A DNA stretch of 64,000 nt from Heterotrichella gracilis (lineage: Eukaryota > Sar > Xanthophyceae > Tribonematales > Xanthonemataceae), in the NCBI GenBank assembly GCA_032358255.1, contig JAULBX010001115.1, positions 1-64,000 on the forward strand. The letters run 5' to 3'. Of this stretch, positions 1 through 64,000 are shown piece by piece. The notes under the pieces are model-generated. The model made no database searches. It was not told the origin of the DNA and saw nothing but the letters and a program-made list of their open reading frames with translations. The translations under genes and the position numbers were made by a program. Each line of letters begins with the position of its first letter. Position 1 is the stretch's first letter.

Positions 1-3000
1 AACTAGTAAACCCCACTTTTGAAAAATCACAAACACCTGAGAAAGCGCTGTTGCCACCTCCAACTGGGATCCACAAATCAGTGCTTACTGTGGGCTTAAT
101 TACCAGTGACTTCCGAATGTTGCTGAGCATGCAATTAAATGGCACACTATCAGAGTATGGGGCAGGCACATGGCACTGCTCTGGAAGGCAACGATGGAAC
201 CCTACAAGGCACCCCTCTCTTCCAATCAGCATCCACACACCAAATGTGTCCCCCCACGCGTTGGCACGGTTGTAGGTAGCAAAGAACTGGCTGCTGAACA
301 TGGAGGCGTTGGCGGGCTGGGGGAAGGGCGCATTGGGGTCGTAGTTCTGGTTCCACGTGCAGCACACCCATAGCAGCATCTCCTTGGCTTTCTGCGCATG
401 GCTGAAGTCGTTTTCTATCAGGGCTGCAAACGCAAGCATGGCGGCGTGCGCCTCCGTGACATCCGCGCTGAAGCTGTCGCCGCCTGCGGAAGGGTGTGGG
501 CAAACCCTTGTTAGGGTATGGACATTGCCAAGTATTTACTAGGCTGTGGGCAAATCCTGACTAGATTGAGTGGAGCTAGGCGAAAATGCCAGGGAGGCGT
601 GTTGCAACATGACTCATTGCATGCAAACACTGCAGTACCATGGTAGGTGCACACATGGATGCGTGGCGTGGGTTTAAACCATATATTAAATATATAATAG
701 TATCAATCGATACGCTAGTAGAATGCAAATGGCTTGTAGGTGCTGTAATGTCACACAATGCCCACGCATCTTGCCTTACCGTTGTCTGACCACTTTGCCA
801 GGTTGGGAGTGCCGCTGCCCCCCAGGTACGCCCAGCTCCACGCGCTGTTTGACCTAGCTAGGGCCTGGTTCAGCGCCGACTTAAACCCTTGCTGGTACAT
901 GGGGTTGGAGGCGGAGGCCCATGTGCGCAGGGTGGGGAGCTGGGAGGCGGTGATGAGGAGGCGGGGGTGGGAGGAGACGGGGAAGGGGATAGGGGAGTCG
1001 GTCTTGTAGGAGGGGGCGAGGGTGTAGGTGGCGCCGGGGTCTGCGGGGGGGTTGGGAGGAACGGGTGTGTGAGATTCTCAGCAGGCCTCACAGTGTGGAA
1101 GGCGGGGAGGGAAATGCAGGAGGCCTCACAGTATAAGGCCATGTAGTGCACGTGATTTACAGAGATCCCTCAAGGAAACATCCCTCCCAGCGATTCCATG
1201 GTGCACACCACCTCGACTCACTTCTGGAGGTTACTGTGGTGTTGTAGTTGTACTTGTCACCGATGGTCAGGCCAGTGGTAGGTGCAGCAGTCCACATGTC
1301 AAACACCTGGCCGCCAGGGGGAGCATTGGCCACCACCACAGGGCTCTGCAGGTAGGGGGTGAACACCCCGGTAGGGTTTCCGTTCACGCTGCCGCCCACC
1401 ACGTTGATTGTGTATGTGGACACGTAGGAGCCGGGGGTGGAGGGTGCGCCCTGCGCCTGGATTGGGAAGGAAAAAATGCCATTGGCGAGTCATACCATGT
1501 GTACAATAATTGTAAGAATCCTTTTAAGGTCAATTCCAGGCATGTGTAGGCGTGGTCGATTTGATGCAAGTAATTTCATATGATCATGGCATTATTTCTT
1601 GCCAGTTCTGTTCCAAACAACCTGCTGCAATGCCATGCCACCATGGATCAATCACATGCGGACGCACCCTCTTTTGGTAGTTCTCTGTATACAGTTCCAG
1701 GGAAACATGTTGCATATGCATGTGACTAACTAACTACCTAACTATGTATATGGGTGCACATGCCACACTTGCCGGCATCAAGCTGATGTCAAAGCCAATA
1801 GTGGCCTAGCCTAAAAAGCATGTGCTATCACCCACCACATTGACGGTGATGTTGGTTGCGGTCCATGCTGTGAGGCCGCTGCTGTCCACCGCCTGTGCGC
1901 TGAGGGTGATTGCGCCAGGGGAGGATGCCACAAAGGACGCAGAATAGGGGATGGTGGTTGCGGTGGCGTACAGGACGCCATTCTGGTAGAACTTGACCTG
2001 TAGAACGGGGTGCGCGTCAGGATGGCAGTGGAGGTATGGAGCCAAGTCTCGATGGTGTCATCTATGAGCAGTGCTATGCCTATCATCGTTAGAATCAATG
2101 TAGTGTAATTGTGATTGGAATCGTTATAGAATTATGCCACTTGCCATGTCAGCTTCAGTGCAATGCATGTGAACACAAAAAGCCCAGTCACGTCATGCAT
2201 CGTACCAGGATACAATATTAATTGAGTATACCCACATGAGCACAAGTGCTCAAACAAGACATGTACACAGCTTCACCAGTACCCACTTGGTGAGCGTTAA
2301 ACCCTAATCCTAAACCCTAAACCCTAAACCCTCACCTGCGTCACGTTGCTGGCCAGGCCATAGGCCGCCACTGCTGGGCAATGGTGGCGGGGGTGGTGTA
2401 GGCAAAGGTGGTGGGGCTGGTGAAGTTGACCATGGGGGGGATGGGAGAGGCTGTGGGAGGGAACGGGGAGGAAAGCACAGGGGCTGTCAGGCAGGTGAGG
2501 GTGGCATGGGGTCCAGCAAGCTAGGGCGGCATTGTGAGGGGGCGCAAAACTGCATGGGCCAAATTGCATGGCAAACAGCACACAGCAGGATTTGTGCACG
2601 GAGTCGGTCACTGGTGGCTTTAACATATGCGACGCAGAGGAGAGAGAGGAATTGGCACGGCATATCAAGGACCCTTTCCGCTGAGGTGATGGTGTGCACA
2701 AGCTTCTAGTCTAGACGGTGCACATATGTAGATCTGCCTGACGCACCTGTCCCCGTGACCGTGATGGGCAGCCATGGTGCCAACAGCATGTTGCCGTCAT
2801 TGTCCTTGACATGGCAGACAGGAACCAGGAGCCAGGAGGGGCGCTGTACCAGACAAAGGTGTAGGTGGAACCTGCAGGGGAGGGAAGAGGGAGCTTGACG
2901 GTGATGGGCTGATGAACAGGCATGTACCTACATGCGTCATCCGCTCACCCATGCGCACCATATGGACAGCGACTAAACAATGAGTATAAAAGGCAGGCCT

Positions 3001-3345
3001 CCTGGCTAACTGCACTGCTGCAGTGAGTAGCAATCTTTGATAGGGTTGCATGCTGTGATAGGACATGCACAATGGGCCATGGCAATTGTATATGGGCCAT
3101 GCTATTCATGCAGCATCTCCTGCAGTGCTTATCCCCCACCAGGTGCATTGCCCATCCCATTGGCCTGGCACCGTAATCCGCACACAACACACAACACTGG
3201 GGTGCCACTGCCTTCCTTCCTACCTGAAGCAGTGGCCACCCCCAGCTTGCACCCCTTGGCGCCCGTGGCGTTGGATGCTGATGCAAACACGTCCACGGCG
3301 GTGATGGAGCCCCCGTTGGTACCGCCGGAGTCAGCTGCCCCAGGC
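1..3345 (-). CDS. Secreted polysaccharide lyase-like protein with Ig-like repeats (partial)
   Basis: The exons I can join, in transcript order, are 3345-3224, about 2879-2745, about 2450-2336, 1997-1836, 1456-1222, 1040-780 and 483-206. The protein continues past the left edge and its N-terminal exon was not found. Exons 1-5 encode Ig-like repeats: VKFYQNG and SAQAVDSSG are typical of the bacterial-type Ig modules found on glycosidases and lyases. The 1040-780 exon reads HPRLLITASQLPTLRTW, and the next carries an alpha-helical stretch with EAHAAMLAFAALI and VCCTWNQNYD. Both resemble the N-terminal (alpha/alpha) toroid of heparinase II/III and alginate-lyase families. The role is inferred to be extracellular breakdown or remodelling of uronic-acid polysaccharides. 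Two exons (near 2380 and 2810) change frame inside clear Ig repeats, each at a C run, so either the assembly lost one base twice or the gene is decaying. The family is moderately sure; the exact substrate is unknown. Confidence 0.55.
2298..2335. repeat. Interstitial telomere-like repeat at a splice donor
   Basis: Several copies of the plant-type telomere unit CCCTAAA, some imperfect, lie immediately inside an intron of the polysaccharide-lyase-like gene. Read on the minus strand, the donor GTGAGGGT runs straight into TTTAGGG repeats. Similar short motifs recur next to splice sites throughout the window. Confidence 0.85.
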
Positions 3346-5380
3346 CTGTAGGGTTGTTGGGGTTATGCGAAGGGGGGTGGGTGGTGGTGGGTGGCCAGGG
3401 TGGGTGGGCCTTTGAATGGAAAATTAAACCTTTAGATTCAATTTAATTGATGGAAATATACACATGAATGGCATTATCCCACGCATCATCCCGCATGGCG
3501 TCATGTTATTGTGTGCACATGTGATCAATGCACTGGTCAGTGTTGCATCAACCCTAACAGAGGCCCCATCGGTGCCTGGGTCTTTAGTGGCGCGGGGCCA
3601 CACAGCGTGCGCACCTGTAGTGTGACGGGGCTATATGTGCATTATATATATATAATGCACATATGTTGACAGTGTTGAGCAATGCGTGCACTTGCATGGT
3701 GTACGTTGTGGATGGCAATATCGACTTTGGTGGCGGCTGATGCCTTCTCGGGTTCGTCCCCAAAATTACGCGTCTCGCGTAGGGCTTTACCTTTTTTTTT
3801 GACTCACGATTGTCACATGTTGACACCCTAGCTAGGTTGTGGACCTGTGGTCAATGCCGGACTGTTCCAGTACAAGATGACTCTGAACGTACTGCAAGTT
3901 TCAGGTGTCAGAGTGCTTGTATAAGGTAGAGCAGGACTTGTTGGTAATAGGTACAAGTTGAATTTCCGTCCACAACTCGGGTAAAGGGCATAGGTTACTC
4001 GAGCACGCGGCGCGCGGTGATACGAGCAGTTGGCAGGGAAACGGCTGCTTTACAAGGCCCACCACTACCTACTGATTGTATAAATCTTGTAAGCTGATCG
4101 TTGCCCTTGTCAAACTTGGACGCGGAAAGCTATCAACCATGGAAAAGCGTTGGCATGCTGTGGGCATGCGTGCCTGATAGGTCGATCACTCCAAGAACGT
4201 CGCACCAAAAGTGGTTGATGCACGATGAGAAGAACATGCGACCTTCAAACCACCCTCCTGTCTATTCTGCAGATAGGTCACGCAAACCCACAGGCGGCAA
4301 CAACCCACCTGCTACCTGGATGTACCCCGCCCTGATGGTACCAGTGGAAGGTGACGCCGTGTCTGAAAGGTGAAGGCTCCTTATCTGCTTGCGACTTTCC
4401 AAACTGTGCATGTAAATGTGAAAGGAACAATGCTTCGATGGAACAACGCTAGTCGTGTCAACTGAAGGTGGGGAGAGCTTCAGCTAGGTCACCAGCGAGG
4501 TGACGAGACGTTGTGAAGTGCACTGGAATGCCCTCGAACCCACAGCCCATCGTGACAGGCACCGAGGCAGGGAAGCTGTGAAAGACACCAAGTCTCTCCT
4601 TGCAGTGGATTTTGTACGCCCGGTACCTGAGCTGCTCACGACAAGACCACTGCTCGAGGCAGGTCTACGGCAATTTGGCAGGCACTGCTTTTGCCTCGGC
4701 AGGTGAGCTGGTCTCGGCAGGCCTCTCGTGATCAGCCGCTGATGATCTGTTGTGATCAAGATATTGTAATCCAATACCCATTTCGGAGTTTGGATCAGTC
4801 ATCATAACTCATTTGTTGCCATTGGCCTTGGTACACTGCCAGTTGGCCGTGCCAATTGGCCTTCGAGCGTTTTGCTATATGCATGCATAAGGCGGTGATG
4901 CATATGGTGGGCATAAGGGTTCTATTCCTTCCTTTCTCCTTCTTAGACGACTTTGTGTATCCTGGTGGGCTTTCCCTTGGTACCCAAATAGTGAAAATTA
5001 TTACAGCTGTGCTCTCACGTAGACAACAAGAGCTACTAATGCGCAGATGATGTTTTGAGCACTTCCAACTCACTCGATAGACCCCTGGTATGGAGGACGG
5101 TTGTTGACTTCAGTAGCCTGCTACATTAACCTGTCAGACAGCTTGCTGCCCTAGGCACGCCAAGCTGCTTTGCCTGCCCCGGTCAATGTTACCGTGCATG
5201 CGGTTATCCCGCCACTGCACTGCTGCGGCACAAAGACACGGGCTGGCGAGGATAGGGGCGGCAAGGCCAGCATACATAAATACTCAGCGGGGTTTTAAAT
5301 ATCAGCCAGGGCTCGTGGTGGGGCTGTGGGGAGCGTCACAGCCGAGCACCGCTCCCAGCCACACCCGCTTGCAGGCTTCC
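3346..5380. other. Intergenic region between divergent genes
   Basis: No ORF here has a recognisable domain or convincing splice context. The stretch should hold the missing 5' exon and promoter of the minus-strand lyase-like gene and the promoter of the plus-strand Nudix gene. An AT-rich near-palindrome of TGCATTATATATA type lies at about 3637-3663. ORFs at 4101-4373 and 4484-4774 look like chance. Confidence 0.5.
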
Positions 5381-7746
5381 ATGGTCGCTGTGCTGCTGCC
5401 AGCCGCCGCGTTGCAACAGGTGTGTGCTGTGGTGTTCTGCAGCTCACTAAACTGTGGAGTGCATCGGGCAAGCTGGGACATATGAATGCATATATGCATG
5501 CACACTCACTCTGTTCTTGGGTACCCTCTTGCCCTTAGGTACCTACAACCGAAAGGGAATGGGCAGTGATGCTCTGTACTCCCTGGTATTCCCTTTTTTC
5601 TATCACATGTGCAGTACAGCCAACCAGCTGCTGATCCCCAACCACCTGCTGCAGCCGAGGGCCGCCCACCACCACCACCACCACCACCACCACCACCACC
5701 CTGCTGCCACCCACCACTACCACCACCCTACCAGGGGCAGCAGCCGGCGCACCATGGTGACCGCCGCAGGGAGTGGCACGGAGGGCGCTGCGCCTGCCAC
5801 GGTAGGGTTTTGGGATAAGGTCGGCAAAACCCTGCGCACACCATACCAAATTCGCTAGGGGCTCTTAGACCTGGCATGCGTGCCTGGGGGCGGGAAGGAG
5901 TTGGGTTGAGAGCAGCAGGGTGTGGTGCAATAAGGCACTCCAGCGCTGCCCATACAAGTGACACTCCAATATCACCTAGGCGAACCGCTGCTTGTGCACC
6001 CCCTGCATGTGAGCCCCTGGTGATATACTATGCGCGTCCCGAGGCACGACTGTGGGCGTGACCTGGGAATTATGGGAAAGCTGCTGCACCCATCAGCCAT
6101 GGCATCGCCCTTGCACGCATGCAACCTTTGGCCCTCCCTGCGACATACCTCTGCACCTGTGACCACCCACCTGCGCTACCTCCACTAGGTAACCACACCA
6201 CCCGCTACCCCCTCCACCTCCACCGGCCCCTTCTGCCGGCGGTGCGGCAGCCCAATGACCGAGAGCGTGCCACCTGGCGATGACAAGCCGCGCGCAACCT
6301 GCGGCGCGTGTGGCTACATCGATTACATCAATCCCAAAATGGTGCGGGCATGCGGGTGGGGGCGTAGGGGTGGCAGGTACCTGTTGCCTTGCTGGTAGAT
6401 CACGTTCAGGCTGCTGTTGGCTGCCCATGGAGCGATGGGACCCTGTGGAATGTGCTCTGTAGCTGTGGTCATGTTCATCATCAAAGAAGCACTTGTGCAA
6501 GCGTTCATCACTGTAAGCATATGCGCCACCTGTCATCATTTCCCCATCCTGCGCAGGTGGTTGGTTGCATAGTGGAGCATGAGGGGAAGGTGCTGCTGTG
6601 CCGCAGGGCCATAGACCCCTGCCGGGGGCTGTGGACAGTGCCAGCGGGCTACATGGAGCTCAAGGAGTCATCAGCAGGTGAGGGCGGGGCTAGGGTTCTG
6701 CTAGGGTGTCAGCAGGCTACATGGGGCCATTGGCAGGTTACGGTGAGGCTAGGTGTTTGCTAGGGTACCAGCAGTTGCCCAGGCATATCATCTGTTGATC
6801 CACTCCCAGTGCCACTCCCACCCTGATCTGCACCTCTCTTGGCAACTAGGTTGCAGGAGCTTACCTGACCATACATACTTATACTGCATCCCTCCTTGCA
6901 GAGGGAGCTGCCAGGGAGACGCTGGAGGAGGCAAACGCAAGGGTGGAGATAATGGGGCCCTATGCGCATTTCGACATCCCCGCTATTGGCCAGGCCTACA
7001 TCCTGTTCCGCGGCCACCTGGCGGCCCCTTTCACCTTCTCACCGGGGAATGAGACGCTTGAGGCAGAGCTGTTTGCACCCCATGAGATCCCCTTCAATGA
7101 GGTAGGGTGTAGGGTTTAGGGTGTGCACCGCATGGGATTCCCTTCGATGAGGTAGGCGGTGGGCAGCAGCAAAAGTGCATGCATGTGGATAGTTTGGAAG
7201 CTAGGGTTAAGGGCTTGCCTGTGTGAGGTGCCAGGAGTGGTACATGTGGTCTTACGCATGCGATGTGGAGCATGCGCCGGTGCGAAATCACTACATGTGG
7301 TTTGGGCTAGCAGGCATGAGGCTGCCATCAAGGGCCCAGCCATGTTCCATGCTGCGAAACCTTCAAAATTGTGCCTTTGGTTCACCCCTCAACCTCACAA
7401 TTGTTTTGGATAAAGAATACCAGCACATGCTTCTTTTGCAAGTCCCTTTACCTCACTGCTCCTCCTCTATATGGCTGCCACAGCACATCAAATCTGTGTT
7501 AACCTTCCATAAACAAATGTGCACCCCTAACCGCGCTGCCATCTCCTCCCCGCCTCCCAGATCGCCTTCTCCTCCGTCTCTCTTGCGCTGCGCATGTACC
7601 TGGCAGATGTGCAGGCGGGCAGGTTCCGCATGCACCACGCAGTCATCCACAAGCAGGCGGGGGCGGGGCCAAACGACCCTGCGGCGTTCACCCTGCGGGA
7701 CCACTTCTCGCTAGATACTAGCGATGTGCCGCTGGCAAGAGAATAG
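5381..7746 (+). CDS. Nudix FAD pyrophosphohydrolase, NUDT23-like
   Basis: Exons 5381-5419, 5655-5801, 6189-6341, 6557-6677, 6902-7101 and 7561-7746 join in frame to 281 residues, close to Arabidopsis NUDX23. That enzyme splits FAD to FMN and AMP in the chloroplast. A zinc ribbon (C78, C81, C100, C103; CRRCG and CGACGY) precedes the Nudix fold, as in NUDX23. The Nudix box begins at G144 (GYMELKE) and continues across the exon junction as AARETLEEANA, so the usual Gly near its end is Asn. The last four exons are firm. The first two are inferred from phase and encode a short leader plus a run of 11 His before the ribbon, an unusual composition for a transit peptide. Introns 2, 4 and 5 begin with or contain TAGGGTTT-like sequence, and two exon ends are re-copied just inside the intron. 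Confidence 0.88.
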
Positions 7747-9130
7747 GGGGTGGTCGCTAAGGGAGGGAAGGGGTGCCACCACTGGTGGTCCAGCAAGGTG
7801 AAGCACAGGCATATTGAGGGGGTGGGTAGTGGGCGGTGGGGTGACCCACACAGTGCTGGGTGATGAGGCGGTCACATTTAGCATTAAGTGGCTGTGGCTA
7901 ACGTCCTAGCACTCAGGGTATTGGAGCTCTGCGACATGTGGCCATGCTGAGAATGAGTGAGGTTGCATGCGGGTATGCTGCAATGGCCGCAGCTGGCTTT
8001 GCAGGCCATGTGCACCAGGGATTGCAACCACTTCAGTGGTAAGCCTGCTCAGGCTGATAATAGCTCAGTGCCGCACTATGCAAACATTGCAATGGGACAG
8101 CTTGTGCACTGCTATCTTAGATGCTGCTTTTTAACTAATTATATTGACAATAGAATGTGCTGGCAAAACACGACAGCGTCTGACTCAGTGAGCCATCTAC
8201 CGGGCATACAATTTATTTCGTGTTGGCAATTGCCGCACAATAATTGTGCGGCATTAATGCGCCGCTGCCACCGCGCCTGCAAATTATTGTTGTGGCGAAT
8301 GATTCGGCACGTCAATCAATTTGACGGCGTCACGATTTCAACGTGCCACGGCATGATAATCATATGACGTGGCACTATGGCACATAAAGTAATGTAACAG
8401 TTGCTGTGCCACTGGGGCGCTGCAACGCTGCACTACAGCTGACAGCAATCATAATTGTAATATTCCGCTTGGCAGGCGCTATCATAGGCTACAGCTGCCT
8501 GTTCACGCTTTGTACAAATTTGACTTTTCAGCACTTCAGTATAATGGATCATCCACTGCCAGTGGCTGGCGGGGACCCCATGGATGTTCATCACGAAGCC
8601 TTCTGAGAACCAACTTGGTTGATGATCAGATGCCAGGACCGCTGCTGCAGTGAAACAAATAAATTACCTAAGGTTCACTGCAGGGGCAAGCATTAGGCTT
8701 GCAGCCAGGTAAAAAAAATATACACCCTGGGCCAGCGTCAGACCACATGTGCATTGGCAGTCAGAAGAAATGCTATAGACACACCACCCAGTGATTACTC
8801 TTATCGATATCAGACATCAAGAGGACTGTAAAACAAAATGCTGCAACTATTGGCAACTACCTCAGAGTCTTATGGAGGCTTACGCTGCCCAACATCATGA
8901 TGGCCAATCACCCCTGCAGCGGCGATACTGGCCTGGTACACTCTTTCAGACCTCTGCTACTGTTCAGTAAACACACTCTGTTCTTGGAGAAGAATAGATG
9001 AGAATGCGACAACCTGCTAACACGACAAAGATCAAAACAATATGGCACTTGCACAACGCTCAAAGTTGGAATGCAGATACTAACTAACATGCACACCCCA
9101 CACCTACATTGCTGATTGTCACTAGCTGAG
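7747..9130. other. Convergent intergenic region
   Basis: The 3' ends of the Nudix gene (+) and the ZIP gene (-) face each other here. No coding sequence is recognised. The middle (about 8100-8540) is AT-richer than its flanks. It has a 9-bp perfect inverted repeat around one base near 8233-8251 and several ACGTGCC/GGCACGT half-sites at 8300-8375, which could mark an old short transposon, but no clear ends or target duplication were found. Confidence 0.45.
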
Positions 9131-10168
9131 CTAATCATCCTCATGGCTCACAAAGGAGATGACTACCGGCACCAAGCACCCCAACAGCAGACCCGCCAGC
9201 TCAGCCCGCCCAAACTTGGCATGGTGGCCAAGCACCTCGGGCAGTATGTGCATGCACGCGGCAAACAGGAAGGTCCCGCCCGAGAACAGCACGCACATGG
9301 CCACCGCCACAGGGGAGGTGAACCAGGGGATGAAGGCCAGCAGGGAGTAGGTCACGATCGCTGAAACGGGGGAGGCCACTGCGAACACCACCAGCGCCTT
9401 TTGCACCGACTGCCAGGACCAGTTCACGCTGATGAGGTGCATGGAGAGCCCAAACGCAACAGGCGCCTTGTGCAGCACCATGGCAATGGCCACCATCAAC
9501 CCTAGGGTGGCATTGCCAGACAAGCTGGCCGCCCCCACCGCAAACCCATCGGCTATGGCGTGGATCACCAGCCCCACCAGCGCGCGCTGCGCCGCCTCCC
9601 GCCGCTGAACGCCCAGCGGTGCCACGCCGTTTGCCTCCGTCGCCATCCTCCCCCGGGGCCCTATCTCGGGGTCTGGCCCGTCGTCCTCCGGGTCGTCGCT
9701 GTTGTGGTCGGTGAAGTGGTAGTGGTGCGCCGCCGGGTCGCCGCCCTTCTGTGCATGGTCAAACAGCAGCATGGCGATGAACCCTGAGATGATGGCCAGG
9801 CCAACCAGGCCCCCAGGCAGGTCGTGGTCATCATCCGCCTTGTGAAAAGCCTCAAAACCCTCCGGTAGGACCACCGCCAGGGCGGCGCCGACCAGGAGCC
9901 CCGCGCCGGCGGCTGACGCGACCTTGAGGTATCTGTCTGAGATTTTGAATAGCAGGGGGAGTGAGCCGGCGCCCAGCGCGCCGAAGAGCATGAGGAGGCA
10001 TGTGACGATAAGCTGGATCTCGCGGGGCACGTCGGAGTGCAGGCTGGGTGTGAGGTGGAGGGTTTGCTCCAGGGTGCACCATAGGTGGGGCGAGGAGGGG
10101 CCGCAGCCGGGGTTTGGGGCGGTGAGGTTGAGCGGGGAGACTGAGGGTGTTGGGGCTGGTGCCAGCAT
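9131..10168 (-). CDS. ZIP family zinc/iron transporter (ZIP9-like)
   Basis: A single uninterrupted frame of 345 residues, unusual in a window where most genes have many introns. ZIP proteins move Zn2+ or Fe2+ into the cytosol from outside or from organelles. Several strongly hydrophobic segments are visible, beginning with one at about 52-72. A His/Asp-rich cytosolic loop follows at about 108-175 (DDDHD, HHYHF, DDPEDD). The two metal-site helices carry HAIADG (203-208) and HKAPVAFG (233-240), the signature of the SLC39A9/ZIP9 branch. The protein ends FVSHEDD. The first Met is followed by a Pro-rich 45-residue leader that may be luminal or a targeting peptide. The gene is convergent with the Nudix gene. 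Absence of introns could mean retroposition or simply a small family. Confidence 0.92.
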   Translation of the reverse strand: MLAPAPTPSVSPLNLTAPNPGCGPSSPHLWCTLEQTLHLTPSLHSDVPREIQLIVTCLLMLFGALGAGSLPLLFKISDRYLKVASAAGAGLLVGAALAVVLPEGFEAFHKADDDHDLPGGLVGLAIISGFIAMLLFDHAQKGGDPAAHHYHFTDHNSDDPEDDGPDPEIGPRGRMATEANGVAPLGVQRREAAQRALVGLVIHAIADGFAVGAASLSGNATLGLMVAIAMVLHKAPVAFGLSMHLISVNWSWQSVQKALVVFAVASPVSAIVTYSLLAFIPWFTSPVAVAMCVLFSGGTFLFAACMHILPEVLGHHAKFGRAELAGLLLGCLVPVVISFVSHEDD

Positions 10169-10916
10169 GGCGGGTGGCGGGGCTGGCGCTCAGGCGCGCC
10201 GTGAGGGGTGCTGCTCCCTAAGGGGGCGTTGCATCGGTTGCCTGCAAGGGGCGGGGAGGTGGGTGGGAGGGCGTGCATGCAAGGGCTGTTGGTGGGTGGC
10301 AGTGACTGCCACTGGGCTAGGAGGAGAGTATGGAGGACCATGGTCGACCAGGGCAGTTTTGCAATTGACAGGTCAACTTGGAGTGCGTTGGAAGACCCTT
10401 TATAAACCTGAGACCAGAAATTCTTCCCGCCTGGAGAGGAAGCTCGAGCACAGTGCTGTGCATACGGTAGTGTGGTGGTGCGGGACAACAGGACAACAGG
10501 GTACGCGATGGCGAGACCACAGCTGTTGTCAACGCCAGGCAGCACAGACAGCCACGCGGCGTCATAACGTACCTTGTGTGGTTGGCTACCGCTTCTCTGT
10601 TGTTGCTACTACCGCAGTGCTTGTAGTCTCGTCATGATGCATGCATGCATATGCAATTGCCTCGTCACCGCATAGCCGCAAAAAGTGACGCGCTGTCACA
10701 ACGAAATACTCTTGCACTCTTACACTAAGTGCTGGGGAATACCAATGAACTGTGTATACGCGTGGTTGGAATGCACTGCAACACTGGACTGTTACAAAGG
10801 ACTTGTGCAGGGGACTCTCGGAAGAGGGGTCGTGACACGGGACGGTTCGGCAACTTTCACAAAAGTGTTCCTGAAGTCAAGATAGGCGTTAGGAGTAACT
10901 GGCGACCGAACTCTTA
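10169..10916. other. Upstream region of the ZIP gene
   Basis: Noncoding as far as I can see; it should hold the ZIP promoter and 5' UTR. Plus-strand ORFs that run into it from 9924 or 10208 are antisense shadows of the ZIP coding region. A run of alternating ATGC/GCAT palindromes lies near 10636-10652. Confidence 0.45.
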
Positions 10917-11156
10917 GGGGCGATTCGCGTTGAGATTTCGCCATATTCGTATGCTGGCATATGGTAAAGGCGAAATTTGGCTTTATGGTGGCATATGCCA
11001 CAGAGTGACTCTGCCTGCCTGCTGCTTGTTTCGAAAGTTCGAGTTCAAACTGGTACGAGCTGTCAGCGTATTGTCAATAGCAGTTATTCTGCTGCATTGG
11101 GCAGTTGTTTACTGCATTGGGCAGTTGTTTAGCCTTACGTTATCCGCCTGCATGCA

Positions 11157-11468
11157 TTGCTTTGCGCAGCCATGGATCCAAACAGCCTTTGCCAGCTCCT
11201 TGGCATGGTAGCACTTGTGGTGCAGCTAGTTGGTGACGAACGTCCCTTGGAACTCGAAACTATAAGCCTGGTGCTTGACATATCGTGCATGCATATCGTG
11301 GCTGGGGCTACAGCAAAGCAGCTGGACTTGCAGGAAAGGATGCTTGCCCATCAGCAGGCAATGGCGACTTTCACCATGCAGCAGGAGGGGCTGAAGGTGG
11401 CTGCCCTTGCATCAATTGCGAGTGCATTTACCAAGATGGCAGATACAATGGCAAACGGTAACCCTTGA
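11157..11468 (+). CDS. Transposon accessory ORF sharing the transposase N-terminus
   Basis: A 103-residue frame in the left arm of the Harbinger element. Its first 49 residues equal the transposase N-terminus because they lie in the inverted repeat. Then it switches to QLDLQERMLAHQQAMATF and a helical Ala/Met-rich tail. That tail resembles the C-terminal coiled coil of the Myb/trihelix-like second protein that many PIF/Harbinger elements carry. The DNA-binding part is missing, so this is probably the remnant of the partner gene fused by rearrangement to a copied transposase start. Whether it is translated is unknown. Confidence 0.5.
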   Translation: MLCAAMDPNSLCQLLGMVALVVQLVGDERPLELETISLVLDISCMHIVAGATAKQLDLQERMLAHQQAMATFTMQQEGLKVAALASIASAFTKMADTMANGNP

Positions 11469-11580
11469 GGTGGTGGTGCAGCAGATGGGGGGTGCAGCAG
11501 GTGTTAGTGCAGCGCAGCCATGTTCAATCAGTGCTAGCTATGGTGAAGTTGTGGCACTACTCGTGGCTTGTGATCTCACC

Positions 11581-12867
11581 TCAAGGGGACTGTTCCTGTT
11601 GTGTTGCAAACAGCCTCTTCAACGCTCTTTGTATTGATGCCCCACCCGCATTGCTTGACGCCCCAACCCCAGTGCTGTATGTGTTGCTGTGCAAGCCATC
11701 CTCCTGCACCATGTTTTGAGCCATGCCCTCCTCGGTGTAGCAGCTTGGGTCCACAGGCTCCTTGAAATCAAGCTGAATGTTGTGTAATATGACGCAAGCA
11801 AGCACCACCTTTGGGACAAAGTCCACCTTGTGGCGCACCACGTCCAACAAAATCCTCCACACACCCTTCAACCGGCCAAAAGAACGCTCCACAACCATCC
11901 TACAGCTAGACAGCCTGAAGTTGTACCTGGCCTCATCCCCATCCCGCACAACTAGCAAAGGAGTGACCAACCATGGCAGCAAGGGGTATCCACTGTCCCC
12001 AATTATGTATGGCCCAAACACTGCACCAGACCACCGCTGCCTGCGGCCTTGCAAGATCAACTTCTGATCCACCAAGTTCTTAAACTCGCTGCAGCTCAGT
12101 ATACGTGCGTCATGGCATGACCCAGGCATGCCAATGAAAACATCTAGGAAACGCACGTTGACATCGACAATGGCTTGCATCACCACCGAGTACCTAAACT
12201 TCCTGTCAAAATAGTCTGTACCCCACATGCCAGAAAAAGGCTTGTCAATAATGAAGTGGGTGAAGTCAACAGCCCCTGCCACATTGGGCAACTTATTCTT
12301 GTCATAAAAGCCTTTCACCACCACTTGCAGCTTATCAGGAGTGTTAGGATAGTGTACCACATACCCTAGCACATCACATATAGCTGTCACTGTCTGGTAA
12401 AAGGTTTCGCAGCACGTACTTTTACCACACCCAAACCTGTCCCCTATCAGTTCCCAAGAAATGCCATGGGCCAAACGGTGCAGGGTGATGGCTATCTTTT
12501 TATCCACTGCCAGCCCACAATTTGCATTGCAACCCACACTGGCTAGCACAGGGCCCAGCTTGACCACAAGAAAGTCAAACACAGTCCTTGACACTCGAAA
12601 ATGGGCCCTCCACCTATCCTCGTTGTACTGTGTTGCTGCAAAGTCCTCGAACCAGCGCCCATACCTAGGGTGAACAAGGTCCTCGCCTATGCATCGCTGG
12701 CTGTCCAAAGCAGTAGCAGCAGCCACGATATGCATGCACGATATGTCAAGCACCAGGCTTATAGTTTCGAGTTCCAAGGGACGTTCGTCACCAACTAGCT
12801 GCACCACAAGTGCTACCATGCCAAGGAGCTGGCAAAGGCTGTTTGGATCCATGGCTGCGCAAAGCAA
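11581..12867 (-). CDS. PIF/Harbinger DDE transposase
   Basis: An intact 428-residue frame (DDE_Tnp_4-type nuclease) that would cut the element's ends and join them to target DNA. The three expected acidic motifs are present: D201 in GAVDFTH, D291 in IIGDSGY and E327 in VVERSFGRLKG. The family's PGSCHDARIL stretch (about 248-257) is also there. The region before it, around GISWELIGDRFGCGKSTC (135-152), looks like the helix-turn-helix found in this family. Translation may start at residue 1 or at Met6 (12852). The first 50 residues lie inside the right inverted repeat, so the same peptide start is encoded again, inverted, at the left end. No breaks are seen. Confidence 0.93.
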   Translation of the reverse strand: MLCAAMDPNSLCQLLGMVALVVQLVGDERPLELETISLVLDISCMHIVAAATALDSQRCIGEDLVHPRYGRWFEDFAATQYNEDRWRAHFRVSRTVFDFLVVKLGPVLASVGCNANCGLAVDKKIAITLHRLAHGISWELIGDRFGCGKSTCCETFYQTVTAICDVLGYVVHYPNTPDKLQVVVKGFYDKNKLPNVAGAVDFTHFIIDKPFSGMWGTDYFDRKFRYSVVMQAIVDVNVRFLDVFIGMPGSCHDARILSCSEFKNLVDQKLILQGRRQRWSGAVFGPYIIGDSGYPLLPWLVTPLLVVRDGDEARYNFRLSSCRMVVERSFGRLKGVWRILLDVVRHKVDFVPKVVLACVILHNIQLDFKEPVDPSCYTEEGMAQNMVQEDGLHSNTYSTGVGASSNAGGASIQRALKRLFATQQEQSP

Positions 12868-13107
12868 TGCATGCAGGCGGATAACGTAAGGCTAAACAAC
12901 TGCCCAATGCAGTAAACAACTGCCCAATGCAGCAGAATAACTGCTATTGACAATACGCTGACAGCTCGTACCAGTTTGAACTCGAACTTTCGAAACAAGC
13001 AGCAGGCAGGCAGAGTCACGCTGTGGCATATGCCACCATAAAGCCAAATTTCGCCGTTACCATATGCCAGCATACGAATATGGCGATATCTCAACGCGAA
13101 TCGCCCC

Positions 13108-13711
13108 TAAGGCTATGACTTCCACTGTGCCATGCCCGCCGGTGCGTCCCGCCACCGAACCACCGACCACCCTTTGCCGCCGAACCGCCGCCATACCAAC
13201 TCCACTGCCTGGCGCCACACCTGCAATAAAAAAATTTGCCAAAAGTTTTCGGGTTCGTTGAAGGCCAGTCCGCAGCAACAAATCGACACTGTAGGCTCTA
13301 GCACACTCTGCTTCGGCCGTTGAAAGCTTGCTCGCACGGTTGAGGCACACTTGCGCGGTACACAGCTGTCTGCCCGAGCCCACTTGACCTCACAGGGTGT
13401 CGCTGGTGCTTATGCTCGTTGCACCGACGCTCTTTCAGTGCACGTTTGCTTTACAAGACTTGTTTTCATCGTTTACTGCAAGAATTTTGCCGGCAAAGCG
13501 ACGTTGTCAACACAGTCCCCGCCACAGTAGCGTGGGTTGACAGCTTGCAGCACAGGTGCCCGGTTGGCGGCAGGGCTTGGCAGGGAGCAGCTGCGGGACT
13601 ATTCCCCCAGCACAGCCTGCATACTAGGGCGAAAATAAGCCAATTTAGCTACCTGGGCGTGGCCCTTACCAAACCCCTCGTTTATCTTGGCACCGCTGCC
13701 GAGCTGCCACA
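13108..13711. promoter_or_regulatory. Probable promoter region of the RLP24-like gene
   Basis: The 600 bp between the transposon end and the RLP24 start codon hold no recognisable coding sequence. The right transposon end lies only about 600 bp upstream of the ribosome-biogenesis gene. No TATA box is obvious close to the start. Confidence 0.35.
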
Positions 13712-14813
13712 ATGCGTTTGGAGAAGTGCTGGTTCTGTTCCAGCACGGTGTATCCAGGCCACGGCATAACCTTCGTGAGAAATGACTCCTCGGTAGGTTG
13801 CAGCTTGCAACTGCATACAACGACGTGTACTGTCTGATGTGGTGCTCCTCCCTGCTATGCATGCATATGGCCAGCGGGGGACGTCGGCACCTGACAGCAG
13901 CCCCCACACAGCTCCAGCATGCAAGTGATACTGTATCATATCGAGACCGTGTCCTACTGTGTCATAAAACCCCATGCAACTGACACACAACCCTCTTGTC
14001 CTGGCCGCATTGCACCTGCCGCACCCGCTCCCGCACACCCTCCTTCGCACCCCTGCTTGCCACGCCAATGCTTGCCTACCACTCCACCGCTTCTCCCTCC
14101 AGGTGTTCAACTTCTGCCGGTCCAAGTGTCACAAGAACTTTAAGATGAAGCGCAACCCGCGCAAGGTGCGGTGGACAAAGGCATACCGCAAGCTGGCGGG
14201 CAAGGAGCTGGCAGAGGTGAGGACACAGCATGTGAACCCTAAAACCTAAACCCACTGCAAGCTGCGGGCAAATAGCTGGAACCATATCAGGCACACCTGC
14301 ATCTCACCTGCGCCCTTTGAAGGTCCAACAACGTATTCTCTGGTGTCATATTCACACCGCAGCCATAACATTTACTCGACCCTGCAACAAAAGTGAGCAG
14401 CGCCTCGGGGGCTCACCTCAGCAGCACGCCTTGCAGTGCGCGTGGTCCACGGCCCTGCCCACCCCCTTAGCACTCACCGCCACCCTGCTCAAACCCCTTC
14501 TCCCCGCCCCCAGGACGCCACCTTTGAGATGGAGCGGCAGCGCAACCGGCCCGAGAAGTACGACCGCACCCTGGTCACACGCACCGTGGCCACCATGAAG
14601 AAGGTGGACAGGCTGCGGGTGGCGCGCCAGGCGAGGTTCGACGGGGAGCGCAAGCGCCGCGCCACGCGCGCGCTGCAGGCCGCCGAGCGGCGCCAGCTGG
14701 AGCAGGAGATCCACCTGGTCAAGGCGCCAGTGGCACAGGCGGCGGAGGCGGCGGCGGCGCGCGAGAAGGTGGCTGCCGGGGAGGCGGTGCAGGAGGACAG
14801 GATGGTGGAGTAG
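13712..14813 (+). CDS. Ribosome biogenesis protein RLP24 (L24e family)
   Basis: Three exons, 13712-13792, 14103-14216 and 14514-14813, join in phase 0 to 164 residues. RLP24 sits on pre-60S particles in the nucleolus, recruits the AAA ATPase Drg1/Rix7-type remodeller, and is exchanged for ribosomal protein L24 in the cytoplasm. The N-terminus [18 protein letters not shown] is the L24e signature; C6, C9, C32 and C36 form the zinc site. After the L24e domain comes [12 protein letters not shown], which marks RLP24 rather than L24 itself, then a long basic helix and an Ala/Glu-rich tail. Just after the exon 2 donor the intron holds CCCTAAAACCTAAACCC and then a degenerate re-copy of the exon end. 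Confidence 0.95.
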
Positions 14814-15552
14814 GGGGGAGGGGTGCCGGTGGTGTGGGATTTGGGTGGGTCGGGGGGGTGTATGGGTGCGGCGGGAGTGGGAGACTGGTTTGCAGAGGTT
14901 GTGCACGTTGGCTGTGGAGGGGAGGATCAGTACATCTTCAGCAGTGCTCCGTTTATTGTTGGGTATGGGTATGGGTTTGGGCATGGGTGCCGGGTTGCTG
15001 CGATCAGGGGTTGTGCTGGTGTGGAACTAGAGCGTGGTCCATTTCATCAGTGGCAAGGTGCTTTGCTTGCTGCTATAGTGTCGCCAGCTTGTGTGGTGTG
15101 CCAACAGGTTTGTGTGCAAAGTGCAAAAAAGTACGCAACAGGTGGTGTCAGAATATCTGGTGCGGTATATGCAAACAAATACTACAGAAGAGGTGAACTT
15201 GGGAAAGTGTTGCTGCGGTCACTGCCGGTGTTGCTTGGCTGGTGGGCTGCCTGCGCCCCAGTTGGTGCTTGTCATGTTCAAGAATTTGCTGTAAAACACA
15301 CGAGGCATGATCTGGCCACAGCGCTGCTTCAAGTTGAAGGTACCGCATGTACTGTGTCCCCGGGCCATGGAACTCCCGTTGAGAGGGACTGTGCCCTGTC
15401 CAAAGGCAGGGTCACACACGAGGAGGCGCACTAGAGGTCTTGACATACTGTGGATATTACTAAAACTCAAGTTGGTTCCCAGCATCTGAGCTGGCGGGTA
15501 TGCCAGCCCTGGTGGACCACTCATCTGGGAGCCCTGGAAAAAAGGGGCAAAA
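14814..15552. other. Intergenic region, RLP24 3' side
   Basis: This holds the RLP24 3' UTR and then noncoding DNA up to the tRNA locus. Long frames here (14823-15434 +, 15219-15944 -) have no protein-like features. Confidence 0.4.
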
Positions 15553-15577
15553 GGGTTGCGCCGGCCGGGAATCGAAG
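15553..15577 (-). repeat. Duplicated 3' end of the tRNA-Gly gene
   Basis: About 25 bp covering the tRNA's acceptor 3' strand and part of its T arm, plus its flank AAAAGGG, are repeated about 43 bp downstream of the functional gene on the tRNA strand. The match ends at the T loop. It looks like a local tandem duplication, and it fits the pattern of edge duplications seen at exons in this window. Confidence 0.8.
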
Positions 15578-15595
15578 GGGGGCGGGCAAAAGGGT

Positions 15596-15667
15596 TGCGC
15601 CGGCCGGGAATCGAACCCGGGTCAATTGCTTGGAAGGCAACTATCCTAACCATTGGACTACCGGCGC
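15596..15667 (-). tRNA. tRNA-Gly (anticodon TCC)
   Basis: On the minus strand a 72-nt cloverleaf is clear. The acceptor stem is GCGCCGG paired with CCGGCGC plus discriminator A. The D arm is AGTCCAATGGTTAGGA. The anticodon arm reads TTGCC-TTCCAAG-GCAA with anticodon TCC. The T arm is CCCGGGTTCGATTCCCGGC. There is no intron and no encoded CCA. It decodes GGA and GGR glycine codons. A T-rich terminator for RNA polymerase III was not obvious on its 3' side (plus-strand positions below 15596). Confidence 0.95.
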
Positions 15668-16336
15668 ACAGCATGTTCACCCGCCTTTTTCTGGGCAAAA
15701 TGTACTCTTGCCCAAGAGTCGGACAGCCCGAGAGGACTCGCATGCATTGCTTATTTATATACCGCTGGCAACACACACAACCGGGTGCCAACAGGCATGC
15801 CGTATGGACCGCCGCGTATGGCTTCCTGCCAGCTGTTGCAACCGCCGTCGGTGACATCTCGGCTGCTACGCGATGGGTGGCACGGCATGTGGAGGTGTGG
15901 ACCCTGTTGATGACTTGTTGCTCACTGTAGACGTACAGGAACAATGGCCACTATGCATTGATTACATACGTATTCCACCCAGTCTCAAGTGCATCCCTCA
16001 CCTGTATGGTTGCCTGCATACGGTTGCATGCAACAGGAACGAGTCCCGGTGCTGCACAGACGCTGTCTCAAGAGTAGAGTATGTGTACGTTGCCTTCATA
16101 CGTTTGGATTCACTCTGCTCCTGTCCAACGATGCAGGCGTGAGAGGGCGCGTGGCCACAGGCAGTGGGGGCACAGCCAGTGGGCTCCAGTGGGCACTGCA
16201 GGTTGGCACACGCGCCTCTATGGCCCCTCACCTCAAAAACACACAGCCTATTTATCTCAGCAGCATGCAACTTTCCTTTGCACTCGATTGCATTTTTTTG
16301 CAACGGTCATTCAGGCCATGTCAGCACCCCACGTCA
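15668..16336. other. Intergenic region upstream of the FAD oxidoreductase gene
   Basis: Nothing coding is recognised. It should include the promoter of the FAD oxidoreductase gene. An open frame in phase with the first exon runs back to 15989, so an earlier start cannot be excluded, but that sequence is not protein-like. Confidence 0.4.
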
Positions 16337-19300
16337 ATGCCATTGCCCATGCCCATGCCCATCGAATCATTCACTGCCTCTGCAGCACTCGCCACCCACA
16401 GCCATGCAGGGCGTGCTCACCCGCTACTGGCCTGCGCCGCACACACCACCAGTGGTGGCGGGGGCAGTACCGGGGTGCAGCCCAGGCGGTATGCGGTGAT
16501 AGGGGGCGGGTTTGCAGGGGTGGCCACTGCTTGGCACATACTGGCGCAGGTGAAGCGGGGCGGGAATTGTGGCTAGCGCTGCTGTTGCTGCTGACTGACC
16601 ATTGCCAATGCCACGTTCAACGCCGTTCCATGCCCCCTGACATTGCCCCTATTGTGATATCACACTGCTGCCCTGCACCACTTCTCGCCTCTGTCGCACA
16701 CGCTGCATCCTGCTTGCACAATGCCCTCCTAACGCCTCCTCCCCACCCCACCTCCCTTCCCTTGCCCAGGCCACCCCCTCCTCCCCACTGCACGTGGACC
16801 TGTATGAGGTGGGGGCGCTGGGGGCGGGAGGGTCAGGGGCTGCTGCGGGGCTGCTGCACCCTTACACGCCCAAGGGCAAGGTGAGCGCAATTGGTTAATG
16901 TGTCCCCTGGGATTTGCCTAGGGTTTTGTTAGGGTGCATGTGGAGTTCAAGGTGTTGCGGTAAGGTAAGCAACCGACTCAACGGCTGCCTGCATGCGCCG
17001 TGCAGGTGATGGCGCAGTTAATGTGTACGACTTAGGTTGTGGCTGCTTGCCGTCTAATGCCATGTGCGGTGGCACAAACATGACTGCCCAGCTGAGTACT
17101 GCAGGCCCTAGCCATGCGCCCATTTGGAATCCCATACTTACATGCGTTCCCAGGATACAGCCAGATGAGAATCCCATACATGCCTGTTGTATACCCATAA
17201 CGGTCCCCACCATTCTAGGTGCTGTGGCGGGGTGCCGAGGCCATGCGCTGCGCCCTTGAGCTGGTGGCTGCTGCTGAGGCGGCCGGGGAGGGGGCCGGGG
17301 ACGGGGAGCCTCTGGTGTGGCGGGATGGCATGATGCGGCTGGCGGCCAATCCCAAGCAGGTGGGTGCACATGGCGGCGCCACGTGGTGGATAGGGTTATA
17401 CAGGTGGGCTGCACAAGGCGGCATGTTGCATGGATCTGTCTACACTGGGAACAGGGAGGCAAGCATTGTTGTTGCGTGTGTGCTCAGCAGCAGCGCACAT
17501 AGGAGTTGGCCTACCTGTGAAGTACCTTTGGGGATGGGGACAATTGTTGCTACAACCAGAAGCTGGTGCGCAAAGACATGCATGCAGTGGGTAATCTGGG
17601 CCTTGTGCGCTGATTCAACAGGTGGCTGATTTCGCCAAACACCTGTCAGCGGCCTCTGTGACCAAGGATGGCAGTGGAGTCACCCGTGCCAGGCTTGTGT
17701 CGGCCAATGAGGCGCAGCGCCTCCTGCCAGGCGTGCAGCTGGCATCCAACCTGGACCAAGCGGCCAGCACAACAGAGGGAGGGCACGAGATCGGGGATGG
17801 CGGGGAGGTGGCAGGGTTTGTGGTGGATGGCTGCATCGTGCTGCAGCCTCAGCGGTACCTGGAGTGAGTGGCATGATCAACTTGCACACTTCCTTTGCAT
17901 GTATCCACCTGCTGTGTCGACACCTGGCACTATGATAGGGAAATGCCTCCGATGCCCTTGGCTATGGCTGCAGTGGGCCCCTAACCTGCTGTGCCATTGG
18001 CTGAAGTGGGAGCTCTGGAGTGCTATGCATCATGCATCACATGCATCACTGGTGCACGGTGCAGGTGCACCCTTGCGCCAAAGGTTTCATTTCATTATTA
18101 GTAATATGATGAACAGGGGGAATACTGCACCAGCGGTATTTGGGTGACTAGCAACCACGCCACTCAATGAGGGGAGTGGACTATTCCCCCACCGCGTTGA
18201 CATGCGCTGCTTTGTTGCTTGGTGCACGTCATTCAGGACCATCCCCGATCCCCAGCAGCAAAGCATCGCACAAAAGCTGGAGCTGGCCAAGCAGGTGGCG
18301 GCGACAATACTAATAAAGATACTATCTTTATCTTTTTACACTACTGGGTCAAAAGTATCTCGCATTAAAGTTTGCGTGGGTTTCTTTGGCAATGCCTGTT
18401 CTTACGACAGCACCCATGTGTTATGCAGGGCACTATGGCGGTCATGCCAGCAGCTGGCGGCGGCAGCAGGGGCTGGATCCGGTGCCACTCTGCGCAGGCA
18501 TTTAGTGGAGTCCCTAGAGGGCCTGGAGCAGGACTTTGGCCCCTATCATGGCGTGGTGGTGGCGGCAGGCGCTGCCGTTGGGACTATAAAGGAGCTTGGT
18601 GCGTCCCAAACTCACTGTCTGATGAGGTGTAGCATGATGCTCCTAGAGCTCTGCATATTATGCAATGATCATTTTATTATTATTGTGGCGCATGATGCAT
18701 GCCTGCACACGCAGTACTAGTGGAACAGCAGGCGAGGAGCGATTCATGTTGCCATCCTGGTACAGGCTCCATGGTTAGCCAATTGGCATTGACAATGTGG
18801 TGAATGTTTCATGCACAGTGTGATCACAGTCGACTCATTTCTGCCATTGCTTGTGCAGATGGCTTGCTCCCGTTGGAGCTGTGCCAGGGCTACACCCTGG
18901 ACATGGCGCCCACACCGCCAAACGCCCACAGCACACCAGCCCCGCACCCCTACCCCCCTGGCGCCCCCAGCCTGCTTGGCTCCACCTACATTGCGGCGCA
19001 TGGGCCACACAGCCTGGTGGTGGGGGCAACCAAGCGCTACAACTACACCCCCCAGCAGGCACTGGAGGACTGCTGCAGATGTGGCAGTGTGGATCACATG
19101 GGGCCAGACGCGCACCAATCAGTGCAGGCGGCGCAACGGGACCTGGTGCAAGCTGTCAGCGGTGCGTGGCCCCCTGTGGGCGATGCTGACCTATGGCATG
19201 TGGCGGGTGTGCGGTCTGGTGTGCGTGCGCTCCCCCCTCGTGCACCCGAGGGCTCGCTCCCCCTGCTGGGCAAGCTACCAGGGGTGGTTGGCGGGGTGGG

Positions 19301-19469
19301 GAGGAACTGGTGGGTGGTGGCAGGGCTGGGGTCAAGGGGGCTGGTGTACCATGCGTGGCTGGGGAGGTTGGCAGCAAGGGGGTTGGTGGCAGGCGAGGAG
19401 ACAGTGGAGGTGCCTGTGGAGCTGATGCGCTGGAAGCAGCGAGCCTCAGGGTCACCTGTGGCTGCGTGA
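16337..19469 (+). CDS. FAD-dependent oxidoreductase, MnmC/DAO-like
   Basis: Six exons, 16337-16549, 16770-16880, 17219-17359, 17622-17863, 18429-18598 and 18859-19469, join to 495 residues. The first 48 residues are Ser/Ala/His-rich and could be an organelle transit peptide. A Rossmann FAD-binding start follows, YAVIGGGFAGVATAWHIL (GxGxxG at 56-61). Next come LYEVGALGAGGSGAAAGLLHPY, which matches the C-terminal oxidase domain of bacterial tRNA modifier MnmC, and VVAAGAAVGTIKEL. The C-terminus has GLPLELCQGY-like and VAGLGSRGLVYHAWL segments of the DAO fold. Family members oxidise amine groups, and plant homologues with only this domain have no firm function. A tRNA wobble-uridine role in an organelle is one guess. 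The donors of exons 2 and 3 are followed by TAGGG-type sequence, and the exon 3 edge is copied again in its intron. Confidence 0.85.
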
Positions 19470-20679
19470 GAGGCCATACATGCCATGCCGCATGTGTATG
19501 GATGCGTTGACTGGGTACTGGACTGCAGCCCACAACGTGCCTGACGCAGGGCAGGGCAGCCACTGTGGCGGTAATCACGCAGCTGCACCAGCCACTAGTA
19601 CCAGCCGCCTGCCATTATGGTCCACAGGGCTTTTGCTGTGCTTGACAGCGCGCACAGCCTTGGGAGTCCCAGGCTGTACACATGTGATTGACTCCAGATG
19701 CTGATACAGCTGCACACACAACTACAATTCTGACCAGCAGTGCCCAGCTCACACACCCAGTCTGGCAGTTCGGTGTGGGTCCCAACATCCATAAAGGTTA
19801 TGGTCTAGAGCTTTGGAAACATTTGAAAACAAGCAATTACTACCACCCTACTCAGCACTCGCTACAGCCAATGCAAACAACTGTGACAGTCATAATGATT
19901 CCTGGCCCCCCAGCACAAGAAACGATTGACATTCCCTGGGCGGGACGGGGAATGGTGTAACTTGACAAGCGGGTTTGAATCATTCTGCTGCTGGAGACAA
20001 TTCTACTCACACAACACTGCGCAGTTCTCAAATTCAGGCTTAGTCACTTGTGTGCACCTAATCACTGTGCCCCCAAAAATGTACCTAGGCAGTCTCCTGC
20101 TAGGCCCTAGGTATTGCTGCCCCAACAACCCGCTAGGTCATGTGATGGCCACCACATACAGGTGACAATGCCCTGTGCAGAGACCCTGGAAGGCGAACGA
20201 AAACCTTCTGCCGACCAACCCAGCCCACCCAGCGCTACTTGCGAAGGCATTGCAGGCGCACCCCCTTTCTAAGCATCAGGGCTTGGTGCATTTTTTTTAT
20301 GCATGCGTTGAGCCAGTTGGCTGTCTCAGTTCACTGGCCGCACCAGGCCTGGCCCTGTGGCGCTGGTGTGTGTTAAGGGCACCATCTCGCAGGCAGTCGC
20401 TGCCGGGCTTACCTGGGTGACTTACCACAGCAATGCCCCCCCAGACACGCTGTGAATCGCCCACCTGGCAAATTGCGCCACGCTCCTTAATACTGCACGC
20501 CTCAAGCTGTTCACTGTGCACTGCCAGCTGCGCTCCACCCACTGAAAGCTCCGCTCCAATACCAGCCAGGCACAACTTCTCCCCCTTGTGCTCCCGCTGC
20601 CACCCCATGAGGCCAACCATGCATGCATGTGCAAGCGTGGGCTGTCACCGCTCACCCCCAGAGGGCGCGGCTGGCTGCA
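19470..20679. other. Convergent intergenic region
   Basis: This is the space between the 3' ends of the FAD oxidoreductase and the CTD phosphatase. A minus-strand frame at 20297-20620 has a fairly protein-like composition (EKLCLAGIGAELSVGGAQLA) but no family I know, no clear splice partners, and lies in the likely 3' UTR of the phosphatase. No RNA gene was found. Confidence 0.4.
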
Positions 20680-23600
20680 TCATCGCTGCAGCGTGAAGCG
20701 CTGCTCGGTTGCCCTCTCCCACAGCGTGCAGCTGCACTCCAGCCTAGCCAGCCCACCACACCACTGGACGTCATTAAATTATTCAAGGGACCAAGGCGCA
20801 TGCATGCATGTATTTAAGGGGTGGGACTGCATGCGGCAAACAGCAAATTATGGTGGTCAATGCAGTGCATGCTGTGGTTTTCACATTTCTCACTTCACGC
20901 TACATACCATGCTGGCAGCACCACATGCTTCCCTGTGCGCTGAGCCCAGTAAACCTGCGCCCAAACATAACGGGTCACACTCTGATCACACAATGCAATG
21001 CACGTGTGTGCACTGTCGCGGCAACAGGCCCAGCGATCGCACCAGCCACAAGTTGTGCAGTTTTGAAGGGCACAAATGTTGGCACAGGCTATCAGTGTGC
21101 CATATGCAGTGATGCGCAAGGTTGCAGAATAGGCTGTCAGCCTACTGAGTGGCACAGGCGGCATGCGGCACCACCACAGCCCCGGCTTGTCCCAGCAGCA
21201 GTATATATATTGTCATGTAAGTGACACAGTCAGTGGCACGTTCTGAACCTTTTCGGTGCCTCCCGCCGCCGCCACCACATGCGTGACGTCTTCCCCTGGC
21301 CGCGTGGCACAGGTGGCGCCAAACTGCACCGCCAGGCGCCACAGCGGGTGCGTCTCCGGCTGCTGCTCCAGCGGTATGATGCGGCTGAACAGCAGGCACA
21401 CGCCGCGCAGGACCTGGGCCAGGCACCGGGTCAGGCAACGCACATGCAATTTAAAACCTGGCGTTTGCAAGCACTTGCTTGATGCCATGTGCAGTGACAG
21501 TGCACCAACAAGCAGGGCCCTCGCCATGCCAATGGGCTGGGAGGAAGCGCTCTGCCTCCGCGCATGCCCCACCTTTGTGCGCTCGTACTGCAGCACCCCC
21601 CGTACATCCCATGGCGTGGGCTGACCCAGTGGCAGCGGTTCCCGCGGACCCGCCCCGTAGGCCGCAAAGACACGCTTGTGCACCTTGCGCAGCACGCGCA
21701 GCATGACCAGCAGCATGCCCCTCTCCGGGCACTCGTCCCTGTCAACCTCCAGCAGGCTCTTGCCAGGCAGGCCCAGCTGCTTGCGGCTGGAGGGGAAGTA
21801 CACGTAGCGCTCAACGGCAAGCAGGTTGTCGCGGTTGTTGGTCCACACCTGGAGTAGGAATGGCGGTGGGGGAATGAGCGCCCTGTGCTTTGGCTGGGAG
21901 ATGCATGAGCAGCACACAGAGAAGCGCCATGTGGACAGTCAATGAATGCCAATGCAGGTATCTAGAATGCAGCAAAGAGGAGGTGGGGCTGTAACACAGC
22001 ATGATTGTTTGGCGGTGCAAAAGCCTGTATTGCCAAGTGCCCATTCAGCCAGGTCATTGCACGCACGTGGTGTGAGTCATCCACGATGATGGACATGTTC
22101 TCGCGCCCCTCCAGGCCCTGCATGAAGCTCTTGTTGGCGTTGTTCACCCCGTCACCTGCGCAGGCACCACATGCGTTACCACCACCTCCATTGCTGATCT
22201 CTCCTCCCTCACCTGCACAGCCACCACCGCCAATCAACACCCACCTCGTCCGCCCACACATAAGCACTGCTCATGCCCGGCCCCCACTCCCATGTCACCC
22301 AAAGATCGCCCATTCCCAGCCCCCACCTGTGATGAGCCTATCCCCAAAGTACTTCCCCATGGGGTCCAGCAGCTGCACCACCGCCGCCGCGTACGATCTG
22401 CTCCCATTGGTGTGGATCCACAGCTCGTAGCCCTGCGCAGCCGCAGCCAAGAAGGTGCGCACACCCGGCCGCAGCTTGGTCCACATGCCGATGGTGTCCA
22501 TGCGGAACAGCTCACGCGCCTCGGGGGCCAGCGCGGTGGCGTCCTGGTCGTACCGCGCCTGCAGCTGCGCCCCCAGCTGCGGGCCCACCTCGGCCATGGT
22601 GGCTGAGTTGAGCAGCGTGTGGTCCAGGTCCAGCACGAGGCATAGGCGCTGCTGCCTGCGGGGCGGGATGCGAGCACCGTGATACCCTACACCCTACCCA
22701 GCGAATGGCCACTTTTGCAGGCATCAAAGCAGGACATGGTACAATGATAATCGGCACATACAACATTGCCAGGACCTCAAGAGGTAATACGCAATGACAG
22801 GGGGGGAACAGCTGTTGCCATCAGCACTCGTGGCGCTGCATGCAGTGCCTACCTGCTGCTTTAAAAAAAAAAACAAAAAAAAACGGAAAATAAAACTAAT
22901 AGAGCATGTGCAATTTGCGCACCTCATGAGGGTGTCAGCGTCCTGCCCCTGGCTGGTGGGCTTGTTGCCGTTAGGGGGGGCATAGATGGAGGTCAGCACA
23001 GAGCCATTCTCAAGCATCTGCAGCTCATCTGCACACACACACACACACACACCGGTTGATGCATGTATGGCGCTGCAGAGGAAACAGGACAGGAGGACTT
23101 GCATGTGCGCTTCAGCAGCAGGGCATGCCCTGGGTACCTTTGAATGTGGTCGGATGGTGTTGGCTGGGCCGCTGCGGCGATCCATCCGGCGCCGTGTCCA
23201 TGTCGGCGTCAGCAGCACCTGAGCCCTCGATGCCGTTCTCAATGCGGTAAAACTCCTGCAGCTCCTGCACATGCAATGCAAGCAAAATGGTGAGCATGCG
23301 CGGCCTTAAATGGCTACATCCCACCCCCTCACAGCCTCCCAGGCAGAACATGCGACATCCAGGGGGTTGAGTATTGCTAGCACTGTGATTGGGGCTCAAT
23401 TCCGCACGCTGATGGCCATATTGCCCCCCACGCACCTCATTCGGCGGGCTGAGTGGGCTCATGGGCGCCTCTGCCACCCGCTCGGGGCTCATGGGGCTCC
23501 AGGGGGTGTCGGCAATGGTGTCGCGCGGGGGCGCAGGCGGGGACACGGGGCTGACAGGTGGTGCGGGTTGGGGTGCGGGGGGCGGGGCATCATCACGCAC

Positions 23601-26227
23601 AGCAAGGGTGGCTATACGGGGTGGGCCAGCAAGGGTGAACTTGACGCGCTTAGCGGTTGGGGGGTAGGGGGCAAACTCCTCGCTGGGGGGTGGGGGCTGC
23701 GGGGAGGCCTCTGGCGGGGGTGGCGGGGGCTGCTCAGGTGGCGACGCAGGCGGTTCGACAGGAGGCGCCACCTCTGCTGGAATGGGGGCAGCTGCGGGAG
23801 GCGCCTGCGCATACAAGTGGCCATGGCATCAGGCGGTGCCCACCGCTGCTACAGGGCATGGCATGGCATGCACACAATTGCAGGCGCAAGTTGTCCCTGC
23901 TGCAGCAATCGCGCACCGTTTCCGCCACTGGCTGTGGTGCCACCTTGGTCTTGTCCTCCAGTAGCACGCTGAACACCTTGGAGCCCTTCACCCACCCCTC
24001 CAGGTCGCCGCGCTGCGCGGGAGTGAGCAGGGTGGAGCGGTCCCGCAGCATGCAGCGCACCACATCGCGCGCCGCATCCAGGTTCTGGGTGCGCCCGATG
24101 CCGGTGGTGGTGAAGATGTGGATGGCGCGGATGCCGACCAGCACGCGCGCCGACAGCTCGGCGATTTCGGGGCACTCACTGGCACCGCTGACCTTCTTGG
24201 TCTGCACCAGGGAAAGGGCATGATCGGAGTGGAATGGGATGCTCTCAAGTGGACTAACAGAAGTGCAGGGATATTATCACAAAGGGCTGCCCACACAATC
24301 TCACACAGCATGGGGGCTGCCGCTGGGATGTGCCAGGGGGTGTATTGGAATATAAAAAACAAGGGGAAGTTGCGCTGCACGCGCAGTTAGGGTTCAATCG
24401 AGCAAGGCTTACAGGAGCCAGCAGAGGGCAGAGGCAGGGGAAGCAGTGTTGCTAGGGCGCACCTTTTTTAGGATCTTGTACAAAGCATACAGCTTGCGCA
24501 GCGCAGACCGTAGATCCTTGCACACTACATCTAGTGACCTGCGGCAGCGGCGGCAGTACCCTATCAGCCAAGACCATTCCACTTTTTGGGCCTGAACCCC
24601 CTCTCCATGGGAGCGATACCCAGGTGGGCAATGTGTACTTTGTAACAGTGTCAGTTTGGTTCAAGCGATGCAGCTTCCTTTGTTTGTTGTACGTTGCTCA
24701 ACCCTCTCCTCCACCAAATGGTCAGACAGCTCTCCATAAAACATACAGCATGAACTTTTACCGTGTGCATCTTTACTTGTGCAACCCACATGCAGCACAG
24801 CGCACATCATGCCAGTGTCAGGCGTCCGCAGGCACTTGAATTCCTTAGTATGATTCAATTGCACCATCTATTTGAATCCCAGATCTAAGTTCTACACGTT
24901 GTGGCTCCAGTCCAATTTGCAGTTGACGACAAGTCCCAGTGCCAGTTGAGTGACACCTTCCCAGGTTGCGTACATTTGTTATTAGCTTGCGCAACATTAC
25001 TGCCTGACTTTTTTGCCACAGCAAGTGACGAGGGCTTCATATATACTTTCATTATTTGTTGAGCCACCCATGTTAAATTCCCCACGCTTGTTTTCAGTGT
25101 CTTCAGCCTCTCCCTGTATGCAGTTTTAGGTCACTGCCTGATAGCAACTCCTACTTCTGTCACGTAGTGAATGCCCATTGGCGCCGATTTCCTTTTTCTT
25201 CCTTTGGTTAGTTTGTAGCACTGTAGCATTTTTATTTTATCTTTATATAATGCATTTAAACCAATTTATTCGCTGTTGATATATTTGTTGTTGACTTCAA
25301 CCTGGTGGGCTTTGAACACCTAAGTTTTTGGAGTACACAAGCATCAACGATTGCTGTTGCCATGCAGGCACACCGGATGAAAACCCGGTGCGTTTCCAGC
25401 CGTGGTGCGCACCTCATGACCTCCTGCATCCCCACTGACTTTGTTAGCCCCTTGATGGTTTCAGTCAAGTCAGCCGCCTCATTCTCCAGCTCCTGCTGGT
25501 TAGCATCCACCCATTGACCCTCCTGGGGCGCACTGCCCTCCCGCAGCCCACTACCGTCCACACTATCACGCTCCCTGCTGCGGGTTTTCTCCCTGGAGGC
25601 CTCCCTGTCCCCATCTGAGCGAGGTTCTGACCGCTGCCTCAGCCGGGCCCGCTGCCTTTCCTCAAAGGTGCTGCCACGGAAGGGTGCCACGCGGGGAGGG
25701 GAGTCCCTGGGTGGGGCAGGGCTGGCACACCCGGGTGACCTCACCTCACCAGGTTCCCTATCCCTAACCACACCACCCCTATTGATCTGCTCCCTTTCGT
25801 GATAGGAGAGCTTCCTGCGGTTTGGTGGTGACGGCCCGCTAAAACCCCGTTGGGGGTACCCGCCACCCCTTGGCCAGCCCCTTTCATCGGGTGGTGGTGG
25901 CCTGCGGTCCCTGAAAGGGGGAGGGCCGCGTGCAGGGCCAGAGGGACCACTAGGAGGGGGATAGTCACCATAGGGCTCAAAGGGGCGCTGGTGGGGTGGG
26001 GGGTCATATGGTTCTTCTCGGTACGGCCTCTCCCGCTCCTGAAGCAGTGGCAAAGAGGGGCAGAGAGGCATTGTCAGTCGGGCGTTCTGTAGGCAACAGA
26101 GGGCGGCCTGTAGGCAACTCGTGTTTCAACATCAGGGTGAGAAGCTGCTTACAGGTGCAGAAGGCTCAAGTTCCTCTGGCAGCTCCCCTTCCTCCAGCTC
26201 CCCTTCTTCCAGCTCAGGTCGAGACAT
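20680..26227 (-). CDS. RNA polymerase II CTD phosphatase, FCP1/CPL-type
   Basis: Thirteen exons in transcript order: 26227-26153, 26038-25413, 24538-24463, 24201-23917, 23804-23436, 23264-23138, 23028-22923, 22655-22327, 22155-22067, 21848-21573, 21413-21249, 20954-20908 and 20743-20680. All phases close to give 877 residues. The enzyme removes phosphates from Ser residues of the Pol II C-terminal tail, as FCP1 and plant CPL3/CPL4 do. The catalytic motif is LVLDLDHTLL (D564, D566) in exon 8, and the second acidic motif is IIVDDS (D690, D691) in exon 9. The last three exons form a BRCT domain (787-877) with VYWAQRTGKHVVLPAWL. The N-terminus has Glu-rich repeats (ELEEGELEEGEL), an Arg/Pro-rich low-complexity stretch of about 200 residues, and a helical domain. 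A Pro-rich linker with several SPMSP/PLSP motifs precedes the phosphatase and may itself be phosphorylated. Confidence 0.94.
23032..23052. repeat. (CA)n microsatellite
   Basis: About ten CA dinucleotides lie in the CTD phosphatase intron directly beside the acceptor of exon 7. Confidence 0.9.
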
Positions 26228-27341
26228 TGCTGACCCTTGGAAGGCTGGACAGGCAAGTCAAAGAAATCAGTGGACCAACTTGAAAACAAAGTGACAAAGA
26301 ATTTGTGGAGGTGTCAAGTAAGTACTCCTTGGTCGATGCCGTAGAGCAGCAGCACTGCTTCACTCGCTGTAACGTTGTGGTGTAAGTGGCATACCATCAT
26401 CTGCCAGAACAGCGGTTACAAACTCGTGCAGGTGACTACAGGGGTTGCGAGTAACAGGTGGTTGGCAATCCAAGGCGCTGGTGCCCACTTATGATGCAAA
26501 ACAGTTTCAAAACAAGAGAACGGTATACGGTCAGAACAGAGGAAAGGGAGGCGACCGCGAGCGATGCCAGTTGCGGCGTGAAACTTGCATTAACAGCAAG
26601 GATCACGCGGTAGTGCGCACCTGTGCAACGCTAGGTCCTGGGAAGTGTCCGCTTCCTGTATCAAGCGCGCTGCAGGCAAAGACTTGTCTAACAAGGAAGC
26701 AGTCTCAAACAATTGGGACAACAGTCAGGATGCGTGTGGGCGGTTCAACGCTGTTCTTCAACAGTCCATCGTTTCACAAACGCAGCGCATCAGTTGCTTG
26801 ACAGCAAGCCAGTCTAGTATGTATGCCAGCAACAACACCTTTTGCTCAAGTTTCTGTGGTGTTTATGCCTTTTTAAAACAGGGCCCAAATTTACAACGAA
26901 GACATCCGAATGCCTTATCCCCTCCCCTCCCATCCGGGATTTCATCCCATCCCCAATGGGCATGTCCAAATTTTAATCTTATTCCTTTCTGTTTCTATTC
27001 AGAAATTGGCTCTTAATTCTATCTGTTCCTTCCACACAGTCTTTTAACTGGCAGACGAGTTAAACTATCAGCCCTGACTTGTGTACTACTGCGGCAGGTA
27101 TGGTAGGCAATCAAGGAACTGTTACAGTCCCCCGCCTTGGCGAGTGGAAATTACTCCCCAAAACAAATGACTAATAACGTTTTCATCCCAGCTTGTTTCC
27201 AAGTGCTTCACATGCCTTGGCTGGTGGCATGAAACGCCTCCACATCTTGCCTGATCCCCCCCGGCCTTGCAAACAAACCGTGTTGGTCTACATGGGTGTA
27301 TCCACCCGCACCAGCCCATGCGTCGCACAGTGGGCCCAAAA
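26228..27341. promoter_or_regulatory. Upstream region of the CTD phosphatase gene
   Basis: This region lies between the CTD phosphatase start (26225-26227) and the stop of the dsRBD protein (27342); both genes are on the minus strand, so it is promoter plus 3' UTR. Plus-strand frames at 26445-26801 and 26645-27016 show no domain. Confidence 0.4.
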
Positions 27342-30300
27342 CTAGACCACGACCTGGCCCAGCTTGGTCAGCGCCTGCCTCGCCACATCAGCCTTTGCCT
27401 TCTTCTTGTTCAAGCAAGGCGGCGACGCCAGCCCGTCCACACCCAACTGCGCCAGGGACAGGGTGGCCAGGTGGCGCACACAGGCTGGGCCCTCCTCGCG
27501 CGTCTTGAACCCGTACACAGGCTGCTGCCACTTGTTCTTGTCGCACAGCTCCTTGAGAAGCTAGAGTAACAGGAGAAAGCACGGGTGGGTGTGGAGGTAG
27601 AGCCAGGCATGCAATTGACAATGCCATGCGGTCCATTCCATGCATTGGAAAGTGTACATGATCAGAGCAAATTTGATCCATAATACCGTGCAGCTCAACC
27701 CCAATGGCCATTTGGCGATGTCCAGTGGATGCAAGGCTGTGGATTCTGCAGACACCCTGGGTGCCCGCCAGGTGCAGTGCAAGATGGGGACAGGCACCCC
27801 CATGTGGCCACACAGACCACGCCATACTGCTGCTGGCATGCACAGAGCCTTTGACGGTACACTGAAGCCACGCCCAGTTAGATCATATTCCTTACCTGCA
27901 CAGGGCTCTTGTCCTGTGGAGAGCCGCTTGGCGCCCCTTCGCCCACCTTGCGCCGCTTGGCAGGGCTTGGCTGACTTTCCTGCCCCCCTGCCGCAGTGCT
28001 GTCCTCCTGCACACGTAATCAAAACCCTTGCACATGCCCCATCGCATTCCATTGGAAGCTGAATGCCAGGCTAGCACGCTGTGAACCAGATCTTGTGCGC
28101 CATCCTACATGCAACTGTATTGCAGTACCAAACATGCACAATGGGGCAAATCGTCACTGATTTGCACTGCGCTACACACCACCCGCAAATGCATCGCCTC
28201 GGCATGGCCATGAGCACGCACCTGGGGTCCCTTGGCGCCCGTCGCCAGCTTGGCTGCGCACAGGGCCACCGGGCTGCCCACTGTCGAGATGGAGCAGGCT
28301 GTAGAGTGGCGGTCTAGGGCACCGTGCAGGAACAGGAGGGCAAACAGCGCGGAGGTCTGCTCAGCCTCGGCGCCGTGTGTGAATGCATGGTCTGCGGGTG
28401 GGGAAGGGATGGATTGGCGGGGTGAGGTGGACAGCACAATGGGCTGGGCAACAGATGGCCTGGTGACCGGAGAAAGATGTTGCCCAGTGCAGGGGTGCAG
28501 TGCATGGCTGGGTGTGTCAAGCTGTAGGGGACATAATTATGGACAGGAGGGCAATGCCTCTGCTAACTCCTCTTGAAGAAGTTCCTTAACCCCCGCGCAT
28601 ATTCAAGGACAGGCTGCGTAGTTACTAAGGGTGTGGCAAGGCAGTGGCAGGCTTGGTGGTGCAGACAGCCATGGCAGGTACCCATGTGCATCCATGTAGG
28701 CAGGTGAATTATTGTAGGCAGGTGAATTATTTCACCTGGTGTGATCTGCAGGCCTAAATGCGGAATTGTGCATGTGGCTGAAAGCTGCTTGGTACTGGAT
28801 TTCTGGCTGGTAGGCTGGCAGGAAAAGATGCTGAAGCAGACCTGGGGCAGCTGCGGAGGGAACTAGGCGGTCAATGTCCGCCCAGGCAGCGGGTGAGGTG
28901 AGGGGGTTGACTACCAGTGTCGTGCGTCAACAGCTTGCTATGCATCATATGAAGCTACAAGGTATACCAGGCAGTGCACAGCAGGCAGGCAATGCACCGC
29001 AGAGCAATAGGGGATGGAGATGTGGGTCCCATGGTTCCTCTATTGCACCCACCTTGTTGTGTGTGCACCAGTTTCGCAGGTGCTGCTTAGGATCGGTGCC
29101 CTCCCACTTGCCTCGCTGGTAGCACACCAAGGAGGGCAGGCGAGGGTCAGGGTTGTCCACCCTGCGCAGCTCGTAATGCCTGCAAGAGGGGAGGGGCTGT
29201 CAGGCTTGGCGCTCCTATATAGCTGGGTAGCGACTTGGCTCTGGCGTGTGATGACCAACCCATTCGCTGACATGACACCAATGCATCGTCACCACATCCA
29301 GCCTGCATAATCCGCCACATGCCGCCTGGGCGTACTTCTGCGTCCTTGCCAGCGCAACGTGCTGCACCCCCCTCCCCTCACCTGGCTATCCACTCTTGAA
29401 CTGCTGGCAAGAAAGGCGCAGCAGGGTGACCGCCGCCCCAATCTTCAATTTCGTCAGCAATGACGTCCAGGGGCTTCCAGTTGGCACCAGCACTCTCGCC
29501 ATCAAAGGGTTCCATTGGCTTCTGAACTGTCTCCGATACGTCTATGCCAATATAGAGCCTGACCACCTGGTCACCTGTTGTCACCTACAGCACAAAGTCT
29601 CGAGTTGCAAGCTGTAGACGGGTTGTGTTGTTAGTTAGTTAGTTAGTTACATGCATTCGAGCAATACAGCCAGATTAGCAGTCGGTCTTGCATATGCGGC
29701 GCCACGCAGCTCTTTTTTGGCACTGTTTGAACCACTTATTGATCCCACGCAACTTGAGGTCCTGCTGGAGTAAGTCAGCCCACGTGGCCCTTGGCTTACC
29801 TACCCCCTTTGCCCCCTCTACCCTACCAAACACCATACATTTAGGAACCCTATCGTCTGATAAACGTCCTAAATGTCCCAACCAGCGTAGCCTAATGTCC
29901 CTGAGTTTGTCACTTATGCTTTGTAAGCCACACTTGCTAAGGGTTGTGTTGTAGTGCGCACAGACCCAGAATTCCCCAACAAGCTTAGGGCATTACAGCG
30001 GCTACCCCCCGTCCATGGCCACCACCAAGTGCAGGGCAGTCAAAGTCCGCTCTTCACTTCCAGAGGGAGGCTTCCATCCAGCGCAGGGTAAGACACGCAC
30101 CTCACGACACAAGTCACCAGTACTTGTTCATACACTTCAACAGATTACCTCCACATGCTTGTCCTCTGACAGGTAGGCAGCGGCGCCCTCTATCCCGTGC
30201 TTCTGGGCAACACGGTCTGCCACCTCAACACCCGAACACCCTGCCTCCGCCGGTCCAATGGGAAACGCCACGTGATCTTCATAGCAGGAGGAACATTCTG

Positions 30301-30397
30301 GACCCTTGCCCACGAGCAGCACTAGCTCGCAGCCCTCCAGAAGCAACACCGACCCATACTGGTCCGCCGCCCGGTCGCTGGCCGCTGCCTCCGCCAT
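27342..30397 (-). CDS. Nudix-like domain fused to two dsRNA-binding domains
   Basis: Seven exons in transcript order: 30397-30149, 29584-29382, 29179-29053, 28850-28736, 28391-28222, 28006-27896 and 27560-27342. All phases close, giving 397 residues from the Met at 30397; the frame stays open to an acceptor at 30438, so an upstream exon is possible. Residues about 15-140 look like a degenerate Nudix fold: YGSVLLLEGCELVLLVGKG, then AFPIGPAEAGCSGVEVADRV where the Nudix box should be, then VRLYIGIDV and WKPLDVIADEI. The catalytic REx2EE is absent. Next is a dsRBD-like unit (PKQHLRNWCTHNKLPQVCF ... LSATCTIPHLGL ... AEQTSALFALLFL). A KRRKVGEG basic linker follows, possibly a nuclear signal. The C-terminus is a clear dsRBD (LLKELCDKNKWQQPVYGF ... 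NKKKAKADVARQALTKLG). It likely binds structured RNA; enzymatic activity is doubtful. Confidence 0.72.
29640..29990 (-). mobile_element. 5'-truncated LINE, 3' end only
   Basis: The minus-strand frame reads KLRDIRLRWLGHLGRL, DDRVPK, GKPRATWADLLQQDLK and RAAWRRIC. This is the conserved C-terminal tail found after the reverse transcriptase of many LINE ORF2 proteins. It is followed on the minus strand by a stop at about 29675 and then a short (TAAC)n tract at about 29630-29651, the kind of simple-repeat tail some LINEs use instead of poly(A). Only the last 300 bp of the element are present. It sits in intron 1 of the Nudix/dsRBD gene in the same orientation. Confidence 0.85.
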
Positions 30398-30594
30398 GCC
30401 GTACGCTTGCCAGTCAGGGACTGCCGACGGCCTGCTTGCTGTACATTGAAAAGCACTGGTGAGGGTATGTTCGAGACTGATGTGGGTGGGAGGTGGGTGG
30501 GTGGGAGGTGGGTGGGGTGTGAGGCTGGACGTTTGGTGGGTGCATGCATGCATATGGAGTGGTGCATGTGTCCACATGCCGCAGCAAGGTGTCC

Positions 30595-31000
30595 CACTTG
30601 GTGCAGGTGCAGTTGCACATGCGCACGCAACACAGCCAGCACTTCAAATGAGTTTGAGTCTGAATTTCTCGTTAACCATCACACGAGACAGCAACATATG
30701 TAGACCTTGTACATGGCAATGTGGTTAGTTGGTAGTGGTCGTACAGTGATGGACTGTTGTCTTTTTTCCAATGGCCAACCTAGTGTTTCCAAACAGCCGA
30801 CTTGCAAAGCGAGTACCCCGGTTATGAGGGCAAGTATTTTTGCCAGGTCAGCCCAGTATTGCGAAGCATTGACCGTGTTTCAAGTGATGCTGGGACTTTT
30901 CTTGGACGGCACAAATCAGGGGCTGTTACTATCGAGAAAGGCAATCACCACTATAACACGCTTTCATCGATAGAGAGTAAGATATACACTCAATGATTCG
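30595..31000. repeat. Diverged direct repeat, copy A (partner 34225-34500)
   Basis: Three collinear blocks match the second copy with gaps: CGCAACACA(G/A)CCAG, ACCATCACACGAG plus GACCTTG, and CACCACT...ACACGCTTT.ATCG. Each copy lies upstream of a minus-strand gene. No protein similarity is visible inside the repeats. It could be duplicated promoter DNA or an old noncoding element. Confidence 0.6.
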
Positions 31001-31352
31001 CGGGGAATGTCTATTTGACTGAAGAATTGTCCACTGAAAACATAAAAATCTGTGTGGTGCTGGCAAGGGGTGTGGGGCCATAAAATCCACTGAAAGGGGA
31101 GGGAAGTTGCTGCTCCAGCTCTCATTGGGCGATGTTTCAACTGGCTGCAGGGTGTAGAGCACGCCACTGCTAACCCGCAAAACCGTCGATGCAACCAAGT
31201 TTTGGGGATGAATAGAAGATAAAATTACAAGAAATTAGAGGCTTGCGCCCCAAACCCCAGTGCACTCATAGTCAATGGGAGTGGCTCTGACAGGCTGAAA
31301 CTGACCCTTGCACAACAAACTCAAAGTTTTCGCGGGGAATGTCTATTTGACT
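30997..31352. repeat. 24-bp exact direct repeats flanking 308 bp
   Basis: A 24-bp string containing CGCGGGGAATGTCTATTTGA occurs at 30997-31020 and again at 31329-31352. The 308 bp between them have no coding potential. The structure could be an insertion bounded by a long duplication, or two copies of a tandem unit whose interiors have diverged. Confidence 0.75.
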
Positions 31353-31810
31353 AGTCAGGCCTTCACCATCAAGGGACTGATAATAAGAAAATAATAGGGT
31401 CACAAGACTTCCCTACTGGTGGCCCACATGTTACAGCTGCCAGCCGTGCCACCATCACTGAAGCGCAAGCGCAAGTTGTGCTGCCCAAATGATGCAACCA
31501 TACCACCAACAGCGCTGGCAATATTGGCGCTAATCTCCATACGGTCGCTACCCTTGGACAAATGGCCAGTGTTGCACTTGAGGATAAAATCCACACCAAG
31601 TGAGTCCGGTGATGTGATGTCACATCACCAGGACAAATACCGTCACAGCATTGACGATGGACTGAGGCTCAGCACAATAGTTTTACAAAATGTCATCTCG
31701 CATGTTGCATCCAGCAGATGCAAAAGCGCATCCATGAAGATGCCTCAGCCAGCAACCTAAGCCGCGTATAGTGCACAGCAGTCAACTGCAATGCAATGGC
31801 GTCTGGCTCT

Positions 31811-31989
31811 CAGCTCTGCACAGCTGTCCCACCCACATGTTCGTACAATTTCATACGGCAGCGTTGCCACCGTGCAAGGCATTGCCATTTTCATGGTCAT
31901 TGCCATGGGCATGGCGTAGGCTTGGACAGTGGCAGCGACGAAACATGAGTTTGTATGAACATGGGGGGTGGGACAGCTGTGCAGCGCTG
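31811..31989. ncRNA. Long imperfect fold-back, candidate small-RNA hairpin
   Basis: The left arm from 31811 (CAGCTCTGCACAGCTGTCCC) pairs with the right arm ending at 31989 (GGGACAGCTGTGCAGCGCTG). Pairing continues imperfectly for about 80 bp per arm around a short loop rich in GGCATTGCC/CATGGGCATGG. Green algae make miRNAs and siRNAs from long hairpins of this sort. A MITE is the main alternative; transcription is not shown. Confidence 0.5.
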
Positions 31990-32106
31990 ACAGATAAACA
32001 TGCAGCTGCTCAGGACTAGGGTTGATGCAATTACCCCAGCCTAAAATCAGAGAGCCTTGAATAATGCAGTGTCACAAACACGCAGTGCATATCCCAATAG
32101 CCCAAG

Positions 32107-32988
32107 CTACAAGATTGAGCAATTTGCAAAGTGCACTCCCAAATATGTTCCAAACCAATACCTACAGTCAAAGTAAATGGCACCCAGCCGCCAACACTTA
32201 TAAAATCCCTTTGCGCTGTTGGTGTAGACCCATGGGGTTACAGTCACTTGCCTGCTTGCCACTTCCCAGCGCATGCTGTCCCAGCTCCCCTCACCCCCCG
32301 ACGACCGTGGCGCTCTGAGGGCGTGTATCTGCTGACAGGGTACGCCTCGCCAAGGCATTGCTGTACGGCCCGTGCTGTCCTGCTGACTACCGCCATGGAC
32401 AGTAACACAGCTGCTTTGGACTGGCGTGGGTTTATACATATCATTCATCCGTAATCCATGCCAGTCCGAAGCAGTTGTGTTACTGTCCATAGCAGTAGTC
32501 ACCTCAGCAAGCTCCAGAGAGCACGCGCCGCACAGCAATGCCTTGGCAAGGCCAGCCTTGTCAGCAAAGCCATGCCACGATCGCGCAGACCATATAACTC
32601 GCTGCCTGGCCCCCTGCCACCTAGTGATAGTCCACACTGTACTGTGGTCTGAACAGCAGCCTGGGCTGTACTGGCACTTGGCTGGGACACTTGCTGCGGG
32701 CGCCGGTACAGGTGGACAGGCAAGCACGCCATTGGTGCCTCCTGCCATGAGTGGTGCACATAGTGCCGCCGATGCTGCTGGTGCGCCATCTGCTGCTGCT
32801 GTTGCGGGTGGTGGTGCTGGGGCTACTGCTTGTGCCCCACTGTAGCCGCCCTCAACCCTGCATGCCCATGGAGCTGCATGTGGGTTTAGAAAGCGGGTGG
32901 ATGCAGAGCCAGGTGCACGTCGCAAATGCTTGCACCACACTTTCATGAACCATTTGATACGAGCAAAACACCTGGTCCACAGTCCCAA
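32107..32988 (-). CDS. Hypothetical Cys-rich ORF (uncertain)
   Basis: A 293-codon frame. The part from about residue 35 to 165 looks coding: an Ala/Pro-rich linker (VAPAPPPATAAADGAPAASA), then KCQYSPGCCSDHSTVW, and 40 residues later CGACSLELAE. The spacing C-x5-C ... W ... C-x2-C is loosely like a GATA-type or treble-clef zinc finger with a long insertion. The C-terminal third runs through the inverted duplication and is probably not translated as such. It may be an exon of the gene at 33170-33837 upstream, or part of a repeat. I do not recognise the family. Confidence 0.25.
   Translation of the reverse strand: MGLWTRCFARIKWFMKVWCKHLRRAPGSASTRFLNPHAAPWACRVEGGYSGAQAVAPAPPPATAAADGAPAASAALCAPLMAGGTNGVLACPPVPAPAASVPAKCQYSPGCCSDHSTVWTITRWQGARQRVIWSARSWHGFADKAGLAKALLCGACSLELAEVTTAMDSNTTASDWHGLRMNDMYKPTPVQSSCVTVHGGSQQDSTGRTAMPWRGVPCQQIHALRAPRSSGGEGSWDSMRWEVASRQVTVTPWVYTNSAKGFYKCWRLGAIYFDCRYWFGTYLGVHFANCSIL
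32331..32566. ncRNA. Inverted duplication of coding-like sequence, candidate hairpin RNA
   Basis: Arms of about 110 bp (32331-32430 and 32457-32566) are inverted copies at roughly 75-80% identity. They share CAGCAATGCCTTGGC and GTTACTGTCCAT in opposite orientation and leave a loop of about 25 bp. The right arm overlaps the minus-strand Cys-rich frame at 32107-32988, so the left arm is an inverted copy of part of that frame. This is the arrangement expected when a miRNA gene arises from an inverted duplication of its target. A MITE end is the alternative. Confidence 0.55.
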
Positions 32989-33169
32989 CAGGACTTAGCC
33001 AAAGCATGCATTTGAACCATTGAAATGGAGACCATCCTTGCTATACGCTTGCTGCTATGGAAGCCACTACTAGTTTTCTTCACCCAAAGTGGAACCAGAG
33101 GGGTGTGGAAAGTGGTACAGCAAGACATGTACTGTAGACAGCAGACAGAAGCAAGGCGTGCCACTGTAC

Positions 33170-33837
33170 CTTGTCCACCAGATCTGCACTTCTGGCCCTC
33201 TCGTCCTCAGCAAGAGCCCGCAGCTTTGGGAGGTGCTTGCTGAAAACGGTTTTGAGCTCGGCAGCCAGCTTCAGCACTGCCATCTGCTGTGACTCCTGCA
33301 GCGCCGCGCGTGTAGAGCCGCCAAGGAGCCTGTACAGCCTCGCTGCCTCCTCAAAGACACCCTCTGAGGAAAGGAAGCCCACGGCGGTGTTTTTGGCCAG
33401 AATGATGTCGTCCAGGGCGCTGCAAAGGAGCATCTCCTCCTCCCCAGGGTTGATGGACTTGCTGTGCTCCATCTCCTTGGCAAGGGCTGTCTTGGTGAGC
33501 AGGTCCTTGACCAGGCCACGCAGAGACGGGTTGCCAGTGAACTCGCTGAAGGTGGTCGAAGCACCAGCTCCCCCGCGATGGTCTTCACCAGCTCTTCGAC
33601 CACGTACAGAATCAGCCCTTCGCATGCTGTGACCTCTTTGGGCACCAGCATGAGTGTGGCAAAGAGAAGTCCCTTCCTTGCCCGCGAGGTTGTGGTCGCC
33701 TCTTCAAGCTGCTGCTTCAATTGCTCGAACCGCTGGAGAAGCGCGGGGTCCGTTCGCTGCCTGCCCTTGCTCTTCTGTCTGGCCTTGTTCCTGCCTGACC
33801 TCCTGCCCAACTTGATCAAACACGTCTGGCAAAAAAC
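33170..33837 (-). CDS. Hypothetical helical protein, apparent one-base frame break
   Basis: Bounded by a plausible acceptor (33838-33840) and donor (33168-33169). One frame encodes RFEQLKQQLEEATTTSRARKG and ACEGLILYVVEELVKTIAG. The protein-like signal then moves to another frame, GASTTFSEFTGNPSLRGLVKDLL through VFEEAARLYRLLGG to LRALAEDERARSADLVDK. The switch lies at about 33560-33570 in a run of five G; six G would keep one frame, so a lost base in the assembly is the simplest reading. The product is almost all helix, with no membrane segment and no family I know. First and last exons were not found. Confidence 0.4.
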
Positions 33838-34224
33838 CTGCACAAGGAGGAATGGCGTTGACGTCTGCAGAAAACACCGTGGTCAAGCAGCCCTGCATCA
33901 TACAAGAGGAACCAAAGTGTAGAAAGGATGGCGCTGGTTTGGGGCAAAACCCTTGCTGATAGACTGAAGAGTGAGGTGCAACAACTGGACAGCAACACAC
34001 GCACCGTTGTTGACCACTGAGTGCCTATGCAGTACTGCGAGTACGGCGCTTTTGCTTCGTGTTAAGTTGACAGTTAGAGGCTGCTGTGCTTGGAGAGTTA
34101 TTGGTGAGGGAGTGTGCGGGTTGCAAGCCACGATCCCTGGACTTTTGTGTGCATGCAATAGCCCCACATTTTCAGAGTGCATGCATGTGGCATGTCCTCA
34201 GGCATGGCCGCAGCCTTGCGCACG

Positions 34225-34500
34225 ACAGAAGGGCGCAGTTGCACAACCAACGCAACACAACCAGATTTGAGACTGAAGTGCCCATAAACCATCACACGAG
34301 CAATATGTCGACCTTGAGCCGCATGCAAGCACAGGGAGCTCACCTGGGCAGTACACTTCAGGGGATGATAGCTACTAATAACATCCTCGAAGACCGTGCA
34401 CTATATCTTCCTTTCCTACGGTGTCACCACTTTTTTCGGGCAAACAGCATTCACCACTGCAGTACACGCTTTATCGTTAAAGAATAAGGTAAACTTACAT
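34225..34500. repeat. Diverged direct repeat, copy B (partner 30595-31000)
   Basis: Carries the same three blocks in the same order as the copy near 30.6-31.0 kb, with more deletions. It lies in the divergent intergenic space between the 33-kb hypothetical gene (-) and the SNIP1-like gene (+). Confidence 0.6.
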
Positions 34501-34780
34501 AGGCAGAACCTCTTCCGTATCAGCTGTTGGTGCAGCGCTGTGTTCACTCTGCTGTACTAAAAGGCAAACTGGCGAAAAAGCAGCAACTGGACGACCGTTT
34601 CGGACTTCCGTTTATGTGCACCCAGCTTCAGTAGTTGCCAGAGTTGCACGCTGCAGATCAAGTTGTCTATTGGATCCTGAAAGCCATGCTGATGCCGCTT
34701 AGCTTATCTCTTTGACAGCCAGCTGCCTGGTCCCTGCATCTATTGCCTTTAAGAACGCTGTCCACATAAATCTCCACTTA

Positions 34781-37659
34781 ATGGGGCAGAAGCGGTCGGC
34801 TAGCCCGTCCTCCTCGTCGTCCTCTAGTTCCAGCGACTCGAGCAGCTCATCGTCATCAAGCAGCTCATCAGCGGACTCGGCGCGGCCGCAGCCGCCCAGT
34901 CCTAAGGACAAGTAAGTGCTGACTTACTCAAACTTGCATTAAACACCAATTTGAATGGTTTGTTGCGGAGGCGGTGGCTCGATGGCCATGGGACGACATG
35001 CATGCATATACAGGTCAACATGCATGCAAGCAGATTGTATCACGGCTACAGCTTGTCCCGCGCCAGGCTTTGGCAACTACACCTCGCCTAATAAGCTTGC
35101 CTTGCTGTTAACCACCGCACATCCACTTGTCCACTGCTTGTGATGCCCTTTTTAATTCTAATGGTGCTTTTGCAGGAAAAGCAGTGGTCCTCACAAGGGA
35201 AGTGGCCAGCCCAAGCCCCGCAAGCGCTCCCCTAGCCCTCACAAACGTGATGACTCAGACCGGCACAGAGACAGGGGGAGAGACAGGGGTGGTGACGGGA
35301 GGGTTGCGAGGGATGGTGATGGAGAGCGCCGGGGGCACAAGAGGGACAGGTGGGGCGGGAGCAAAGCTGTGGGCAACTGATAGGGGTTGACCAAGCATTG
35401 CACCATATAAAACTGGCGAAAAATCCATTGACATAAGCTGCACTGCACATTGTTGTGCATGTGATTTTGCACAGTGTGGGACTGGCAGCGGCATGTTTTC
35501 ACCATGGTGCTGAGTGCGGTATATCCTCTGTGTGTAGGGAAGAGGAGGAGGAGCGCGGCCGCAGGAGTGGTCGGGACAAAACAAGGCTGCCTAGTCCACC
35601 TGCCAGGTATATATTTTTTTTTATTTTGTTGTTGTCTGGGTCCTTGCATCTGGCATTGGCAATTCATTGACGCCACACACACACTGGAAACGGTGATGAG
35701 GGCAGCAGACCCTGGGCACTGCCGCATGATTTCTTCCCGATCATGTCGTTGCGAGCTCTGACAACAAGACTTTGCTTGCTGCAGGCCCCGCGCACCGCCG
35801 GTCCCAGAGAGCCGGCGGCTAGCAGATCGGGGCGAGGGCCGCCATCAACATGACGAGGGGCGTGAGCGGCGGCGCGATGAGGATGCCCCCGACCGCCGCA
35901 CCCGCGCGCGGGAACCGGACCATGAGCCGCGGGAGAAGCATGATCGGCGCCGCGATGGTGATAGGGAGGGACAGGGGGAGGAGAGGAGGCGGGAGGGCAG
36001 CAATGGAGCGGGGCAGGAAAGAAAGGGGGGTGATCGCCTGCCGCCCCCACCGCCTCCGCTCGCAGGCAAGCGCTCCCGGTTCGGCGATGAGGCATTTGAA
36101 GATGCGGCGCCAGATGTGGAAGCGAGGTAAGCGCGGTGCACTCATGGCTGGTGCCAGACAAACAATTGGCTGGCATCTATAACAGTCCAGTGAGTTGCAC
36201 GCACTCTGTGCCGTGCTTCCTAGGATTTTGGCAGCAGGGGTATTTGACGCATTAATTCAAATTAATTACTTGCATTAAGTGTACTGCTGTATGTATACCT
36301 TCCAAGTTGCCAGTCCCTTGCTGCTCACTTGTGTGGTGGCCACCCCTCGCAGGCCCCAGGAGTCCATGCCCCCTCCGCCCCGTCCTCAGCGCCGCGGCGG
36401 GGGCGACGACTTTGAGATGCCGCGCAAGGGGGATGGCTACGGCAAGCCTGGCGACGGGGAGGTCGCCCCCGTAGTGGAGGTTGAGCCTGATTTTGGCCTG
36501 TCTGGCAAGCTTGCTGACGAGGCCAACACCGTGAATGGTGTGGTGCTCATGCACACCGAGCCAGCTGAGGCGCGCAAGCCCATGCTCAGGTAATGGGAGG
36601 CAAGCATGCGCAGAGTATGCGGGGGAAAGATGATTTTTTTATGCATTTTTTTTATATAGAATTGCTTTATTATCTTCCATAAAAACAGAACTAAGCTTAT
36701 TTTTTGGTGGCGGTGGCCAGTGATTTGTTAGTGATTTTTAGTGATTTTTCAGTGTTTTGGGACTGGCGGTGGGCTGGTGGTGGGGCCCAGATTTGGCTGA
36801 TGGCGATGTCATGACACTGTAATCGACGAGGCAGCCCCTGGCACTGGCTGTGAATGGGCATCCCATGTGACACAACCTCCACGCTAATTCCGCCCATGCC
36901 AAGTAACCCGCTTGACCCCCCACCTGACCCTCTCCCTTGCCAGGTGGCGATTGTATGTGTTCAAGAACGGGGAGCCCTTTGGCGAGCCACTGTACATCCA
37001 CCGCCAGTCGTGCTACCTGGCGGGCCGAGAGCGCCGTGTGTGCGACATACCCACGGACCACCCCTCGTGCTCCAAGCAGCATGCGGTGCTGCAGTACAGG
37101 TGGGGAAGGGGAGCTGTGCCCCTTGCGTGTCACCTGCGCCTGACGCCTGGCAGCTCACAAGGGGGGACTGGTGAAGAGTGATAAGCACTAGCTTTTTTGC
37201 CCTATCCATGTTGTGCACTAGCCATGTAGCAATACATGCCAAAATTCGTCTGCCCTAGCCATGGTGTGCTCCAGGAACCCTCGCCCAATTCGCGTTGGGA
37301 TTTCTGTTTGCCCTCCTGTCTGCTCCTCAATACAACAGCAAAGTGGTGGAGGTGCACATGGCGGTGTTGGTGGTGGTGGTGGTGGTGAGAGCCTCTTCGA
37401 CGAAACCCCCCGCCAGCCGCCCATGCCCATCCTCACCCCCCGCCACCCCCGCAGGGAGGTCCCCGTTGAGCGCCCCGACGGCATGATGGGCAGCGAGGTG
37501 CGCCCCTACCTCATGGACCTTGGCTCAACTAACGGCACCTTCCTCAACGGCGACCGCATCGAGTCGCTGCGCTACTACCAGCTGCTTGAGCAGGACCTGG
37601 TGCGATTTGGGAACAGCAGCAGGGAGTATGTGATGCTGCACGACAGGTCGGGGGGGTGA
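34781..37659 (+). CDS. DDL: FHA-domain protein SNIP1/DAWDLE
   Basis: Seven exons, 34781-34911, 35176-35349, 35538-35606, 35785-36126, 36353-36589, 36944-37099 and 37455-37659, join to 437 residues; almost every intron is phase 2 after an AG. In plants DDL binds Dicer-like 1 and stabilises primary miRNA transcripts; in animals SNIP1 belongs to the spliceosome. The N-terminus is a Ser run (about 9-33), then an RS/RD/RE-rich region (about 45-235) typical of splicing factors. After a Pro-rich linker comes EPDFGLSGKLADEANTVNGV, the conserved SNIP1 lead-in, then the FHA domain: YVFKNGE, AGRERRVCDIP (G345, R346), SCSKQHAVLQY (S361, H364) and DLGSTNGTFLNG (S394 to T398). The FHA phosphothreonine-binding residues are all present. 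An alternative open segment (37261-37454) would read through the last intron. Confidence 0.95.
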
Positions 37660-38628
37660 GGGTGGGGATCCTGGGGGGTGTGAGCAGGGAGATGGACATA
37701 ATCTGCACTCTTTCTTCTCAGGGAGATGGACAAGGGGTGGTCATGGCAGAGAGGGGATAATCATTGCAGGCCCGGGCGGGCCGGATGGACCATGCGGCGC
37801 AGGCTGCATGTCTTAGTAAGTAATACGCGTGCTCAATTGTGACAGACACTGCAGTGATGCTCTGTAAGTTGTGCATGGCCGCACACTGTGACGGTACCAA
37901 GTGCATAGTATGGTATCAATTGCCGATTGCCTTCCTACCACCACATGTGCGCGTCTGGCGCCCGTGGCACCTGACGACCTGTACAGTGTGGGTATGTTGT
38001 CAGGCGATCAGAGGTTCTCGCCACTCGCCTGTCAGGCATCAGAGGTTCTCGCCACTGGCACATTCTCACCCACTCGCCACTGCCAGGAAACTGGTACTGT
38101 AAATGTTTAACAGTAACTTACAGTGACTCGTCTATTGTCACAGAGCATGCCATAGAATGTTGGACACCAGGCCTGCCAGTGGCCCAAGGGTGCACTGCTG
38201 CGTAAACTTCAACCGAGATTACGCTGCGATAGAAGGTCCTTTCCTGGAGTACAAACCTTTAGCATTGTCTTTTTCTAAACACAAGAAACCATGCAAAATC
38301 GGTCAAAAGCTCTCCAAACCAAAAGAAAAAATTGTATACAGTCTAGATGCCTGCCAGGCAGCCAGCTTCCCAGGCTACACAGGGATCCCCAGTATGTCCC
38401 ATGGCATGACTCCACCCCTCGTTATTCCCGCGTCACGCACAGTGCCAATGCCCTACAGCCACCCAGAAACAGCAGCAGATCACTGCCACAGCAGCCTGCC
38501 CTCCAATGACTTCAAAAGTGTCATTGCGCATGCATGCTTGGGGCACACGCTGCCTCATACCCTTCAAGCAGGCAGTACCTGCATGCCAGTGCCATCCTAC
38601 GTGCCGCCATCGCCCCCCTGACCCCACC
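37660..38628. other. Convergent intergenic region
   Basis: Between the 3' ends of the SNIP1-like gene and SMC3. Nothing coding is recognised. A two-copy tandem repeat with TCAGAGGTTCTCGCCACT lies at about 38009-38058. Confidence 0.5.
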
Positions 38629-51435
<12,807 letters not shown>

Positions 51436-52762
51436 GGTCGTTGGTCGACTCCGTTCCCCGTTTATGCATGCATATGAGGTTGCAACCCACTTGCCCACTG
51501 CCCACTTGGGTCCTGTCCTCGAAGCGGCGTGGACACCAGGAAGCTATACCATAGCTGAAATGCGCTGAATACGGTATATCCTTGCTGTTGAGCCCAAAAG
51601 TGGTGCCCGGTTTTGGCGCGTAGTTTCAAACTTGGTTTTCAAACAATTTCAAACCACTTGCGTGCACCCAATACCCCTGACGACTGGTGAGGTGGCAGCT
51701 CAGACACCTGCAGCGACACTCCTGCCAAATTTCTCAAAGCCCACCCTTTGTTCCAGCGCTTGTCGCGTTCTAAAAGAAGCTTGACACAGCCCGCATCCCC
51801 CAACCTTGCAGGGGGAGCAATGCAACGAAACAAAGCGAGACTGGCGACCGTCTCAGCAAGGAATCAGGGAGCATATGATGGCTGCGATTTACCGTGCGTT
51901 GTCAACTGTTTGGCTTCTGAATACGCTACCCATACCGAACGTCGTGCCTTTGTGCGGTAAGAACACTTGGGGAACGCGTCGACACCCCTTGTCGACAGCA
52001 GTGCATCTGGCGACGAAGCCTGCCTTATCCCAGCACAGCTCTCGCCGTGCGAGTCAAAGCGCAAGTCTGTGCGGCCCAATATATTTGAGGAGCATATCAG
52101 GTGATCAGTCTGTGCTGACCTATATCAGTTAGCTCGAAATGCCGTCGAGCAGTCACGACACCGCCACCCTGCAGTACAGTCCCTTGCAAGCAGCCTGCTC
52201 TACAACGCACAACAGTAACGTGCATTTCGGGACAGAAAGGCTTGTGTTCCTGATATATATGGGACGCGTGTTGTGCCTGCTCGCTCGAGTCACTGTCCTT
52301 GCGTGGGGAGGCGCAAGTCTGTTGTCTGCTTGACCCAGCAGCAAGTACTTTTTATAGGCGTCTTGCAGCTGGATTGTTATGCCTCTTACGGGACAAGTAA
52401 CCGCCTTGAACTCCTACCTGCCTGCCAAACACTGTACAGTTGCTGCAGGCAAGTGGTACTGCAGACTAAGTTTCGTAAAGCCGTTGCAAGGGTACCCTTG
52501 TTGTGGTCTGACCTGGGTTTTAAACCCCCTCTTTTTAAGCTCCCGGACTCCAAGATGTCAACTTTCTACTGTGCATGGTTGCTGGTGACCGTTTGCATAG
52601 TGCTTATAAAACTCTGCCTGTTGTTTCTCCTATTTGCTGGTTTCCTTACTATATCAGTGAAAAAGTCAGCATCACCAAGACTGTAACTGGTTTCCAACCT
52701 TGTCCTGGGCTTGACCCCTCGCTTGCTCTGCAGGGTGCCTGGAACCCCACCCCTGTCAGCAC
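51436..52762. promoter_or_regulatory. Divergent promoter region, SMC3 (-) and ZSWIM7 (+)
   Basis: About 1.3 kb separate the two start codons, with no recognisable gene. A CAG acceptor at about 52733-52735 leads in frame to the ZSWIM7 ATG, so a 5' UTR intron or upstream exon of that gene may lie here. Confidence 0.4.
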
Positions 52763-53366
52763 ATGCACGCTGCTGCACCCCCACAGCCCCCCTTCCCCCC
52801 CGTGGCCTCCATCGCCCAGGCCATCTTCGACCAAGTGGCCGCCACTGGCCAGCAGCAGCTCACCAACACCCAGCTCAGCAGCCTGAGCTTCATATTCGAC
52901 AAGCAGCTGCCTCGGGCGCTGGCCATCGTCCACAAGCGCGGCGTGGTGTGCTACTGCGGGCGTGAGAGCGGGCGCCAGGTGTTCCAGGTGCAGGGGAAAG
53001 CTGCCAGCGACCGCTACGTGGTTTTTCCAGGCCACTACTGCTCCTGCCACGCATTCTTCTACGACGTAGTGGGCAAGGGTGAAGGCATACTGGTGAGCGC
53101 CAAGGATGACAGGCAACCGCCACTGTTGCTGGAAAAACTGTGGGTGTATTCACATGCCTGCCCCTGGCTTGCTTCTTAGTTGTACCCCACAACATGGTCG
53201 GAGCCCTTGCACAACTACCAAGCACACTGGCGTTGACCCCTGACACCTGCCCTCCTGCCTGCAGTGCAAGCACCAGCTGGCTGTCTCCCTGGCGCAAGCA
53301 CTGGGCCAGCAGCAACTCGTGACAGTGCCAGACGCACTGGTGGCGGAGATACTGGCTAAAGCATAG
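52763..53366 (+). CDS. SWS1: SWIM zinc finger protein ZSWIM7/SWS1
   Basis: Exons 52763-53092 and 53265-53366 give 143 residues, a normal length for the family. SWS1 forms the Shu complex with a Rad51 paralogue and helps load Rad51 during recombination. The SWIM zinc site is complete: HYCSCHAFFYDV supplies C93 and C95, and the exon junction creates ILCKHQLA with C111 and H113. An extra CYC pair (C63, C65) precedes it. The upstream gene is SMC3 on the opposite strand. The next ATG on the same strand is only 57 bp past this stop. The start is the first Met of the conserved frame; an upstream in-frame exon cannot be ruled out. Confidence 0.93.
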
Positions 53367-53423
53367 CCAGCTCAGCGCACAGACCAGTCTTCACCTAGCT
53401 GGTAAACATCTCAAGCAGCAACA

Positions 53424-54034
53424 ATGCACGGTGCCCTGGTGCGGCGCCTGCTGCAGGACGCGCTGGCCGGTGCCTCCACCATCGCCATTAAGACGCCGCT
53501 GCAGACGGCGGCAACCGGTGCCGGCCACCCGCACCACCACCACAGGGACCACGTTGAGGTGGGTTGCACGCCCAGCGCGCACGTGGCTGCCATGCATATC
53601 TGCAACGCTGTGCTGCAACATGCGCTTGTGAGCTATGCTCTGCCCACCCTGTGTGCGTGCCCCTACTATTGGTCGCCCATCAACGCCTGGTGGGGGTTGC
53701 TTGCGCCACCACACTGGCCCTGGCCCCAAATCCTCATGCCAACATATGCCCCCCTCCCGCTGCGCAGGACCCCCACTCCACCGCCCCCTACCCGCTGTAC
53801 ATGCGCCTCATCTGGGCCCTGGTGGTGGTCCACGTGGGCGTGCTGGTGTACTGGGTGTATGCCATCACCATGGGCAAGGCGCAGCTGGCGGCCGCCAAGC
53901 GCGACAAGGAGCCGCCCAAGAAGGTGCACTGCTCCTACGACTGGGCATATAGCGAGGTGGCGGGCGGGACGAGCATGGCGCCAAAGACGCCGCGCGCCCC
54001 GGGCGCCGGCATCGTGCAGCCCTTTGGCTTATGA
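53424..54034 (+). CDS. Small single-span membrane protein, unknown family
   Basis: Exons 53424-53558 and 53768-54034 join in phase 0 to 133 residues. The N-terminal half is basic and Ala/Thr-rich, ending in GHPHHHHRDH. One membrane helix (about 58-79) contains IWALVVVHVGVLVYWVYAI, followed by a positively charged KRDKEPPKK, which suggests a C-terminal tail in the cytosol or matrix. The tail contains HCSYDWAYSE and ends VQPFGL. The N-terminus could target a mitochondrion. I do not recognise the family. It starts 57 bp after ZSWIM7 with no room for a usual terminator plus promoter, so it may be the second ORF of a two-gene transcript. Confidence 0.75.
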
Positions 54035-55229
54035 ATGGGGACGCATGGGGGGTAAAACAGTGCATGAGGTGGTGCCATGCGACAGGCCCATAGAATGAGG
54101 TGGTGCTGGGGTTTGGGTGGGAGTCCTGGGAAGGGGGGGGGGGGGAAGGGGGCCTGCACCTGGGCTGTGGCGTGGCGACTGATGGGCGGCGCTGTGATTT
54201 GCTGACACATGTCGTACATCGTTAGCGCTGCCCCTTGCGCTGTCCCTGCCTTATTTTTATAAATGTAGCTGTACCCATGGTGGTGCTTAATGAGCCTGGA
54301 GGGGAGGGCTATGGGGTGGGGGTAGTTGGCATGGGGTGCGCTGGGTAGGGCTTGCAGCTGATAATGCCAAGCCGAGGGGTGACCCGCTGGAAGTACAGTA
54401 CTATTGCTGTGCACAAAACAGCTCTTGACTTGCATGGATGCTCAAGTGGTGCAGCCAGATAATATACTATATTGTGATGTTTATTGACAGAGCGTGCACA
54501 GATTTTGCACAGATGCATTTTTCCCTGGCATCCTGTTGCCCTATTTTGGTTCGACTTGAGACTGGTGGTGATCATCAACACACAGGTGGAAACGCCGCAG
54601 CAGCACTGACGCGGTACTGTGTAACGAGTCGTGCCGTGCACGTGCATGCTATACCTAAATTCCCATTTCATGTTCAATATGGTACTTGCAAATCCCATCA
54701 TGGTGAACCTGGAATTACATGTACATCTTTATTCATCATGATTTCTGAGAGCAAAAATGCTTGAGCGCTCTCAGCTGAGAGTGCTGATTCTTACTGGAAA
54801 CTCACGGCAGGCGGCGTCAATGCAATTTGCAATTTTGCATTGAATGCAAAATTCACTGAGTCAGACAGTACATGCAGACTCTGAATAAACTATACTAACT
54901 TGATATATATACTACGGCAGTGCCAAAATAAAAAAAGTTGAACAGTGTTCAATTGAGTTCATTGACTTTGCCTCCACGTAACGAACGGTTCCACAAAATC
55001 ATTTAAGCTTAAGCCAAAGTGAATTCAAACTGCGGCGGCAGCCTGCTGAGTAGCGGGCATCATTGCAAGCGGTGCACCAATCGCCTGGCGTGGGGAGGAC
55101 GATGGATGGCCACTGGCAGCCCATGTGCACACAGTGCCCCATACCCCGCCTCACAATCCTGAGTGCACAGTACATCACATCTTCTCTGATGCATGCAGCG
55201 GCTGATCAGACGAGAGTGTTGCCCCAAGC
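54035..55229. other. Convergent intergenic region
   Basis: Between the small membrane protein gene (+) and the carboxypeptidase (-). It includes a G-run near 54136-54146 and an AT-rich stretch at about 54750-55060. No gene recognised. Confidence 0.45.
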
Positions 55230-58200
55230 TCACCCCGAGAGCCGCTCCCTCTCCAAAAACCTGGTCACCAGGTCATAGGCCTCCCTTGGTCGGGTCTGAG
55301 GCACCATGTGGCCCGCCCCCCGCACGGTGGCAAAGGCAAGCCCCTCGTACTCGACCACGTAGCCGCCCACCTGAACACAGGGGAAATAATCAACAGTTTT
55401 GTGCGGCACAGGCGCATGCAGTGATGGCATAGCAAGGATGCTCTGCACATGTGGCCTCAGGCTGGCACACTCGCAGCTTTCAAAAGCATGCACCATTGCT
55501 TGAAATGCGCATGCACTGGCAGGGGCAGGGGCGCAAGCATGGTTCGCAGGTGAGGCGTACCGGTACAATTGGCTACTGGTATCCCCTATATCTACCTCAT
55601 TATTTATATGAAAATTCATACTGAATTATATGAAGTATTTATATCAATACAGTATTTATATGAATACTGTATTTCAGAGCACAGCATGATACACAGCACA
55701 ATTCCATGCACAGCTGCCGACACTCACGGCAACACAACCACAGCAGTAATGGGTGATTTATAAAATTATATAAATCATCCCATCATGGTTGCAACCAGAC
55801 TTCATGCGTGTACACCCCTGCCCCACCCCCCACCCCAACTTGGAACCCTAAACCCTAATCACCCCCGCCCCACCCCCACCTGCTCCCCGTTCTCGTGGTC
55901 CTGCACAAACCACGGCCCCCACGCCTGCTCCACCCGCAGGTCCAGGCTGGCGGTCCAGCTCTCGCTGCCCGTGTGGGGCACGCACATATCGTGGTCGCCG
56001 CTGTAGATCAGCGCACGCAGGCCCGCGCGGCGCACAAGGTGGTCGTGCAGGGGGAGGGCGGAGGGGAGGTCATGGGTGTAGTGGATGCGGTCCGAGCACT
56101 CGTCAAAGCGCCCAGCCACAGACATGGGGTGGGCGCCGATGGCTGCGCGCACCTCGTCGTCGTTGCAGAATGCCCACATCTCCCTGCACACCGAGTTGGA
56201 GTTTAGGGTGTAGGGTTCCAGGTTTGGACAATGCTTGTAGGTGGGTGCAGGATTTCCTTCCTTATAGGGATTGAGGTTTCTGAGATTGCACCACATGGGG
56301 TTCATATGACTGTTGAATGACCCCATGCATGTGGGGCCAGTAGGTGGCGCGACCAGCCGCCACGGGGTGACAATCACACGCACAGGACTGGGCAGGGGTG
56401 TGCATCACCAGCAGCCCCATGCCGACAACAGCATGTACAAATGCACAGCAGCATATGCGAGGCCATTCGTACTCCATCCGCCCCTCACCTTGAGTTCAGG
56501 CATGCTGGTGTGTGGCCCAGCTGCCCACCCCCTAGCATCTGGGGCCACGTGGGCACCGGGCCCGGACCCTGCAGGTGGCGCAGGGGCCACCCCACATCCT
56601 CCCCTTCTTGTGCCGCAGCCAGCGCCACCCTTGCCCCCCCGCTGGAGTGGTAGCAGGGCGACAGGATGTCGTACAGGTTCAGGCCCTGGAGGGTGGTGTG
56701 GAGGTGGGAGAGGAGGTGGGCGCAGTGGGAGCCTGCAAGGGGGGATGGGAGCCACTGGTGGGTCAAGGAGGGGGGACACGCATGTTCATCCCTTCCCTCA
56801 TGTGCTGATCATTAAATGCCAACCATGATGAGTTGCCAGGATACCAACGAGGTCATTGCAATTGCTGCTGCCTGCCCACCAGCAAAGTGCAGCAAACATG
56901 CGCGAATGCGTGTGTAAACTGGTGCCATGTGCCCTGGAAAAAAATATGCCAGTGCTTGAATACAATGCATCTACCTCACACAATGCATTGTAGGTTTGAA
57001 GTGCTGCGCGCGAGGCATGGCAGCGTTGTGTCCCTACCTCTCTCTGCATTCCAGTACTCCCCCCTGCATGCCTCCTCCAGCTGCGAGTACTGGTGCGTGT
57101 CAATGAGCGCCTTGCCGTACGCAAACAGGGGCAGCGCGTTGCCGTCATGCCGCGGGTCGCACACACCGTTGCCAACAAGGTAGCCCTGCAGGGCAGGGGA
57201 AAGGGCGCCATGGTTCAGGTTAAGTGTTGCACAGGTGGGCAATGGAGGTAGGCAACCAACGCTACTGCACCACTTAGCAGCAATGTCGTATGCATGAGTG
57301 GTGCCAGAAGGCAATGACGGATGCTCCTCCTTGCCACCACTTTACTCCAAAACAAACCTTGACGCCACCGTGACCTCCCGCCAATCCCATGTACAGCCTG
57401 CAGATAAGCCACGTTGCACCCCCCGTATGTCTTTCCTCACCTTGATGTTCACTCTGGGTCGCCTGCCATCCTCATTGGCCGCCACCAAATGCGCTGCTAG
57501 GTTGGGCACATAGATGCCGGCATAGCTCTCACCTGTACATACACATAACCACATCAACACATGACCACACCCGCATGGCCATTCCGATCACATGCTCATA
57601 GCCGATGTGGTGCATGTGGCCTTGCATGGTTGGCGCTGTGATAATTGCAGCAGCACCACCGCGTGTGCTGCATGCCATAGTGGTGACAACGAGCAATGAG
57701 GCTTGAGTATGCTGCATGCTTCATTGTTACATGCCAATGGCAATGGCATGGCATGCATGACAACCTGGCGCCTGCACAGAACTCAATGTATTGGTCATAT
57801 TCCACATGGCCAGGTCCCACAAGCGCACCTGCTATGTAGAAGTCGTTCTCCGCAAACTCGCTGTACTCCTCGAAAAACTGCCGCAGGAACTCCTGAGCAT
57901 CCAGTGCAGTCTGGGTGTCGTTGGTGTGGTAGTCAGAAGGGGAGTCAGAGTATGACATGCCCACCCCCGAGGGGGAGTCTAGGTAGATTACATTAGCCAC
58001 CCTGCTCCAGCTGTGCTCGTTCAGGGTGAGGATGAGGTTGTTGCGGGTGGGAATGTGCGTGTCGCTGCGGTTGGCAAACCGCATGTCGAACGGGCCTGGG
58101 TGAGGGGGGCAAGGGAAGGGGGTGGTTGGATGCAATGCAGGAATGTGGTTGACTGTGTGTGCCGGTGCATGTATGCAATGCACAGGCGTGGGCATGCAAC

Positions 58201-58911
58201 CATTGGCGTACAATGACCAGCAGCAGCGTGGCGGTGGGCAGAGGCGGTGAGAGCGCTCCACTAACACTGGCGTGAGGCGCATACAATCATGCCCCCCATG
58301 CTGACCAGGCACGCAGCACGCATCCCCTCACCGGTGTGGCATTGCGTGCCTGGGAATGCAAAGCAAGCCTGGGCATTCGGCTTAGACTAGTCTGCAGGAG
58401 GACCAGCAGTGTCGCGCACTCCAGGTACCCAGTGGCATGAGTGTCAGAGAGCAAGGTGCAGTTGTGCATGCCCCCAGCTGGTGGGCCACCCCTCACCGTG
58501 CTCATACACAAACCCTAAAACGTACACCCTATACCCCTCACCGTGCTCATACACAAAGCCATCGAAGGAGCTGCAACCAGGGCCGCCGTTGAGCCACAGC
58601 ACCACAGGGTCCCTGCGTGGGGACCGCTGCGAGGTCACAAAGTAGTAGTACAGCTTCTTGCCGCTGTCTGGGTCTACCGTGAGGTAGCCGCCGTACTGGC
58701 GTGACGGCAGGCGGCCGGAGAAGCCGGGGACGGAGGTGATTTGGGCATGTGCATGGGACCGTACTGCGGCAGGTGCCTCTGGCCAGAGCGTGCCAAAGAC
58801 GTTGGATAGGAAGGCCGCGGGGTTAGGCAGGGCGTGTGAGAGGTGGCAAGACGATAGGAGTGTCAATAGGGTGAGTGCTGCGAGGCTGGAGGGGGGCTGG
58901 CGTCGCTGCAT
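55230..58911 (-). CDS. Serine carboxypeptidase (peptidase family S10)
   Basis: Seven exons in transcript order: 58911-58542, 58095-57829, 57532-57441, 57185-57038, 56732-56489, 56183-55880 and 55370-55230. Phases close to give 521 residues. S10 enzymes remove C-terminal residues in vacuoles or the secretory path; some plant members are acyltransferases. The first 27 residues are a signal peptide (SLAALTLLTLLSSCHLSHA). The oxyanion motif LNGGPGCSS is at 108-115. The catalytic Ser is in GESYAG (S215), split across an intron. IYSGDHDMCVP (about 433-443) carries the catalytic Asp and GAGHMVP holds H496. All triad motifs are intact, so it should be active. The exon 1 donor end is copied again about 44 bp into the intron, around a CCCTAAAA spacer. 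Confidence 0.95.
58494..58552. repeat. Duplicated exon 1 donor edge in the carboxypeptidase gene
   Basis: The string CCTCACCGTGCTCATACACA occurs at about 58495-58514 and again at about 58537-58556. The upper copy is the true exon 1 end. The lower copy, inside the intron, keeps the GTGAGG donor. Between them lies AACCCTAAAA. Confidence 0.9.
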
Positions 58912-59507
58912 GGCAAGTGGCAAGTGTCGGGAAGGCGGGAGATGTGCTGGTGGCTGGGTGGGGCAGGAGGGATGCCTGGGTCACGCCGAAGCTAGCTTGG
59001 CATGCAACGGCCTTGGTAACAGTGCTGGGTACGGGGTAGTGCGTGGGCTGATCCAGTTATGCGCTGGATGAGCGCACATTGTGCGTTGAAAGCGCTTTGC
59101 TGCAGCCGTGCTGACTCGATGCCAGCTTCAAAGGTGCAGCCCGCACAATCTGCCAGTGCGTCCCCACAATGGCATCCCCCATCCCAAGGATGCAGGTCGG
59201 AAAACATTTCATTCTTTTCCGGCGAAAATGGCGCGGAATTTCGAACCGCTTTTCGAAAGGAGGTTATCCGCTTTTACAAAGGCACACCTGCCCCGCTGGT
59301 TTGCAACTTAAGCAACAGTCGGACCAGTCGAAGGCGCTCCTGTGTGATCCTGATCCTGGGCGGTTATTGGGCGAGTCATAGATTTAGATCCCTCGACATG
59401 TCACTTGGTCAAGGTCGTAGTCCCAGCTGTCTGGCTGCACTACCGGGGCGACAAGCAAAACACATAATACAAACTCCTCGGTTGTTTCGTCTATTGCAAG
59501 CGGAAGC
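58912..59507. promoter_or_regulatory. Divergent promoter region, carboxypeptidase (-) and RNase M5 (+)
   Basis: About 600 bp between two start codons, without recognisable coding sequence. Confidence 0.4.
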
Positions 59508-62145
59508 ATGACGGCCAGCCACACGACTGCCAACGCTGCTGCACGGCACTGGTCAGGACACTCGGGACATATTCCCCACAGCTGGAGACGTGCACCAGGG
59601 GGCCTCCCAGCCCAATTAGGACGTCAACGGGGATGCTTCAGCCGCAGATCAGCCGGTATACTCAACCTGTCGAGACAGGCGGGCAGCCAGCAGCGGGGAG
59701 GGCCACCCAGCGCTGACGCTGGTCTTGAACGAGGGCTTCAACGTTCCTCCCCTTCCCGAGCACACGAGAATCTATTGGCCAATACTACACCTTCCTCACC
59801 TCTAAGTCAGACCAAGGGGAGCTCAACAGCACGCGGCAGCCAGCAAGCTACGCACACGGCAGCTCCCAGCGACCTGCACATGCCATGTGCAAGGGAGTCA
59901 GCTCACGCCAGGCCCCCTGCCCCCCACCAGCCACAGCAGCCCCCCTCCACTGCCGGGAGCAACCAAATCCCCAGCCTCGCCATCCAGCTTGACACTGGCA
60001 ACCGGGGCCACATCACCCTTCTGGCAGACCCATATGCCCACACTGCACCCGCCCACACCCCACCTGGCCAAGGCCACCAGCGGCGCAAGCCCTGGCTGGC
60101 CTCGCCCAAGGGGGAGCATATTACTCGCCAGTGCGGCACGCGCGTGTACCGGCCGCAGTTTGCCGGCCTGGACGTGGCGCAGGCGTATGACGCCCGCCTG
60201 CCGCTGGTGCCTGGGGTGGTGGTGGTGGAGGGGGAGAACGACCTGAGGGCGGTGCGGCAGGCGGTCAACGCAACGGTGCGCGCCCAACACGCACCACTGG
60301 CATAGAGCCAGACAGGCCCAACAGTCCAATTGTCATGCTCATCACCTTGTGTTACCCCTCCTTGTCCATACCATGCCATTAATCCATGCACCCCCCACAT
60401 CCCCCCGTCTGCACCACATCCACCCCCACCTCCACCCTGCCTTTCTCCGCAGGTGTTTGTCCTAGGTGGGGGTGGCCGCTTCCGCCCCGACCACGAGCTG
60501 GTGCTGCGCCTGGCGGCCGCCGCGGCATGCCATGGCGCACCCACCCTGCTCACCGACCCCGACCCCGCGGGCTGCCTCATGCGCCACCACCTGGACGCCA
60601 TATTTGGGCCATGCAGCCACGCATTCCTGCCGGCGCACCACTGCAGGGCTGCAAGGTCCAAGCGGCCGGGGAGGCTGGTGGAGGTGGGTGGGGCAGGGGG
60701 AGGGGGGGGTGGGTGGGGGTGCTAGAGCACATTGTGGCAAAGGTTTCATGTGGCGAGCATTTCATGTGGCGAGGGTGGTGACAGTGATGCTAGTGATGTG
60801 TCTATGGAGTTGGTTTTTTCCATGCTGCCTGGCGTTGCTCATCTATCTGGTGGCGCTGCGCGCCTTTGGCCGCTCATGGCGCAGTACGTGATTGCCCTCT
60901 GCACCCACCGCAGGTTGGCGTGGAGCACGGGTGTCCCGCAGCCATCCGCACCGCGCTGGCCCTGCGCCGCCGCTCCCACCCGCACCGCCGCGTGTGGGAC
61001 ACGTCCGACCTGCACTCGATGGGGCTCATGGGGGCAAGGCATGGCAGGTGGCTAGGAAGGTGCGCGGGGGGCCATTGCTGGGTGTCGACTGGATGATGTG
61101 TGTGGAGTGGGGCGTGCTGTATGGGCTACTATCCAGTCAACATTGTATTAGGGGATAGTGGCTGATAGTAGTATGAATTATTGGATGATAGAAGTATGGG
61201 CTACTATCCAGTCACCATTGTATTAGTGGATCCAGTGGGGCGTGCTGTATAGGCTACTGTCCAGTCGTAGCTAGGGAACAAATTGCCTGCCGGGGCGGCG
61301 TCATGCGGCACTCGCGCGTCTGCCCATCGGCACCATGCCTACCTGCACCCCCTGGCGGTCCCTGACTGCTGCCTACCCCCGTTCAGGTGCCACCTTCGCT
61401 TCCTGCTTGGCGCTGTGCTTGGCCTGGGTGTGGTGATGGAGCACACGCACCTGCTGGACTACCTTAACAGGTGGGGGGGGGCGATGGAACAGCCCTCGTT
61501 GCATTCCATTAACTGTCAATAAAAATATCATTTTTATCTTTTTCCAATAATAACATTACAAGTACATATGCTACATGCACCCTCCCCGCCCTCGCCGTGC
61601 GCCGAGGTACTGCTTCTCCTCCAGGTCCTGGTGCACATAGAAATGTCACACTTATTGTATACTTTTTTAATTAATTTCTTTCAAGTAATTCTTCACATAC
61701 TTTTTTAAAACAGCCAAGCGGACCTAGCTTGCGTCCAGGTATAAATAGTAATATAAAAAATTACTACTACTATTACATTGGGCCAACGCGCCACCGCCCT
61801 CACCTCCATCCCCCCTCAAACCCCACTCCTTCCCTCCCTCCCAGGTACTGCTTCTCCTCCAGCGAGGTGCGCTCCGCCGCCGACTACGTGCGCACACACA
61901 CAGACCCGCTCATGGACTACCTGCTCATGTCAGCAAAGGTGAGGGGCCAGCTGCCGCCCACGCTGCTGCAGGGCCTGGAGGACAGCTGTAGGGGGAGGGG
62001 GGGCGCGGTGGTGGGGGGAGGGGGCATGGGGCGAGTGCGGGCAGGGGAGGTGGGGAATGTGGTGGCGTTCAGGAGGGGGGCGGGGGGGGCGCCGCAGGGT
62101 GGGGTGGCGGATGGGGTCATCAAGGAGCGAGGAGCCGGCGTGTAG
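59508..62145 (+). CDS. RNase M5-like 5S rRNA maturase, plastid-type
   Basis: Exons 59508-60275, 60453-60683, 60914-61047, 61387-61470 and 61845-62145 join to 505 residues. Bacterial RNase M5 (RnmV) trims 5S rRNA precursors; here the likely substrate is chloroplast 5S rRNA. The first 230 residues are Ser/Ala/Arg-rich and low in acidic residues, as in a long transit peptide plus linker. The Toprim domain has VVVVEGENDL (E241) and LLTDPDPAG (D291, D293). The RNase M5-specific part follows: HAFLPA, VGVEHGCPAAIRTAL, DLHSMGLMGARHGR, RFLLGAVLGLG and LLDYLNRYCFS. A 100-residue C-terminal extension becomes Gly-rich after about 455. The family is bacterial in origin, so gene transfer, probably from the plastid ancestor or another bacterium, is inferred. 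The first Met of the open frame was taken as start. Confidence 0.86.
61109..61266. repeat. Three-copy repeat in an RNase M5 intron
   Basis: The string GGGCTACTATCCAGTCA followed by ACATTGTATTAG (or CCATTGTATTAG) occurs at about 61131-61150 and 61199-61225. A third, shorter copy (AGGCTACTGTCCAGTC) ends at about 61266. GTGGGGCGTGCTGTAT precedes copies one and three. Confidence 0.85.
61603..61625 (+). repeat. Copy of the RNase M5 exon 5 acceptor edge
   Basis: AGGTACTGCTTCTCCTCCAG here matches the true start of exon 5 at 61843-61862, including its AG. It lies 240 bp upstream in the same intron and would be a decoy acceptor. Confidence 0.85.
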
Positions 62146-63275
62146 GAGTACCACAGCAGTGAGGAGAATGTCAACCTATTTTATGTAATGTATGTAGAAG
62201 GGAAAATCTAAAACGGATGTAGTTTAAATGTATGCACAGGAAGAAACTAATGCCAACTGAGTTCATTTTACGCATGCAGTACCATGTGCACATGCTTGAG
62301 CGTGCACATATAATGTGCTTATATCAATAGAGAACAATAAGTGTACTACAGGAGGATTTAGCTAGTTGCTGGGGTTACCCTATTGGCGCACAATGTGTCA
62401 CTGATCCTGGGTACTGCAGTTGCTGCAGCAGCTGGGGAATGCTCATGTCACATTTATATGGATCCATCGATGGTCATGCTGTACTGGGTTGCCAGCAAAT
62501 ACATCAATGCATGGCCTTTTGCAGCTGGTGGTCTTTCTGCACTGCATCGGATGCTTTTAACCAACTTGCTATGGTGTTCGTGATGTGTTATCAGACTGAG
62601 TGTATGTTATCCTACCAGTCGTAGACTGCTAGTGACCATGCCATGATGGTACACTGGTAATGGGTTGGCAACTGAATGCATGCATTACAACTGATTGCAT
62701 TACCTGATAGGACAGAATTGACGTCACTGACACACGAGACTCTAGAGGTATGCATCATGCCATTTGATAGGATACATCGCCCTGGCAGCAGTGCTCATTG
62801 AGACATTGGCCATGGCGCACCCGCTAGATAGTCAAACAACAAATTGAATATTGAATATTACAGTTCCCCTGTAATCTTCTGACACTTTGATTAATGACAG
62901 CCACTGCCACAGGTGCGCAGCAATTTCAGGAGAAACAACGTCTTTGAAAATATTCGCCACTGGCACGACATCAATTGATATCGGATTTTCATTGTCAATG
63001 TCCGGTAACAGTCGTCAATGACGATCAACCTTCCGCCGGCACACCAATTTAAATGGAAAGCGTCGCATGTGTGTCAATGCTTGCAAGCAAAAACTCTTTG
63101 AGACTTAGCGAGCACTCATATTGGATGGGTCGCACAGTGTATTGAACATGCTAGTGCCATGCCAATTTGGGAGTGCTAGGCAACTGGGTGCCCCATTTGC
63201 CCCTCCATTTTACTCCCCTACCATCCCTGTGCTGCGCCAATACCCCCCTGCTGCACCATCCCCCTGCCGCCCCCC
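62146..63275. other. Convergent intergenic region
   Basis: Between the RNase M5 (+) and MT-A70-like (-) genes. No coding sequence is recognised. The middle is AT-richer than the flanks. Confidence 0.45.
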
Positions 63276-63772
63276 CTACTTGACCTCCACCACGTGAGTC
63301 CATCCCGGCCTCCTCCTGCCCCTTGCCCCCCACAGCTCCAGGTACCTGCCCCGCCCCGTGGGCAGCAGGGTCTCCAGGGCAACAAAGGACTCCTCGGGGG
63401 CACCCCACACCTGGCCTGTGGAGGGGGAGAGCGGTGGGGGTTGTCAGAGGGACGAGGTGTGTCGCGTGCGGGGAGGATTGGAGGGTGGGTAGGTGGTTTT
63501 TGCAAGGGCATCATGCACTGCTGTATGGGCGCATATGACTAAGGACATGTGGTGGCAGTGGGGGACACTGGGCAGTGGTTGCACCACACAGACAACAGCG
63601 CACAGGCGGCGCACTGCGAAAGTTCACCACGCGCAGCTGGGAAGTGAACTACCCCAAGGCACCCATCCCCATTAACCCATCCCCCTGTCCCACCCACCTT
63701 CCGACGCCGTGAGGCAGTCAAACACCACGTCCGGGTTGCGCTGGTGCCGCAGCTCAATGTCCTTGCCCAGGC
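63276..63772 (-). CDS. MT-A70-like methyltransferase, C-terminal exons (partial)
   Basis: Two exons, 63772-63698 and 63415-63276, join in phase to 70 residues plus stop; the rest of the gene lies beyond the right edge. The peptide has DIELRHQRNPDVVFDCL, then WGAPEESFVALETLLP, GRYLELWGARGRRRPGWTHV and a stop. The last part matches the end of MT-A70 (METTL3/14/4) proteins, where a helix is followed by LELF-x(n)-RPGW. Those enzymes methylate N6 of adenine in RNA or DNA, but the catalytic DPPW motif would be outside the window. The family call rests on a short segment. Confidence 0.5.
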
Positions 63773-64000
63773 CTGGAGGGTGGAGGGGTGTGTGCGGAGG
63801 TTGGGTGCAGCAGCATGGACGGGTAGGAGGAGCCCTTGCGAGATCTGATCTACTATTGGAGTGGTGTGCTGGTATCATGTGAGAAATGTTGATATTGAGG
63901 TGGGTGTGCGCTGGGATTCGGGTGGCCATGTGGCACAGCCAGGTTGCCCATGGCCACACTTGAAGGGGCGAGGGGGGCCAAGTTCGTGCTAGGGTGTGGT

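Follow-up and report, generated by a model that had tools for sequence, protein, structure and literature searches.

Exon-edge copies and telomere-like tracts at intron borders of Heterotrichella gracilis

Genes and edge copies in the window

The window, the stretch of 64,000 nucleotides at positions 1 to 64,000 of contig JAULBX010001115.1, carries genes for a Nudix protein, RLP24, an FAD oxidoreductase, SMC3, a carboxypeptidase and RNase M5. Exons and introns were predicted from the sequence alone with our own two-strand HMM. The predicted exon ends agree with the original prediction for the Nudix gene (6677 and 7101), RLP24 (14216) and the FAD oxidoreductase gene (17359), and the models likewise reproduce the exon ends noted in SMC3, the carboxypeptidase gene and RNase M5. 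When the Nudix and SMC3 regions were searched for a further copy elsewhere in the genome, only the window itself matched. A phage search with the start of RLP24, made to check taxonomy, gave no hit.

The original prediction held that exon edges in these genes are copied, with their splice sites, into the adjoining introns. The edge-copy search was run blind with one fixed threshold, and swapped edges served as the control. It returned five of the seven named cases: Nudix exon 3, RLP24, SMC3 (both the exon 21 end and the exon 22 start), carboxypeptidase exon 1 and RNase M5 exon 5. The copy of the Nudix exon 2 end escaped the blind scan and was recovered by repeat tools (75% over 55 bp). The copy at the FAD oxidoreductase donor can be seen by eye and reached no scan threshold. 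The features of the window are as follows.

2298..2336, - strand: telomere-like tract immediately adjoining a predicted donor, reading CAGGTGAGGGTTTAGGGTTTAGGG on this strand (exon 2336-2450, - strand, HMM)
6638..6677, + strand: end of Nudix exon 2, first copy (repeat family D8; HMM exon end)
6706..6774, + strand: end of Nudix exon 2 and intron start, intronic copy, preceded by a TAGGG spacer (D8)
7071..7106, + strand: end of Nudix exon 3 and donor, first copy, termed X, 36 bp, about 81-86% identical to its copy
7103..7122, + strand: telomere-like tract TAGGGTGTAGGGTTTAGGGT between the Nudix exon 3 copies
7121..7156, + strand: end of Nudix exon 3, intronic copy, termed X', GT intact (blind scan)
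14185..14211, + strand: end of RLP24 exon 2, first copy (blind scan)
14235..14253, + strand: telomere-like tract AACCCTAAAACCTAAACCC in the RLP24 intron
14254..14279, + strand: end of RLP24 exon 2, intronic copy (blind scan)
41812..41866, - strand: start of the next SMC3 exon, copy taken as exon (repeat family D3; HMM)
41863..42199, - strand: SMC3 exon-start array with three decaying copies (41924-41978, 42033-42087, 42145-42199)
41863-41922, 41976-42025 and 42090-42134, - strand: telomere-like tracts between the copies of the SMC3 array
42205..42240, - strand: SMC3 exon end, intronic copy, donor intact (repeat family D12; blind scan)
42280..42315, - strand: SMC3 exon end and donor, first copy (D12; blind scan)
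58488..58515, - strand: end of carboxypeptidase exon 1, intronic copy, 96% identical (repeat family D16; blind scan)
58510..58536, - strand: telomere-like tract between the carboxypeptidase copies
58534..58560, - strand: end of carboxypeptidase exon 1 and donor, first copy (D16; blind scan)
61602..61624, + strand: start of RNase M5 exon 5, intronic copy; spacer without a scored telomere-like tract (blind scan)
61840..61862, + strand: start of RNase M5 exon 5 and acceptor, copy taken as exon (blind scan)

In the SMC3 array, CTCCAG precedes the exon copy and two of the three other copies. The SMC3 gene model also contains two predicted mini-exons of 30 bp. The junctions with edge copies were compared with Pfam domains in four proteins. 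A domain spans the junction in the carboxypeptidase (residue 123) and three junctions in a decarboxylase encoded on a second contig, C2 (residues 138, 246 and 286). The Nudix exon 2 junction (residue 153, own count) lies inside the matched domain. The RLP24 junction (residue 56) and the Nudix exon 3 junction (residue 220) lie at or slightly beyond the domain end.

Frequency and position of copies and tracts

The scans covered 264 kb, namely the window and 200 kb from contig C2. The blind scan of 348 introns detected 51 exon-edge copies in adjoining introns, compared with 2.2 per scan with swapped edges, which confirms the copying and shows it to be wider than originally described. Detectable copies are present in 48 of 354 introns. 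The original prediction had proposed a comparison with random exon segments. This was made at a score of at least 13 for 167 introns flanked by long exons, where copies were found of 18 exon ends and 15 exon starts and of no exon middles. Far exon ends and reverse complements each gave 0-1 matches, and pairing with other introns gave 3/831 and 0/831.

The duplicated piece X has a median length of 46 bp in the 29 donor pairs and of 64.5 bp in the 22 acceptor pairs. Of the 44 pairs that could be scored, 30 retain an intact copied splice site, the potential decoy site of the original prediction. Copies nearer to the exon are more identical to it (rho -0.38, p 0.006), as is expected if new copies originate beside the exon. 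Introns that hold a copy exceed the others in length (350.5 bp and 268.5 bp, p 0.0015), a difference that is partly ambiguous because longer introns give more room for finding a copy. By intron length, copies occur in 2/63 introns of 60-149 bp, in 6/75, 16/95 and 19/74 introns of three ascending classes between 149 and 500 bp, and in 5/41 introns of at least 500 bp.

According to the original prediction, the spacer between the copies usually holds telomere-like sequence. At least two telomere hexamers are present in 19 of the 51 spacers, compared with 11.5% at matched positions of copy-free introns, and 32 spacers contain fewer. The association is thus real, yet it is not a rule outside the window.

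The tracts are TTTAGGG/CCCTAAA-like and 13-65 bp long as scored; by eye they are imperfect, also in the youngest pairs. The exact (CCCTAAA)3 pattern occurs at 834 places in the 68.5 Mb genome and its reversed pattern at none. Some of these places may be true chromosome ends, as contig C70 begins with repeats. Of 72 tracts in the 264 kb, 66 lie in predicted introns, six are intergenic and none is exonic; 54 of 354 introns contain one. Tract counts vary along the contig. The intergenic density of telomere hexamers is 2.05 and 2.35 per kb, against a shuffled-unit mean of 2.08 per kb, with gene models that lack UTRs.

Within the introns, the tracts cluster at the borders. In well-supported introns, 22 of 42 tracts lie within 20 bp of a border, while the simulation gave a mean of 5.2 and a maximum of 13 in 5000 runs. 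The tracts within 20 bp of donors are in both orientations (11 C-type, 12 G-type). At acceptors the tracts have the CCCTAAA orientation. This restriction to the C-type matches the measured exclusion of AG at acceptors (0.56 vs 4.8 per 100 nt). In one predicted gene (C2:181242-181521), an acceptor is situated within telomere-like filler. Pairing of a G-type donor tract with a C-type acceptor tract as inverted repeats was seen in three introns, with 2.8 expected. Many introns had been described as starting with TAGGG-like sequence. At least two G-type hexamers are indeed found at +3..+45 in 33 of 295 introns (C-type, 21 of 295), but the exact string CAGGTGAGGGTTTAGGG has just nine occurrences genome-wide. 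A tract follows the donor-like CAGGTGAG 303 times in the genome and precedes it 66 times.

Many of the tracts lie between direct repeats. This was found for 38 of 90 tracts, a count in which overlap of two loci (L005 and L006) enters a few tracts twice; swapped flanks gave 1.6% and random positions 7.3%. A replication set comprised 20 new loci on 19 other contigs, chosen solely by an exact 21-base telomere repeat. Here 11 of 20 tracts lie between direct repeats, compared with 4 of 380 with swapped flanks. Random positions in this set gave 14.4%, which indicates that the neighbourhood of the loci is repeat-rich anyway. X frequently abuts the tract, and the length of the duplication ranges widely. 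Of 61 duplicated tracts, 30 have X no more than 12 bp away on each side, and for 13 the distance on each side is at most 1 bp. Telomerase capping, raised in the original prediction, would be expected to leave microhomology on the primer side. In the 30 near-flush cases, the overlap between tract end and X ranges over 0-4 bases at each of the two ends and is 0 in most; by eye neither side is clearly preferred, and no asymmetry of telomerase priming is seen. Direct repeats flank 7 of 11 C-type and 5 of 14 G-type donor tracts; away from the borders, they flank 9 of 24 interior and 1 of 6 intergenic tracts. Donor copies are associated with tracts (9/25 vs 17/228, p 2e-4). The cross-control of donor copies against tracts at the opposite intron end is also positive (5/25 vs 10/228, p 0.01), so the association partly reflects heterogeneity between genes.

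Possible origin of the copies and tracts

The original prediction suggested a repair process, and the X-tract-X' anatomy described above fits well with repair by telomere-like filler. We consider it somewhat the likelier reading that the tracts and edge copies are insertion footprints of staggered-break repair, through which introns lengthen. The process would start with a staggered break at an exon-intron border, the two nicks lying about 20-100 nt apart. Fill-in of both overhangs would then double the overhang X, which comprises the exon edge, its splice site and a short run of intronic bases. Before the ends are joined, they would acquire telomere-like DNA in either orientation, by addition or by capture, and the product would be X-tract-X'. 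Splicing would stay with the outer copy, and the copy inside the intron would be neutral and decay. Recurrent events at one border could produce arrays, as in SMC3, and longer introns.

The original prediction also assumed a preference of the process for exon borders. This holds for the telomere-like tracts and does not extend to local duplications in general. Among 34 young duplications (at least 90% identity), nine join exon and intron, and the random expectation is 9.0. In all 88 local duplications, the edge class is larger than expected (39 vs 26.4), and intron (22 vs 23.5), intergenic (14 vs 21.7) and exon-exon duplications (7 vs 11.5) are fewer; the higher edge share is explained by only the intron copy being free to decay. 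Candidate sources of the border preference of the tracts are breaks in exon-edge chromatin and transcription-linked R-loops.

Growth of tandem repeats is an unlikely general explanation. Slippage or unequal exchange would here duplicate edge segments in which a tract is already present, and what is left of the unit after decay would mimic a spacer. Arrays do exist (a 112-bp unit in SMC3, a 53-bp unit at C2:4612-4808), further telomere hexamers are found on the outer side of 15 of 34 tract pairs, and some genome-wide matches of donor and tract are closely paired in tandem, for example on C75, C12, C125, C225 and C211. The spacer recurs outside its pair in 7 of 47 pairs at SW>=12 (control 0.7%) and in 19 of 47 at SW>=9 (control 11%). 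At SW>=12, however, it is absent elsewhere in 40 of 47, and most pairs, young ones included, have no detectable recurrence. A minisatellite array therefore holds for a minority of cases such as SMC3, and polymerase slippage alone, one of the processes initially suggested, leaves the spacer unexplained. The border location of tracts in both orientations is likewise left unexplained by tandem growth.

It is rather improbable that the tracts are selected splicing elements, with G-runs past donors and branch-point-like CTAAAC or C-rich tracts before acceptors, and that the duplications arose independently. G-type tracts after donors and C-type tracts before acceptors do parallel the base composition of the two sides (31% G at the donor side, 38% C at the acceptor side), and G-runs without telomere relation are likewise enriched downstream of donors. 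In the genome sequence, C-type tracts within 30 bp of CTGCAGG lie upstream 480 times and downstream 213 times. Against this reading, C-type tracts are as frequent as G-type tracts close to donors, and most of these C-type tracts are flanked by direct repeats.

Target-site duplications could also be left by an inserting mobile element or retroelement, introner-like or telomere-attaching, whose ends are telomere-like, and the inserts are flanked by direct repeats and prefer gene interiors. This origin is improbable, since the duplication length is highly variable and, among the matches listed, introns share no sequence beyond the telomere-like tract. An introner family is not apparent: comparison of 354 introns all-against-all gave 22 hits at E<=1e-6, and the 15 of these that are listed look by eye like neighbouring paralogues or one dispersed repeat. 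Least probable is intron gain, in which the tract and one copy would be the new intron (AGGT tandem duplication or staggered-break intron birth): one in-register candidate exists (score 15.9, C2:34371-34630), but 15 of 282 introns score at least 11, two of these are in register within 3 bp, the rate in swapped introns is the same (8/1684 vs 2/282), and among the pairs listed the introns mostly reach well past the copies inside them.

Returning to repair of staggered breaks, we tentatively propose that the process could be recurrent and aimed at borders. Healing of the breaks would use telomere repeats of both orientations and at the same time duplicate the exon edge into the intron, and telomere-type DNA may thus be a continuing supply from which introns grow and new splice-site sequence is drawn. 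Intron lengthening and border change have so far mostly been inferred from rare events. The numbers of introns with a copy or a tract given above mean that one genome holds many footprints of graded age. Such a process would tie telomere maintenance to break repair and gene structure. Related strains would directly reveal the order of insertion.

Comparison with known systems

Direct repeats also sit at intron borders in the splice-site repeats of PMC11782384 (4-30 bp, mean 11.4), which are interpreted there as scars of intron insertion. Those repeats compare the two borders of an intron, whereas here both copies lie at one end, often with a telomere-like spacer. In Daphnia, 61.1% of new introns have direct repeats read as staggered-break scars (PMC4202315). 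As here, intronic direct repeats are taken as break scars that lengthen introns; unlike here, the repeats shared with exons are 4-12 bp long and lie in recently gained introns. In the main text of that paper, the word stem telomer has 0 occurrences. The Auxenochlorella genome paper (PMC12633428) offers no parallel, as it uses the term interstitial for loss of heterozygosity.

Plant telo boxes are single telomere units dispersed within genes, as the tracts are here, and are commoner in the first two Arabidopsis introns; the authors suggest telomerase working on free 3' ends (PMC3022908). They are concentrated in 5' UTRs in Arabidopsis and rice and, unlike the tracts described here, show no overall intron enrichment in Arabidopsis (introns 150.7/Mb, genome 155.2/Mb), and the passages on them describe no flanking exon-edge duplication (PMC3022908).

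Tandem duplications arise at breaks whose 3' overhangs measure 43 and 50 nt (PMC8355091). The size range of X is comparable, and in both systems a direct duplication of tens of bp adjoins the insert. This class of fill-in duplication depends on CST, Pol alpha and Ku. It shares fill-in and end joining with our proposal, and the complex responsible for fill-in at telomeres is likewise CST; the passages on this class, unlike the case here, describe neither telomere filler nor a focus on intron borders.

In mammals, the interstitial telomeric sequences that were inserted where double strands had broken are likewise internal telomere repeats, sometimes with target-site duplications (PMC2246262). 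Deletions accompany about half of the insertions, and target-site duplications 4.6% in rodents and 16% in primates (PMC2246262). In H. gracilis, by contrast, 42% (38/90) and 55% (11/20) of the tracts lie between repeats of tens of bp, and they are clustered at intron borders.

Exon-edge copies in introns

The analysis covered 264 kb of the 68.5 Mb genome (903 contigs), namely the window (C14:1-64000) and C2:1-200000 from a second contig; 20 one-kb loci centred on exact telomere repeats, from 19 other contigs, served as a further test set. Genes were predicted with a purpose-written two-strand HMM gene finder trained on the analysed sequence. It called 55 genes with 354 introns and 76.6 kb of coding sequence in the 264 kb, and reproduced the genes and exon ends named in the original prediction. 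The four spliced proteins tried against Pfam matched NUDIX, Ribosomal_L24e, Peptidase_S10 and Orn_Arg_deC. The domain spans a discussed junction in three of them; in RLP24 it stops at the junction.

The proposal that exon edges are re-copied into adjoining introns is borne out, with 51 edge copies in 348 introns (29 at donors, 22 at acceptors) versus 2.2 per swapped scan. Among 167 introns with long flanking exons, exon ends recurred in the adjoining intron 18 times and exon starts 15 times at a local alignment score (SW) of at least 13, with 0 recurrences of exon middles and 0-1 each of far exon ends and reverse complements. Exon edges compared with other introns at this score gave 3/831 and 0/831. 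A random intron segment was found again in its own intron in 7/144 cases at a score of at least 13 and in 2/144 at 14 or more, where exon ends recur in 16/167 and exon starts in 10/167. Local direct repeats (score at least 14; matches may overlap) numbered 21 in the window and 128 in C2 at distances of 20-320, versus 1 and 0 at 1020-1320 and 0 and 9 at 3020-3320.

In the 51 pairs, the duplicated piece (X) covers the splice site. Donor X mostly starts at -20 to -80 in the exon and reaches +1 to +34 in the intron; acceptor X mostly runs from -41 to +3 up to +22 to +97. Of 44 scorable pairs, 30 retain an undamaged splice dinucleotide in the intronic copy (X'), and identity is higher for nearer copies (rho -0.38, p 0.006). 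Copy-bearing introns are longer (350.5 versus 268.5 bp), with the reservation that a longer intron also gives more room in which a copy can be detected. Spacers are mostly non-recurring; only 7/47 are seen again outside their pair (SW at least 12), so detectable arrays are a minority. The clearest is SMC3, where two 30-bp mini-exons called by the HMM within intronic edge copies (window 41938-41967 and 42047-42076) could be prediction artefacts caused by the copies, or else genuine alternative micro-exons. At locus L002 (about 2150-2550), what looks like a KH-domain exon occurs in repeated copies with telomere-like tracts between them. A 101-bp coding-like piece at C2:121116-121216, presumably adenylate-kinase-like, has a second, about 94% identical copy at a distance of 178 bp, possibly a duplicated or alternative exon. 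The window also holds the following elements:

10913-13111, DNA transposon-like unit with inverted arms of 402 bp (10913-11314 and 12710-13111), 99% complementary; a predicted protein within it matches DDE_Tnp_4, and the unit is putatively PIF/Harbinger
15596-15667, - strand, tRNA gene, its low-coordinate end inside a 32-bp exact repeat
15545-15576 and 15584-15615, the two copies of this repeat, 39 bp apart (site 15545-15667)

Telomere-like tracts at intron borders

Telomere-like spacers had been expected in most cases. This holds for part of the pairs: 19/51 spacers contain at least two telomere hexamers, versus 11.5% at matched places, and the remaining pairs do not. Tract-spanning duplications make up 12/39 at exon edges, 4/22 within introns, 1/6 in the remaining classes, 0/14 in intergenic DNA and 0/7 within exons. 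Donor-near tracts accompany donor copies (9/25 versus 17/228, p 2e-4) and acceptor-near tracts acceptor copies (4/18 versus 11/235, p 0.015). The cross-control between tracts and copies was likewise positive (5/25 versus 10/228, p 0.01); both are simply frequent in certain introns.

The flanks of a tract align to each other in 38/90 tracts (SW at least 12); swapped flanks did so in 1.6% of cases and the flanks of random positions in 7.3%. At the 20 new loci, chosen by exact telomere repeats, flanks were repeated in 11/20 versus 4/380 swapped, and random places within the same loci had aligned flanks in 14.4%.

A preference for exon borders, also predicted, applies to the tracts and not to duplications in general. 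Young duplications join exon and intron in 9/34 cases, with 9.0 expected; the excess among all ages (39/88 versus 26.4 expected) fits slower decay where one copy is exon. Border clustering of the tracts cannot stem from exon constraint, because the tract itself is non-coding. In the 264 kb, introns make up 44% of bases and contain 66 of the 72 tracts, predicted intergenic DNA makes up 27% and contains 6, and exons make up 29% and contain none; telomere-hexamer density in intergenic DNA equals the shuffled-unit background. Within 20 bp of an intron border lie 36/66 intronic tracts (13.2 expected) and, in the 194 best-supported introns, 22/42, where 5000 simulations averaged 5.2 and never exceeded 13. 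TAGGGT (36 in the donor zone versus 7.7 in the interior), AACCCT (32 versus 6.7) and TAAACC (16 versus 2.4) are within the top 22 donor-zone hexamers, alongside plain G-runs. Genome-wide, 123 C-type (CCCTAAA) and 180 G-type (TTTAGGG) repeats lie within 30 bp downstream of CAGGTGAG, and 28 and 38 within 30 bp upstream; reversed controls gave 0-1, and overlapping repeats were counted more than once. CCCTAAACCC occurs 480 times before and 213 times after CTGCAGG. G-type repeats upstream of CTGCAGG number 187, many at the same places as the 213, since CTGCAG is palindromic.

Tract orientation and possible origin

Within 20 bp of donors 12 tracts are G-type and 11 C-type; near acceptors, 13 are C-type and 0 G-type, with one G-type within 30 bp. 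G-type repeats contain AG, a dinucleotide kept out of the stretch directly before acceptors (0.56 versus 4.8 per 100 nt), so selection can explain the absent acceptor class. The occurrence of donor tracts in either orientation argues for insertion over a selected signal. Direct repeats enclose 7/11 C-type and 5/14 G-type donor tracts, 11/16 C-type and 0/1 G-type acceptor tracts, 9/24 interior and 1/6 intergenic tracts.

We lean towards reading the X-tract-X' structures as break-repair scars with telomere-like filler, on the basis of the following points. Staggered ends, filled in and joined, would leave X-tract-X' with a duplication of tens of bp. Telomerase also acts on 3' overhangs as substrates. 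In published work, CST-Pol alpha produces duplications of this kind at breaks with 43 and 50 nt 3' overhangs in mouse cells, human cells having been examined as well (PMC8355091); telomere inserts at breaks are known from mammals (PMC2246262); and a proposal for plant genes has telomerase acting on free 3' ends (PMC3022908).

At near-flush junctions the tract and the duplicated piece hardly overlap, and neither side stands out clearly as the primer. Telomerase is a possible maker of the filler, and captured telomere fragments are an alternative. In-register intron birth was rejected as the general source, as matches showed no excess (2/282 versus 8/1684 swapped). The intron C2:34371-34630, whose borders match in register (CCAG/GTGC at each end, score 15.9), is a possible intron gain by tandem duplication, comparable matches not being in excess over swapped introns.

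Telomere-like inserts together with exon-edge duplications at intron borders are undescribed in the titles and abstract openings among the open-access matches listed. The individual pieces are already known; as far as the literature searches go, their combination and location are new.
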